From the NCBI GenBank assembly GCA_003611875.1, contig RAYY01000035.1, forward strand, positions 1 through 50,916: DNA of 50,916 nt. The letters run 5' to 3'. This document shows, one piece after another, positions 1-50,916 of the stretch. Both the position numbers and the translations under genes were made by a program. Numbering within the stretch: position 1 is the first letter of the stretch; each line of letters begins with the position of its first letter. Below the pieces are notes generated by a model that made no database searches, was not told the origin of the DNA, and saw only the letters and a program-made list of their open reading frames with translations. The stretch comes from a bacterium D16-56 (GTDB taxonomy: Bacteria > Bacillota > Clostridia > Lachnospirales > Lachnospiraceae).

Positions 1-837
1 AAGCCGGAGCTGTTCGGGGAGATTGTCAGGGCGGCGATTTTATTATTAGAGTGTCTGATTATAAAAGCTATGCAAAAGGTAATGGATATAGCGGAAAAAG
101 TTATTGATAAAGCTGTTGATGCCATAAAGGAAATACCAAAAGAAATGGAAAGTCATGCCCATGTAAAAGCTGGTTCGGCGACTCAGCAGGAAAAGAAAAA
201 GATACCATTTTCTGTTAATCTGCGCCAAGAAACGGATATGCAGAATAAAGCAGAACAGTCACAGCAGAAAAATACTGTCGCAGTCAAAAAATCTATAATC
301 GAACAGATAAAAGCAGAACAAAAATCTGTTCCTGCCGAAACAAATAGGTTGGAAACAGAAAGACCGCTGCAACCAAAACCTTCCGTACTCGCAAGTAAAT
401 ATCCCCGTCTGAAAGAGATTGACAGTAAGCTCAAAGAGCAGAATAAAGCAATTTTTGAACGTGAGAAAAAGCGCGATAAGCTGAAAAAGGAATTATCCGA
501 ATGTACGGGTATCTTCAAGGGCGGCAGACGAAAGGAATTGCAGCAGGAGATTGACAGTATCGACAACCAGATTACCAACATGAAAAAGCGGCTTTCATCC
601 ATCGTGAAAGAATATAACTTTGACTCTGTTCAGGCATTCAATAAGGAACTGAATGCGGCAAAGAGTGAGAATCTTGAATATCAGGCAGCTCGCGCGGAGT
701 ATGACAAAATTTACGGAGAAAAAGCGAATGATATCATGAGCATAAAAGAACGGCTTAGACAGAAACAGCACGAGGTAAAAGAAAGGGAAAGCAGACGAGA
801 GCATCAGGCAAGGCAGAAGGATAAAGGGGCGAGGTAA
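1..837 (+). CDS. C-terminal part of a probable mobilization (relaxase-type) protein
   Basis: The reading frame is open from the first base of the window, so the start lies outside it and the ATG at 70 is probably internal. About 278 residues are visible. An amphipathic stretch (IIKAMQKVMDIAEKVIDKA) is followed by a Gln/Lys-rich linker and then a long charged coiled coil from roughly residue 150 to the end, closing with the basic tail QARQKDKGAR. No catalytic motif is visible. Charged coiled-coil tails of this kind are common at the C-terminus of MobA/MobL-type and ICE relaxases, and the neighbourhood is conjugative-element DNA, so a relaxase tail is the best guess. A structural or leader protein of the element remains possible. 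Confidence 0.5.
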   Translation, partial: KPELFGEIVRAAILLLECLIIKAMQKVMDIAEKVIDKAVDAIKEIPKEMESHAHVKAGSATQQEKKKIPFSVNLRQETDMQNKAEQSQQKNTVAVKKSIIEQIKAEQKSVPAETNRLETERPLQPKPSVLASKYPRLKEIDSKLKEQNKAIFEREKKRDKLKKELSECTGIFKGGRRKELQQEIDSIDNQITNMKKRLSSIVKEYNFDSVQAFNKELNAAKSENLEYQAARAEYDKIYGEKANDIMSIKERLRQKQHEVKERESRREHQARQKDKGAR

Positions 838-973
838 TAAAGGCAGACGATGGTAAAGTGAAAAATGTGGTCAGAAAAAAATTAAAGCAATATGTAGAAA
901 AGCGAGGCGTTACAGATGGAAAGGAAATACAGTGAAAGAGATATAAGTCACGGGGGTGGGTGTATAAATTGTC

Positions 974-1012
974 AGCAATAGGAACTGCATTCGTTCGCAG
1001 TTCTTATTGCTT
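974..1012. terminator. Stem-loop at the 3' end of the sensor kinase gene
   Basis: Positions 974-988 (AGCAATAGGAACTGC) pair with 997-1011 (GCAGTTCTTATTGCT) with one mismatch around an 8-nt loop. The stem overlaps the kinase stop codon on the minus strand and also ends the plus-strand region behind the mobilization tail, so it probably works in both directions. The U-tract is weak on both sides. Confidence 0.55.
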
Positions 1013-2299
1013 TAATGTAATAATGGTATGAAAAGTGAGCATATCATCATTATAATACATCTGCAAATTGCCATGATATTTGCTGACCACTTTGCGAATG
1101 CTTTTTAATCCAAATCCATGTCCATTTTTATTTACGGTTATCTGCCTGTCCTTACAGGGAAAAGGATTTTTTCGGCAGGAATTGATAACCGTTATCACAA
1201 TAAATGGTGTTTTTTCACGTTTGCTTGTATTAATCTCAATAAAAGAGTCAGGAATAATGCCTGCTGCCGTTATAGCATTATCCAGCAAATTGCAGAACAG
1301 AGAGGTAAGGTCATTGTCTGCAATAAAATCCGTTGTCCCACTTCGTATGTCAGCATGAAAAGATATATGGCTGTCAGTGCATCGCTGCATATAGCGGCAT
1401 AGGATGGAATTCAGCATTTCATGGTCACATAGTCTGGAAAACTCTTTCAGGTCTGGAGAAAGTACCAATTGACGGATATAGGCGCTTATTTTAGCATACT
1501 CTTTTTTCTCATTCAGTAGGTCAATGGATTGCAGGTGCTTTTTTATGTCATGGATTAAAATACGCTGGTTTTCATTCTGTACATTCAGCATTTTATAATA
1601 TTGGGCTGAATCTGATTCTTTTTGAAGCAATAATTGCATTTCTGTAAATTCCATGTTTTTTTTCTGATGATATTGGTTGATTTCAAACATGAGCAGGTTT
1701 GCTGTCAGCAAAAGAACAGCGCCCATAGTAACCATCCAGTCAAGTGACGATGGGAGCAAAACAGATTCGCCAATGCTTACGAAAGTAAGCATAATAAAGA
1801 TTGAGGTCAGGGGAATAAAAACAAGAAGAAAAACAGACTGATCATGCTGCCCTGCATCCTTCTTTGTTTTTTTCATCAGGTGCATCAGTATATAAGTAAC
1901 TGCAAAAAATATGAGTTTACTAAAGACCGAAAAAAATAAAAGATGATAAAATTCCCTGCTGTTATCAAGAAAGCGAGGGGCAAAGTGCCTGGTAATTCCA
2001 TAAACGACTAATTCACTCATTGCCATAACAGCCGCCAGTATGGAAGAATGGAATAATGCGGTATACCAATTCAGATAACATTGTGTCAGCAGGAAAATGA
2101 AATTCAGCAAAAAATATAAAATGATATTGATCCATATCGATTCGGACAGTGACACGCAAAACAGGATAAAATATAAACCGCATAGCACGGCAAGTTTTCT
2201 CCGTGGTGTGTGTCTGACAGGAAATAAATTGGAGGAGTATTGCCAGAGTATAATTGCTTCTACAAGAAAACTGAAAAAATAACAGATTGTATTTATCAT
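1004..2299 (-). CDS. AgrC-like GHKL sensor histidine kinase
   Basis: Membrane sensor kinase of the GHKL/HPK10 class, partner of the LytTR response regulator encoded 5 bp upstream. The first ~210 residues hold about six hydrophobic segments and no large extracellular domain, as in peptide-sensing AgrC/VirS kinases. The phospho-acceptor lies in HDIKKHLQSI near residue 250. The ATPase domain shows the N box NLLDNAITAAG (~338) and G box NGHGFGLKS (~396). The ATG at 2299 has a GAGGT site inside the end of the regulator gene, implying one transcript. No AgrD-like peptide or AgrB-like peptidase gene was found nearby, so the ligand is unknown. By context it may be a substrate of the divergent exporter at 3334-6775. 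Confidence 0.88.
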   Translation of the reverse strand: MINTICYFFSFLVEAIILWQYSSNLFPVRHTPRRKLAVLCGLYFILFCVSLSESIWINIILYFLLNFIFLLTQCYLNWYTALFHSSILAAVMAMSELVVYGITRHFAPRFLDNSREFYHLLFFSVFSKLIFFAVTYILMHLMKKTKKDAGQHDQSVFLLVFIPLTSIFIMLTFVSIGESVLLPSSLDWMVTMGAVLLLTANLLMFEINQYHQKKNMEFTEMQLLLQKESDSAQYYKMLNVQNENQRILIHDIKKHLQSIDLLNEKKEYAKISAYIRQLVLSPDLKEFSRLCDHEMLNSILCRYMQRCTDSHISFHADIRSGTTDFIADNDLTSLFCNLLDNAITAAGIIPDSFIEINTSKREKTPFIVITVINSCRKNPFPCKDRQITVNKNGHGFGLKSIRKVVSKYHGNLQMYYNDDMLTFHTIITLKQ

Positions 2300-2304
2300 T
2301 TGCT

Positions 2305-3009
2305 TTACCTCGTACTTTCCAAATAAAGGAGATAGGCTTCCTTAAATGCGCTGTACTTTCTTTTTGTCAGATAAGCAGACTGATTATCTGACATATGGAC
2401 AAGATTACGGTCAAAATCCGTGACATGTTCAAGATTGATAATGAAACTGCGGTGTGTCTGGAAGAAACGGTTTTTAGGGAGAAGTTCCTGCCAGTACTGT
2501 ATATTGTGAATGGATTCAAAATCACACAAAGTAGTATGTACCGTTACTTTTCTGCCCTGTGCTTCCACTGCTATGACGGAAGATGCAGGCAGTGTATGTA
2601 CACCTTGTTTTGTTTCAACCGGGATTTTTACTGTCATAGTGTTATACAGGTCAACCGCATCTTTCATATTGCGGAAAAACCGTTGTTTAGCCAAAGGCTT
2701 TGAAAGATATCGGAATACATGGAACCGCATTGCATCATCAAGATATTCAGAATAAGAGGTCACAATAAAAATAATAATCTTATCATTCTTCTTTTTTAAT
2801 TCCTTTCCCACATAGATACCATTCATTCCGGGCATTTCTATATCAAGAAATAGAATGTCTTTTTCACCTTTATCTGCCAGCAGGGATTCCCCATCAGAAA
2901 AACAGACCAGTTCGGGGCATTTCACGCTTATGTTTTCAAAAAAATCTCTGATATATTTTTGAAGCTGTTCAATTATCAGCGCATCATCGTCACAGATGAG
3001 TATTCGCAT
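2305..3009 (-). CDS. AgrA-like LytTR response regulator
   Basis: Response regulator of 234 residues. The receiver domain has the acidic pocket DDD at 7-9 and phospho-acceptor Asp56 in DILFLDIEMPG. A LytTR DNA-binding domain spans about 137-234, with the typical FFQTHRSFIIN segment. I place the start at 3009 (MRILICDDD), because AGAGG sits just upstream. The frame extends to 3063, but that extension has no site and would cover the promoter -10. The gene is first in an operon with the kinase. Its promoter (TTGTAT, 17 nt, TATAAT at 3055-3060) has one arm of the 19-bp inverted repeat upstream of its -35, so autoregulation is likely. Confidence 0.88.
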   Translation of the reverse strand: MRILICDDDALIIEQLQKYIRDFFENISVKCPELVCFSDGESLLADKGEKDILFLDIEMPGMNGIYVGKELKKKNDKIIIFIVTSYSEYLDDAMRFHVFRYLSKPLAKQRFFRNMKDAVDLYNTMTVKIPVETKQGVHTLPASSVIAVEAQGRKVTVHTTLCDFESIHNIQYWQELLPKNRFFQTHRSFIINLEHVTDFDRNLVHMSDNQSAYLTKRKYSAFKEAYLLYLESTR

Positions 3010-3054
3010 TTTTATACCTCTTTTCATGTAATTTACTACATAGTTACCCTCTGT

Positions 3055-3222
3055 ATTATACAATAAAGATCAGGAAAATACAAAGAAACTGCATGAAAAG
3101 ACATTTTTTGGTGGATTTTGGGATGAAACAAAGGAAACGAATATTTGTAAAATGACCAAAAAAGGGAAAAAAATGTCGTTTCATGCAAGAAAGGTTGAAA
3201 TTAGGGCAAATAGAGGTATAAT
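3055..3222. promoter_or_regulatory. Symmetric divergent promoter with paired 19-bp operator arms
   Basis: Minus-strand promoter: -10 TATAAT at 3055-3060 and -35 TTGTAT at 3078-3083. Plus-strand promoter: -35 TTGAAA at 3195-3200 and -10 TATAAT at 3217-3222, with a 16-nt spacer. The arm GCATGAAAAGACATTTTTT at 3091-3109 is repeated inverted at 3168-3186 with one mismatch. Each arm ends 7-8 nt upstream of its own -35. Such placement fits activator binding; the LytTR regulator next door is the obvious candidate. Confidence 0.75.
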
Positions 3223-3333
3223 GGAAATTATCATTGAAAGGCACCGAGAAGCTGAACACTTGATTTTTACAGGGGTGAGGCGATTGGGGGTATTGATCTT
3301 GACACTACCAATCTGATGGAAAAAGGAGATATT

Positions 3334-4497
3334 ATGAAAAAGAGCGTTTCAAAAAAGATGTTTGCGTTGTCTGTGCTTATGTCTGCCGGTATGCTGTTAG
3401 CTGGCTGTTCTGGTACGGCAGCAGAACCATCGGAGAGCACACCGGCGGGAAGTAGCACGGAGGCGATGCAGGGGAGTGTAGGAGTGGCAGAATCCGGTAC
3501 AAACCATATCAGCGAAAAGGTGTCCGATATGTTGGTCATTGATGCGGATGTCATTTTGCCGAAAGAGCAGGTATATAGCGTGTATGCGTTGACAAAGCAG
3601 ACGTTTCCGAGAGAAGATTTAGATGTTTTTTTCGGAACGTCGGAAGCAGCCGTAACGGATCACCCGGAATGGGTGGGGGCATATTCTGCAGAAACGGAAG
3701 AGGGCGGATACTTTAGTACGAATCCCTATGGTAATTTTACATATGCGAAGGATGAGGAAAGGGACGACTACATCGTATATTTGGTGGAATCCGCATATTA
3801 TAATGCTGGCAGTTGTTCTTTCCAGAAGGAAGAAATACAAGATTTATCCTTTCTGGACGCAGAAAAAGCCGTTCAGATGGGGAAAGAAAAAATTAAGGAG
3901 CTGACCGGACAGTATTCGGAGGTTCTTGTTGCTTATTCTCTGAATAAGGAAATACTAACAGAGTTGGAGGAGAAGTATAGGCAGACTCAGAAATATCAGG
4001 AAGATGCACAGACAAGGAAAGAAACTACAGTTGATGACTGGTCAGACGCAGATGAGATATATTATATGGAATATGAACTGACAAAGGATGGTCTGCCGAT
4101 TTACAGCGGCATCAATGAGCCGGGTATATCCATGGCAGTGGAAACCTTTTGGACGGCTGAAACCCGAATTACTATGATGCTTGATAAGGATGGGATTCGC
4201 TATATAGCCAGCAAGGGTGGAAGCTTTGACGCCAGCCCGGAAGCAGAGGCGCAGACGATTATCTCAGCGGAGGCGGCACTGGAAGCGGTAAAGGAAATTT
4301 ATATGAATACCATATTGAGCTCGCAGGTTACAATCTCCCGGATATGGCTGGAATATGTCGTTGTACCGGACCGGGAAGAGAAGGAACAGTATAAGCTGGT
4401 GCCTTATTGGTGTGTGCAGATAGATTCGCCTTCGGGAAACAGCAGTGCGGAACGGATCAATGCGATAACGGGTGGTAATCTATCCTATGGAGAATAA
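3334..4497 (+). CDS. Lipoprotein heading an ABC exporter operon
   Basis: Predicted lipoprotein of 387 residues. It has a basic N-terminus, a hydrophobic core, and the lipobox LAGC at about residues 23-26, followed by a Ser/Thr/Glu-rich linker. The mature part is acidic, without a domain I recognise. ATG 3334 follows AAGGAG with 5-nt spacing; the in-frame ATG at 3316 lacks a site. It is the first gene after the divergent promoter and overlaps the downstream permease gene. Position suggests an extracytoplasmic partner of the exporter, comparable in logic to LanI immunity lipoproteins, but I see no sequence evidence for that family. Confidence 0.75.
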   Translation: MKKSVSKKMFALSVLMSAGMLLAGCSGTAAEPSESTPAGSSTEAMQGSVGVAESGTNHISEKVSDMLVIDADVILPKEQVYSVYALTKQTFPREDLDVFFGTSEAAVTDHPEWVGAYSAETEEGGYFSTNPYGNFTYAKDEERDDYIVYLVESAYYNAGSCSFQKEEIQDLSFLDAEKAVQMGKEKIKELTGQYSEVLVAYSLNKEILTELEEKYRQTQKYQEDAQTRKETTVDDWSDADEIYYMEYELTKDGLPIYSGINEPGISMAVETFWTAETRITMMLDKDGIRYIASKGGSFDASPEAEAQTIISAEAALEAVKEIYMNTILSSQVTISRIWLEYVVVPDREEKEQYKLVPYWCVQIDSPSGNSSAERINAITGGNLSYGE

Positions 4498-5296
4498 AAG
4501 GGCATTGCCCCGTCTGTTTGGTGCTGAATTTAAAAGGAGTCTGACGGTGAGATTTCTCCTTGTACCGGTCGGCGTGGTGTTGTGCATCTGTCTGGATACC
4601 TGGAACCAGATACCATTTATGTGGACATCTCCTGAGACTATGGATGTATACTATTATTGGTGTAATTCTTTTATATTTGGAGGCTTTTATGGTATCTATG
4701 TGGTTCCGATGCTGGCGGCGCTTCCCTATGCGGTAAGTTTTTGCGAGGAATACAATACGAATATGCTGAGGGTGCTGCTTATGAAAGCAGGAAAGAAGAA
4801 ATACTGCATGTCCAAGGTGCTTACGACATTCCTATCGGGAGCTCTTTCGGTATCGGCAGGTGGGATTACTTTTATTCTCCTGGCAAATTCTTTTGTTCAG
4901 TTGTTTAATCGAGCCAGATTGCCGGAGACAGAAGCCTTTCCTTATTATGAATTTTTGCTGCAAGGTAACGCTGCCTGCTATTTTACAGCGGTTATCTTCC
5001 TTTTGTTTTTGACCGGAGGGTTATGGGCAACGGCAGCTTTGCTGGTATCGTCATATTTCCCGAATATCTATGTGACGGCGGCGTCTCCCTTGATTCTATC
5101 CTTTTTGACAGGTCGGGCTTATTTGGTTTTGAAAATTCCTGTCAGACTTCGGTTGGATTTATGGCTGCAGGGTAGAAGTTCCGTTGGTACAGATCAGCTC
5201 ACCATTTTGTGTTCTGCGTTGGTGGTGCTGGGACTGACTGTGGGATTTGGTATTCTGTTTTACCGTAAGCTGAAAAGGAGGGTGGAGCATGAGTAA
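4487..5296 (+). CDS. ABC-2-type permease subunit 1
   Basis: Integral membrane protein of about 269 residues with six or so hydrophobic segments, e.g. VRFLLVPVGVVLCICL near the start and AVIFLLFLTGGLW in the middle. The layout matches ABC-2/LanE-LanG-type permeases. The start is uncertain: ATG 4487, or GTG 4472 upstream. Both lie inside the end of the lipoprotein gene, so translation is probably coupled. It overlaps the next permease gene by 8 bp. With the second permease and the ATPase it should form an exporter or self-protection pump; the substrate is not evident. Confidence 0.75.
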   Translation: MENKRALPRLFGAEFKRSLTVRFLLVPVGVVLCICLDTWNQIPFMWTSPETMDVYYYWCNSFIFGGFYGIYVVPMLAALPYAVSFCEEYNTNMLRVLLMKAGKKKYCMSKVLTTFLSGALSVSAGGITFILLANSFVQLFNRARLPETEAFPYYEFLLQGNAACYFTAVIFLLFLTGGLWATAALLVSSYFPNIYVTAASPLILSFLTGRAYLVLKIPVRLRLDLWLQGRSSVGTDQLTILCSALVVLGLTVGFGILFYRKLKRRVEHE

Positions 5297-6134
5297 GGGA
5301 CTTCGGGTTTTCTGTTTTCAGCTAAAGCAGGAATTGGTGCAAGTCAGGGTGATGATCCTGTTCATGATTCTTGCTGTATTTATCTACTCCTATCTGGAGC
5401 CGGTGGCCAATCTGGCACAGGCGGTTGGTGAGAAAGTGAGTCCGTGGGCTTTTCCACATCTGATGAATGATTACATCTGTCAGATGGTTTTTATGGTGAG
5501 TGCAGTCTTCCTGTTTAGCACAGCACCCTTTGAGGGGAAGGCTCATTACTATATCGTTCAGCGTTCCGGGAGCTTTTCCTGGCAGTTGGGTAATGTACTG
5601 TATATTCTGGCATCTTCGTTTTTGTTTGTGGGGTTTATATGGGTATTGAGTGTTATCAGCCTGCTTTCACGAACCAGGTTTAGCGGCGATTGGGGAATCA
5701 TCTGGGGGACATTGGCAAGGACAAACGCAGGGAATCCGTATGATGTCCCGTTTACGGTGTTTGCTTATATTGTCGGTGTATTTTCGCCGATGGAGGCGAC
5801 TGCAATCAGCTTCCTGCTTGAGTGGGCGTGTGTCTCTTGGATGGGGTTGGTGGTCTATTTGTTCAACTATATCACAAAAAAGATGACAGGGATATTGGTG
5901 GCATCATTCTTTGTATTTTTGGATGTGATGATCTACAATTTATGGACACCCAAGGCATATCTTTTCTCACCGGTGACGTTGGCACAATTGAAGGTGATGT
6001 CAGGGAACAACTTATCCTATGGCGTATCTTTGAAATATGCGGTGGTGTTCTTTGCGGTGACAATCACGTTTTTTATTGTAATATGCTTGGGACAGGGAAC
6101 AAAAAAAGTAAAGAAATGGGGACTGAAAAAATGA
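5289..6134 (+). CDS. ABC-2-type permease subunit 2
   Basis: Integral membrane protein of 281 residues with about six transmembrane segments (for example VMILFMILAVFIYSYL at 20-35 and YAVVFFAVTITFFIVIC near the C-terminus). ATG 5289 is preceded by AGGAGGGTGG inside the end of permease 1. The stop overlaps the ATPase start (ATGA). It is different in sequence from permease 1, as in LanE/LanG pairs. Third gene of the LytTR-linked operon. Confidence 0.75.
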   Translation: MSKGLRVFCFQLKQELVQVRVMILFMILAVFIYSYLEPVANLAQAVGEKVSPWAFPHLMNDYICQMVFMVSAVFLFSTAPFEGKAHYYIVQRSGSFSWQLGNVLYILASSFLFVGFIWVLSVISLLSRTRFSGDWGIIWGTLARTNAGNPYDVPFTVFAYIVGVFSPMEATAISFLLEWACVSWMGLVVYLFNYITKKMTGILVASFFVFLDVMIYNLWTPKAYLFSPVTLAQLKVMSGNNLSYGVSLKYAVVFFAVTITFFIVICLGQGTKKVKKWGLKK

Positions 6135-6775
6135 ATGATAGAAGGATTCTTTTTAAAAATGTCTCTAAGACAATAGACGATCAGATGATATTGAAGGATA
6201 TCAATCTGGAGATACCTAAGCAGGGGATTTATGGAATTGTGGGCAGGAACGGTTCAGGAAAGACGGTGCTGATCAAGTGTCTGTGCGGGTTTATGCCTGT
6301 CACGGAGGGCGAAATATGGGTAGGAGAAAAACAGGTCGGGCGTGATGTGGAATTTATTGAGGATACCGGCTTCATCATCGAGACACCGGGATTTTTGCCC
6401 AGAGAATCCGGATTTCGCAATTTGCGATATCTTGCCTCCATCCGGAATGTGGTCGGAAAGGAGCGCATCAGGGAGTGTATCACCATGGTTGGTCTTAATC
6501 CTGATGATAAGAAATGGGTAGGGAAATACTCATTGGGTATGCGCCAGCGGCTGGGTATCGCACAGGCTATCATGGAGAATCCTAGTCTGATTATCCTTGA
6601 CGAACCCATGAATGGGCTGGATAATCATGGCGTGGAGGAGATACGAAAGCTCCTGCTTGGACTGAAGGAGGAGGGAAAGCTGATTCTTATCATCAGTCAT
6701 AACCGTGAGGACATCAACCTGCTCTGTGACAGGGTGTATGAGATGGATATGGGAGTGCTGACACAAGTAAGGTAA
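6131..6775 (+). CDS. ABC transporter ATP-binding subunit
   Basis: Cytoplasmic ATPase of 214 residues that powers the two preceding permeases. Walker A GRNGSGKT at 38-45, signature SLGMRQR, Walker B LIILDEP and the switch histidine in IISHN are all present. It is of the short BcrA/LanF class but lacks the usual C-terminal extension. I start it at ATG 6131 (MNDRRILF), overlapping the permease stop. The frame is open much further upstream (from 5822), but that part is a shadow of the permease gene. It closes the operon; no clear terminator follows. Confidence 0.9.
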   Translation: MNDRRILFKNVSKTIDDQMILKDINLEIPKQGIYGIVGRNGSGKTVLIKCLCGFMPVTEGEIWVGEKQVGRDVEFIEDTGFIIETPGFLPRESGFRNLRYLASIRNVVGKERIRECITMVGLNPDDKKWVGKYSLGMRQRLGIAQAIMENPSLIILDEPMNGLDNHGVEEIRKLLLGLKEEGKLILIISHNREDINLLCDRVYEMDMGVLTQVR

Positions 6776-7041
6776 AAATAGCAGAATACAGCGATTGTTT
6801 TTTATATGTGGGAAGGTGTGTCGTAGTGAAGTGAAAACTGTGCTGCGATACCCTTTCTTTTTTATGCGCATGTCGATGCAAATGCAAAAAACCATATATG
6901 AAAGTTTTTGACATGGAAGTATGTCACTAAAGTAGCTCATTGGCGGCGCGCGAGTAGCGTAGATAAATCTTCCCTGCTTAATTTGTGAAATTTGGCTGAG
7001 TTGTTGCTTGTTTTTGAAAAAAAGTTTACAAACACACTTGA
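6776..7041 (+). other. Non-coding stretch between exporter operon and ICE fragment
   Basis: No convincing gene is seen in these 266 bases. They contain an AT-rich segment, a GC-rich GGCGGCGCGCGAG island near 6942 and a TTGACA-like hexamer at 7038-7043 without a good -10. It probably holds the junction between the exporter cargo and the decayed conjugative element. Confidence 0.4.
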
Positions 7042-7125
7042 CAATACTTCTCTGAGATTACCGGAGGGAAGGGCGTCACCTTTGCAACCGGGACTCCCGT
7101 GTCGAACAGCATGGTGGAATTATAT
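7042..7125 (+). pseudogene. Fragment of ICE SNF2-like helicase/methylase gene
   Basis: The frame ending at 7125 encodes GKGVTFATGTPVSNSMVEL, which carries the conserved ATGTPVSNS segment (superfamily II helicase motif III region) of the very large SNF2 helicase/N6-methylase proteins in Tn1549-like elements. An in-frame TGA at 7039-7041 closes the frame upstream, and the group II intron begins immediately after codon TAT at 7123-7125. Only about 28 codons of the gene are left here. Assignment is by motif recognition from a short stretch. Confidence 0.6.
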
Positions 7126-8632
7126 GTGCGCCCGTAAGGGCATATATCAAATGCCGCCTTGAGCAAGCGGCGGGAAGAAAAATATCGAAGAAAGGCAGGT
7201 GAAAAAAATACCCCGTCATCCCACGACTTATCCGGAAGGGGAAACCCGATGGGGAGTGCAGCATGTCGTTGCCGCAGAAAGCGGCGGATAAAGGTCAGTC
7301 AATAAGTTTCTGAAACCTGGCCGATATGGGGATGAAAATCTGCGTATGAGGACGAAAGCTAAACTGCTTGATTGACAGCCGTAAAAACGGAAGCGGGAAA
7401 GCCGCTCACATGGCGAAGGGAAGCAGTCTGTTTCTTCAATACAAAAATGAAAGGATGGTGTGTGAGACACTATGAGAAAGCCAACTGATGTATTGAATAG
7501 TTTAAGCGATAAATCGAAAAATCCCATGTACAAGTATGAAAGGCTATACCGCAACTTGTACAACCCGGAGTTTTATCTGCTCGCCTATAAAAATATCTAC
7601 ACAAATGACGGCAGCATGACACCGGGCGTGGACGGCGTAACCACCGATGGTATGAGCCTGGAACGCATTGACAAAATCATTGCGTCCCTGAAAGACCACT
7701 CGTACCGCCCAAACCCTGCCCGCCGCACCTATATCGCCAAAAAGAACAACCCGGCGAAAAAGCGGCCGCTTGGCATTCCATCCGGGGATGACAAGCTTGT
7801 GCAGGAAGTAGTCCGAATGATTTTGGAAAGCATCTATGAACCGACCTTTTCCAATGTATCTCATGGATTCCGCCCTGGAAAAAGCTGCCACACCGCGCTG
7901 GTCAAAATTCAGAACACGTTCACTGGCGCAAAGTGGTTTGTGGAGGGCGATATCCAAGCGTGTTTCGACAGCTTTGACCACCATGTACTGATTGAAATTC
8001 TCCGCAGGCGAATCAAGGACGAAGCCTTTATCGGCCTGATGTGGAAATTTTTGAAAGCCGGATATATGGAACAGTGGAAATACCACAAAACCTACACCGG
8101 CACTCCACAGGGGTCTGGCATCAGTCCCATCCTCGCCAATATCTATCTGAACGAGTTGGATAAGTATATGGAGGAATATAAGCAGGAATTCAGCAGACCA
8201 GCACGGACTGTGAACCCAGCCCATCGTAATATGGCAAGCAGAATCTTCCGATATAAGGCCAAAAACGATAAGGTCTGGAATACGCTGGGTGCAGAGGAAC
8301 AGAAAAAACGTGCGCGGATACTCCGGCAAATGCGGGCAGAACAGAGAAATCTCCCAACGCATCCGCTTAGGGAAACCAGCTATAAGTCCCTGCAATATGT
8401 CCGCTATGCCGATGACTTCCTGGTTGGAGTTGTTGGCAGCCGTGAGGATGCGGAGCGGCTCAAACAAGACCTGGCAGTATTCCTCAAGGGAAAGCTGGGA
8501 CTTACGCTGTCGGCAGAAAAGACCAAAATCACTAATACAGCCCAGTGCGCAAGATTCCTGAACTATGACATCTATGTTTCCAGAAGCCAGGACATCAAGC
8601 GGTTAAAAAACGGAAAACGGCAGCGGGTGTAC
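7126..8632 (+). mobile_element. Group II intron, 3'-truncated
   Basis: The element starts with GTGCG at 7126, the canonical 5' end of group II introns, exactly at a codon boundary of the helicase fragment. Bases 7126-7471 form the structured RNA part before the intron-encoded protein, with several short stems such as GCCGC/GCGGC. The reverse transcriptase ORF follows. The maturase domain, endonuclease and RNA domains V and VI are missing: the sequence switches at about 8632 to the tail of another ICE gene. The intron therefore cannot self-splice or retrohome on its own. Confidence 0.8.
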
Positions 8633-8635
8633 TAG
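7472..8635 (+). CDS. ltrA: Group II intron reverse transcriptase, C-terminally truncated
   Basis: Intron-encoded protein of 387 residues; LtrA-type proteins are usually 420-620. The order of RT blocks is normal: TPGVDGVT, RPLGIPS, HGFRPGKSCH, EGDIQACFDSFDH (first catalytic Asp), GTPQGSGISPILANIYL, and the active-site RYADDFLV near residue 312. The thumb begins (LTLSAEKTKI) but the frame ends at GKRQRVY with a TAG at 8633-8635. The maturase (X) and endonuclease regions are absent, so splicing activity should be lost. After the TAG the same frame stays open into the downstream ICE protein. Confidence 0.88.
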   Translation: MRKPTDVLNSLSDKSKNPMYKYERLYRNLYNPEFYLLAYKNIYTNDGSMTPGVDGVTTDGMSLERIDKIIASLKDHSYRPNPARRTYIAKKNNPAKKRPLGIPSGDDKLVQEVVRMILESIYEPTFSNVSHGFRPGKSCHTALVKIQNTFTGAKWFVEGDIQACFDSFDHHVLIEILRRRIKDEAFIGLMWKFLKAGYMEQWKYHKTYTGTPQGSGISPILANIYLNELDKYMEEYKQEFSRPARTVNPAHRNMASRIFRYKAKNDKVWNTLGAEEQKKRARILRQMRAEQRNLPTHPLRETSYKSLQYVRYADDFLVGVVGSREDAERLKQDLAVFLKGKLGLTLSAEKTKITNTAQCARFLNYDIYVSRSQDIKRLKNGKRQRVY

Positions 8636-8698
8636 ACTGTTTCTGACGGCTATGATTATACAATTTACGGTAAGGATTTCCGGGAGATTGACGGAGGC

Positions 8699-9982
8699 GT
8701 GTATGATAATCCGGATATACCAATCGGCGAAGCGATGGAAGCGATCCTTTCTGACGAAGGCATCCAGCTGGCAGTGTGTAGGGTTATGGATTATGAGGAA
8801 TTGCAGGAGAAAACAGAAGCGGCGGCACAGGAAGAACTGCAGGAGCAAACAGAGGCGGCAGCGCAGGAAGAAATGCAGAAAGCACAGGCAGAAGAAAAAG
8901 AGAAGCTGCCGCTGATTTCCGATATGACAGAGCCGGAGCCTGCCCTGAACGGCCAGAGCCGGGCAGGGATAGAGGAAACCGTACTTTGCTATGCCCAGGC
9001 GCAGATTGATGAAATGGGGCTGTCGGAGGAAGTGGAGCTGCTTGGCGCAAGGGTATATGGGAGCCGTTCCAGGGAAGGATTGTACCACGAAGGTTCGGAT
9101 GTAGATGTCGTGGTGTCTTACAGCGGAGATTTGAAAGAAGATGTATTTTTCAATGCGCTCTATGAAAATGGGTTGAAGATAGCCGGAATCCCGGTTGACG
9201 TCAATCCAATTTCTACGGAAAAGACCGGGACTTTGGAAGAATACCTAAAAGGTGCAGAGAAATATCTGGATGAAAGGCTGAGCCGTATGGAGATCCCTGA
9301 AAATAATGGACAGGCAGAACAGGAAGCAGTGATCACGTTTTATGTGGCGGAATGTACGGAGTTCCCAGTGCTGGGGGAATACCATGAGCGGCTGGAAACA
9401 TTACAGGAAGCTATGGAACTGTATGAGAAAATCCCGGCAGAGCGGATGAACGGCATCAAGGGGATCGGCTTCCGGTTAGAGGATGGCAGCATTTATGATG
9501 GGAAATTTGATTTGATGGTGATGGGGGAGATGCAGACGGAGTTTATCAATGAGATCCCCCAATACAGGGACAGCCCTTTGGTGCAGAAAGCGATTGCGGA
9601 CATGGAGGCGATCCTCTCTAAGCAGAAAGAAAAGAATATGGCAGAGCCGGAGATATTGGATTCGGCGGAAAAAGCAGAAGAACCGCAACAGCCAATGCAG
9701 GAAAAAAAGGAAGAAAAAGCTGTCCAGACAGAAGAAAGCAGGAATCCAGTTACAGTGGCAGAAGAATCCGTCAGAGATACGGCGGCATTGGAAAAGCCGC
9801 CTGCAGAACCGGAAAAAATGGCTGAAAATGCCCCCAAAACCGACAGGGGAATATCCGGCGGCAGCAAGAAACAGTCCGTCTTGAACGCCCTCCGTGAACG
9901 GCAGGCAAGGTTGAAAGCTCAGGAGAAGGAAAAACAGGGGCAGAAGGCACAGGCAAGGAAGAAAGGAGAACCGGAATTATAA
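8699..9982 (+). CDS. Tail of ICE polyvalent protein with nucleotidyltransferase domain
   Basis: The frame is open from 8636, directly after the amber codon that ends the intron RT, and starts with DGYDYTIYGKDFREIDGG, a segment found inside large ICE proteins. GTG 8699 is the first usable start; the true N-terminus was lost. Residues 39-62 hold a tandem QE(E/K)LQ...TEAAAQ repeat. Residues 121-136 carry GSRS...GSDVD, with a third Asp at 167 (PVDVNP): the pattern of MNT/Pol-beta-type minimal nucleotidyltransferases. A second conserved block (VITFYVAECTEF onward) resembles large-polyvalent-protein-associated domains. The C-terminus (SVLNALRERQARLKAQ) is typical of the YodL/DUF4316 group. It overlaps the next gene. 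Function unknown; nucleotidylation of a target is an inference. Confidence 0.65.
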   Translation: MYDNPDIPIGEAMEAILSDEGIQLAVCRVMDYEELQEKTEAAAQEELQEQTEAAAQEEMQKAQAEEKEKLPLISDMTEPEPALNGQSRAGIEETVLCYAQAQIDEMGLSEEVELLGARVYGSRSREGLYHEGSDVDVVVSYSGDLKEDVFFNALYENGLKIAGIPVDVNPISTEKTGTLEEYLKGAEKYLDERLSRMEIPENNGQAEQEAVITFYVAECTEFPVLGEYHERLETLQEAMELYEKIPAERMNGIKGIGFRLEDGSIYDGKFDLMVMGEMQTEFINEIPQYRDSPLVQKAIADMEAILSKQKEKNMAEPEILDSAEKAEEPQQPMQEKKEEKAVQTEESRNPVTVAEESVRDTAALEKPPAEPEKMAENAPKTDRGISGGSKKQSVLNALRERQARLKAQEKEKQGQKAQARKKGEPEL

Positions 9983-10218
9983 TGGTGAGATTTGAGGAAA
10001 ATGAATATTTCCTGATTGCAATGTTCCAAAGAGAAAGCAGACAGGCAACCATAGGGGAGATCCATCAAGTGATCCCCTACATAGGCAGGGATGAGGAAAT
10101 GCTTATCCTGATCAACAGTACCTTGGAGAAGCTGTGGCTTCTTTCGGATGAAGCATTTTTAAATCTGGATCTGGAATCGTATAAAGAGGAACCGATGGAG
10201 GATGAGGGATGGATGTGA
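9982..10218 (+). CDS. TTRAP-like transposon-transfer assisting protein
   Basis: Small protein of 78 residues. It resembles the transposon-transfer assisting protein (TTRAP) family of Tn1549-like elements in length, in the MVRFEENEYFLIAMF start and in the C-terminal pattern L(E)KL...SDEAFLNLDL. Its biochemical role is not known. The start ATG overlaps the previous stop (TAATG) and GGAG lies upstream. The gene overlaps YodL by 10 bp. This gene order (polyvalent protein, TTRAP, YodL) is usual in these ICEs. Confidence 0.6.
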   Translation: MVRFEENEYFLIAMFQRESRQATIGEIHQVIPYIGRDEEMLILINSTLEKLWLLSDEAFLNLDLESYKEEPMEDEGWM

Positions 10219-11105
10219 ACCAGTTTGCAATCTATCAGCTTAAAAATATCCCGGAAAACAGGCAGATACGGTTCCGTCCCTATCGTGTGCTGCAGGAGGA
10301 AGGAATCCAGGTACAGTATTGTAATTATGAACAAACCTACATAGGGCGGATGCAGCCGGGAGAGGAAGAACCGGAACAGATCCGCAGGCGGTTTGAAAGA
10401 CAGATGCCACGGACATTTCACGGGCACTCAATCAGTGTCAGCGACGTGCTTGTGCTGAATAAGGCAGGCGTTGTAACATCCTATTATGTGGAAAAAGATG
10501 GATTTACCGTGATAGCAGGGTTTATCCGGAAGGGTTCTTCCGGTACGCCTGTGTCTTTCGATACGGCGGGCTTCCATATCGAAGGGAAGAAGGGGGGCTG
10601 GCACGCTTTTGACAGCATTATCATGGACGGCAGGCAGTTCTTCCTGATGGAGCATGAAACATGCGGCAAGGAAGTGGCGTGGGTGGTATTGGATGAAGAT
10701 GGAAAGCTGGTTGCGGACAATGTGTATCATGGCTTTGACCAGTCAGTTCAGCAACAGATCAAGGACTATCTCAATCCTCCGCAACTTCCGGAAAAGTCTC
10801 AAAAACAGGAAATATCTGATGGGCATATCCAGACGCAGTCCGGCAATACTATGGATAAGCCAGCGCTTGAAAACTGGCAGAAATATATGGAGAATGGCGA
10901 GTATCTCCGCAGTTCCGAGATAGATGAAGAACAGAACTATAACATGATTGACGGCAGACAGAATAATATGGCACCTAACGGTAAGAATGGCAGGGTATCC
11001 GTCCTTGCAAAGCTGCGCCGCAAACAGGCAGAGATCGCAAAGCGGAGCGGAAAGCCTGCGCCGCAGATGGAAGCGGCAGAGGATATGGAGCGCAGACGGA
11101 AGTAA
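10209..11105 (+). CDS. YodL/DUF4316 domain protein of conjugative elements
   Basis: Protein of 298 residues. The N-terminal half (FAIYQLKNIPENRQIRF to HSISVSDVLVL and VVTSYYVEKDGF, ~5-110) matches the YodL domain. The rest, with an acidic Gln-rich linker and the ending SVLAKLRRKQAEIAKRSGK, fits the DUF4316 arrangement. These proteins accompany the conjugation genes of Tn1549-like ICEs; their role is unknown, with an antirestriction-like function sometimes suggested. ATG 10209 lies within the end of the TTRAP gene. A stem-loop terminator follows the stop. Confidence 0.75.
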   Translation: MDVNQFAIYQLKNIPENRQIRFRPYRVLQEEGIQVQYCNYEQTYIGRMQPGEEEPEQIRRRFERQMPRTFHGHSISVSDVLVLNKAGVVTSYYVEKDGFTVIAGFIRKGSSGTPVSFDTAGFHIEGKKGGWHAFDSIIMDGRQFFLMEHETCGKEVAWVVLDEDGKLVADNVYHGFDQSVQQQIKDYLNPPQLPEKSQKQEISDGHIQTQSGNTMDKPALENWQKYMENGEYLRSSEIDEEQNYNMIDGRQNNMAPNGKNGRVSVLAKLRRKQAEIAKRSGKPAPQMEAAEDMERRRK

Positions 11106-11106
11106 G

Positions 11107-11152
11107 AAAAGAGAAGTGTCTGGTGAATACTGCCGGATGCTTCTCTCTTTTT
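11107..11152 (+). terminator. Rho-independent terminator after YodL gene
   Basis: A bulged stem pairs AGAAGTGTCTGG near 11112 with CCGGATGCTTCT ending at 11144, followed by CTCTTTTT. It lies directly after the YodL/DUF4316 stop. Confidence 0.6.
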
Positions 11153-11157
11153 ATGTC

Positions 11158-11228
11158 TTGAACAATAGGGATTTTCTCTGTATAATAAAACTATAGCAGA
11201 CAGGGCACAGCCAATCTGTCAGATTGGC
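11158..11228 (+). promoter_or_regulatory. Promoter and 19-bp palindrome before the Rpn gene
   Basis: TTGAAC at 11158-11163 and TATAAT at 11181-11186 have a 17-nt spacer. A perfect palindrome, GCCAATCTG-T-CAGATTGGC at 11210-11228, lies just after the expected start of transcription. It could be an operator or a 5'-leader hairpin. Confidence 0.6.
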
Positions 11229-11269
11229 GTTAGAATTGACTTGGCGCAAGCCGGAACCGGGGTGATATT

Positions 11270-12157
11270 GTGCAGAATGAAACATTGCAGGAAGGACAAA
11301 AAGAGAAAACAGCGGAGAAAAAGGATGCGTTCGCAAAATATACCGTGAAAGACAGCGTATTCACGACGATTTTCCGGGATAAGAAGTATCTGATACAGTT
11401 ATACCGTGCGCTCCATCCGGAGGACACGGAGACTACGGAAGATGCGCTTACGGATATTACCATAAGGAATGTACTCACGAACGGAATCTATAATGACCTG
11501 GCTTTCAGAGTTGGAGAAAAAGTCATGTTTCTGGTCGAGCAGCAGTCTTTATGGACAATGAATATCATCATACGTGCGCTGCTGTATCTGGCGCAGACTT
11601 ACCATGATTACTTTGAAGAACGGAATGCAGACTTATACGGGAGCAAGAAAGTCCATGTGCCGGAACCAGAAATATACGTTATATTTACAGGAGAGCGGGC
11701 AAGCCGTCCGGAGTGCATTTTACTTTCTGAAGAATTTTTCGGCGGGAAGGAATGTGCCATTGAAGTAAAGGTGAAGGTGCTTTATGGCGGCGAAGGGAAT
11801 GACATTATCAGCCAGTATGTTGCGTTTACAAAAGTATATAATGAACAGATGAGACAGTATGGAAGAAGCCGGGAAGCTGTCACGGAAACCATCCGTATCT
11901 GTAAAGACAGGGACGTGCTCCGTGAGTTTTTGGCTGGCAGAGAAAAGGAGGTTATATCTATAATGATGGCTTTGTTTGATGAAGAAAAGATCATGCGTAC
12001 CTATGTTGCTAACGAAAGGCGTGAAGCGGTAAGAGAGGCAGTAGAAAATATGTTAAAGACCGGGAAAATGTCAGCAGAGGAAATTGCCGGGTATTTTAAG
12101 GAACTATCAGTGGAGGATGTCCGGGAAATTGAAAAAGGACTGCTTCAAACGATATAA
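11270..12157 (+). CDS. Rpn-family PD-(D/E)XK nuclease / putative transposase
   Basis: Protein of 295 residues resembling the Rpn family (recombination-promoting nuclease/putative transposase). The PD-(D/E)XK core is visible as KDSVFTTIFRDKKYLIQLY (start), IYNDLAFRVGEKVMFLVEQQS (Asp and the E-x-Q catalytic motif near residue 85-90) and PEIYVIFTGE. A C-terminal helical region (VREAVENMLKTGKMSAEEIA) is also usual. These proteins are endonucleases that stimulate recA-independent recombination. The start is GTG 11270 behind GGGGTG. A second, divergent member is at 35657-36481. Confidence 0.75.
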   Translation: MQNETLQEGQKEKTAEKKDAFAKYTVKDSVFTTIFRDKKYLIQLYRALHPEDTETTEDALTDITIRNVLTNGIYNDLAFRVGEKVMFLVEQQSLWTMNIIIRALLYLAQTYHDYFEERNADLYGSKKVHVPEPEIYVIFTGERASRPECILLSEEFFGGKECAIEVKVKVLYGGEGNDIISQYVAFTKVYNEQMRQYGRSREAVTETIRICKDRDVLREFLAGREKEVISIMMALFDEEKIMRTYVANERREAVREAVENMLKTGKMSAEEIAGYFKELSVEDVREIEKGLLQTI

Positions 12158-12196
12158 TATATGGTGACAAACAGACACAAAAGAAAGAGTATTGAA

Positions 12197-12235
12197 ATCC
12201 CCGGTTGTGAATAGATACAGCCGGGGTTATTCACA
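12197..12235 (+). terminator. Stem-loop after the Rpn gene
   Basis: CCCCGGTTGT pairs with ACAGCCGGGG (one G-T wobble) around an 8-nt loop, followed by TTATT. A moderate terminator, or a leader hairpin of the following gene. Confidence 0.45.
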
Positions 12236-12246
12236 TGGAGGATAAA

Positions 12247-12744
12247 GTGAAGGAATCAGAACTGATAGGAAAAGTACATTCTGCTGTTTATCACCAGTGC
12301 CGGCAAAGAGGATATGCCACTCCTGCAGATGTGCTGGTTGATATAGGCGTCCTGCCCAAGCAGAAATATGAGGACTGGAGATTCGGGAAAGTACGGTATC
12401 TGGAAGCGGTCTGTACGTGTAATTTAAAGAAGCTCTCCTTTATTATGAAGCAGATCCGTTCCTATGCAAAGAAAACGAATCTGAAACCATCGTTTTGTTA
12501 TTACAAACGGTGGGGCGTAAAGAAAAAGCATGGCCATAAACCGGTAATCCCCCTGCGGTTCAGCAAAAGCGGGAACCCGGAGATTGAGAAGGCATATGCG
12601 ACACATTATGTGGATTTAGGGCGGACAGAGCAGTTGAAGAAGGAAAAAATGGGGAAGGCGGCAGTTACAGATCCGGAAAGAATACCGGATAAGACGCCGG
12701 GTATACCGGAGATGAAAATTTCTGACAGCGGAAGCGAAGTGTAA
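12247..12744 (+). CDS. Hypothetical basic protein of the element
   Basis: About 165 residues, basic, with no domain I recognise. It has a possible helical N-terminal DNA-binding region (VHSAVYHQCRQRGYATPADV) and a Lys-rich middle. I prefer GTG 12247, because GGAGG at 12237-12241 lies 5 nt upstream; the ATG at 12235 would use GGGG at 12223-12226. It is followed 14 bp later by another uncharacterised gene, probably in the same operon. Likely accessory cargo of the ICE. Confidence 0.55.
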   Translation: MKESELIGKVHSAVYHQCRQRGYATPADVLVDIGVLPKQKYEDWRFGKVRYLEAVCTCNLKKLSFIMKQIRSYAKKTNLKPSFCYYKRWGVKKKHGHKPVIPLRFSKSGNPEIEKAYATHYVDLGRTEQLKKEKMGKAAVTDPERIPDKTPGIPEMKISDSGSEV

Positions 12745-12758
12745 AATGGGGAGGAAAG

Positions 12759-13397
12759 ATGGGAAAAGAACCGGACAAAAAATATGAAGCCATGAAGAAG
12801 ATTATGGATGCTTTAGAGGACATCCTATGCTCCTATCAGGGCAGGGGCCATCTGTCCGTCTATGTTGATCTGGATTCTCTTGCACTTTTCGCAAGCCTGA
12901 TCGCATACGGGCAGATACAGGTAGAAAATTACAGGTATGACTATGATGATAATATTCGGGAGGACAAAGAAGCTGAACGGATCTATAGGGAGCTTGCCCC
13001 GCAGACAAGATGGCGTGTGAACCAGCGTACCCAGATAGAACCGATACGGATGAACGCCCTGAAGCAGCTTGCGTCCCTTGGTACGCCGATATATAAAGAA
13101 CAGATTTACTATGCAGATACAGGCTCCGTCCTGGTATGCGGGGAAATCCTGCCCTATGAGATTTTCCAGTTATTTACGAATCTGCCGAAAGTGAAGAAAT
13201 TATATGTTTTCCCCTATCCGTTCCGGGAGGGATGGGAGAAGCCGCTCTATTTTTCCTTTGAACCGACAGAAGCGGCGCTGGAGGAAATGCGGAAATATGT
13301 GGAGAGGAAAATGGATGAAATGTGCCGTATCATAAGAGAAAAAAGTGAAAGCTTGAACGGAATAATCCCTGAAGTGGATGAAGGAGATAGTTTTTAA
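12759..13397 (+). CDS. Hypothetical cytoplasmic protein
   Basis: 212 residues, soluble, acidic at both ends, with no signal peptide or membrane segment. No family recognised. The gene follows the previous one closely, with GGAGG upstream of ATG 12759, and ends at a strong terminator at 13423-13465. It probably forms an operon with 12247-12744. Confidence 0.6.
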   Translation: MGKEPDKKYEAMKKIMDALEDILCSYQGRGHLSVYVDLDSLALFASLIAYGQIQVENYRYDYDDNIREDKEAERIYRELAPQTRWRVNQRTQIEPIRMNALKQLASLGTPIYKEQIYYADTGSVLVCGEILPYEIFQLFTNLPKVKKLYVFPYPFREGWEKPLYFSFEPTEAALEEMRKYVERKMDEMCRIIREKSESLNGIIPEVDEGDSF

Positions 13398-13422
13398 ACA
13401 TATTCGTCTTATTGGAAAATGA

Positions 13423-13465
13423 CAGCCGCAGAATTTTTGTAAAGGAATCCTGCGGCTGCTTTTTC
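13423..13465. terminator. Strong terminator between convergent genes
   Basis: CAGCCGCAG at 13423-13431 pairs perfectly with CTGCGGCTG at 13450-13458, followed by CTTTTTC. It ends the plus-strand pair and may also serve the convergent relaxase fragment. Confidence 0.8.
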
Positions 13466-13476
13466 TGTGGGGAAGG

Positions 13477-14634
13477 TCAAGAAATGTCGGCGCTTTTCTG
13501 TTTCTCCGGCTGCCTGGTGTGCGGCTGTCCTAAAATCTTATCGACATTGGAGCAGATGGTATTTAATTCTTTTTGGTAATCCCGGTAGTAATGGTAGGTT
13601 TTCTGTGCCTCTTTTTTCTGCCGGAGAAGTTTTTCTTTTTCCGCTTTCAGCAGTTTCATGGAGGGGAGCTGTCCGTCTGCTGACTGCCCTTTCAGAAATT
13701 TCCGTGCGGATTCATAGAGTGCAATTTCTGCCGGATGCTCCTGCCGGAACTGTCCTTTATTCTTTGCTTTCACAAACTTTTGGTAGACAGGCTTATTGGC
13801 AAGATACTGGCCTGTATAGTGGATCTGCTCATTTACCTTCCGGAGATTATCTTCCACAGACTTTAATTCTTTTCTGGAAGTGGAAGCATGGCTCTTAATC
13901 TCTGAAAAAGAATTTTCCAGGGAATCCCTTGTATTATATCCATGCTCTTGTATATAAGCAACTGTCTTAGCCATCTCTTTTAGGTTGGAAAGCTTCACTT
14001 TGTTAGCGTAAGCGGCATTTTGCTGTGCCTTTATGCAATCCTGCAGATCAACCACCAGCCGCAGATCTGACTTGATAAAAAGGATTGACAGAGATTCCTC
14101 ATGCAGTAGATTGGATGGACTGGCTGCAGCTTTCTCCGATTCTATATTATATTTTTCCACATCAACCGTTTTCTTTTTGTTCTCCTCACGCTCTGCATTT
14201 TCCTTAAACAGCTCCAAAAGATAAGCTTCTTCATAATGTGTGCCGAGCATCCTTCCGGTGATATACTTGCCCCGTTCTGGATGGAGGTAGCTGAACCTGC
14301 CCCGGCTGACCTTCAATTTGACATTGTATTTTGCCAAAAGCAAGTTCTGAAAATCTTCCTGGCAGTGAGAAAGGGCGGCGGCATCTTCGATTGCAGACCG
14401 TAAAAATTCTTTCTGTGTCTGAAAGTTTGTTTTACGTGGCGTCAGCCCGTCTGCACGGAGCTGTCTGTTACGTTCATCCAGTTTCTTCTGCCCTCTGCGC
14501 TGCGCATGGTATTCCCGGTCTGTGATCTTCTTCTCTGCCGGGGCAAGCAGATCTATCTGGTGCAGATGTTCCCGGTGGCATATATCCATGAGCGACTGCT
14601 TTAATTGATACGAAGCAGTCCATTGTTTACTCAC
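13477..14634 (-). pseudogene. ICE relaxase lacking its catalytic N-terminal domain
   Basis: The 385 residues match the C-terminal two thirds of Tn1549-like relaxases: the conserved linker DLLAPAEKKITDREYHAQRRG, FQTQKEFLRSAIEDAAA, VKLKVSRGRFSYLHPERGKY, ITGRMLGTHYEE, then a coiled coil ending with HPAEIALYESARKFL. The N-terminal part with the Tyr and His-x-His motifs, roughly 150 residues, is absent. The frame starts abruptly at 14634 without a clear ribosome binding site. It should not nick DNA by itself. A deletion between this gene and the leftward genes is likely. Confidence 0.75.
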
Positions 14635-14796
14635 AAGAGAGCGAATGGATAAAGGACATCATAGGTTCCAGTTGGTACAGCGTGACACATAAGTAAGAAA
14701 TGTTACGGCGAGTGAGAAAATGAAAACCAATAAAGCACAAACAATAAAAGGAAAAAGCTGGTTTTCTTGCATTCCAAGCGGCAAGGCAGGAGATAA

Positions 14797-14958
14797 ATGC
14801 TGGGACTGAGGCTATGTGCATATCTTGTAGAGGGTATACAGACTGGTGACGATGTGGCGGCTTTCCAGTTGGCGGGTGTAAGCGCATTGGCGGCAACTGC
14901 CTATGAGGAAAACAAAAGCACATTTAGCAAAAGTGTGGTTGGAAATCAGAAAATATAA
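14797..14958 (+). CDS. Small ORF, 53 residues, possible remnant of the DUF6033 gene set
   Basis: ATG 14797 follows AGGAG with 4-nt spacing and encodes 53 residues, including VEGIQTGDDVAAFQLAGV and SALAATAYEENKSTFS. The composition (Ala, Gly, Ser, Thr) and even codon use look coding. It lies 116 bp upstream of the DUF6033-like gene on the same strand. No family recognised; it may be the surviving C-terminus of a longer gene. Confidence 0.4.
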   Translation: MLGLRLCAYLVEGIQTGDDVAAFQLAGVSALAATAYEENKSTFSKSVVGNQKI

Positions 14959-15074
14959 GCATTCCGGGTATTTTGAAGTAAGGAAGATATGCCCGGACTT
15001 ACCGCAAGGGGGCATGGGCGGTCCTGAATGACAGAGGGGATGCAGGTAAGATTTTTTGAAGGGGGATGATTATT

Positions 15075-15698
15075 ATGTCAATTTCAGGAGTAACGGATTA
15101 CACGAACACTTATGCAGCAGACAGGACAAATGGGAGCAGTTCCCTTAATGGGGATTCGCAGGCTTATCTTAATAGTCTGAAAGAGAAATACCCGGATGTG
15201 AACATAACGGTTGCGGATTTCAAAAACGGAAAACAGGAAGATGCTTATATGCTTGGGAGCAGGGGCTATAACAACATAGCGGTTTCCTCCAGTATTGTGG
15301 AGAAGATGGCGAAAGACCCGGCAGCAGCGGCGAAGTATGAGAAAGTCTTTGCAGAAATGTCCGGCAATTCGGAGCGGATTGAGAAGTTCGCAAGAGAGAA
15401 CAATGATGAGATACTCAGTGCAGGAGCCCTTATTGACAAGAATGGGAAAGTGTCTTACTGGATGGTCGGCAGGAGCAAGGACACAATGGAGAACCCCGGT
15501 ACGGTCTATAAGGAAAAGGTACAGAAACAGATAGCGGAAAAACGTGCGAAGAAGAAAGAGGAGGAAGCCTTAAAGGAGAAGAAGCTGGCAAAGGCTGAAT
15601 CCGTGGAAAAACTGATGGAACAGATAAAGGCGGGAACAAGCCAGCCTGTGAAAGTGCAGGAAGAGGGCAAAGGCGCACAGTTGGATTTGACCATATAG
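15075..15698 (+). CDS. DUF6033-family protein
   Basis: 207 residues. The region KEKYPDVNITVADFKNG, followed by AYMLGSRGYNNIAVSSSI, matches my recollection of DUF6033 proteins of Clostridia. The N-terminal SGVTDYTNTYAA segment and the Lys/Glu-rich C-terminal coil (EKRAKKKEEEALKEKKLAKA) are also seen. Function unknown. ATG 15075 has GGGGG 9 nt upstream; ATG 15066 directly abuts the site and is unlikely. The next gene follows after 16 bp, so the two form an operon. Confidence 0.65.
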   Translation: MSISGVTDYTNTYAADRTNGSSSLNGDSQAYLNSLKEKYPDVNITVADFKNGKQEDAYMLGSRGYNNIAVSSSIVEKMAKDPAAAAKYEKVFAEMSGNSERIEKFARENNDEILSAGALIDKNGKVSYWMVGRSKDTMENPGTVYKEKVQKQIAEKRAKKKEEEALKEKKLAKAESVEKLMEQIKAGTSQPVKVQEEGKGAQLDLTI

Positions 15699-15714
15699 AA
15701 GGAGGAATTTTATC

Positions 15715-16278
15715 ATGCGTATAGGAAATAACAATCAGGGAATTTGGCAGCTCTTATCAAGGATGAACGGTGGCAAAACAAACATGAATACACCTTTCGC
15801 CGGGGCAAAGCGTTCCAATGCGGGCGGCAGGAACACGCTGGAAGATTTTCTTACCGGCCATCGCAAAAATTCTTATGGTGTGGAGGGCATGAGAATCACA
15901 GCCAATAGCAGAAGGATTATAAAAGTGTCTGATGAGATGAAGCAGCTTGTCCTAGATGATGTGAAAAAAGCGTATTACAAGTATAACGGGATGTCCGGGG
16001 AAAGTGGAGACGAATGGGAAGCATCTGCCCGTATTAAAAATAACTATTATAAGACGCTGAAAGTAGGCGACCGCTCAGCGGCATCATGGACGTTACAACA
16101 GTTGGAAATAAGCATTGGAAGGAAGGTAGCCAGTGCCGTAAAGGAGAAAGTACCCGGATGGACGCATGGCAAGCCGATTCCTGCGGGGGTTCTGGATGAA
16201 ATTTTTGCAGACGAGAGCATTACATCGATGGTGTCCGGGAAATCCGGCACGGCAAAAGGGCTGGATATACAGATATAA
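15715..16278 (+). CDS. Hypothetical protein, partner of the DUF6033 gene
   Basis: 187 residues, soluble, basic, with a Gly/Asn-rich N-terminus (MRIGNNNQGIWQLLSRMNGG) and a helical C-terminal region. No catalytic motif seen. AGGAGG precedes ATG 15715. It follows the DUF6033-like gene in the same operon and ends before a perfect 10-bp stem. Possibly secreted or surface-associated, but no signal peptide is visible. Confidence 0.6.
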   Translation: MRIGNNNQGIWQLLSRMNGGKTNMNTPFAGAKRSNAGGRNTLEDFLTGHRKNSYGVEGMRITANSRRIIKVSDEMKQLVLDDVKKAYYKYNGMSGESGDEWEASARIKNNYYKTLKVGDRSAASWTLQQLEISIGRKVASAVKEKVPGWTHGKPIPAGVLDEIFADESITSMVSGKSGTAKGLDIQI

Positions 16279-16293
16279 TCTTTACATCTTATT

Positions 16294-16325
16294 CCGCAGA
16301 GGCGCATAATGCTTTGCCTCTGCGG
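16294..16325 (+). terminator. Perfect 10-bp stem-loop after the DUF6033 operon
   Basis: CCGCAGAGGC at 16294-16303 pairs with GCCTCTGCGG at 16316-16325. No U-tract follows, so it is a hairpin of uncertain terminator strength. Confidence 0.45.
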
Positions 16326-16359
16326 TCTGCCCGGAGGTGAGGGGCGGCTCTGAATGATA

Positions 16360-16484
16360 AAGCTATCCGTTACCAAAGCTGCCGCATATATCTTTTCGCC
16401 GCCTGTTTCGCCTATGATCTTCTGTATGTCCTTTTCTGCCGCATCCCTAATCTTCTCCACTGAACCTTTATAAAACTGATCCAC
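16360..16484 (-). pseudogene. N-terminal fragment of a DUF4303-like immunity gene
   Basis: GTG 16484 behind GGAGG opens a frame starting MDQFYKGSVEKIRDAAEKD and then KIYAAALVTD, the pattern of the N-terminus of DUF4303 proteins, which are common in toxin-immunity loci. After about 40 codons it runs into sequence antisense to the DUF6033 operon end and loses all resemblance, so the junction lies near 16355-16365. It marks the left break of the immunity-gene row. Confidence 0.55.
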
Positions 16485-16507
16485 TTATCTGTCCCTCCTG
16501 ACCCGGT

Positions 16508-17039
16508 TTACCTTTTCCACTTATCCAGTTTAAATCCATTTTGTTCAAGCTTTCCGCGGAACGCCTCCGCAAAATCAAGAAATCTCTCAATTTCCTCTGG
16601 CTGGTGTATGTTTTTGGGTCCATACAAAGTTTTGGAGCTTGTCCCGCCTATGTTCAGCAATTCCCCAAAATCTTCTGAGCCATTTTTATACTCGAAACAT
16701 AATTGACGCACCTTTGGCTCATAAGATACATTGCCTATGTTGTCCATATCAACATAAAACGGATCTGAATGCTCCTGTAAATCCGCGTCTGTCTGCACAA
16801 GGACTAATCTAAAATCGCTTTGCCTGAATCCAACGATGTAACAGAAAAATGTAGTAGTATTCCAATCAAATACAAAACCTCTTTCAAATTTTGAGGTTGA
16901 CATATAAGCATACAGAACTTCGTAAGTATCTCCATCTTTGACCGCTTCGTTAAAAACCTCCCTCATTCTTTTTTTTCTTTCTCCCACAGTCCACTGCATC
17001 GTACTCAGGTTCCTGTGGCTTTTTTGAAAATAGTCCCAT
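16508..17039 (-). CDS. Immunity-like protein with an apparent frameshift in an A8 tract
   Basis: The open frame ends at 16508 and encodes an immunity-sized acidic protein (FYVDMDNIGNVSYEP, CFEYKNGSEDFGELLNIGG). Its own first ATG (16999) has no ribosome binding site. A perfect AAGGAGG with ATG at 17039 opens another frame, MGLFSKKPQEPEYDAVDCG, that runs toward the A8 tract (T8 on the plus strand, 16969-16976). One A fewer would join both into a single protein of ~176 residues. It is therefore either a pseudogene, phase-variable, or expressed by slippage. No named family recognised. Confidence 0.5.
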
Positions 17040-17084
17040 ACTGTTTTCCTCCTTGATCTACAAACTGGAATTTTGTTTACATAT

Positions 17085-17438
17085 TTATTTTGTACTTTCT
17101 CCCTTGACCTTATATATCCTAAAAGCGCAATCCTTTTCCAAGCGAATATTTGCCCATTTTTTCCCTATCTGTCTCACAAAATAGTTTTCGTCCTCTGGAA
17201 ATATCTGCTTTGTTATAAATCTTAACAGATCCAGTGCATTGGCAGACTCTTTCAACACAATTTCAAGCGTACTCCATCCATCAATTACAGGTGAATATAT
17301 TTCATGAATCATATCACAAAATAAATCGTTTCCGCTGATTGGTATTTTTCTTATTAAGTCCCCCTTTCTATCTCCAATCAGCATACTTTTCAGTAGGGCA
17401 TATTGTTTGTTGTCAAGCATTACTTCATATATTTCCAT
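17085..17438 (-). CDS. Small immunity-like hypothetical protein
   Basis: 117 residues, soluble, with no motif recognised. ATG 17438 has AAAGGAG upstream at good spacing. It lies in the same strand and spacing as the other small genes of the row, so an immunity role is inferred only from context. Confidence 0.5.
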   Translation of the reverse strand: MEIYEVMLDNKQYALLKSMLIGDRKGDLIRKIPISGNDLFCDMIHEIYSPVIDGWSTLEIVLKESANALDLLRFITKQIFPEDENYFVRQIGKKWANIRLEKDCAFRIYKVKGESTK

Positions 17439-17582
17439 TTTCTGCTCCTTTTATTGAGACTCTTTATATAATATTCCTAATTTTTCATGCTCTATTGAAA
17501 AAAGATTTCTCACAATTATATATCTCGTTATTTGTCCGTTAGAAAAATAAACCATATAAATGCACTCCAAACCGAAATCTAA

Positions 17583-18194
17583 TTAAAATGTCCAAATATT
17601 TAATTCCTGCGGTTCAGGTAATTGTTCCCAAATATCTTTTGTCGGCGTTTCCGCCAAAAGACGTTTATGCGCATCATTCAACCATTGAATGTGCGCCTTT
17701 ATATAATCCGAATGAATTTCCCTGTCTTTATCCATCACCTCTACAACAATTTGGAAATACAAAAATTCCTCGAAACTCGTTGCCCACAAATCGACATCCC
17801 CTGTGTCATGTCCATATACCACTATTTTAGGCTCCTGTTCCACATCTTCATATAAAAAACAATATTTATCGCCGGATATTCTATGCGCAAACGGAACAAG
17901 CCTGTATAGGGGATTGATGGATTGGCGTTCCGGATAAATTTTCAAGTCAAAGTTCAGACACTCGTACAACTCATCACAGGCACTTGGAAGGTTCTCGAAA
18001 GCAAACAGCCAGCAATCGCCCATCCATTCTCCAAAAAAATCTCCTCGCCATACATAATTCATATCGTTCGCGATTTTATCTTCGATCCATTCCCTAGAGT
18101 TCCTTAAGTAATCCATCATCCCACTGTTGTTGATCGTATGAAATAATTCCGGAAATTGTATCCCCAAACATATTTCCACATCCCTCAGTTCCAT
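17583..18194 (-). CDS. SMI1/KNR4 (SUKH) family immunity protein
   Basis: 203 residues with the SUKH pattern: ELRDVEICLGIQFPELFHTI (N-terminal helix pair), GDCWLFAFENL, then PFAHRISGDKYCFLYED and a terminal ATSFEEFLYF. SUKH proteins neutralise nuclease and other toxins of polymorphic and contact-dependent systems. I take ATG 18194 (MELRDVE), which has AGGTG 7 nt upstream, over ATG 18209. The gene lies 118 nt downstream of the predicted start of the promoter at 18320-18352. No matching toxin gene is in the window. Confidence 0.7.
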   Translation of the reverse strand: MELRDVEICLGIQFPELFHTINNSGMMDYLRNSREWIEDKIANDMNYVWRGDFFGEWMGDCWLFAFENLPSACDELYECLNFDLKIYPERQSINPLYRLVPFAHRISGDKYCFLYEDVEQEPKIVVYGHDTGDVDLWATSFEEFLYFQIVVEVMDKDREIHSDYIKAHIQWLNDAHKRLLAETPTKDIWEQLPEPQELNIWTF

Positions 18195-18223
18195 AAATTC
18201 ACACCTCATAGTATCTTGAAATT

Positions 18224-18400
18224 TTACACAAAATCATATCCAAGGGCATACCGTAATTCATGCTCTTTCAGAACTGGGGCACTTCGTGCCACAAGGTATA
18301 GTTTGTCTGTGATACCACTATCATAACAGCCAATTCTCACAGAAATGTCACAGGCCGCCGGTTTATACTCAGGTTCCTTTGCCTTCTTGGAAAAAGTCCT
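18224..18400 (-). pseudogene. Remnant reading frame overlapping a regulon-type promoter
   Basis: A short frame continues EPEYKPAACDISVRIG and ends at 18224 (RYALGYDFV). Its DNA before the operator resembles the start region of the 17039 gene (FSKK-x-x-EPEY), but the ATG is changed. The stretch 18307-18366 is near-identical to the promoter in front of the 27-kb ATPase gene, so much of the apparent protein may be accidental. I regard it as decayed sequence and not a functional gene. Confidence 0.35.
18320..18352 (-). promoter_or_regulatory. Promoter with TGTGA-N6-TGTGA operator inside the immunity row
   Basis: On the minus strand TGTGA repeats (18352-18348 and 18341-18337) start 11 bp apart. 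They are followed by 11 nt and TATGAT (18325-18320), a good -10. The 29 bases around the repeats are identical to the site at 26964. Downstream lies the SUKH gene. Confidence 0.6.
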
Positions 18401-18434
18401 GTACTGTTTCCCTGCTTCATCTACAAGTGGAAAG

Positions 18435-18917
18435 CTATCTTGCAAAATACCTGTTATACTCTCTAAATAACAGATTTCTTCGCTTATTACCCTGCTTGTG
18501 ATACAGATCATGATATTTATCAACTACTGATACACTGCAAAACCCTTTATGTACCAACAATTCATACTTTTTTTGTGAAAAAGGATATTCCTCAACTACC
18601 CATTCAGCGTCTTCGTTATTTTTAATAATGACCTCGCCCCAATAAACAGACATCATGCTTTCAAAGTCTTCTTGTGTTGATCCTGCCTTATCAAATGATT
18701 GTTTCTCATATAAATTAAAATACCAATTTTCTAATTTTTTCAGGCTTTCAATCGTATAGTCAGGAAAAAACGCGGACGCTTGCGTACTAATTGCCTTCAA
18801 TCTGTTCAGCAAATCGTCTTTATATGAAATATAATAATCTTCAGCCTCGGATTGATCACGAAATTCTCTTAAAGATTCCCCATATTTAACGGCTATATTT
18901 AAGCTATGCTTTGACAT
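18435..18917 (-). CDS. Immunity-like hypothetical protein
   Basis: 160 residues, soluble, mixed helical, with no domain recognised. ATG 18917 (MSKHSLNIAVKYGES) follows AAGGGGG; the ATG at 18950 lacks a site. It lies in the minus-strand row of small genes. An immunity function is inferred from context only. Confidence 0.5.
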   Translation of the reverse strand: MSKHSLNIAVKYGESLREFRDQSEAEDYYISYKDDLLNRLKAISTQASAFFPDYTIESLKKLENWYFNLYEKQSFDKAGSTQEDFESMMSVYWGEVIIKNNEDAEWVVEEYPFSQKKYELLVHKGFCSVSVVDKYHDLYHKQGNKRRNLLFREYNRYFAR

Positions 18918-18958
18918 CTTGTTCGCCCCCTTCTGTTCCGCTATCCGCACTCAGCTGC

Positions 18959-19663
18959 TTAATCGTATTCCTCGCAGATAAATTTGAAATCCTCAGTCCT
19001 GCGCAAGGCTGGCAAGGCGTAATTCTCGATGTGCTTTGACATAATTTCCACTGCATATTGGAAGTTCGCTGACGGATGACCCTCGGCACAGCGCACCATG
19101 GTAATCAGCATCTTATTGTCACCCTTAATGTATTCAGACGGATAGTTGCCGGAGCAGTCACATGAATCCTCATCATGATATTTCTGTCTGACCGCCTCCA
19201 CCTGCGCTGCGGTGCCGATCATCGCATGATAATCGATTGTTTCCGAATCAATGTAATAATCAACGAAAAGCCTTGCCACAACATCCTTGCATTGCTGGAT
19301 CTGCTCAATGATGGCGTTTGCGTTTCGGATTGCAAATCTCCGGATTTTCTTCCTGGCATCTTCCTCATCTTCATAGCGGATATACAAAAGTGTTTCGTGA
19401 CCGTTTAGCACAGCCGTAATCTTCAGAAGCCCTCCGTCCTCCCCATAGCAGGCGCGCAGTGTCCGAAAAATGTCTTTCTCCGGCACGCTGTACAGCGTCA
19501 TCCCGCGCCAGTCCTGCCCAACAGGGATATCATAGGTGAGCATTTGATACTGTGTGTCATAGTCAAAGAAGATTGCGTCCTCACCATCGGCGTCCTGATA
19601 AAAATCAAAAACGCTGTACACGCCCTCTTTGCAGGTAAGCGGAATGCTGTGTAATTCTGACAT
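18959..19663 (-). CDS. Hypothetical protein in the immunity row
   Basis: 234 residues, acidic, soluble. A segment GEDAIFFDYDTQYQMLTYD and a long middle helix (ARKKIRRFAIRNANAIIEQI) are visible. I could not place it in a named family. It starts at ATG 19663 behind GGAGAGG and ends 41 bp before the next gene of the row. Its length fits immunity and suppressor-type proteins. Confidence 0.55.
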   Translation of the reverse strand: MSELHSIPLTCKEGVYSVFDFYQDADGEDAIFFDYDTQYQMLTYDIPVGQDWRGMTLYSVPEKDIFRTLRACYGEDGGLLKITAVLNGHETLLYIRYEDEEDARKKIRRFAIRNANAIIEQIQQCKDVVARLFVDYYIDSETIDYHAMIGTAAQVEAVRQKYHDEDSCDCSGNYPSEYIKGDNKMLITMVRCAEGHPSANFQYAVEIMSKHIENYALPALRRTEDFKFICEEYD

Positions 19664-19693
19664 TTGGGTCTCCTCTCCTTATCAAATACTGAG

Positions 19694-20192
19694 CTATAAA
19701 ACTCGTTGAGCTACAACCACAGTGTAGTTATCCGTGTCGTATGTAATCCCCGTTTCTTTAAAATTGTTTTTATGCCAAAAATGCTCTGCCTGGGGATTGC
19801 CTTTCACCCAGCCAAGCCGTATGCTCGAAAGCCTGATGTCGGCCAGATAGCGGCACAGATCGTCAATAATGCTGCTTCCAATGCCAGCATTTTGAATCGA
19901 TGCCGCTGTCATAAAAAAGCCTATGAAAGCAGTTTTTTCATCAGGGTATGCCATAATAAAATCCATTACAGCAATCAATTCTTCCTCTTTGTAGTACCCT
20001 ACATAATATTTGGCATATTTCTTTATTTGGAGGCAAGGCTTTCATATCATCAAGAATACTCTGTTCTGTCACAAATGGCGGACAGTATTGGTAATACAAA
20101 CCATTTTTACTGCACAGTAAATATATATCCGCGACATCCGCTTTCTCCATGCGGCGTACAGTATAATCATTAGAGAAAAAAGATATATCCAT
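19694..20192 (-). pseudogene. GNAT acetyltransferase gene with a frameshift
   Basis: The first part (ATG 20192 behind GGAGG: MDISFFSNDYTVRRMEKAD) and the second part (LIAVMDFIMAYPDEKTAFIGFF, QNAGIGSSIIDDLCRYL with the acetyl-CoA-binding Q/R-x-x-G-x-G/A loop) belong together. They lie in different frames. The shift falls at about 20015-20027, where the second frame reads KYAKYYVGYYKEEELIAV without interruption. One base change would restore a GNAT protein of ~165 residues. Confidence 0.75.
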
Positions 20193-20226
20193 TTGTGTTA
20201 CCTCCTTCAAACCGGAAGTTGAGCTT

Positions 20227-20643
20227 TTATATATTTACATCGAATACCGCCTTTATTTGTCCATCCTCTGTGAAAAATTCTATTTCAAACCAAAAATCCA
20301 ACTCTTCTCCAAAACTCATTGGTCTGTAACACACCACATCACTATTATCCGTTTCAAGCCTTGCTTCGTCCGTATCATCTATATCTTCCATACAGGATTT
20401 TTGGAAATGGTCTACCACAAACTCTTTATTTTCATATTCTTCCCACATAGCCAATTGTTCAAACAACCACTTCCCAAATCCCAGGCAGGCATTTTCTGAT
20501 GTCGGTTCTGCGTCAATAAAAGCGGCCCATGAAAGTTTTGGTGGAATGCTGGATACAAGTTTTGCGTATTCTTTGTCTGCAATCGTATCTACCATCAACT
20601 TAATCAATTCCTGTGCTTTTGTCTTAAACCCGGATTCTACCAT
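20227..20643 (-). CDS. Immunity-like hypothetical protein
   Basis: 138 residues, acidic. It carries LSWAAFIDAEPTSENACLGF and ends DFWFEIEFFTEDGQIKA. ATG 20643 has GGAGGAG upstream. No named family is recognised, but size, charge and position match the other genes of the row. Confidence 0.5.
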   Translation of the reverse strand: MVESGFKTKAQELIKLMVDTIADKEYAKLVSSIPPKLSWAAFIDAEPTSENACLGFGKWLFEQLAMWEEYENKEFVVDHFQKSCMEDIDDTDEARLETDNSDVVCYRPMSFGEELDFWFEIEFFTEDGQIKAVFDVNI

Positions 20644-20683
20644 TTTATCTCTCCTCCTAAATTCAGATAGTTTGAGATACGAT

Positions 20684-21127
20684 TCACAATTCTTTTGGCA
20701 GACATAGTGTCAGCTCATCATCATTCCTGCAAACAGCATCTGTTTTACATACTTTTTCTTTATAATACACCCCTTTTCCATCAGGAATATAGCCTCTTTT
20801 TTTGTGGGGAACAAGTAACTCCAGTGTTTTCATATTTCCCACCGCAAGAGCATCCAACATGTCAAGAAAAGCCCAATAATGAGTATCTCCACACATCAAA
20901 GAGCACAAACTTCTGAAACAATTTTCCTGATAAATAAGGTTGTTCAGCCTATCCCAATCCTTATCCATCAGCACTTTCCCAAGGCATTCCATATACGGAA
21001 AAAATCCAATCCTTGCAACAATGCTCTTGAATACACTCCCTGTTTCACGATACCTTCTCGTCATAAAATCAATATGTTCCTCTATGATTTGCGCGATTTC
21101 TTCCCGTCCGTTTTGATTTTGTTCCAT
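20684..21127 (-). CDS. Immunity-like hypothetical protein
   Basis: 147 residues from ATG 21127 (GGAGG, 7-nt spacing); the ATG at 21184 has no site. Visible segments are HYWAFLDMLDALAVGNMKTL and LLVPHKKRGYIPDGKGVYY. The helical C-terminal half vaguely recalls Imm49-type proteins, but I cannot confirm it. Same strand and spacing as the other row members. Confidence 0.5.
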   Translation of the reverse strand: MEQNQNGREEIAQIIEEHIDFMTRRYRETGSVFKSIVARIGFFPYMECLGKVLMDKDWDRLNNLIYQENCFRSLCSLMCGDTHYWAFLDMLDALAVGNMKTLELLVPHKKRGYIPDGKGVYYKEKVCKTDAVCRNDDELTLCLPKEL

Positions 21128-21225
21128 AATCATTCCTCCACAAATCCCAATTCGTTTATTTGTACCTGCTGATTGATTTTTCATGTCACAGCTTATAAAT
21201 ATTCATGGAATGTATATTTCTACTT

Positions 21226-21834
21226 TTATTTGCATACTTTTGGAAAAGGTTCGATTAACTGTTCTGTAAGTAATCGTCCGTTATCGTTCCATTCTCCATA
21301 CATAACATTAGCTTTTGTATTATCTAACAGTTTCTGTAAACGGCTTTTGAATAATTCAGGCTGTTTTTTCTTGATCTGAATGGTATCAATTCTTACCCTC
21401 TGATATAATGACGGAAATTTTTGAAAATTCTCCCAAATCATTTCATCTGCCTGCAACGCTTCTAAAATAGTGCTGTCAATCACAAATCCTTGCTCTGACA
21501 TATCCGGCAAAACTGCTCTGCCTGCGTCTGTCATACGTCCTAATCGCTCCATTCTGCGACAACGCTCTTTGTTTAATTCAGACCACAAACTGCCTTTACG
21601 TCTTGGGGCTAATCTTTGTGCAGTAATGCCATTATCCATTTTCTTTGTGGTACTGTCAATCCACCCAAAGCACATTGCTTCTTCTACTGCGTCTATATAC
21701 CAGAATGTTCCATTATCAACCGGACGTCCACGTTTTACAACTACCCAACATTCATCTTCTTTATTATAATTTTCCAAAAGCCATTGCCGCAACTCATCAC
21801 GATTTTTTGCTGGCAATAAATTTTTAAAATCCAT
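21226..21834 (-). CDS. YdeI/OmpD-associated family protein
   Basis: 202 residues with the YdeI-family pattern: RDELRQWLLENYNKEDECWV, then YIDAVEEAMCFGWIDSTTKK and APRRKGSLWSELNKERCRR. YdeI-like proteins are linked to survival against antimicrobial peptides and bacteriocins in other bacteria, though the mechanism is unclear. ATG 21834 has AGGAGG upstream and a TATAAT near 21855. It is the first gene of the minus-strand row and is separated from the following kinase gene by about 220 bases. Confidence 0.8.
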   Translation of the reverse strand: MDFKNLLPAKNRDELRQWLLENYNKEDECWVVVKRGRPVDNGTFWYIDAVEEAMCFGWIDSTTKKMDNGITAQRLAPRRKGSLWSELNKERCRRMERLGRMTDAGRAVLPDMSEQGFVIDSTILEALQADEMIWENFQKFPSLYQRVRIDTIQIKKKQPELFKSRLQKLLDNTKANVMYGEWNDNGRLLTEQLIEPFPKVCK

Positions 21835-22053
21835 TTCTTATCCTCCTAATCCCGATTATATTTTAGAGCAAAAATATATAAAACCATTGAAAATATATAT
21901 TTATACACGCATTTTATCAGACACAACCAGACGGACTGGGACAATCAAAAAACAATTATATTCCTCGCTTTTCATGCGCTCTTTTGTAAACTTTACTGGT
22001 ATAAAAATTTTTGTTCGATCTATTTTACACTGCCATGCAGTTTTATGATTTGC

Positions 22054-23424
22054 TCATGGTTTTGATATGCCTGAGAAGTATATATTTGTTTTATATCCTT
22101 CGTGTGGCCTGCTTTCTATTTCTATTGTTCCGTGGTGCGCTTCAATAATCTGTCGTACTAAAAGAAGTCCTAAGCCATGACGGAGATCTAAGCGGTCATT
22201 GGTACTCTCCATGTAATGTGGCTTGTTTTTCAGTTCTTCTAACTTTTCAACAGAAATGCCAATGCCATTATCCTGAACAGTTAAAAGAAGTTTGCTTTCT
22301 GTTATCTGCAATGACAAAATAATGGTGCAGCCTTTGGGATTGCTGTGAATGCTGTTTTGAACCAGATTATTGACGGCTCGTGTAATCAGTTTTGTATCGC
22401 ATTCTATCATGCTGTTTTCAGAGTCAGGAGAAATATTTACCTCTAAAGAATAGAAATCCGGCAGACCGCTATTTAACAGGTCTATAGCAAAGGAACGTAA
22501 CAGTTTTGAAAGTCGGATATTTTCTTTCTGCAAAGGCTGCATTTCATATTCAAGCTTTGATACAAGGTTCAAATCCTGCACTAAATCTTTTATTTTGATA
22601 CTTTGCCGGGATATAATGGCGGCTTGTTCTTTAATCTGGTTACTGGCGTCTTTGTCTTTAACAATTCTATCCGCATATCCCATAATCATGGATAACGGAG
22701 TACGGATGTCATGGGATACACCGCTGATCCAATTTGCCCGTGCGGTATTTTGACGGCTGATGATATTGGATGCTTTATTTATACTGGCAGCTATTTCTGA
22801 CAGTTCGCCATTTATAGAAAGGTTTATGCTTTTCCCTTCTGACAAGGTTGCAATCGAGGAAATAATTGGTTCTGTATTTTTGCTGATTTGTGCTTTGGAA
22901 CGTGAATAGGCAAGGAACAGAACCAGCAGGTCAAATACAATGATGCCAAGAAAAAAGAGGGGGATTTTACGAACCGTATCAATAGGATAATAATTGCTGG
23001 TAATTTTCATATAGCTGTTTTTGGGATAACCAATCACTAATAAGCCATTCACATCACTCCATACAAATACGGGATAATCCTTTAAATATCCTTTGGAAAA
23101 TATTGCAATATCCTGAATCGAATATTCAGTTGGAATTTCCTCTGGCAGATTAACAGTCCAATTGCAGGAGCCTTCCATATTCAGATACATTGCCCATAAA
23201 GAATTGGTTATTATCATTCTTTCCGCTTCATTCGTTATGCCATTGGAAGATGAAGCTGCTGCCACCTGCTTTAGCATATTCTGCGGAGAGATACTTCCAA
23301 AGTTTTTTGATACTGCATTGTAAAATGTAAAAGCAAATGCAGCTATGTTCAATATAACGAGAGCCAGAATAAGCCCAATAAAAGACAGTAAGTGTTTTGA
23401 GATATATCTGCTAAATACTTTCAT
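22054..23424 (-). CDS. CprK-like sensor histidine kinase
   Basis: 456 residues. Two transmembrane segments (~14-36 and ~153-173) enclose an extracellular sensor of ~115 residues. The H box SGVSHDIRTPLSM has the phospho-acceptor His238. N box, G1 (DNGIGIS) and G2 (LRHGLGLLLVRQII) boxes are present. It resembles LanK/CprK kinases that detect lantibiotics and cationic peptides. ATG 23424 has GGAAG inside the end of the regulator gene, so the two are co-transcribed. It probably controls the divergent exporter at 24277. Confidence 0.85.
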   Translation of the reverse strand: MKVFSRYISKHLLSFIGLILALVILNIAAFAFTFYNAVSKNFGSISPQNMLKQVAAASSSNGITNEAERMIITNSLWAMYLNMEGSCNWTVNLPEEIPTEYSIQDIAIFSKGYLKDYPVFVWSDVNGLLVIGYPKNSYMKITSNYYPIDTVRKIPLFFLGIIVFDLLVLFLAYSRSKAQISKNTEPIISSIATLSEGKSINLSINGELSEIAASINKASNIISRQNTARANWISGVSHDIRTPLSMIMGYADRIVKDKDASNQIKEQAAIISRQSIKIKDLVQDLNLVSKLEYEMQPLQKENIRLSKLLRSFAIDLLNSGLPDFYSLEVNISPDSENSMIECDTKLITRAVNNLVQNSIHSNPKGCTIILSLQITESKLLLTVQDNGIGISVEKLEELKNKPHYMESTNDRLDLRHGLGLLLVRQIIEAHHGTIEIESRPHEGYKTNIYFSGISKP

Positions 23425-23428
23425 GGCT

Positions 23429-24130
23429 TCACTTCCTTGCATTTAGTTTATAACCAAGTCCTTTAACGGTTATGAGTGATACAGGCTTTGAAGGATCGGT
23501 TTCAATTTTTTCCCGTATACGCCGGACATGGGCATTCAGGCTGTTCTCATAGCCAAAGGGGTTATCGTCCCACAAGGCCTGGCATAACGTGTCCACGGTC
23601 ACAATCCTGCCTTCACTGCGGGCGAGTGTTTCCAGAAAAATATGTTCCTTTGCTGTCAGCAGGATGGTCCTGCCGGCTTTGCGGACCTCGGCCCGGGCAA
23701 AGTCGATGGTGCAGCCATCCAGGTTTATAAAGGGCGTATCATCCTTATAGCACCGGCGCAAAACGGCATAGATGCGGAACAGCAGTTCCTGTGGCAGGAA
23801 TGGCTTTGCAATATAGTCATCCGCCCCAAGCCCCAGCCCGGACAGCCTGTCTGCGGACTCGTCCTTTGCGGTCAGAAAGATTACAGGCACGTCTGAAAAT
23901 GCGCGTATCTGCTGCATAAGGGAAAAACCGTCCCCATCTGGCAGCATGACATCCAAAATGGCAAGGTCGGGCTTCTCATTCTGGGCTGCTGAAATTCCTT
24001 CCTTTACGGAAACCGCAGTTACAATATTCCCAAAGCCTTCATCTGACAGGATTGCTGTAACCATTTCCAGCAGCTCCGGCTCGTCATCCACAAGCAGGAG
24101 TTTTTTATTTTGTAAAAATGTATGATCCAT
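23429..24130 (-). CDS. CprR-like OmpR-family response regulator
   Basis: 233 residues. The receiver has DDEP at 15-18, phospho-acceptor Asp60 in LAILDVMLPDGDG, and Lys in YIAKPF. A C-terminal winged helix (NSLNAHVRRIREKIE) binds DNA. ATG 24130 is chosen because GGAGG sits 8 nt upstream; GTG 24139 is too close. A TATAAT at 24155-24160 serves the operon. The likely target is the tandem AAAAAGTAAGG repeat 60 bp upstream, in front of the exporter operon. Confidence 0.88.
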   Translation of the reverse strand: MDHTFLQNKKLLLVDDEPELLEMVTAILSDEGFGNIVTAVSVKEGISAAQNEKPDLAILDVMLPDGDGFSLMQQIRAFSDVPVIFLTAKDESADRLSGLGLGADDYIAKPFLPQELLFRIYAVLRRCYKDDTPFINLDGCTIDFARAEVRKAGRTILLTAKEHIFLETLARSEGRIVTVDTLCQALWDDNPFGYENSLNAHVRRIREKIETDPSKPVSLITVKGLGYKLNARK

Positions 24131-24154
24131 AATCGTCACCTCCGTGATTCCTTA

Positions 24155-24251
24155 ATTATAGCATATTTTTTTGATTTAAAAGGCGTTTTGCAAAAAAGTA
24201 AGGAAAAAGTAAGGCTGCGGGAAAGTTAATGTCAGGTTGGTGTTGTACCAT
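24155..24251. promoter_or_regulatory. Divergent regulatory region with 11-bp tandem operator
   Basis: The minus-strand -10 TATAAT is at 24155-24160. For the plus strand, two perfect adjacent copies of AAAAAGTAAGG occupy 24193-24203 and 24204-24214. Eleven-base periodicity is usual for OmpR-family dimers. Possible -10 hexamers are GTTAAT at 24225-24230 and TACCAT at 24246-24251. No consensus -35 is seen, which fits activation. Confidence 0.65.
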
Positions 24252-24276
24252 AGAGACATGGAAAGGAGATGTTGAT

Positions 24277-25053
24277 ATGGAATACATTATTACCACTGAA
24301 CAGTTGACGAAAAAATATAAAAATTTTGTTTCTGTCAACAATGTTTCGCTTCACATCCGGAAAGGCAGCATTTACGGTTTCCTTGGCCCCAATGGTGCGG
24401 GAAAATCAACTACCATGAAAATGCTGCTGGGGCTGACAGCCCCGACAAAAGGCAGTTTTGCCATTGACGGCAGGCATTTCCCGGAAGACCGGATCGCCAT
24501 ACTGAAAGGGGTGGGTTCCTTTATTGAATCGCCGTCTTTTTATGCAAACCTTACCGGCCGGGAAAATCTTGATATCATCCGGCGGATTTTGGGGCTGCCG
24601 GGGGATTCTGTCGATGACGCACTGGAGCTGGTCGGGCTGGAGGAGTTTGGAGGCCGTCTGGCAAAGAAGTATTCGCTGGGCATGAAGCAGCGGCTCGGCC
24701 TTGCCGGTGCGCTGTTAGGCAGGCCGCCCGTCCTGATCCTGGACGAACCGACGAACGGCCTTGACCCTTCCGGCATCCATGAGATCAGGAATCTGGTGAA
24801 GTCTCTTCCGGGCCTTTATGACTGCACCATAATGATCTCATCCCATATGCTCTCTGAGATTGAATTGATGGCGGATGACATCGGCATCCTCAATCATGGG
24901 AACCTTCTGTTTGAAGGAAGCCTGGAGGAGCTGCGGCACAGTGCAGGGCAGGCGGGAAATAACCATAAGATTAGCGAAGCTAATCTGGAGGATGTGTTCC
25001 TGGGAATGGTGGAGCAGGACAACGCTGCCAGAAAGCAGAGGGCAAGACTATGA
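24277..25053 (+). CDS. LanF/CprA-like ABC transporter ATPase
   Basis: 258 residues. Walker A GPNGAGKS at 37-44, signature SLGMKQR, Walker B LILDEP followed by TNGLDPSGIHE, and ISSHMLSE are all characteristic of lantibiotic-immunity ATPases (LanF, BcrA, CprA). It energises removal of lantibiotics or bacitracin-like peptides from the membrane. ATG 24277 follows AAAGGAG; the frame opens earlier without a site. It overlaps the first permease gene by 4 bp. Confidence 0.9.
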   Translation: MEYIITTEQLTKKYKNFVSVNNVSLHIRKGSIYGFLGPNGAGKSTTMKMLLGLTAPTKGSFAIDGRHFPEDRIAILKGVGSFIESPSFYANLTGRENLDIIRRILGLPGDSVDDALELVGLEEFGGRLAKKYSLGMKQRLGLAGALLGRPPVLILDEPTNGLDPSGIHEIRNLVKSLPGLYDCTIMISSHMLSEIELMADDIGILNHGNLLFEGSLEELRHSAGQAGNNHKISEANLEDVFLGMVEQDNAARKQRARL

Positions 25054-25775
25054 ATGCACTGGCTGTCGAACTTCGGAAAGAAAAACGGACGGGCGTTATC
25101 CCGGTGCTGCTGGCTGTCGGTATTCTGGGCGCAGCCTATGCCTTTCTCAATTTCATAGTGCGTAAAAGTACACTGCTGGGGCTTCCGCTTCCGCCGATGG
25201 ACGTCCTGCTGACCCAGCTTTACGGCATGATCATGGTTTTGAATATGTTCGGCATCGTAGTTTCCGCCTGCATGGTTTACAATATGGAGTTTAAGGGAAA
25301 CGCCGTCAAAAAGATGTATATGCTCCCTATAAGCGTTTCGGGGATGTACCTTTGCAAGTTCCTGATCTTATCGGCCATGTTCCTGGTGGCAGTCGTTTTG
25401 CAGAATCTGGCGCTTATGCAGATCGGTATGACAGACCTGCCGCAAGGGGCATTTGAAATGGGGACGCTGGTCAGATTTGCAGGCTACTCATTCCTTACGT
25501 CAATGCCTGTCCTGTCATTTATGGTCCTGGTCTCATCCCGTTCCATCAATATGTGGATACCGCTGGGCGTCGGGGTTGCCGGTTTCTTAAGCGGCATGGC
25601 ATTGGCTAATTCGGGTTCCGGTCTGCTGCTGGCCCATCCATTTGTCATAATGCTGAAACCTGCAGTTGCCATGAGCGCGCAGCCGGACATAACGGTGACA
25701 AAAGCCGCTGTTATTGAAACATTGCTTTTCCTCGGTGCAGGGCTGTGGATGGCAAAGAACCTGCGCTATGAATAA
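25050..25775 (+). CDS. LanE/CprB-like ABC permease
   Basis: 241 residues with about six transmembrane segments. GNAVKKMYMLPISVSGMYL after the second segment is the conserved LanE/LanG-type cytoplasmic loop. It forms the membrane part of the peptide-immunity exporter with the next gene. ATG 25050 overlaps the ATPase stop. AAGGAGG after its stop serves the next gene. Confidence 0.85.
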   Translation: MNALAVELRKEKRTGVIPVLLAVGILGAAYAFLNFIVRKSTLLGLPLPPMDVLLTQLYGMIMVLNMFGIVVSACMVYNMEFKGNAVKKMYMLPISVSGMYLCKFLILSAMFLVAVVLQNLALMQIGMTDLPQGAFEMGTLVRFAGYSFLTSMPVLSFMVLVSSRSINMWIPLGVGVAGFLSGMALANSGSGLLLAHPFVIMLKPAVAMSAQPDITVTKAAVIETLLFLGAGLWMAKNLRYE

Positions 25776-25790
25776 GGAGGGAGTGTTAGA

Positions 25791-26555
25791 ATGAGTTTTT
25801 TGGAGCTTCTCAAAATTGAATTTATGAAAGTTAAACGATCAAAGATCGTACCGCTGATTTTTATTGCCCCGCTGTTGGTGGTTGCTTCCGGGATCGCAAA
25901 CCTGAGCCGTTATTTTACGCCGGAATATACAAATGCATGGCCTGCCATGTTCATCCAGAGCGCACTGGTCTACGCCTACTATCTACTGCCGTTTTCTATG
26001 ATTGTGGTCTGCGTGATGATCGCAGGACGGGAAACAGGGAATAACGGCATCTTAAAAATGCTTGCCCTGCCGGTCAGCCGGCATTCGCTTTCCATAGCAA
26101 AATTCTGTGTGCTGGCATTTTATCTGCTTATGGAGATGGCCGTGTTCCTTGTGGTGTTCGTAGTTGCCGGGACAGTTGCCACAAGGACAATGGGTGTGAC
26201 GGAAACTTTGCCTGTCCTCTATCTGGTGAAATGGTGCGCCGGGCTGTTTTTGACAATGCTGCCGTGCGTAGGGACCATGTGGGCGATTACTGTCCTGTTT
26301 GAAAAGCCGCTGCTTTCTGTGGGACTGAACCTGCTCCTTGTTATTCCCGGAGTGCTGGTCGCAAATACACCTTTATGGATAGCATATCCTTATTGCTACA
26401 GCGGCTATCTGGTGTCCTGCTCCCTGCATGATTTTACGGTGGAATCCAACACAATGGCATTTTCACTGTTCCCTTTCCTGCCGGTTGCGGTATTGGTCTT
26501 TGTATTGGTGTTTGCGGTTGCTGTAATAAAATTTGGAAAAAAAGAAATGAGGTAA
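25791..26555 (+). CDS. LanG/CprC-like ABC permease
   Basis: 254 residues and six predicted membrane segments. GRETGNNGILKMLALPVSRH is the typical loop of the LanG group. It pairs with the upstream permease in a LanFEG-type complex at the cytoplasmic membrane. AAGGAGG precedes ATG 25791. It ends 3 bp before a small membrane protein gene. Confidence 0.85.
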   Translation: MSFLELLKIEFMKVKRSKIVPLIFIAPLLVVASGIANLSRYFTPEYTNAWPAMFIQSALVYAYYLLPFSMIVVCVMIAGRETGNNGILKMLALPVSRHSLSIAKFCVLAFYLLMEMAVFLVVFVVAGTVATRTMGVTETLPVLYLVKWCAGLFLTMLPCVGTMWAITVLFEKPLLSVGLNLLLVIPGVLVANTPLWIAYPYCYSGYLVSCSLHDFTVESNTMAFSLFPFLPVAVLVFVLVFAVAVIKFGKKEMR

Positions 26556-26558
26556 ATA

Positions 26559-26858
26559 ATGATGGAATGTAAAAATAAGAAAACTTTAAGCAAGGTTTCG
26601 CTGGTTATCAGCGTCTTTCCGCTGGCAACCTTCATTCCCGTGTTTCTTAAACTCACGCTGCCGGAAGGGGTAAGCACGGCTTGGGCGGGTGTCAATATTG
26701 CCTGCGCCTCGGCAGGTTTGATTCTCTCAATTATATGCGTCAGGAGCAATGAAAGCCGCAGCCTTGTAAATATTGCGTCAACAGCTATCAGTGTATTTTG
26801 GTGTCTGTTGATGGCTGGTATTGCTGTCCTGGGATTGATTTTGACTTTCGTGCAGTAA
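26559..26858 (+). CDS. Small membrane protein of the exporter operon
   Basis: 99 residues with three hydrophobic segments (LVISVFPLATFIPVFLKL, VNIACASAGLILSIICV, and a C-terminal one). No family recognised. It starts 3 bp after the LanG-like gene behind GAGG, so it is co-transcribed. It may assist the exporter, but this is only context. ATG 26562 is an equally good start. Confidence 0.65.
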   Translation: MMECKNKKTLSKVSLVISVFPLATFIPVFLKLTLPEGVSTAWAGVNIACASAGLILSIICVRSNESRSLVNIASTAISVFWCLLMAGIAVLGLILTFVQ

Positions 26859-26963
26859 GTGAGGAGGAAATCCCGTTTGTAAAGGCATAAAAAGTTGTAT
26901 AGTGCTGAAATGAATATCGAATAATCATCTGCCGCATGGCGGTAAAAGAAAAAAACTGCGGCT

Positions 26964-26996
26964 TGTGACATTTCTGTGAGAATTGGCTGTTAGACT
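26964..26996 (+). promoter_or_regulatory. Promoter with TGTGA-N6-TGTGA operator for ATPase/permease module 1
   Basis: TGTGA at 26964-26968 and again at 26975-26979 (11-bp spacing), then 11 nt and TAGACT (26991-26996) as a weak -10. Same geometry as the sites at 18320, 45035 and 46857. The poor -10 and lack of a -35 suggest activator dependence. Confidence 0.65.
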
Positions 26997-27026
26997 GACG
27001 GTATTACAGAAAGGATGGTGCTTACT

Positions 27027-27692
27027 ATGAGTATTTTACAAACAATTGACCTCAAAAAATATTACGGCGCGGAGCCAAACATCACAAAGGCACTGGATGG
27101 CGTGACACTCTCCATTGAACAGGGGGAATTTGTCGCTATCGTCGGAACATCTGGCAGCGGCAAGTCTACCCTGTTAAACATGATGGGCGGTCTGGATGTA
27201 CCGACCTTGGGCAGCGTCAAGGTAAAAGGAAAGGAACTGGCCAGACTGAATGACGAACAGCTTACCCTGTTCCGCAGACGCAACATCGGCTTTATCTTCC
27301 AGAATTACAATCTTGTCCCTGTCCTAAATGTCTACGAAAATATCGTCCTGCCCGTGGAACTGGACGGAGATACCGTAGATCGGAAATTCATGGATGAAGT
27401 GGTGCATCTTCTGGCCTTGGAGGACAAACTGAATCATATGCCAAGCAACCTGTCCGGCGGACAGCAGCAGCGCGTCGCTATTGCCCGCGCCCTCGTTTCC
27501 AAGCCCGCCATCGTCCTGGCGGATGAACCCACCGGCAATCTGGACAGCCGGACAAGCAGCGATGTGCTGGGACTTTTGAAAGTCACCAGCGACAAATTTC
27601 ATCAGACACTGGTGATGATTACCCATAACAACGAGATTGCCCAGCTTGCCGACCGCATTATCCGCATTGAGGATGGCAGGGTTTTTGAGTAA
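27027..27692 (+). CDS. BceA-like ABC ATPase, copy 1
   Basis: 221 residues. Walker A GTSGSGKS at 40-47, Q-loop [10 protein letters not shown], signature LSGGQQQR, Walker [13 protein letters not shown]: the MacB/BceA/LolD class. It partners the FtsX-type permease 16 bp downstream. ATG 27027 ([14 protein letters not shown]) is chosen by homology with the copy at 44338-45003. No kinase gene is attached; regulation probably comes from the OmpR-type system at 45-47 kb through the shared operator. Confidence 0.88.
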
Positions 27693-27707
27693 GGGGGGGT
27701 GCTGGCG

Positions 27708-30278
27708 ATGAATGACATTTTATTTGGCAACAACAACGGCGCAGTGATCAAAAAGCTGTCAGGCCGCTATTTCAAATCAAACAAAAGCAGGAATATCATT
27801 GCGGTTATCGCAATCGTTCTGACAACCATACTCTTTACCACGATCTTTACCCTTGGATCTGGCCTGATGGACACTGTTCACGACCAGAACATCCGCAAGG
27901 CCGGCGGCGAGGGGCAGGCGGTATTAAATTATATCAGCGATGAGGTTTACAATGATGTGGCAGGAAGTCCCTTGATTGACCGTATCGCCTACACAAAGGC
28001 GATTTCCTATCGGCTGAACAATCCAGGCTTGGAGCGTTGGCGAGCCGATCTGTGGTATATGGATGATACTGCTCTGGAATTTGCCCGCTACAAACCCACA
28101 ACAGGCCGCCGGCCCGAAGCGGAAAATGAGATCATCGCGGACACAAAGACATTGGACGCTCTGGGCATACCGGCACAGATCGGGGAAACCGTTTCTCTAA
28201 CCTATGAGATAAAAGGGAAGTCATACACCACCGATTTCACCCTCTGCGGTTTTTGGGAAACGGACAGCTTGAGCAACATCGGGCGGTTGATCGTATCGAA
28301 AGCCTTTGTGGATACCCATTTGGACATTCTGGCGTATACCTATCCTGTGGACAATGATTATTCTGGCGTTGTCTCCGCCTATGTGATGTTCAGCGGAACA
28401 GGAGATATAGAAGCCCGGCTTCATCAGCTGCTTTCCGAAACCGGCTATACCTGTGACACGATGGGCGGCAGCAAGGAGGACAGCAATTATGTGATTGCCC
28501 GTGTCAGTCCGGCCTATCAGAGCGGCGCATTAACGGACAATCCTGCCATGCTGATTTCCGGCCTTATTGGCGTCGCGTTGATTGTCGTAACAGGGTATTT
28601 GATTATCTACAACATTTTCCAGATTTCCATCATTCAGGATATTCAGTCCTACGGACAGCTAAAAACGCTGGGTACAACAAAGCGGCAGATTAAGCGGCTT
28701 ATCAACCGGCAGGCGCTCCGGCTGTCCCTGATTGGTATTCCCATCGGCCTGCTGGCAGGTTTCTTCATTGGCAGGGCCTTGGTGCCTTTCCTGATGAACG
28801 GAACAAGTTATACCGCAGATGCCGGGATTAAAGTAACGGTAAATCCTCTGATTTTCATTGGCTCCGCTGCTTTCGCCCTTTTTACTGTCTTTGTCAGCGT
28901 CCGCAAGCCCGCAAAGATTGCCGGTACGGTTTCGGCAATCGAGGCTATCCGCTACACGGAAAATGATACGGCAGCGTTTGGAAAGCACAGGGCCAAGGAC
29001 AAAAAATCGACCCACGGAGCAAAGCTCCACATGATGGCTTTGGCGAATCTGGGCCGTAACCGCAAACGGACGGTGCTGGTCATCGTGTCCATGACTCTGA
29101 GCCTGGTGCTGTTTAATACCGTATTCACGCTGTCCGGCGGCTTTGACATTGACAAGTATATTGCAAAATTTATGGATACAGACTTTGTGATCTCCACCGC
29201 AGATTATTTCCAATTCCGCTTTGAAACCAGCGGGAGTGAACTGTCAGAAAGCTTTGTGGATGTCGTCCGGCAGAATGAACATTTTGAGGACGGCGGCAGG
29301 CTCTATTCCTCCTGGATGCTGGAAGAACCGTTCTCAACGGAACACAATGCCTTTTCCGGCTACAACAAGGATCAAAATGGCAATCCTTTTGTAGCTCTAT
29401 ACGGCGCGGACGATTTTCTGCTGAATCACATGGAGGTCATAGAGGGGAGAATCGACCTGGAAAAGCTGAAAACGGGAAAGTATATTCTTCTGAGTGTGGA
29501 CTGCAGCGATGATGGAACGGTCGTAGAGAACCCTAATATCAGCGTGGGTGATACAGTACGGATCAATCATCTGAAAGCGGAGGAACTTTCCACCACCATT
29601 ACGGACAGCTATGACTTTATCATCCTGGCAAAAGTCCGGGTCAACGAGAACACAGCCACCACCCGCAACACGGGTGAAAGCCGGTTCTATCTCCCGACAG
29701 ATATTTTCCTGCCGCTGTGCGATAACCCCCATCTGGTTAATTTCCCTTTTGATGTGAAAGAGGGAACGGAAGCAGAAATGGCAGAGTTTTTGAACAGCTA
29801 TATCGACAGTGTGGAGCCAGGTATGGATTTTGAATCCAAGGCGACGTATACCAGCTCCTTTGACGATCTCATTTCCCTTATCATTACCATCGGAGGGGCA
29901 TTGAGTATCATCATCGGAATTATCGGCATCGCGAACTTCGTGAACTCTGTCCTGACAAGCGTTATCACCCGCAAAAAGGAGTTTGCCATGCTGCAAAGCA
30001 TTGGCATGACAGGGAAGCAGTTGAAGCGTATGCTCTCCTTTGAGGGGTTGTATTATGCTGTGGGAACAATCATCACATCGGCTATCCTTGGTGTTCTGTT
30101 TTCTGTGGTAGTTGTAAAGGGAATTTCCAGTGGAATTTGGTTCTTCACCTATCGGTTTGTCATATGGCCCATGCTGGTGATCTATCCGTTCCTTATACTT
30201 CTGACCGTGGCAATACCGGCTCTTTTATACCGGCAGATAGCCAAAGCCAGTATCATAGAGCGGCTACGGCAAAACTGA
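27708..30278 (+). CDS. FtsX-family ABC permease, copy 1
   Basis: 856 residues. It has a large extracytoplasmic domain after the first membrane segment (~60-270), a first FtsX block (~285-420), a second extracellular region (~480-720) and a second FtsX block ending ASIIERLRQN. This is the BceB/MacB-like double-FtsX layout. ATG 27708 (MNDILFGN) has GGGGGGTG upstream and matches the paralog at 41748. The module likely resists or senses antimicrobial peptides; that role is inferred from architecture and regulators. Confidence 0.85.
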   Translation: MNDILFGNNNGAVIKKLSGRYFKSNKSRNIIAVIAIVLTTILFTTIFTLGSGLMDTVHDQNIRKAGGEGQAVLNYISDEVYNDVAGSPLIDRIAYTKAISYRLNNPGLERWRADLWYMDDTALEFARYKPTTGRRPEAENEIIADTKTLDALGIPAQIGETVSLTYEIKGKSYTTDFTLCGFWETDSLSNIGRLIVSKAFVDTHLDILAYTYPVDNDYSGVVSAYVMFSGTGDIEARLHQLLSETGYTCDTMGGSKEDSNYVIARVSPAYQSGALTDNPAMLISGLIGVALIVVTGYLIIYNIFQISIIQDIQSYGQLKTLGTTKRQIKRLINRQALRLSLIGIPIGLLAGFFIGRALVPFLMNGTSYTADAGIKVTVNPLIFIGSAAFALFTVFVSVRKPAKIAGTVSAIEAIRYTENDTAAFGKHRAKDKKSTHGAKLHMMALANLGRNRKRTVLVIVSMTLSLVLFNTVFTLSGGFDIDKYIAKFMDTDFVISTADYFQFRFETSGSELSESFVDVVRQNEHFEDGGRLYSSWMLEEPFSTEHNAFSGYNKDQNGNPFVALYGADDFLLNHMEVIEGRIDLEKLKTGKYILLSVDCSDDGTVVENPNISVGDTVRINHLKAEELSTTITDSYDFIILAKVRVNENTATTRNTGESRFYLPTDIFLPLCDNPHLVNFPFDVKEGTEAEMAEFLNSYIDSVEPGMDFESKATYTSSFDDLISLIITIGGALSIIIGIIGIANFVNSVLTSVITRKKEFAMLQSIGMTGKQLKRMLSFEGLYYAVGTIITSAILGVLFSVVVVKGISSGIWFFTYRFVIWPMLVIYPFLILLTVAIPALLYRQIAKASIIERLRQN

Positions 30279-30283
30279 TTTTC

Positions 30284-30440
30284 CATGGGGTTCAAAAATG
30301 CATTCAGGCAGCCCCGGAAGGCATGGATGGTCATAGGGACATTTTTCTTATTTATCGTTCGCTTTGTGTATGGTCATTCCGGTAGACGTTTATAAAAGAA
30401 CAGGAATCCGGAGTATTGTGGAGCGGCTTCGGGATGATTA
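30284..30440 (+). pseudogene. Collapsed remnant of another FtsX-type permease
   Basis: Directly after the permease stop, one frame reads MGFKNAFRQPRKAWMVIGTF, like the N-terminus of an FtsX permease. A second frame ends RTGIRSIVERLRDD, like a permease C-terminus (compare ASIIERLRQN). The middle is missing. It looks like an internal deletion of a second permease gene. No ribosome binding site precedes it. Confidence 0.4.
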
Positions 30441-30580
30441 GACTTGCTATAGGAAAGGAGCAGCAGATGACGCTGAAAATAAGTGTTTAGAAAAGGTGCT
30501 TATGAGCATGGGAGGATGAAATCTGATTGCCCTAAACAACAAGAGAAAACATGGTGAAAAAGGTTCGATCCATAAAGAAA

Positions 30581-30611
30581 AACCAGCAAAAGAAAGTTTT
30601 TTGCTGGTTTA
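30581..30611. terminator. Terminator shared by the XRE gene and the module upstream
   Basis: AACCAGCAAAA pairs with TTTTGCTGGTT around a short loop. T-tracts follow on the minus strand (TTTCTTT), and the arm itself is T-rich on the plus strand. It lies at the convergent end of the XRE gene. Confidence 0.75.
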
Positions 30612-30968
30612 TTCTAAATTTTTAGAGTTTGGTTGAGAATGTAATAATTGTTCTGCCAAAAAGTCCAATGTATTGAGCAAAATTTTTTGGTTATGAGGAC
30701 TGCATGATTGGAATTTACCCCAAAATTTTTGCAGTTCTTCATTATCAATGGATGTTTTTGGCTGAAATAAGGTATTTGCAGGAATACCCAACCGTTCAAT
30801 AAGTGATGCTAAAGTTTCATAAGTGGCATTTTTTCGCCCTTTTTCAATATCCTGGATGGTTTTTACTGCTAAACCACACTGATCTGCAAGTTCCTGCTGA
30901 GTAAGATTGCAATCCTTTCTTGCGGCACGGATACGGTTTCCTAAATAGATTAGTTTATCTATCGGCAT
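30609..30968 (-). CDS. XRE-family transcriptional regulator
   Basis: 119 residues. An N-terminal Cro/C1 helix-turn-helix spans about 9-64 (RIRAARKDCNLTQQELADQ, then LAVKTIQDIEKGRKNATYET). The C-terminal part is short and helical. Such regulators keep ICE excision and transfer genes silent. It is transcribed away from the sigma factor and integrase genes. No clear operator was found in its upstream region. Confidence 0.85.
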   Translation of the reverse strand: MPIDKLIYLGNRIRAARKDCNLTQQELADQCGLAVKTIQDIEKGRKNATYETLASLIERLGIPANTLFQPKTSIDNEELQKFWGKFQSCSPHNQKILLNTLDFLAEQLLHSQPNSKNLE

Positions 30969-31518
30969 AGTGATTCACCCCAAATATATTCTATCGTACC
31001 GTTTATGAGATTTACATTCCCTTAATGTATGTATTAGATATATACTAATATGCCGATTTTGAAATTGAATATGTGTGGCCTTGCTGAAAAAAAAACAGCT
31101 TTTTGCAGCAAGGCCTAGTTGTATTGCTAATAGCCATCTGTGATTTGCTGTAGGAGTTTGATTCATGGATGGCTTTCACTTTTTGCAACAACAGAACAAC
31201 AGGTGCTGGCGAAAAAAATTCCGATTCCTTTGCGGCATTACTCTGAACAAAAAAATGTATTACTATACTATTTAAAAATATACAGTAGCACACAATTTTA
31301 TTCTGTTCTGCGGGATATTGTAAAAACTTATCTGCAAACAGTAAAAAAGAAAGCCTGTCCGACATTACCGGATATTGTAGTTATTCACTTATATATGAAA
31401 AACGTCAGGAAGCATGATAAGCATCTTGACGTTTTGTTTTTTGCCGACATTTTTCGACAGTATGATAGATGCCGTTCGCCACCTTTTCATCCGTACTAAG
31501 ACGGATGAAAGGAGGAAG
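30969..31518 (+). other. Long AT-rich leader region before the sigma-factor operon
   Basis: I see no gene in these 550 bases. They hold a strong stem-loop with a T-tract at 31399-31442 (AAAACGTCA pairs with TGACGTTTT) and a second perfect 10-bp hairpin at 31485-31510 (TTTCATCCGT with ACGGATGAAA), immediately before GGAGG at 31511-31515. A long untranslated leader with a terminator and a hairpin next to a ribosome binding site suggests attenuation of the downstream genes. Confidence 0.45.
31399..31442 (+). terminator. Leader terminator/attenuator candidate
   Basis: Stem AAAACGTCA (31399-31407) with TGACGTTTT (31427-31435), internal pairing AGC/GCT-like, followed by GTTTTTTG. No plus-strand gene ends here, so it may stop leader transcripts before the sigma-factor operon. 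Confidence 0.5.
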
Positions 31519-31662
31519 ATATACGCAAGAAAAAATTTTGAAAAATTTTTTCATAACTTCGATTATTTCCGCAAAACTGGTTCTCCTAGGTATGAAAGGG
31601 AGAATCAGGCACTTTTTACTACGGCTTTTATGCAGAGGGGAGGTGATCCCCTTTGGAACTGA
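31519..31662 (+). CDS. Possible leader ORF overlapping the sigma gene
   Basis: The frame reads YARKNFEKFFHNFDYF, then ERENQALFTTAF, and ends GGDPLWN with a TGA that overlaps the TTG start of the sigma factor. GGAGG at 31511-31515 precedes an ATA codon at 31519, with no ATG, GTG or TTG start near the site. If real it is about 47 residues and translationally coupled to the sigma gene. Composition looks coding; the start is doubtful. Confidence 0.3.
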   Translation: MYARKNFEKFFHNFDYFRKTGSPRYERENQALFTTAFMQRGGDPLWN

Positions 31663-32063
31663 CCAGACAGGAAAAGGATATTGTACGGAGAAAGTTCTGT
31701 AAGTATTGTATCAAAGTCATGGAAGGTGAAGCATTGTATTATCTTCGGCAGCTGGAAAAACAGCATCAGCGGGAAGTGTGCTTTTCAGATTTGACACCGG
31801 AACAGGAAAATCAGCTAAGCGCATATGATGATCTGCTGGAAATAAATTATTTTCAGGTAATGAATATGGACGTACCAGTCCGGGATGAAGATATCAGCAA
31901 TGCCTTGAAAAAACTTCCAGAACGAAAACGTATGATTATACTCATGGCTTTTTTCCTGGATATGACGGAACAGGAAATTGCTGATTATTACCATCTGGTA
32001 CAAAGTACCGTGCATTACCATAAGGCAGAATCTTTGCGGATGCTGAAAGATATTTTGGAGTAA
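31653..32063 (+). CDS. Sigma-70-like factor of Tn916-type elements
   Basis: 136 residues. The C-terminal half (LKKLPERKRMIILMAFFLD, then MTEQEIADYYHLVQSTVHYH) is a sigma region 4-type helix-turn-helix. The N-terminal half (EKDIVRRKFCKYCIKVMEGE) is typical of Tn916 Orf7-like proteins. It probably controls excision and transfer genes. The start is TTG 31653 with an excellent GGGGAGGTGAT site 6 nt upstream. A tiny ORF and the ribbon-helix-helix and integrase genes follow. Confidence 0.75.
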   Translation: MELTRQEKDIVRRKFCKYCIKVMEGEALYYLRQLEKQHQREVCFSDLTPEQENQLSAYDDLLEINYFQVMNMDVPVRDEDISNALKKLPERKRMIILMAFFLDMTEQEIADYYHLVQSTVHYHKAESLRMLKDILE

Positions 32064-32068
32064 TACAT

Positions 32069-32194
32069 ATGTGCCAGAGTAAATTTGAGCAAATGGCGAA
32101 AGATGCAAAGGCTATCTATAAAGTAGATAAGCTGGTACTTGTTAATTGTGATATTTTTGAGGAATATTTGGAAACATTCAGGATGTATGTGTGA
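32069..32194 (+). CDS. Small ORF between sigma factor and RHH genes
   Basis: 41 residues from ATG 32069: MCQSKFEQMAKDAKAIYKVD, then LVLVNCDIFEEYLETFRM. It starts 5 bp after the sigma stop; GGAG lies at the end of that gene. No family recognised; composition looks coding. Confidence 0.45.
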   Translation: MCQSKFEQMAKDAKAIYKVDKLVLVNCDIFEEYLETFRMYV

Positions 32195-32222
32195 TTTTAG
32201 TTGAGAGATTTTGCAAAAATAC

Positions 32223-32262
32223 TTGACTTTTTGTATACGAAAAGTATAATAGTATATAGAAG
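32223..32262 (+). promoter_or_regulatory. Promoter of the RHH-integrase operon with GTATA repeats
   Basis: TTGACT at 32223-32228, 16-nt spacer, TATAAT at 32245-32250. GTATA-type half-sites recur through the spacer, -10 and early transcribed region, including the dyad TATAC-GAAAA-GTATA. These are candidate operators for the ribbon-helix-helix protein encoded first. Confidence 0.6.
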
Positions 32263-32281
32263 TGATTGGAGGTGCATACAG

Positions 32282-32476
32282 ATGGCTAAGATGGGCAGGC
32301 CTAAATCTGATGCCCCGAAGCTTAATACATTAAGTGTGAGGGTAACAGACAGAGAGTTGCAGGAGCTGAGAGAATATGCGGACAGTCACGGGATGACCAT
32401 AACTCAATTATTGCATACGGGTGTTAATTTATTGCTTCAGACACCGGATGCGGAGGTGCAAAATCTCTTTCCTTGA
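32282..32476 (+). CDS. Ribbon-helix-helix (CopG/Arc-like) regulator
   Basis: 64 residues: a short basic N-terminus (MGRPKSDAPK), the ribbon strand LNTLSVRVTD, then two helices (ELQELREYADSHGM and TITQLLHTGVNLLL). This is the RHH fold of CopG/Arc repressors. ATG 32282 follows GGAGG. It overlaps the integrase start, so it may act as excisionase-like factor or as repressor of the integrase operon. Confidence 0.75.
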   Translation: MAKMGRPKSDAPKLNTLSVRVTDRELQELREYADSHGMTITQLLHTGVNLLLQTPDAEVQNLFP

Positions 32477-33729
32477 TGAAAGAAGCAGAGATGGCAAAGG
32501 CAAGGAAAGATAATAAAGGCAGAGCGTTACGGAAGGGGGAATCGCAGAGGACGGATAATACCTATGTATATACTTATACAGATCCGTTCAAAAAAAGAAG
32601 GTTTGTTTATGCCAAGGATTTACAGACACTGCGGGAGAAGGAAGCTAATCTCATTAAAAACCAGCTTGACGGATTGGACGTATATATGGCGGGTAATGCA
32701 ACCTTAAATTTTGTCTTTGACAGATATATGTCCACGAAATATGATTTGCGTAAAACAACACGTTCCAATTACATGTATATGTATAATCACTTTGTGAGGG
32801 ACGGATTTGGACAGCGTAAAATTGCGGAGATTAAGTATTCGGATGTAATGTATTTTTATTACTATTTATTGAATGAAAGAAATTTACAGGCGAATACCGT
32901 GGATACAATACATACTGTGCTGCATCCTACATTTCAGTTAGCAGTACGTGATGAGATAATCCGTAAAAATCCTACTGATGGTGTTATGGCAGAGATTAAA
33001 AGAAAAGCAGGGAAGAATAAAGGCATCAGACATGCGCTGACGGTAGAACAGCAACGGGCATTTATGTCCTATACGGCAGATAATCCGATTTTTAATCATT
33101 GGTATCCGCTTTTTACAGTGCTGTTGGGAACAGGATGCCGAATTGGAGAAGTGGTAGGGCTTCGATGGGAAGATTTAGATTATGAAAATCGCCTTATCAG
33201 CATTAATCATAGTGTGACATATTATCCGAGGGAGGGAAGCGGAACTAGAAAGTCTGAATTTGCAGTATATCTTCCAAAGACAGAGGCAGGTATTCGAAAC
33301 GTTCCCATGATGGATGCAGTTTATGAAGCATTTAAGGAAGAATATGAGGTGCAGAAAGAAAACGGCTTCAACAGCACGGTGATTGATGGTATGACAGGAT
33401 TTATTTTCTGCAATCGTTTTGGAAATATCCATAATCCCCAGACAGTCAATCGGACGATTAAGAGGATTCTGGAAAATTACAATGCCGAGGAAATAATCAA
33501 AGCAAAACGGGAAAAGAGACAGCCGGTCATTATTCCGAACTTCTCCTGCCATCATTTACGGCATACCTTTTGTACAAGGTTCTGCGAGAAAGAAACAAAT
33601 GTAAAAGTCATTCAGGCTGTCATGGGACACGCTAACATCGAAACTACGATGGATATTTATGCGGAAGTCACTGACGCAAAGAAAAAAGAAGCAATTGAAA
33701 ACTTATCACACAATCTGGATATATTTTAG
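32476..33729 (+). CDS. int: Tyrosine recombinase, Tn916-type integrase
   Basis: 417 residues. An N-terminal arm-binding domain (TYVYTYTDPFKKRRFVYAKD) and a SAM-like core-binding domain (NFVFDRYMSTKYDLRKTTRS) precede the catalytic domain. Catalytic residues: Arg in GTGCRIGEV (~222), HxLRHTF (~360), His in MGHANIETT (~386) and Tyr in MDIYAEVT (~396). It catalyses excision and integration of the ICE. The start is ATG 32476 (overlapping the RHH stop) or ATG 32491. Arm-type repeats and the element end follow immediately. Confidence 0.9.
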   Translation: MKEAEMAKARKDNKGRALRKGESQRTDNTYVYTYTDPFKKRRFVYAKDLQTLREKEANLIKNQLDGLDVYMAGNATLNFVFDRYMSTKYDLRKTTRSNYMYMYNHFVRDGFGQRKIAEIKYSDVMYFYYYLLNERNLQANTVDTIHTVLHPTFQLAVRDEIIRKNPTDGVMAEIKRKAGKNKGIRHALTVEQQRAFMSYTADNPIFNHWYPLFTVLLGTGCRIGEVVGLRWEDLDYENRLISINHSVTYYPREGSGTRKSEFAVYLPKTEAGIRNVPMMDAVYEAFKEEYEVQKENGFNSTVIDGMTGFIFCNRFGNIHNPQTVNRTIKRILENYNAEEIIKAKREKRQPVIIPNFSCHHLRHTFCTRFCEKETNVKVIQAVMGHANIETTMDIYAEVTDAKKKEAIENLSHNLDIF

Positions 33730-33756
33730 GAGAGAGTCCTGAAATTGAATGTGTGA

Positions 33757-33889
33757 ATTACAACAAAATAAGAGATTTACTACAAAGTTACTACAAATTT
33801 TGTCTGCATAATACGGAATAATACTTGATAATACATTCCGGAAATGTGGAAAATACAGGAGGATACTTGATAATGAGTAATAATACTTT
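33757..33889. repeat. Integrase-proximal element end with direct repeats
   Basis: TTACTACAAA occurs at 33777-33786 and 33788-33797, and ATACTTGATAAT at 33821-33832 and 33863-33874, with a partial copy near 33880. Short direct repeats after a Tn916-type int gene are usually integrase arm sites. The truncated ATPase gene beginning at 33888 indicates that the element boundary lies within a few tens of bases of 33890. Confidence 0.55.
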
Positions 33890-34259
33890 ATCTTCTTTGG
33901 TATTCCCGACAATCCAAATATATAATTTTATCTAAGTCATATCCAGTATCGCAAAGTCGATATCCCGTGCAATTTGAACATCGGATTTCCTTTTTTTCGC
34001 TTACAACCTTTCCATTAACCGTACTTCCTTTTAACTTATGTCTGTCACTTTCTGTTAAAATTACTCCTAAAATATCTTTTACCGCAGCAATTACCGTACT
34101 TTTTCCTGCTCCGTTCAAACCACATATTGCAGTTATTCCGTCTGAAAAAGAAATTTCTTGTAAATCGTTTAAGCCATTAAGCTCTACGCCGGATACACTA
34201 TTTAAATATTTTCTCTTATATGCTCTATCCCAATAATCTGTTTCTTTCGCCTTTCTCAT
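33888..34259 (-). pseudogene. AAA/RecF-like ATPase gene cut off by the element end
   Basis: Only about 123 residues remain. They start MRKAKETDYWDRAYKRKYLN, followed by ELNGLNDLQEISFSDGITAI and Walker A GLNGAGKST, the N-terminal pattern of SMC/RecF/OLD-like ATPases. Proteins of this type normally exceed 400 residues. The frame ends at 33888, where the ICE right end begins. Start ATG 34259 overlaps the DUF262 stop (TAATG), so both genes are coupled. The rest of the gene should lie beyond the other end of the element, outside the window. Confidence 0.65.
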
Positions 34260-35431
34260 TAAAACTTTTCTCCCCAATTATATTTTTCAACAATTTTCTC
34301 AAGTGTATAATTTAAATTTTCAAGTTCTTTAAATGTATTTATAGTATATTGTATAAGTTCTGTTTCGTTTCCCCATAACATATCTCTAAAAACTGTAATA
34401 ATAATGTCACGATATATAATTGAAAGAGCGTCTGTACTTCCCATACTAGATCTTTGGTTAAAAGTATTGAGCATTATCTCAAAAAATGAATTTCTCTTTT
34501 GCAAAGAAGAGAAAACTTCTATGTATCGTTGATCTACTTTTTTGTATTTTCCTTTTATAAAGGCTCTACAAAATTCAAAGTAACCAATAACATTTTTTAA
34601 TTCCGTATCACTCAAAGACAAATTTCTACGAATAAAAACAAACCAGCTAAAAATTGTTGCTTTATTAAATGAATATTTAAAATCATCCCAACCAATAATA
34701 CACTCCATAAATTTTTCTAAAGTTTTAGCAACTATCCTAATACACTCATCTGAAAAAGGTATTGCTTGACGATATTGAATCGAAATATCATTAGATGTTA
34801 TCTTTTTCTTTAATGTTCCCGTTTCAACTGAAAAACAAAATTTTGAGATAATTTCATCGTAAGCCAGCCTGGAATTTGAAAATCCAATTGTTTCTTTACT
34901 TGCTCCTAATACAACAAACTTATTGGACAATTCTTTAACCTGATCTCTGGTAACACCAATATATGCATTCCTTTGTTCTGCAGACGTTAACGTCGTAGGC
35001 TGATTTAAACGATAAAATAATTCTGCCGGTTCTTCTGGTTGATATTCTGTTAATCTTATAATAACAATACTATATTGCCTAAATTGCCTTTGCCATTTTT
35101 TAGGAAGATCACGATAATGCATACCATCTAGCTGAATAAGTTCAGAATTTTCAGGCAGAATTTTTCCGTCAATACAAATTATATTATCATAAAAATCTCG
35201 TATAGCTGCTAATCTTTGCTGACCATCTAATACTTCATCTATGGATTGATTATTATGTATTACATGGATAGGTGGTATCTTCCAACCTCTTAATATTGAA
35301 TCTATTAACTTTTGTTTCTTCTGAAGTGTCCAAATCTCCCCTCTTTGAAAGTCCGGTTGCAAGTCCAAATCTTCATTTTTTATTCGATTTACTATTGTTT
35401 CGATTTCTAAATCTGTAGATTCACATTTCAT
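34259..35431 (-). CDS. DUF262-family protein (GmrSD-N/ParB-like)
   Basis: 390 residues. The conserved DUF262 motifs are present: DLDLQPDFQRGEIW (~25-38), then IDEVLDGQQRLAAIRDFYD (DGQQR, ~64-82), PTTLTSAEQRNAYIG, and ELFYRLNQP. DUF262 domains share the ParB/Srx nucleotidase-like fold and occur in restriction (GmrS) and other phage-defence systems. ATG 35431 has AGAAAGGA upstream. The partner gene is an AAA-type ATPase whose start overlaps the stop. The pair looks like a two-gene defence system, now broken in the ATPase. Confidence 0.8.
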   Translation of the reverse strand: MKCESTDLEIETIVNRIKNEDLDLQPDFQRGEIWTLQKKQKLIDSILRGWKIPPIHVIHNNQSIDEVLDGQQRLAAIRDFYDNIICIDGKILPENSELIQLDGMHYRDLPKKWQRQFRQYSIVIIRLTEYQPEEPAELFYRLNQPTTLTSAEQRNAYIGVTRDQVKELSNKFVVLGASKETIGFSNSRLAYDEIISKFCFSVETGTLKKKITSNDISIQYRQAIPFSDECIRIVAKTLEKFMECIIGWDDFKYSFNKATIFSWFVFIRRNLSLSDTELKNVIGYFEFCRAFIKGKYKKVDQRYIEVFSSLQKRNSFFEIMLNTFNQRSSMGSTDALSIIYRDIIITVFRDMLWGNETELIQYTINTFKELENLNYTLEKIVEKYNWGEKF

Positions 35432-35656
35432 AAAGTTTTATCCTTTCTTACAACTATATTACATTTCAGAGAGAAAATTTCTACTGTTTCTGTTCAAACT
35501 GTTTCTAAACTTTAATCTAACGAAATCATAAATAACTTGTTCAATGTCAATTACTACAACTAAACAATTTATTGACTTTTTATTCCTCTTGTCCAAGTTC
35601 AATTTCAGCAAGAATAAGCCAAGAACCTTTTTTAGATTCCTGGCCTACAGTTCTGT
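35432..35656 (-). other. Intergenic stretch upstream of DUF262 gene
   Basis: AT-rich, 225 bases, no gene seen. GTTCAAACTG and AACTGTTTC repeats occur near 35485-35510. It should contain the promoter of the DUF262-ATPase pair and the end of the Rpn gene transcript. Confidence 0.35.
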
Positions 35657-36481
35657 TTACACTGTTCTTTCGGCTTTCAATTTCTTTACTTCATCAAGAG
35701 AAAGTCCAGAAATACTCGCAATTTCTTCCAGAGCATATTTTCCAGCTGCCAGCATACGAAGCGCAACTTCTTTTAAAGATTCAATTCTCATATCCTCCAT
35801 AATTTTACACATCTCGCTCACTCCTTTCGGGTTCTCTTTTAGATACCGTGTTCTGTTTGCCATCAATTCAAAATTCATATCATCTGCCTTGGTGCAATTA
35901 AAATCGTGCATGAGTTTTCCTATAGCAGAATCCCCACGATATTCACCATTCACATAAAGAATATGCTCCCCATCTTCAAAAGATTTACCCGTTGCAAGGT
36001 TGATTCTCTCAATTGGATAAACAGCTTTACCCTGACCATAAAAATCTTTTTCAATGATAAAAATTGTATATGTGTCTGGCAACTCTTTAAATTCCTGACC
36101 AGAATGAAGATTCTCTATATCCATTACGCTTGAATGGTATCTTGCCCTATGTGGATCTGCTCCCTTGTCCTGCCTCTGGACTTCTAAATCATATTTTTTT
36201 CCAACCAAATCCGTTCCATATGCGTCCAAACAGATAGAACGTGCCCCGGCCAGTCTTTTCATATCTTTCTGTGTTTCACACTCAGTAATAATTAAATCAG
36301 GTTTATCAGTGATAATGCGTAACACAAATTCAGCCAATGGAATGTTATCCTTAAAAAGACAACGCATAAAATCATCGTCGATTGGCCTTAACAAACGCAA
36401 ACGTTGCAAATCTTCCTGATGTTGCTTATCTGTCACTGTCAATCTTCCCACCTGCTTTCCCTTCCGTTTTCGTATCTCCAT
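35657..36481 (-). CDS. Rpn-family PD-(D/E)XK nuclease / putative transposase
   Basis: 274 residues. Blocks seen: RPIDDDFMRCLFKDNIPLAE, then RSICLDAYGTDLVGKKYDLEVQ (the core Asp and the E-V-Q catalytic motif), RARYHSSVMDIENL and FIIEKDFYGQGKAVY. The C-terminal ALEEIASISGLSLDEVKKLK is a small helical tail typical of the family. Predicted DNA endonuclease promoting recombination. ATG 36481 has AGGAGG 11 nt upstream. It belongs to a different subgroup from the 11270-12157 protein. Confidence 0.75.
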   Translation of the reverse strand: MEIRKRKGKQVGRLTVTDKQHQEDLQRLRLLRPIDDDFMRCLFKDNIPLAEFVLRIITDKPDLIITECETQKDMKRLAGARSICLDAYGTDLVGKKYDLEVQRQDKGADPHRARYHSSVMDIENLHSGQEFKELPDTYTIFIIEKDFYGQGKAVYPIERINLATGKSFEDGEHILYVNGEYRGDSAIGKLMHDFNCTKADDMNFELMANRTRYLKENPKGVSEMCKIMEDMRIESLKEVALRMLAAGKYALEEIASISGLSLDEVKKLKAERTV

Positions 36482-36559
36482 ACTACCATAAACCTCCTGA
36501 TTTTACAAGCCGGGAGCCAGTGCATTTCTGAATCCCGGCCTGTTTCCGTTATCGTTTTT

Positions 36560-36742
36560 TCACATCTGCTGTATCTCATTTTTCAGCATACGTTTGATTT
36601 TGTCGCTCATGGTTTCCCTGCTGGTCTTGCTGAAATGAACCCGCACAATGTAGGTAGTCCGTCCAATCTTCTTCACCAGTGCGGGAGCGTCCTTAGCCGG
36701 TGCTGTGGTGGTAGTGTCCTCTGTGATTTTCTCGCTGCTCAT
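36560..36742 (-). CDS. TnpW-like transposon protein
   Basis: 60 residues. VKKIGRTTYIVRVHFSKTS and ETMSDKIKRMLKNE match the TnpW family carried by mobilizable elements of Clostridia. Function unknown, possibly DNA-binding. ATG 36742 follows AAAGGAG. It ends the minus-strand replication gene group. A GCCGGGA/TCCCGGC stem at 36509-36539 may terminate it. Confidence 0.75.
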   Translation of the reverse strand: MSSEKITEDTTTTAPAKDAPALVKKIGRTTYIVRVHFSKTSRETMSDKIKRMLKNEIQQM

Positions 36743-36772
36743 AAATTCTCCTTTTCATGCAATCAGATTTTG

Positions 36773-37631
36773 TTATCCCTTACTCACAATCTCCTTCGCC
36801 GCCGCTTTGGTCGCCCTGGCTCCTTCCTCCCGGAAATTCTTACCGGAAAAGAGAACCGGCGCACACCGTTCCAGTATGCGGTCATAAATCCTTGCGTGGG
36901 CAAGGTCTGGCGGATTCTTGATTTCTTCCAGTTTCAGGTTTGTCGTGACGATCAGCGGCTTTTTGCTCCGATACCGGCTGTCAATGACGGTGAACATCTG
37001 CTCCATGGCATACTCGGTATTCCTTTCCACGCCTAAATCGTCAATGACAAGCAGACTGTAATCATCCAGGCTGGCGATAAAGGCTACCCTGTCCTCGGCA
37101 AACACACCGGTCAGCCGGTTCAGGATAGACGGGAAATTTGTCATCAGAACCGGCACGTCACGGTCAAGCAGGGCATTGGCGATACAGCCGGCAAAAAAGG
37201 ATTTCCCGGTTCCCACGTCACCAAAGAGCAGAAGGCCGGTATTGTCCCGGTACGCCTCCTTCCAATGTTCCACATAGGCATGTGCCTTCTCCATGACGGG
37301 ATTCTGGCCGTTATCGTTGGCAAAAGTATAATCATAAAGGTATCTGTCCTGAAGCCCCTGTGCCTTCCGGCGTTTGACACGCTTCATGCGTTCCCTCTGT
37401 TCCTCCATGGCTTTCCGTTCCTCCTGCGCTTTCTGCTGGCAGGGGCTTAAGGCAACGGGGCATGAAATAGCCGGAGCCTCCGAACCTGGGCACAACGGTC
37501 TGGCGGCTGCCACGGCATTTCTTACAGTGGATAAGCCCGTCAGCCGGTTCTATGTATTCGTCCCCGGCAAGTTCCATATCCCCGGCGGCCCGGTCAATGG
37601 CCGCCCGGACTTCTGTGGTAATCTCTATCAT
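36773..37631 (-). pseudogene. DnaC-like replication ATPase with a frameshift
   Basis: The N-terminal part (ATG 37631, MIEITTEVRAAIDRAAGDME, zinc-binding pair CKKC, GYFMPRC) is in one frame. The ATPase part (CQQKAQEERKAMEEQRERM, GLLLFGDVGTGKS Walker A, SLLVIDDLG Walker B, VTTNLKLEEI sensor) is in another. The shift lies at about 37446-37460; removing one A from CTTAAGCC gives the expected PRCLSPCQQK. Intact homologs are helicase loaders of about 285 residues. ATG 37631 overlaps the replisome organizer stop. Confidence 0.75.
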
Positions 37632-38380
37632 ATGGTTTCTCCTTCCTCCACGCTGTAATCCCGGTTCCGGGCAGGCGGTTCCTCCTTCTTTTTGTCGGCG
37701 TTCGCCCAGCGCCGGATTGTGGCGGCATGGTTTTTATAGCCTTTTCCGCTGGATTCCATGTACTCGGACAGCTGCTCAATGTACTGTTCCCAAAGAGAGG
37801 GGAGTTCCGTCTGGAGTTCTGCCAGTTCTGCAGAAGATAGAAATACATTCCGGTATCTCCCATAGGCGTGTGCCATATCTCCCTCTCTATTCTCTATACT
37901 CTTATCTCTAATCTCTTTATCTCTATACTCTAATATAGGCGGACATTTGTCCATCCGGCCATTGGACGGACAAATGTCCGTTCCTCTGGACGGGAGCAGG
38001 TTCTGGCGTTTCAGCCTCATGCGCTCCTTTTTCTTCCGTTCCCCCTCGCTGGACGACTGGCCGATCAGCAGCTGGATGTCGCTCATGTAATAGGCTCCGT
38101 CCGTCAGTATCTCCACAAGGCCGAACTCCTGGAATATCTTCAAAGCCCGCTCCACCGTGCCTGCCTGATGCCGGGTAAAGGTGGCTATGGTCTGCACGGT
38201 ATGGGGCAGGTAGTCATTCAGCAGGAGTACGCCGTTGCTTTTCAGCGACATCAAATACATCTTGAGCAGGAGATTGGAGTACAGAAGGCCGTCCTGCATA
38301 CTCTCCAGGATGACCATGGTTTCGCTGTTATAAAAATTCTCTTTCAGCTTGAGGTAATAAAATCGTCGGTTCTCTGTCAT
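37628..38380 (-). CDS. Phage-type replisome organizer (replication initiator)
   Basis: 250 residues. The N-terminal winged-helix domain (RRFYYLKLKENFYNSETMVI, then DGLLYSNLLLKMYL, TIATFTRHQAGTVERALKIF) is of the phage replisome organizer/DnaD-like type. A variable linker contains repeats (EYRDKEIRDKSIENRE), and the C-terminal domain ends with KNHAATIRRWANADKKKE. It likely binds the element's own origin and recruits the DnaC-like loader encoded next. ATG 38380 has AAAGGAG. Its middle part contains repeat DNA that may be the origin. Confidence 0.8.
   Translation of the reverse strand: MTENRRFYYLKLKENFYNSETMVILESMQDGLLYSNLLLKMYLMSLKSNGVLLLNDYLPHTVQTIATFTRHQAGTVERALKIFQEFGLVEILTDGAYYMSDIQLLIGQSSSEGERKKKERMRLKRQNLLPSRGTDICPSNGRMDKCPPILEYRDKEIRDKSIENREGDMAHAYGRYRNVFLSSAELAELQTELPSLWEQYIEQLSEYMESSGKGYKNHAATIRRWANADKKKEEPPARNRDYSVEEGETI
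37886..37985. other. Candidate replication origin inside the replisome organizer gene
   Basis: Inverted copies of GGACATTTGTCC at 37941-37952 and GGACAAATGTCC at 37968-37979 form a 13-bp inverted repeat; each copy is itself nearly palindromic. Beside them, 37886-37938 is AT-rich with repeats of TCTCTATACTCT and TATCTCTAA, like an unwinding element. Phage-type organizers often bind iterons inside their own gene. Confidence 0.45.
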
Positions 38381-38502
38381 TTGGTTGCTCCTTTGGTTCA
38401 GAATGGGTTATTTCGGCTCCTGTACGCATTTTAAGGGGGCTTTGGGGGTGTCAGTGATAAAAAGTATTGCCTTCCCTCCAACACGCTCCAAAAGTGCTTG
38501 AT

Positions 38503-38901
38503 TTACAAGGCTTTTTCCGCTCCTAAAGCGTGACATAAGCGTCTTTGTTTCCGTTTCCGCTCTGTGGCGTGTTTCCGCTTCATACGAGCGGCACATTCCC
38601 TACAGTATTTCGCCCGGTTGGAGCCGGGCAGGAAAAGAGCGCCGCACTCGCTGCACCGCCTGCTTTCCAGCCGGTGGTAAAGCGCCGTTTCCAGTTGGTG
38701 GTCTAAAGGCAGCACCGCCGCACGGAACCAGCGGCAGAGCAGGGAGTGGGAAATGCTCTGGACACAGACGCACCCGTCCCCCTCGTCAAGCGCCATACAC
38801 TGGCCGTTGTCGTAGTTGCAGCACTCACGCACCAGCCGCTTCGCCCTGCGGTACTGCCGGTAGTCCATGGCCGGGATTCGCTCATGCCGCCTGTTTCCCA
38901 T
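38503..38901 (-). CDS. Cysteine-rich VLP protein
   Basis: 132 residues with the Cys_rich_VLP pattern: MDYRQYRRAKRLVRECCNYD, GDGCVCVQSISHSLLCRWF, and a second cluster RRCSECGALFLPGSNRAKYC followed by CAARMKRK. Eight or more cysteines can bind zinc. It is regularly found beside MobA/MobL in mobilizable elements; its role is unknown. ATG 38901 overlaps the preceding small gene by 20 bp. Confidence 0.8.
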   Translation of the reverse strand: MGNRRHERIPAMDYRQYRRAKRLVRECCNYDNGQCMALDEGDGCVCVQSISHSLLCRWFRAAVLPLDHQLETALYHRLESRRCSECGALFLPGSNRAKYCRECAARMKRKHATERKRKQRRLCHALGAEKAL

Positions 38902-39052
38902 ATTTCACCTTGCAGCGGCACAAAGGCGGCTGCCCTTCCCTGAAAAGGAAAACCGGCTCCGGCGCTTTCGCCCCCGTAGGCGCTGGCGGTGTGGGCGGCA
39001 TGGGTATCTTTACGGTGATGGTGATTGTCATGGTGATAAACTGCTGTGTCAT
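38882..39052 (-). CDS. Small proline-rich protein between relaxase and VLP genes
   Basis: 56 residues: MTQQFITMTITITVKIPMPP followed by a Pro/Ala-rich region and EPVFLFREGQPPLCRC. AGGAGG lies 10 nt upstream of ATG 39052. The start overlaps the relaxase stop (ATGA) and the end overlaps the VLP start, so three genes are translationally chained. No family recognised, but the tight coupling argues that it is real. Confidence 0.5.
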   Translation of the reverse strand: MTQQFITMTITITVKIPMPPTPPAPTGAKAPEPVFLFREGQPPLCRCKVKYGKQAA

Positions 39053-40491
39053 AATTCCTGTTCCTCCTTCTTTCTGGCCGGTTCATTTTCCGTCCTGGCT
39101 AACTGCTCCGCTGTCTTTTTCAGGTTCTCCACCGCCTTGATGTCCTCCCTCATGGATTTCATTTTCTGGTACTGTACCGATTTCTCCGCTTTCAGGCGTT
39201 CGGCTTCGGCCTGCCATTTCTTCGGGGTGATTTCTTCGCCGGTGACTTTCAGATTTTCCAGATACCGGACGGCGGCCTCATATAACGCCAGTTCCGCACT
39301 GTGCTTCTGCTCAAACTGTTCCTTTTTATTCCCCGGCTTCATCTTGCCGAACTGGCGGCGGGTTCCTTTGTTCCTCTCGTATTTCTCCCACATGGAGAGA
39401 TGTTCGTCCAGCACTTTGATTCGCCGCTCGGCGGTGACAATCTTCCCACGCAGGGAATAGTAATCTTTGTTCATGGCTGCCACTTTTTCATAAAGCTGCT
39501 CCATGGAAGTGATGTGGCTGCCGTTCAGGAAATTGAACAGGGCGGCGCTTTCTTTCAGGTTCTTTATCTTCCCATACCGGGAGCCGGGTTTTCCCTCTGA
39601 CAGCTGCGCCTCGTAAAGCTGCGCCATGATACTGTCTTTTCCTTCCGGTTTCCCCGCCTGCTCCTTTGTCCATTTATAGAGCCGGGTAATCCTTGCTTTA
39701 ATCTCCTGCAGCAGCTTATTGTCGGCGGTAATCTGGCGGTTGATGTTTCCCCTCTCCGTGGCAATGCCTTTCCGCTCCATCTGGCTGGCGGCAACTCCCA
39801 AATGGATGGAAGGTATCTTGTCAATGCCCTGGCGCTCGTAGGAGCGGTGGTCAATCCGTTCCGGCCGGCCAGCAGCCTCCAACGCTCTGTTGGCGTAGAA
39901 TGCCCAGGCAGCCCGCCATTTTTCTACATTCCCCTTGTCGTTCCAGTCGGTGGTGTCCTCCCGGTGGATCTTCCAGCCGCCTTTGCCGTTGGGGATTCTC
40001 TGGCCGTTTTTGTCCAGTTCGTAGACCTTCCGGCATTTCGCTCCCCACTGCCCGTTTTCCTTTAGCGGTCGGATAGTGAGCATGACATGGAAATGGGGGT
40101 TGCCGTCTTTCTTGTCATGGATAGAGAAATCCGCACACATACCAGCGGCGACAAAGGTATCGCTGATGAAGGAGCGGGCAAGCCGCTGCTGTTCCTCCCG
40201 GTTCAGTTCTACCGGCAGGGAAATCTCTATCTCACGGGCAAGCTGTGCGTCACGGGTCTTTTCAACCATCTCCACACTGTTCCAGAGAGTTCTGCGGTCT
40301 TGAAATTCCGGCGGGGCATGGGGCGGCAATATGATTTCAGAGTGGACTACGCCATGTTTCCGGGTGTAGTCATGGGTAAGCCCGTCCCATTCGTTGGTCA
40401 TTTTGGTTCCGCTCCGGTAAGCGGCAGCGCCCACGGCAGACTTGGCCTTGCTGCGCTTGATAATTTGGACGGGCATATGGAATATGGCTAT
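39049..40491 (-). CDS. mobA: MobA/MobL-family relaxase, element 1
   Basis: About 480 residues. The start region AIFHMPVQIIKRSKAKSAVG continues into AAYRSG, followed by the three-histidine motif GNPHFHVML and RIDHRSYERQGID; a long coiled-coil tail follows. MOBQ relaxases nick oriT and bind the 5' end. The family usually begins MAI(F/Y)H; here that first codon is ATA (40491), 9 nt behind a full AAAGGAGG (40501-40508). The first ATG (40476) is 24 nt from that site. The frame continues upstream to 40647 but there it crosses the oriT. I annotate from ATA 40491; ATG 40476 is the alternative. Confidence 0.85.
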   Translation of the reverse strand: MAIFHMPVQIIKRSKAKSAVGAAAYRSGTKMTNEWDGLTHDYTRKHGVVHSEIILPPHAPPEFQDRRTLWNSVEMVEKTRDAQLAREIEISLPVELNREEQQRLARSFISDTFVAAGMCADFSIHDKKDGNPHFHVMLTIRPLKENGQWGAKCRKVYELDKNGQRIPNGKGGWKIHREDTTDWNDKGNVEKWRAAWAFYANRALEAAGRPERIDHRSYERQGIDKIPSIHLGVAASQMERKGIATERGNINRQITADNKLLQEIKARITRLYKWTKEQAGKPEGKDSIMAQLYEAQLSEGKPGSRYGKIKNLKESAALFNFLNGSHITSMEQLYEKVAAMNKDYYSLRGKIVTAERRIKVLDEHLSMWEKYERNKGTRRQFGKMKPGNKKEQFEQKHSAELALYEAAVRYLENLKVTGEEITPKKWQAEAERLKAEKSVQYQKMKSMREDIKAVENLKKTAEQLARTENEPARKKEEQEL

Positions 40492-40636
40492 GGCGGTTCG
40501 CCTCCTTTCGGGTAGGGATAAATTGGCTTCGCTGGAAAGGGCAGACGCAAAGCGGGTGTCCTTTCCGGCGGAGCGTACAAGGGGTTTGGGGAGTGTAGCT
40601 CCCCATTGCGTCCAGAGGACGCCACGCCCCCGGCAG

Positions 40637-40675
40637 GGCGCACGCACCGGAACGGTGTATAAGTGCGCCGTTGGA
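40637..40675 (+). other. oriT of mobilizable element 1 (MobQ type)
   Basis: Nested inverted repeats: outer GGCGCAC (40637-40643) with GTGCGCC (40663-40669), inner CACCG-GAA-CGGTG (40645-40657), then TATAAGTGCGCC. The order hairpin, then (T)AAGTGCGCC, is that of the RSF1010/R1162 oriT nick region. It lies between the relaxase and DUF3847 genes, on the strand opposite to them. Confidence 0.7.
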
Positions 40676-40678
40676 TTT

Positions 40679-40966
40679 TTAAAGCCGCTGTAAATCCTGG
40701 CTGTCAGATTGATTTTTCAGCAGCCGCACGACTTCCGGCAGGCGGTAAATGGCGGATAAAAATGCTTTGGCTTCCTCGCCGGTCATGGCGGTAGTTGCAG
40801 GGAAGATACTTTCCAGAATTGCCCCATGCTCAATCAGGCGGCGTGTCCTGGCCTTCCGCTCTGCATCCGTTTTCCGGTTCAGGAGAATCTTCTGGCGGTT
40901 CTCCAACTGGCGGATTTCCGTCTTTACTTTTTCCTGCTGGTTTTTCAGCTTGCCTATATCTGGCAT
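40679..40966 (-). CDS. DUF3847 protein, mobilization-associated
   Basis: 95 residues: a coiled-coil N-terminal half (KLKNQQEKVKTEIRQLENRQ), then the conserved RKARTRRLIEHGAILESIFP block and FLSAIYRLPEV. DUF3847 genes sit directly upstream of MobA/MobL relaxases; the proteins may be relaxosome accessory factors. A second copy is at 49105. ATG 40966 follows AAGGAGGTG. It precedes the oriT. Confidence 0.8.
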   Translation of the reverse strand: MPDIGKLKNQQEKVKTEIRQLENRQKILLNRKTDAERKARTRRLIEHGAILESIFPATTAMTGEEAKAFLSAIYRLPEVVRLLKNQSDSQDLQRL

Positions 40967-41198
40967 TTGTAATCACCTCCTTTCGGGCGGCAAAAAAGAC
41001 AGCCGTTTCCGGTTGCCTCGTGTAATGAAAAACTTTGTTATTACTGTCTTTACATGAAGTGATTCCCTTCCCCCTTTGCTGTCTGTATTCTCTGATAGCC
41101 ACTTTTTATTTTCAATTTTGGATAAACAAGGGAGCATACACGCATCATATGATTAAGGCTTGCTGACAGTTAAAATACAAGGGAAGGGAGCTGACAGC

Positions 41199-41411
41199 AT
41201 GATTAAATATGACCGGCTCTGGTCAACCCTCAAAGAGCGGGAGATCAGCCAATACAGACTAATCAAGGATTTCGGCATAGATAAAGCACAGCTTCATTGG
41301 CTGCGGAAAAACATGGTTGTCAAAACCATAATTCTCAATAACTTGTGCCGGATTCTAAACTGCCGTATTGAGGACATCATGGAGTATGTACCAGACGAAG
41401 ATACGGACTAA
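41199..41411 (+). CDS. Small Cro/C1-type HTH regulator
   Basis: 70 residues, almost only a helix-turn-helix: LWSTLKEREISQYRLIKDFG, KAQLHWLRKNMVVKTIILNN, LCRILNCRIEDIMEYVPDED. It belongs to the YozG/Cro-like XRE group. It is divergent from the mobilization genes of element 1 and may repress them. ATG 41199 has GGGAG 7 nt upstream; the ATG at 41160 is less likely. Confidence 0.8.
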   Translation: MIKYDRLWSTLKEREISQYRLIKDFGIDKAQLHWLRKNMVVKTIILNNLCRILNCRIEDIMEYVPDEDTD

Positions 41412-41457
41412 AGGGGCAATGCAGATTTGGATTTGCGGAGCCTCCTTTTTGTTACCT

Positions 41458-41664
41458 TCACCGTTCCTGTGCCGGCGGCTTCTTATCCAGGTAGAGTTTC
41501 CCGGCCATGACAGCGGCATGGTTCCTGATTTTGATTTCTCCCCGCTTCTCACTGGCTCTGGCGTTCTTGTAGCCCTCATCAGAGAGGAAAAATCGGTATC
41601 GCTCTCCGGAGTTTCCCATAGTTAAAGATACCACACCCAATATCACAAACTCACGCTTAAACAA
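41458..41664 (-). CDS. Doubtful short ORF
   Basis: 68 codons without a ribosome binding site; the part GERYRFFLSDEGYKNARASE is plausible protein sequence. It could be a fragment of a lost gene at the junction between the mobilizable element and the transporter module. The surrounding 41412-41747 stretch contains nothing else recognisable except the terminator at its end. Confidence 0.2.
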   Translation of the reverse strand: MFKREFVILGVVSLTMGNSGERYRFFLSDEGYKNARASEKRGEIKIRNHAAVMAGKLYLDKKPPAQER

Positions 41665-41700
41665 TATTCCTTAGTCAACCACATACAATAGCAAATACAA

Positions 41701-41738
41701 AAAAGCTGGAAGCAGCCTTAATTTTGCTTCCAGCTTTT
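41701..41738 (-). terminator. Terminator of ATPase/permease module 2
   Basis: AAAAGCTGGAAGCA at 41701-41714 pairs with TGCTTCCAGCTTTT at 41725-41738. On the minus strand the stem is followed by a run of T. It lies 10 bp after the permease stop. Confidence 0.85.
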
Positions 41739-41747
41739 CTATATTAT

Positions 41748-44324
41748 TTAGTTTTGATGAAGCCGTTCTATAATACTTGTTTTTGCGATCTTTCGATATA
41801 TGATTGCCGGAATAATAATCGTTAGCGCAATCAAAAATGGATAGATAACAAACATAGGGAAAATAACAAATTTATAAGTGAAAAACCAAATGCTATTTGA
41901 AATTGCTCTTACAATGATAACCGATACCAGAGAACCAAATACGATTGACGCAACAACTGTTCCTGCAGCATAGTATAAGCCCTCAAATGACAGCATTTTC
42001 TTTAGCTGTTTTCCTGTCATACCAATACTTTGAAGCATGGCAAGTTCTTTTCTTCGTGTAATAATGCTGGTAAGAACAGAGTTTACAAAATTTGTAATTC
42101 CTATTAAGCCAATGATAATGCTTAACGCTCCCCCTATGGTAATAATCAGAGAGGTTAAATCATTAAAGGAATTGATATACGTTTGTTTAGAGTCGTAATT
42201 CATACTCGGTTCAATATCCTCAACATAGCTGCTCAAAAATTCCTCCATATCAGCTTCCATACCGTCAACTACATTGAATGGGAAGCTAACCAAATGAGGT
42301 TGCCCACAAAGAGGTAAGAAAACATCCGTCGGCATATAGAACTTTGCCAATCCGGTACTTCTTATCGTATCGGTGTTTTCATTGATTAGCACCTTTGCCA
42401 TAACCTTGCAGTCAAAGCTATTATCTATACTACTGGAAAGTCCGTTCATTTGTACATGATTGAAGTGAAGTGTATCGCCAACATGAATATTAGGGTCATC
42501 AATAATGTTTCCATTGTCATCAGCGGTCAGGGCATACAGTACATAGTTCCCGGATTTTAATGCTTCCCAATCAATCGTTCCCTCGATAACATCCATTGAG
42601 TTCAGTAAAAAATCATCTGCTCCATATAATTGAACCAAAGGATTTCCCTCAGCGTCTTTGTTATAATTTGAGGTAACTCCATTCTCGACAGAAAATGCTT
42701 CTTCCAAAGTCTTTGTAGTATATAACTCGCCACCCTCATCAAATGCCGGATTTTGCTTAACTGCTTCAATAAAAGAAGTGGAAAGGTCATTTTTGCTGTC
42801 GCTATTTCCAAACTTAAAATTGAAGTAATCCGCAGTAGAGATGATGAAATCCTTGTTTACAAATTTTTCTACATATTTTTCCACATCAAAGCCGCTTGCA
42901 AGTGTGAATACAGTGTTGAACAATACCAAACTCAAAGTCATAGAAATAATAACCAAAATTGTACGTTTCTTGTTCCGACCAAGATTTGATAATGCCATTC
43001 GATGAATTTTGGCTCCATGTATAGACTTTTTATCAGACGCCTTTTTGCCTTGAAATGCTGTTGCGTCATTTTCGGTATAGCGGATTGCTTCAATAGGCGA
43101 TACTGAACCTGCTATTCTGGCAGGCTTATTTACGCTAATAATCACTGTAACAAGTGCAAATAAAGCAGCTCCGATAAAAATAATTGGATTGGCAGTTACT
43201 TTTACTCCTGCGTCCGAAGCATAAACTGTGCCGTTCATTAAAAATGGTACTAATGCTCGTCCAACAAAGAAACCAATTAGCAAGCCGAATGGAATACCGA
43301 TAAAGGAAAGTAACATAGCCTGTTTGCTGATAAGTTTCTTTATTTGTCGTTTTGTTGTGCCTAAAGTTTTAAGCTGTCCGTAGGATTGAATATCTTGAAT
43401 GACAGAGATTTGGAAAATATTATATATAATCAAATACCCTGTTATCATAATTAAAAGTATGCCAACAATCCCCGAAATCAATAAAGCTGGATTTTCTAAA
43501 AAGTTACTGCCTTGATATGCAGGACTAACACGAGCGATCACATAATTGTCATCTGATGGACTTCCGCCCATAGTATCACAAGTATAGCCCGTTTCAGCAA
43601 GAAGCTGATGTAATTTTGATTCGATAGTTCCGTTTCCATGAAACATAACATAAGCGGCGACTACGCCGGAATAGTCATTATCTTCGGGGTAGGTGTATGT
43701 TAAAAGTTCAGAATTATTGTCAACAAAGGCTTTAGAAACAATAAGTCGTCCAATATTACTTAGGCTGTCTGTTTCCCAAAATCCGCATAGTACAAAATTC
43801 TTTGAATATGAAATCCCTTTAACTTGATAGTCCAAAGTTACGGTTGCTCCGATTTCAGCAGGAATACCAAGTGCGTCCAGCGTTTTGGTATCAGCCATAA
43901 TTTCATTCTCTGCTTCAGGACGGTGTCCCGTTGTTGGCTCATACCGTGCGAACTTCAAAGCAGTATCGTCCATAAACCACATATCAGCACGCCATTTTTC
44001 CAGTCCGGGATTATTGATATGGTAAGACACTGCCTTTGTATAGGCAATCTGTTCAATCATCTCATTGCCTTTTATATTATCAAAAACCTCATCGCTTATA
44101 TAATTCAAAACCGCTTGACCGTCGCCACCTTGTTTTCTAATATTTTGATCGTGAACGGTATCTATCAAACCAGAGCCTAATGTAAAAATGGTTGTAAAGA
44201 GTATAGTAGTTAGAGCGATTGCAATAATTGCAATGATATTTCTGCTTTTTCCTGCTTTGAAATAACGGTTGGATAATTTTTTGATAACAGGGCGATTGCT
44301 ATTTCCAAATAAAATATCATTCAT
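41748..44324 (-). CDS. FtsX-family ABC permease, copy 2
   Basis: 858 residues, the close paralog of the 27708-30278 permease: same start (MNDILFGNSNRPVIKKLSN), same double-FtsX layout and same end (TSIIERLHQN). Two extracytoplasmic domains separate the membrane blocks. By family it extrudes or releases peptides at the membrane and may feed signal to a partner kinase. AAGGGGG precedes ATG 44324. It is second in an operon with the ATPase. Codon use is more AT-rich than copy 1, so the two copies probably arrived separately. Confidence 0.88.
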   Translation of the reverse strand: MNDILFGNSNRPVIKKLSNRYFKAGKSRNIIAIIAIALTTILFTTIFTLGSGLIDTVHDQNIRKQGGDGQAVLNYISDEVFDNIKGNEMIEQIAYTKAVSYHINNPGLEKWRADMWFMDDTALKFARYEPTTGHRPEAENEIMADTKTLDALGIPAEIGATVTLDYQVKGISYSKNFVLCGFWETDSLSNIGRLIVSKAFVDNNSELLTYTYPEDNDYSGVVAAYVMFHGNGTIESKLHQLLAETGYTCDTMGGSPSDDNYVIARVSPAYQGSNFLENPALLISGIVGILLIMITGYLIIYNIFQISVIQDIQSYGQLKTLGTTKRQIKKLISKQAMLLSFIGIPFGLLIGFFVGRALVPFLMNGTVYASDAGVKVTANPIIFIGAALFALVTVIISVNKPARIAGSVSPIEAIRYTENDATAFQGKKASDKKSIHGAKIHRMALSNLGRNKKRTILVIISMTLSLVLFNTVFTLASGFDVEKYVEKFVNKDFIISTADYFNFKFGNSDSKNDLSTSFIEAVKQNPAFDEGGELYTTKTLEEAFSVENGVTSNYNKDAEGNPLVQLYGADDFLLNSMDVIEGTIDWEALKSGNYVLYALTADDNGNIIDDPNIHVGDTLHFNHVQMNGLSSSIDNSFDCKVMAKVLINENTDTIRSTGLAKFYMPTDVFLPLCGQPHLVSFPFNVVDGMEADMEEFLSSYVEDIEPSMNYDSKQTYINSFNDLTSLIITIGGALSIIIGLIGITNFVNSVLTSIITRRKELAMLQSIGMTGKQLKKMLSFEGLYYAAGTVVASIVFGSLVSVIIVRAISNSIWFFTYKFVIFPMFVIYPFLIALTIIIPAIIYRKIAKTSIIERLHQN

Positions 44325-44337
44325 AGTTCTTGCCCCC

Positions 44338-45003
44338 TTATTCTACAATTTTTCCGTCTTCAATGCGGACAATACGGTCTGCAAGCTGGGCAATCTCGCT
44401 ATTGTGGGTAATCATCACAATCGTTTGATGAAATTTCTGGCTTGTTACTTTCAACAGTCCCAATACATCGCTGCTTGTTCTACTGTCGAGGTTGCCCGTT
44501 GGTTCATCGGCTAATATAATGGCAGGCTTTGATACAAGGGCGCGAGCAATCGCTACACGCTGTTGCTGACCGCCGGATAAGTTGTTCGGCATATTTTGCA
44601 GCTTATCGCCGAGTGCCAGCATTTGCACAACTTCGTCCATGAAATTTTTATCTACTGTATCGCCATCCAATTCTACGGGCAAAACAATGTTTTCATATAC
44701 ATTGAGAACGGGAACAAGGTTATAGTTCTGGAAAATAAAACCGATATTGTGTCTGCGGAAAATCGTAAGCTGTTCATCGTTCAGCCCTGACAAATCTTTT
44801 CCTTTGACCTTTACATTACCGGAAGTGGGAACATCCAAGCCCCCCATCATATTGAGCAATGTGGATTTTCCGCTGCCGGAAGTCCCCACAATGGCAACAA
44901 ATTCTCCCTGTTCGACAGTGAGAGTTACACCATCCAGAGCTTTTGTGATATTCGGCTCGGTGCCATAGTATTTTTTCAAGTTTTTTGTTTCTAAAATGCT
45001 CAT
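44338..45003 (-). CDS. BceA-like ABC ATPase, copy 2
   Basis: 221 residues, highly similar to the copy at 27027. Walker [10 protein letters not shown]-loop [10 protein letters not shown], signature LSGGQQQR, Walker [16 protein letters not shown] 45003 ([14 protein letters not shown]) is used; the frame extends to 45048 over the promoter. It precedes its permease by 13 bp. The promoter just upstream has TATAAT and the TGTGA direct repeat. Confidence 0.9.
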
Positions 45004-45034
45004 AGAGAACACCATCCTTTCTTGTGATGGATTC

Positions 45035-45067
45035 ATTATAAAGGGCAATCCTCACAGAAATGTCACA
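45035..45067 (-). promoter_or_regulatory. Promoter with TGTGA-N6-TGTGA operator for module 2
   Basis: Minus strand: TGTGA at 45067-45063 and 45056-45052, then 11 nt and a perfect TATAAT at 45040-45035. The same geometry occurs at three other promoters in the window. The operator covers the -35 position. Confidence 0.75.
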
Positions 45068-45087
45068 GCCGACATAATAAATTGCCC

Positions 45088-45115
45088 TGAAATGTCACAA
45101 TCCTGTGACATTTCA
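45088..45115. repeat. Perfect 12-bp inverted repeat between kinase and ATPase genes
   Basis: TGAAATGTCACA at 45088-45099 and TGTGACATTTCA at 45104-45115 are perfect inverted copies with 4 bases between. The arms contain the TGTGACATTT half-site of the regulon operator in mirror orientation. It overlaps the kinase stop codon. It may be a terminator stem without T-tract, or an extra binding site. Confidence 0.6.
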
Positions 45116-46153
45116 AATATTATTTTCACTTCGGAGAAAAACCGAGAATGTAGCTCCACATCCAACTTCTGACTTAACCTTGATATAGCCGCCTTGCATG
45201 GTAACAATTTCACGGGCAAGATATAAGCCTATTCCAATGCCGTCTGTATCATGTACTGTATTTTCTCGATAAAATCGTTTGAAAATGGTTCCCTGATGCT
45301 GTTCTGGAATGCCAATACCAGTATCAGAAATATCTATCTTTATGTACATTTCCAGAGCTTCAACCCGCACATGAATCTTGCCCCTGTCCGGTGTATATTT
45401 TACAGCGTTGTCTAAGATATTGAACAGAGCTTCGCCCGTCCACTTACGGTCGTGGGAAACTGTCAGATATTCCGGGCAATCCACCTGAACACCGATTTGC
45501 TTTTTTTCAGCGTTCAACAAAATACCCCCTAAAGCAATGGCAAGAGTATCATAAATCGGCTGCTCTTTTTTCTCCAGAGAAATCACGCCTGTTTCCAGAC
45601 GGGATGTTTTAATCATAGCCTGCATGAGAAAGTCCAATTTATCAAGCTGCGTGTCGCTGGCAAGCAAAAATTCCCGCTGCTTATCCTTTGACACATTCTG
45701 TTCTAATAAGGTTGAATTTACCATTTTTAAGTTTGCTATCGGTGTCTTTACCTGATGAGAAATATCCGAAATCAATTCTTGCAAATCAGCTCGTTCACCG
45801 GCAACACTATTTTTACTTTCCTGCATGACCTCATAGAACCGCATCAGTCTGTGAGTGATTTTATAAAACAAACTTTCTTCTTCTGTTATTTGTGGTGGCT
45901 GTTGTTCTCCGTTCATCATCTCATCCAAAGTATCGCAAAGCATATCAGAAAACAAAGTCAGCTTTCGTCTGATTACTGCTACAAATGCAGCAATACAAAG
46001 TACCGTAAGGAATACAAAAACGATTCCGCAACATATCACAGACATTTTTTCAGTCAGTACATACAGAGCCGAAAGCATAATCACAGAAATGAGCAAAATA
46101 ATAGCCGCCAGTATGAAACAGGCTTTGTTGAGGGAAAGTTTTCTTGAAGTCAT
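45113..46153 (-). CDS. BceS-like intramembrane-sensing histidine kinase
   Basis: 346 residues. Two transmembrane helices (~11-33 and ~38-60) are joined by only a few residues, the layout of intramembrane-sensing kinases that take their signal from an ABC transporter. H box ISDISHQVKTPIANL with His133, N box NILDNAVKYTP, G1 DTGIGIPEQ, G2 GIGIGLYLAREIV. ATG 46153 overlaps the regulator stop. It is expected to work with the ATPase/permease encoded downstream (and perhaps with copy 1). Confidence 0.88.
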   Translation of the reverse strand: MTSRKLSLNKACFILAAIILLISVIMLSALYVLTEKMSVICCGIVFVFLTVLCIAAFVAVIRRKLTLFSDMLCDTLDEMMNGEQQPPQITEEESLFYKITHRLMRFYEVMQESKNSVAGERADLQELISDISHQVKTPIANLKMVNSTLLEQNVSKDKQREFLLASDTQLDKLDFLMQAMIKTSRLETGVISLEKKEQPIYDTLAIALGGILLNAEKKQIGVQVDCPEYLTVSHDRKWTGEALFNILDNAVKYTPDRGKIHVRVEALEMYIKIDISDTGIGIPEQHQGTIFKRFYRENTVHDTDGIGIGLYLAREIVTMQGGYIKVKSEVGCGATFSVFLRSENNI

Positions 46154-46833
46154 TTTTGCGTTCCCCCAATCCACATATAGCCCATGCCATACACTGTTTT
46201 GATGTAGGTATGTCTGTCTGCTTCAATTTTGCCGCGAATCCGGCTGATAGCTGTGGTTAGGGCGTGTTCGTCCACATAGTTTTCATCTATATCCCACAGC
46301 TTTTCAAGTAACACCTGCCGGGTCAGGACAATTTGAGGATTTTTTGTCAGAACTTTCAGCAAACGGTATTCCAACGGTGTGAAAGTGATTGCTTGTCCGG
46401 CAAGGGTAGATGTAAGTTTGGAAAAATTAACATATAAGTTTCCATCATCATAAAAACCGCCGCCGGATTGTGTGACAATACGTTTCAGCAACGCAGCAAC
46501 CTTTCTCTGGAAAACGCTCATCGGAAATGGTTTTGTCACATAATCATCCGCCCCCAGTTCAAACCCCTTCAGCATATCGCTCTCCATATCGTTTGCAGTC
46601 AGGAAAATTACAGCGGTGTCAGAGCGGCGTTCTTTCATTTCACGGCATATATCAAAGCCATTACCATCCGGCAGATTCACATCTAAAACAATTAAATCAT
46701 AGTCCTGTTTTTTAAGGAATTGCAGGGCGGATGCCTTTGACAGCGCTCCATCCACGGTATATCCGACAGCAGACAGATTGTAGCTTAATGTATGGTTTAA
46801 AAGCTGGTCATCTTCAACAACCAGTATTCGCAT
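46150..46833 (-). CDS. BceR-like OmpR-family response regulator
   Basis: 227 residues. The receiver has EDD at 7-9 and phospho-acceptor Asp51 in LIVLDVNLPDGNG; Lys in YVTKPFP. A winged-helix output domain (HALTTAISRIRGKIEADRH, VYGMGYMW) follows. ATG 46833 begins MRILVVEDD. It is first in an operon with the kinase, followed by the ATPase/permease operon. Its own promoter carries the TGTGA direct repeat, so autoregulation and control of all four such promoters is the simple model. Confidence 0.9.
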   Translation of the reverse strand: MRILVVEDDQLLNHTLSYNLSAVGYTVDGALSKASALQFLKKQDYDLIVLDVNLPDGNGFDICREMKERRSDTAVIFLTANDMESDMLKGFELGADDYVTKPFPMSVFQRKVAALLKRIVTQSGGGFYDDGNLYVNFSKLTSTLAGQAITFTPLEYRLLKVLTKNPQIVLTRQVLLEKLWDIDENYVDEHALTTAISRIRGKIEADRHTYIKTVYGMGYMWIGGTQK

Positions 46834-46856
46834 AGTATCACATCCTTTTTCTTTTT

Positions 46857-46889
46857 ATAGTATCAGCAAAATGTCACAGAAACCTCACA
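46857..46889 (-). promoter_or_regulatory. Autoregulatory promoter of the BceRS-like operon
   Basis: Minus strand: TGTGA at 46889-46885 and 46878-46874, then 11 nt and TACTAT (46862-46857) as -10. Spacing is identical to the sites at 45035, 26964 and 18320. Confidence 0.7.
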
Positions 46890-46901
46890 ACGAGAAAAAA
46901 T

Positions 46902-47942
46902 TTAGTATTCTGTCAGCTCCACAATTACATTGCTCTGCTGATACAGCCAGTCCGTAAATTCTTTCGGGCTGGCTGTTCCTGTTTTTACATCCTTTTTTCT
47001 CTGTAACGCTTCTTTCTTAAAGTCGGCAAAGGCAGCCTGTATTTTTTCCAGACGGTCAGCCGGAAAGCCTGCGGTATTTTTTATCCGGTTTATTTTGTTG
47101 CGCCAGTTCTGGCATTCATTTTTATAAAGCAGGTCATAGTTATTTTCTCTTGCCCTCTCGTCAAATTCCCGCTTGTTTTGAAGTGCCTGTGCTTTGCGGC
47201 ACTTGTCGCTGCACAGCTCATACCGCTGGCTCTTTGCCAGAAAATATTTTCCGCAGACCTTGCACCGCCGGAAGCAAAGCCCCCAGTCATTCAGTCTGTT
47301 CAGATAATAGGTAATCAACGGGTAGAGGGACGCATAGGCAGACACACATTCTTCTGTGCGCCGGTTGTCCGGGAACCAGAGGTCAAGCCGGGTATCTTCT
47401 GACGGTGCGCCTTTGAAATAAAGGCGGCCAGCTTGAAAATGTTTCGGTTTTCCTGTCTCCCTGTCAAAGCTCATGGTTTCGTTATGGAATACCCCGGTCA
47501 GGCTGCTCATTTTATCCATGAAGCGGTCACAGGCAGCGTTACGGTCACGGGGTTCTCTGGCAAGCAGATAGCTGTTCCAGATACGGAACGCCACATACAT
47601 TTTCAGAGGGTCGTTGCTAAGATATTTTCCCCAGAGAAATTCGCTTGCCACCTGCTCCAGCTCTGGCTGTTTCCATCGGTTGGAATGGAGGGCTTGCCGC
47701 AGCGGAGAAAGCCCGTATAAGTTCCAATCTCTGTCCGTGTCACGCTCAAAGGTTATCAAAAAACTTCCCAGCGGGCGTGTCATATCACAAAGCACCTCTG
47801 CGTTTTGGCTCCCGTTCAGCCGGAAGCGGATCTGCTGTTCTTCCCCAATCAAAATCCTCTCTTTCATTTTCTTCCTGTCCAGCGTCAGGACAAACAAAAT
47901 CCTTTCAAAACATGGCTCATGCCGTATAAACTGATTCTCCAT
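46902..47942 (-). CDS. DUF6076-like protein with CxxC zinc motif
   Basis: 346 residues. It has a globular N-terminal region, then the zinc-finger-like RCKVCGKYFLAKSQRYELCS followed by DKCRKAQALQNKREFDERAR, and a helical C-terminus. It matches the DUF6076 type found next to excisionase and mobilization genes; function unknown, possibly nucleic-acid binding. I use ATG 47942 (MENQFIRHEP), with AGGGGAT upstream; the frame extends to 48074 across a likely promoter (TTGACA near 48026). Confidence 0.7.
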   Translation of the reverse strand: MENQFIRHEPCFERILFVLTLDRKKMKERILIGEEQQIRFRLNGSQNAEVLCDMTRPLGSFLITFERDTDRDWNLYGLSPLRQALHSNRWKQPELEQVASEFLWGKYLSNDPLKMYVAFRIWNSYLLAREPRDRNAACDRFMDKMSSLTGVFHNETMSFDRETGKPKHFQAGRLYFKGAPSEDTRLDLWFPDNRRTEECVSAYASLYPLITYYLNRLNDWGLCFRRCKVCGKYFLAKSQRYELCSDKCRKAQALQNKREFDERARENNYDLLYKNECQNWRNKINRIKNTAGFPADRLEKIQAAFADFKKEALQRKKDVKTGTASPKEFTDWLYQQSNVIVELTEY

Positions 47943-48244
47943 CCCTATCCCCTGCCTTCTCTTATGGTAATTATATAATTTGGTTATATTTGTTACACTC
48001 ATGGTATCGCAGAAGCATCGTTTTGTCAAGGATAATCCGCTATGAAGATTGCAGTTGGTAATTTCGTGCAGCACAGTACCTTGACAAATGAATGACCGTC
48101 CAAAAGGGATATGACTGGCAGGAGAAGTGACGCATCCGGCGCACCAATGCAGGGAAACACCGCAGGAATGGGGCAGGAAAACGGCTTTTGGGGAGAACGG
48201 CAGCAGGAAGCATTTTAACCTATTTGATTTATGGGAGGAACAGA
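47943..48244. other. Divergent intergenic region, no gene seen
   Basis: About 300 bases separate the DUF6076 and HTH genes. A minus-strand TTGACA near 48026 and a plus-strand TTGACA near 48072 suggest divergent promoters. A 23-codon frame beginning near 48148 (MQGNTAGMGQENGFWGERQQ) may be a degraded gene end. Nothing else recognised. Confidence 0.35.
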
Positions 48245-48469
48245 ATGAACAATAAAAAGAGATTGAACAGCTACGAGGATTTACCGCTGGTTCTGGATGT
48301 GGCGGACATCCAGCGGATTATGGGAATTTCAAGGGCGAGCGCCTATGTGCTGGTACACACCCCCGGCTTTCCGGCGTTCCGCAGGGGCAGGCTTATCAAG
48401 GTCAGCAAAATTGCTTTCTTTGAATGGATGGCAAAAGGTTCCGAAACCGTACCGGGAAGCGACAAATAA
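48245..48469 (+). CDS. Excisionase-like HTH DNA-binding protein
   Basis: 74 residues. The helix-turn-helix of the excisionase/MerR-like group is visible in PLVLDVADIQRIMGISRASA, with FPAFRRGRLIKVSKIAFFEW as wing. Such proteins direct excision or regulate mobile elements. ATG 48245 follows GGAGG with 6-nt spacing; the frame opens earlier without a site. No integrase gene lies next to it in this window. Confidence 0.8.
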   Translation: MNNKKRLNSYEDLPLVLDVADIQRIMGISRASAYVLVHTPGFPAFRRGRLIKVSKIAFFEWMAKGSETVPGSDK

Positions 48470-48615
48470 GCGTGAGGTATCATTCCCTGACTGCAATACT
48501 GCCGCACTTTCCAAAGGAGCATACAGAGGGAAAAATCTTTGAAAATGATACCGAAACGCTACACAAAAACCGCCTATCTGCGTACATCAGATAGAAACAG
48601 GGAAAGGAGCCGGTT

Positions 48616-48819
48616 ATGGCAAGAATGAGCAACAAGCGGCGGCTGGAATGGTCTTTCTTCTTAAATGACCGCAGCCGTATCACTTACAACGAACTGTGCC
48701 GAAAATGCCAGCACGAATGTAAACAGAGCTTCCGGGCAGTGGTGGTTGACTGCCCGAAGTATCTTTCCAAGCGTTCCAGGAAAAAGAACAGGACTGCCGG
48801 AAACGGCAAAATCCCTTAG
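48616..48819 (+). CDS. Small cysteine-containing mobilization-element protein
   Basis: 67 residues, basic. A CRKCQHECKQSF ... VDCPKY cluster may bind zinc. ATG 48616 follows AAAGGAG. It is located between the HTH gene and the oriT of element 2, as in related mobilizable elements. Function unknown. Confidence 0.6.
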   Translation: MARMSNKRRLEWSFFLNDRSRITYNELCRKCQHECKQSFRAVVVDCPKYLSKRSRKKNRTAGNGKIP

Positions 48820-48825
48820 GAACAA

Positions 48826-48870
48826 AGGGCGCACTTCTATACAGGTCTTTCAGTCCCGTATTGTGCGTCC
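48826..48870 (-). other. oriT of mobilizable element 2 (MobQ type)
   Basis: Minus strand: hairpin ACGGGACT-GAA-AGACCTGT (48859-48841), then ATAGAAGTGCGCCCT. Outer inverted repeat GGGCGCAC (48827-48834) with GTGCGTCC (48863-48870), one mismatch. Layout and nick-site sequence match the oriT of element 1, again on the strand opposite to the relaxase gene. Confidence 0.65.
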
Positions 48871-49104
48871 TGCGGAGCTTACCTCTGCCGCTGATAAAAT
48901 CAGCAATCCGAGGTCTGCGTTCGCTTCGCTCCGACAAGGTGGCTACACCCCCTTGCGCCGCTAAAGCGGCTATCCCCTGTGTACCCGCCGAAAAGAGAAA
49001 TCCGCTCTGCGTTTTTCCCTTTTCATCGGGTTTTATAGAAACACTGACACACAGACTGTCTGTGGATGGTCTTTCTTTATCTTATAAGTAAAGGATGTGA
49101 GAAC
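48871..49104. other. Leader between oriT and DUF3847 gene
   Basis: No gene seen. The stretch is GC-richer in its first half, with small stems such as GCGCCGCTAAAGCGGC near 48955. It probably carries relaxosome binding sites and the mobilization promoter. Confidence 0.3.
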
Positions 49105-49422
49105 ATGGAAAAATCTTTGGAACAGTTGAAGCAGGAATATGAAAAAACCACTGTCCTGTTGGAACGGGAAAAACGGAAAATGCAGCGTTTGAAAAACCGG
49201 CAGGCGTATCTGGAAAACGGTTCCCGGAAACAGAGAACGCACCGGCTGATTACCCGTGGGGCAGCCATTGAGAGCATTGCGCAGCAGACAAAGGAGCTGA
49301 CCGAAACGGAATTTTATTCTCTCATGGAAAGCATTTTGAATCTGCCGCAGGCGGAACATTTCATCCGGTCTGCCGCAGAGAACCACGCCCGTATTTCCGG
49401 GCAGGAGAAAGGCGGTGACTAA
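49105..49422 (+). CDS. DUF3847 protein, element 2
   Basis: 105 residues: coiled coil (LEQLKQEYEKTTVLLEREKR), then QRTHRLITRGAAIESIAQQT and LMESILNLPQAEHF. It is homologous to the 40679-40966 protein. ATG 49105 follows AAAGGATGTG. Its 3' end contains the ribosome binding site AAAGGCGGTGA for the relaxase, whose ATA start is 3 bp past the stop. Confidence 0.8.
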   Translation: MEKSLEQLKQEYEKTTVLLEREKRKMQRLKNRQAYLENGSRKQRTHRLITRGAAIESIAQQTKELTETEFYSLMESILNLPQAEHFIRSAAENHARISGQEKGGD

Positions 49423-49424
49423 GG

Positions 49425-50648
49425 ATAGCACTTTATCATTTTTCAATCGCACAGATAAAGCGCAGCGCCGGTCAGAGCGCCATTGCCAGCGCAGCCTACC
49501 GAGCCGGGGAGCGTCTTTACAGCAACTACTATGGAGAAGTCAGCGACTATACCCAAAAGGGCGGCGTGATCACTTCGGAAATCATGCTGCCGCCCCATGC
49601 GCCGGAAATATATCTTGACCGGGCGACCCTCTGGAATGCTGTGGAGAGCTGCGAGAAACATCCAAAAGCCCAGCTTGCCTATTCCTTTGATATTGCCATG
49701 CAGAATGAATTGACGCTGGAAGAAAACATGGAGTTGGCGAGGAGGTTCGTGCAGGAGCAGTTTGTGGCAAAAGGCATGATTGCCGACCTTGCTTTTCACA
49801 GCCCGGAGAAAGAGGATGGCGGCATCCCAAACCCGCATTTCCATGTGATGACAACCATGCGCCCCTTGAACCCGGATGGCACATGGGGACAAAAACAGCG
49901 GCGGGAATATCTTCTTGATGAAGATGGAAACCGAATCCGGGATAAAAACGGCGATTATATGTTTAACGCTGTACATACAACAGACTGGCACGAGCCGGAA
50001 ACGCTGGAACACTGGAGGGAGCAGTGGGCGGCTGCCGTTAATACAAAATTTGAGGAAAAAGGGCTGGATGTGCGTATCGACCACCGTTCCTATGTGCGGC
50101 AGGGGCTTGACCTGATACCTACTGTCCATGAGGGAGCTAATGTCCGGCAGATGGAAGCAAAGGGCATCCGCACCGAGAAAGGGGAACTGAACCGCTGGAT
50201 AAAAGCCACCAACCGGCTCATGCAGGATGTGAGGAAGAAGATCAAAGCCCTGTTTGGCTGGATGGCAGAGGTAAAAGAAGAACTTTCCAAACCGCAGCCA
50301 CCGAATCTTGCCGACCTGCTGATCGCTTATTACAACCAGCGCAACGCAGGGGCATGGAGCAATAAAGCCAGAACTGGAAATTTAAAGCAGTTTGCCGAAG
50401 CCGTCAATTATCTGACGGGAAACAGGCTGCTCACATTGGAAGATTTACAGGAGCGTCTTTCCTCTGTCAGTGAAGAATTTGAAGCATTAAGCGGCTCCAT
50501 GAAAAAGAAATCTGCCCGGATGAAAGAATTGCAGGAACTAATACGGCAGGGCGAGAACTATAAGCAGTTAAAGCCGGTATATGACGAGCTGAATGTGAAC
50601 CGACATAAAGAGTGGCAAGAAGGAGTGATGGTGAACGATCCCGAATAA
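49425..50648 (+). CDS. mobA: MobA/MobL-family relaxase, element 2
   Basis: About 407 residues from ATA 49425: IALYHFSIAQIKRSAGQS, then ASAAYRAGERL, the histidine motif PNPHFHVMT and RIDHRSYVRQGLD, IRTEKGELNRWIKATN. No ATG, GTG or TTG occurs in frame between the upstream TGA (49416) and GTG 49566, and a GTG start would delete relaxase motif I. AAAGGCGGTGA (49408-49418) stands 6 nt before the ATA. The C-terminus is short and ends EWQEGVMVNDPE, so the tail seems cut relative to longer family members. Nicks the oriT at 48826. Confidence 0.82.
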   Translation: MALYHFSIAQIKRSAGQSAIASAAYRAGERLYSNYYGEVSDYTQKGGVITSEIMLPPHAPEIYLDRATLWNAVESCEKHPKAQLAYSFDIAMQNELTLEENMELARRFVQEQFVAKGMIADLAFHSPEKEDGGIPNPHFHVMTTMRPLNPDGTWGQKQRREYLLDEDGNRIRDKNGDYMFNAVHTTDWHEPETLEHWREQWAAAVNTKFEEKGLDVRIDHRSYVRQGLDLIPTVHEGANVRQMEAKGIRTEKGELNRWIKATNRLMQDVRKKIKALFGWMAEVKEELSKPQPPNLADLLIAYYNQRNAGAWSNKARTGNLKQFAEAVNYLTGNRLLTLEDLQERLSSVSEEFEALSGSMKKKSARMKELQELIRQGENYKQLKPVYDELNVNRHKEWQEGVMVNDPE

Positions 50649-50778
50649 TCCCGAAAAAACTTGAAAGTACACGGAAAAACGGATTGATTAATTTTATTTT
50701 TGCCATTCTTTATGTCGTAAAATTTATCAAAGTTTAGTTGAGTTGCGATACAGCAAGATTTTGATTTTACCTATGTTT

Positions 50779-50826
50779 AAAAGTCTTTAAATCCGCTTAA
50801 AATCAAGGGATTTGAGACTTTTTTTA
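50779..50826 (+). terminator. Terminator after the relaxase gene
   Basis: AAGTCTTTAAATCC pairs with GGGATTTGAGACTT around an A-rich loop, followed by TTTTTTATT. The 130 bases before it and the 90 after it contain no gene; a TTGACA at about 50847 may start a leftover promoter. Confidence 0.75.
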
Positions 50827-50916
50827 TTAAAGAGAAATAATAATTCTTGACAGTTGAAAGTTTGTACGACTAAGAAGCCAGAAAATCCCAGTGTTCTTCT
50901 GACTCTTCCTGTAGCT

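Follow-up and report, generated by a model that had tools for sequence, protein, structure and literature searches.

A predicted operator-promoter block common to an ABC/FtsX transporter, its two-component regulator and exchangeable immunity-type gene cassettes in Clostridia

The window, as we call the whole stretch of 50,916 nucleotides that was analysed (contig RAYY01000035.1 of the Lachnospiraceae bacterium D16-56), carries two modules formed by an ABC ATPase and an FtsX permease gene, a response regulator (RR) and histidine kinase (HK) pair that adjoins the second of them, an arrangement kept in relatives, and a row of relatives of array genes at about 17.6-21.1 kb, referred to here as the immunity row. 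Four predicted operator-promoter blocks, designated by the position at which each begins in its reading direction, belong to these genes; loci and genomes used for comparison carry numbers preceded by L and G, respectively. The features are:

17583 to 18209, minus strand: SUKH-family gene (Pfam SUKH_6, 2.3e-09; SMI1_KNR4, 8.6e-07), downstream of the 18352 block
18320 to 18352, minus strand: predicted operator-promoter block in the immunity row, -10 TATGAT, preceding the SUKH gene
18435 to 18950, minus strand: 171-aa array gene, no family match
18959 to 19663, minus strand: 234-aa array gene, relative of cassette-array U244/U234, no family match
20801 to 21130, minus strand: U291 cassette-gene fragment
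26964 to 26996, plus strand: predicted operator-promoter block before ABC/FtsX copy 1, -10 TAGACT with extended TG
27015 to 27692, plus strand: ABC ATPase, copy 1
27699 to 30278, plus strand: FtsX permease, copy 1, 8 hydrophobic segments and two large loops
41748 to 44324, minus strand: FtsX permease, copy 2, 8 hydrophobic segments and two large loops
44338 to 45021, minus strand: ABC ATPase, copy 2
45035 to 45067, minus strand: predicted operator-promoter block before ABC/FtsX copy 2, -10 TATAAT, kept in divergent relatives
45089 to 45114, minus strand: inverted pair GAAATGTCACA-N4-TGTGACATTTC, 21 nt upstream of the 45067 block, overlapping the kinase stop codon
45113 to 46174, minus strand: histidine kinase with two hydrophobic segments, the predicted loop between them being short
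46150 to 46833, minus strand: response regulator (P0002; Pfam Response_reg and Trans_reg_C), a receiver and an OmpR/PhoB-type DNA-binding domain
46857 to 46889, minus strand: regulator-promoter version of the block, TGTGAGGTTTC-TGTGACATTTT-N5-TACTAT

An earlier note on this DNA had proposed that four promoters share the geometry TGTGA-N6-TGTGA-N11-(-10). The positions and strands given there are correct, the geometry is present at all four sites, and their number is not a matter of chance: TGTGA-N6-TGTGA has exactly four matches in the window, against an expected mean of 0.17 (sd 0.40), and none of 100 shuffles reached four. In every case the second TGTGA is followed by N11 and then by TATGAT, TAGACT, TATAAT or TACTAT, that is, two 11-bp direct half-sites, 5 bp and a -10. 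With a weight matrix of the 33-mer, the training set of which took in the first three window sites or identical copies and left the 46889 site outside, the four sites scored 60.0, 55.0, 48.9 and 17.8, and the top score in 20 first-order random windows was 2.0; a chance origin was rejected on the shuffles and these scores. The sites are not independent observations, because three of them have a longer block in common (81% identity across 64 nt between 18306-18369 and 26947-27010, and 83% between 26964-26998 and 45033-45067); the 46889 site, directly before the regulator gene, is a separate version. The bare TGTGA-N6-TGTGA was dropped as a regulon search pattern, since 20 of its 27 matches in the genome lie outside this operator-block family (the reversed pattern has 2), and the longer block, TGTGACATTTCTGTGA-S-AATTG-N5-TATGAT, is therefore the informative unit. 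Allowing up to three mismatches, it has seven copies in the genome: besides 18352, 26964 and 45067, contig 141 has one and contig 162 three. The left flank and module of the 26964 block recur in L014, L048 and L052, and the pair of flanks around 18352 was found in seven distinct contexts in relatives, one of them identical to that of the window. An open 99-aa frame crosses the 18352 site; a coding role was rejected, as the site lies between the 171-aa and SUKH genes and the same block occurs in unrelated contexts.

When one genome per species was scanned for TGTGACATTTCTGTGANNATTG, 51 stretches turned up, distributed over 48 contigs; most of the record titles name Lachnospiraceae, Oscillospiraceae and other Clostridia, hosts that the record names suggest to be of gut origin. 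No exact match to the 22-nt pattern was found in IMG/VR, on which ground viral carriage of the block was set aside. Together, the loci of the own genome and of relatives, found largely via the motif itself, provide 82 transporter- or cassette-type sites, or 64 distinct ones once identical contexts are merged. In ten ABC promoters picked for divergence, two of which are the window's own, the mean pairwise identity of the 22-nt operator was 0.932, compared with 0.785 in the -10 and 0.542 in the 5-nt spacer; it was 0.589 immediately downstream and 0.402 upstream. Third codon positions of the ATPase gene gave 0.479, and the operator exceeded them in 45 of 45 pairs. T1, A2 and T6 of the -10 are kept in 61 of the 64 distinct sites and an extended-10 TG is found in 53; no TTGACA-like -35 was seen by eye at the usual spacing, which fits a promoter that depends on an activator. 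The comparison across relatives thus bears out the proposal of OmpR/PhoB-type direct repeats, two units of 11 nt, adjoining the -10. The same note had regarded TAGACT at copy 1 as a weak -10 that predicts the strictest dependence on activation. This is not supported: TAGACT occurs at 8 of the 64 sites, each time preceded by the extended-10 TG, and copy 1 is without the upstream inverted pair present at 45067.

A protein search with the regulator in 392 genomes of the order found it, at E up to 1e-60, in 20; relatives with at least 70% identity form clade A, and those with 47-55% clade B. A clade-A regulator is present in 6 of the 20 genomes and the other 14 hold clade B only; the clade-A regulator of G417 has an internal stop. 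The search of related genomes that had been suggested for the site was run on the same 392 genomes with a 32-nt pattern (22 fixed bases, up to two mismatches). Eight genomes had a match, with mismatch-free sites in exactly the six clade-A genomes and sites with two mismatches in G051, in its own clade-B transporter promoter, and in G306; since site and regulator lie mostly in one operon, this co-occurrence is partly the co-inheritance of one module. In an earlier sample the site was found in 4 of 195 relatives, all four with a clade-A regulator. The regulator promoters behave in a corresponding manner. An A-type direct repeat (up to three mismatches) is present in 17 of 20 distinct clade-A regulator promoters, the clade-A remnant L015 being set aside, and in 1 of 19 of clade B, whereas the B-type repeat TGTAACANTTC-NCGGACATTTG is present in 10 of the 19 and in none of the 20. 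Nine of the 17 have the strict TGTGA-N6-TGTGA; the three clade-A promoters without a repeat are those of L037, L033 and L044, the last with a transporter-type block further upstream of the regulator. Of 21 clade-B loci only L079 has the strict pattern, a single time and not on the strand of its regulator. A constant geometry with bases that vary with the regulator clade is how an operator should behave. A recognition-helix residue that would separate the clades was also sought; an 85% rule gave a single position, not tied to DNA contact, and this candidate was dropped, while a HAL/HTL trend noticed by eye was left out of account.

The comparison and the co-occurrence favour a single regulon, as had been predicted, joining both ABC/FtsX modules, the regulator gene and the site in the immunity row, and make this reading, with predicted binding of the regulator, well supported. 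Two of the clade-A regulators in the genome are intact (100 and 78% identity), the second on contig 162, and a third is a remnant, so trans control of the immunity row and of copy 1 by either intact regulator is possible. That copy 1 has no attached two-component genes stands for the clade's RR/HK pair, and for this contig only. In a relative, an immunity row and a copy-1-type module lie behind such a pair (L028 and L039, adjacent on one contig), and in the window copy 1 itself has beside it another RR/HK pair, which accompanies a lantibiotic-protection-type transporter. The latter region (22054-26858) comprises a three-gene ABC2 transporter similar to LanFEG and a divergent RR/HK pair, the kinase of which has a loop of some 120 residues; it lies directly upstream of ABC/FtsX copy 1, in the same order as in L048 and L052, and the TIGR03740 match of the transporter's ATPase falls short of the curated cut-off.

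Upstream of the 45067 block, alone among the four window sites, lies the inverted pair, a feature that the earlier note did not mention and which is one half-site in both directions. Allowing three mismatches, it was found at 21 of 61 sites with enough upstream sequence: at 17 of 35 of the transporter type and at 4 of 26 others. Its distance from the direct repeat is 19-22 nt, or 31 nt, about one helical turn longer, in L032, L040, L012, L075 and L095. The pair of clade B differs in a matching way and reads GAAATGTCCGA-N4-TGTAACATTTC, with a distance of 30-31 nt where this was measured, in four loci; L083 has a weaker form, and none was found in L076. As the only window site with the pair, 45067 is expected to be the strongest target of the four. 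The operator consensus of BceR-type regulators is TnACA-N4-TGTnA. The pair, TCACA-N4-TGTGA, resembles the inverted operators reported for such regulators in PMC3128592 (the PsdR form) and PMC10858260 (the GraR form), and Bce-type regulators are described in the former as binding inverted, not direct, repeats. An inverted-repeat operator before the transporter genes is thus present at 45089-45114 and absent at 26964.

Besides transporters, the block has as neighbours SUKH genes, an NTF2-fold immunity gene (in the L037 array), isochorismatase-like, GNAT and CAAX protease genes, and several families without a match in Pfam. The SUKH and Imm-NTF2 genes stand in co-oriented arrays with repeated blocks; several other cassette genes have no recognisable immunity identity. 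An ORF with a good ribosome site begins within 150 nt downstream at 46 of 56 testable sites, comprising 33 of 33 of the transporter type and 13 of 23 others; leftward, such an ORF was found at 1 of 56. L061 was set apart from the transporter type, its right flank continuing into another gene. No such ORF lies near L111 or L116; these (L116 being G000 contig 2:4219-4250) are weaker or ORF-less operator copies, possibly remnants of lost modules. PADLOC returned no match for nine array or immunity-row proteins, and structure models of two cassette families were poor (mean pLDDT 38.3 and 49.9).

Several other genes of the window and of the own genome deserve mention. An OmdA-domain protein (bacteriocin-protection, YdeI/OmpD-associated; E 8.7e-11) is encoded at the edge of the immunity row (21226-21834), and a GmrSD_N-domain protein (Pfam 2.9e-19; PADLOC NsnA match, 5.3e-34), a candidate defence gene, at 34259-35431. 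A Tn916-type tyrosine integrase (32473-33729) and a MobA/MobL relaxase (49566-50648) suggest that the window is probably mobile DNA. On contig 141 (L001:2002-3031) a clade-A regulator without part of its DNA-binding domain is followed by a kinase cut inside HisKA, the remnant ending at the block, so the cassette genes behind would be controllable in trans only; a serine-recombinase gene lies about 4 kb from this site. On contig 162 (L002:1-2257) the three-block array is immediately preceded by genes for RepA_N replication and a relaxase, which point to a plasmid or conjugative element; no dedicated tyrosine recombinase was seen among the L002 genes from RR to FtsX.

A further property of the block, also absent from the earlier note, is its behaviour as a junction. 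Across the 64 contexts, 16 types of left flank and 15 of right flank are combined in 28 ways. In 113 pairs with a common left and a different right type, homology ends a median of 18 nt past the core, and in 465 pairs with a common right and a different left type, 13 nt before it; the medians are 12 and 14 for 1205 pairs with neither type in common and 62 and 398 (limit 400) for 233 with both, and, since long homology within a type is built into the type rule, these medians serve to illustrate the seam and are no independent test of it. The array of contig 162 has the order RR-HK-GNAT-U244-block-SUKH-block-U291-block-ABC-FtsX. Compared with it, L026 is without 2046 bp, from the first to the third block (flanks 99.6 and 99.4%; 61-bp overlap), L060 has the same difference (flanks 92.1 and 95.6%), and L058 is without 949 bp, from the second to the third block (flanks 95.4 and 95.3%; 107-bp overlap); all three differences, whether losses or gains, are joined inside the repeat. 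Two or more blocks occur in 14 of the 51 stretches. PMC9484751 cites 40-70 nt for efficient recombination, so a special enzyme would not be needed, although one may take part. Judged from these comparisons, the block is a seam for gene cassettes, copies of which precede SUKH, acetyltransferase, isochorismatase and other genes in relatives, and the site in the immunity row is part of such an array. In L028 and then L039 the genes are co-directed from RR-HK through the row to the copy-1-type transporter; read in this light, row and copy 1 of the window look like one array rearranged around the lantibiotic-protection-type module and parted from its regulator.

We propose that the block serves the two-component system at 45113-46833, and the clade to which it belongs, as activation site and core promoter. 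Once phosphorylated, the regulator would bind the two 11-bp direct half-sites, most likely as a tandem dimer, and recruit RNA polymerase to a -10, usually extended, that is without a good -35; at many ABC/FtsX promoters the upstream inverted pair would offer it another place to bind. A single signal, which is probably an envelope-active peptide, would then switch on the transporter, the regulator and the immunity-type genes that carry the block. Because some 60-107 bp are similar from copy to copy, recombination among the copies would remove, exchange or add cassettes, each gene keeping its switch. That one two-component system drives the transporter, itself and exchangeable immunity-type cassettes, the block being both activation promoter and exchange joint, we consider likely, although binding and activation by the regulator, the nature of the signal, the enzyme behind the recombination and a protective function of the cassette genes are inferred.

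How far this extends to the cassette copies is where the explanations part. The 18352 block is far from an ATG and has no inverted pair, which counts against our proposal, and one may suppose that 45067, 26964 and 46889 form the true regulon and that 18352 and many cassette copies are recombination scars with little regulatory effect. The -10 at 18352 ends 125 nt before the likely ATG (18194) of the SUKH gene, compared with a median of 31, the inverted pair is found in 0 of 7 R05 contexts, and the share of non-transporter sites with a good ORF start, given above, points the same way. We nevertheless hold such a division to be rather unlikely, as cassette copies lie 30-64 nt before an ATG in L042, L070, L037, L002, L020, L061 and L041 and the SUKH arrangement is kept, with an intact core, in seven distinct contexts. 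A more radical version, in which the block does no more than serve a mobile cassette system for recombination or attachment and looks like a promoter incidentally, would fit the strong seam behaviour, with its shuffling of flanks and repeat-to-repeat losses. It is improbable in view of the operator half kept in divergent modules without cassettes, of the key bases kept in the -10, of regulator promoters that carry the same half-sites and not the rest of the block, and of clade-B modules that keep the geometry with other bases. Finally, TGTGA is the CRP half-site, which might suggest a regulator of the CRP/FNR type in place of the two-component regulator; we give this hardly any credence, the CRP palindrome being TGTGA-N6-TCACA and the promoter-proximal sites here being direct repeats, the presence of which tracks the clade-A regulator and the bases of which vary with its clade.

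On the proposal that the block is both activation promoter and exchange joint, it seems that in some gut-type bacteria copies of a single promoter stand before a transporter operon, its regulator and a variable complement of immunity-type genes. A stronger form, in which an activator-dependent promoter is the exchange joint of an open-ended, stress-inducible immunity array and a recombined gene joins the regulon at once, is conceivable, with the balance in our view tipping slightly against it. Immunity-gene arrays are known, and the control of newly acquired genes is little explored in the literature found. If the operator is the recombination seam, acquisition and regulation would be one step and regulon membership would evolve by cassette exchange at the switch; the sensing of envelope-active compounds would be tied to protection against delivered protein toxins, and the motif would offer a search handle for undescribed immunity genes in Clostridia.

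No use of a shared operator as a cassette seam was found in the literature searched, which covered few subscription papers. Integrons have exchangeable gene cassettes joined at a short shared site, a likeness to the present arrays; here no integrase is found among the L002 array genes tested, and each cassette brings its own promoter.

Likeness to BceRSAB-type systems, as described in PMC3023708, PMC10858260 and PMC3128592, lies in the joining of a response regulator, a kinase and an ABC/FtsX transporter in one module. The kinase matches BceS at 1.8e-10 and its hydropathy windows, 19-37 and 50-68, are about 12 residues apart by a crude hydropathy method (a Bce-type loop has about 3-11). The description of the transporter as BceAB-like is right as to module make-up and not as to the permease: BceB has exactly 10 segments with one large loop between 7 and 8 (PMC3023708), whereas both copies here have 8 predicted segments and two large loops by the same crude method, and among solved relatives 5xu1 and YtrF match best and PsdB reaches no more than E 0.12. 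The transporter is thus not a strict BceAB. Two further differences are that the direct repeat here touches the -10 and that the promoter block also heads immunity-type cassettes.

PHO box and other OmpR/PhoB operators (PMC4415409) likewise have two 11-nt direct repeat units, head to tail, with other bases and another regulator, and the use of the block as a cassette seam sets the present case apart. The T7SS immunity clusters esaG/tipC (PMC9484751) gain and lose genes via homology blocks of about 55-100 nt; those blocks lie in and just after paralogous genes, whereas here unrelated genes have a common, predicted operator-promoter, and "promoter" and "regulat" have 0 occurrences in the main text of that paper. 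The cassette arrays also resemble the rAID clusters of Bacteroidales, with short co-oriented genes, including SUKH domains, and conserved intergenic motifs (PMC12247911); the available part of that account describes a tyrosine recombinase and does not mention two-component control, and in the Clostridia studied here, another host group, the intergenic motif would itself be the operator-promoter.
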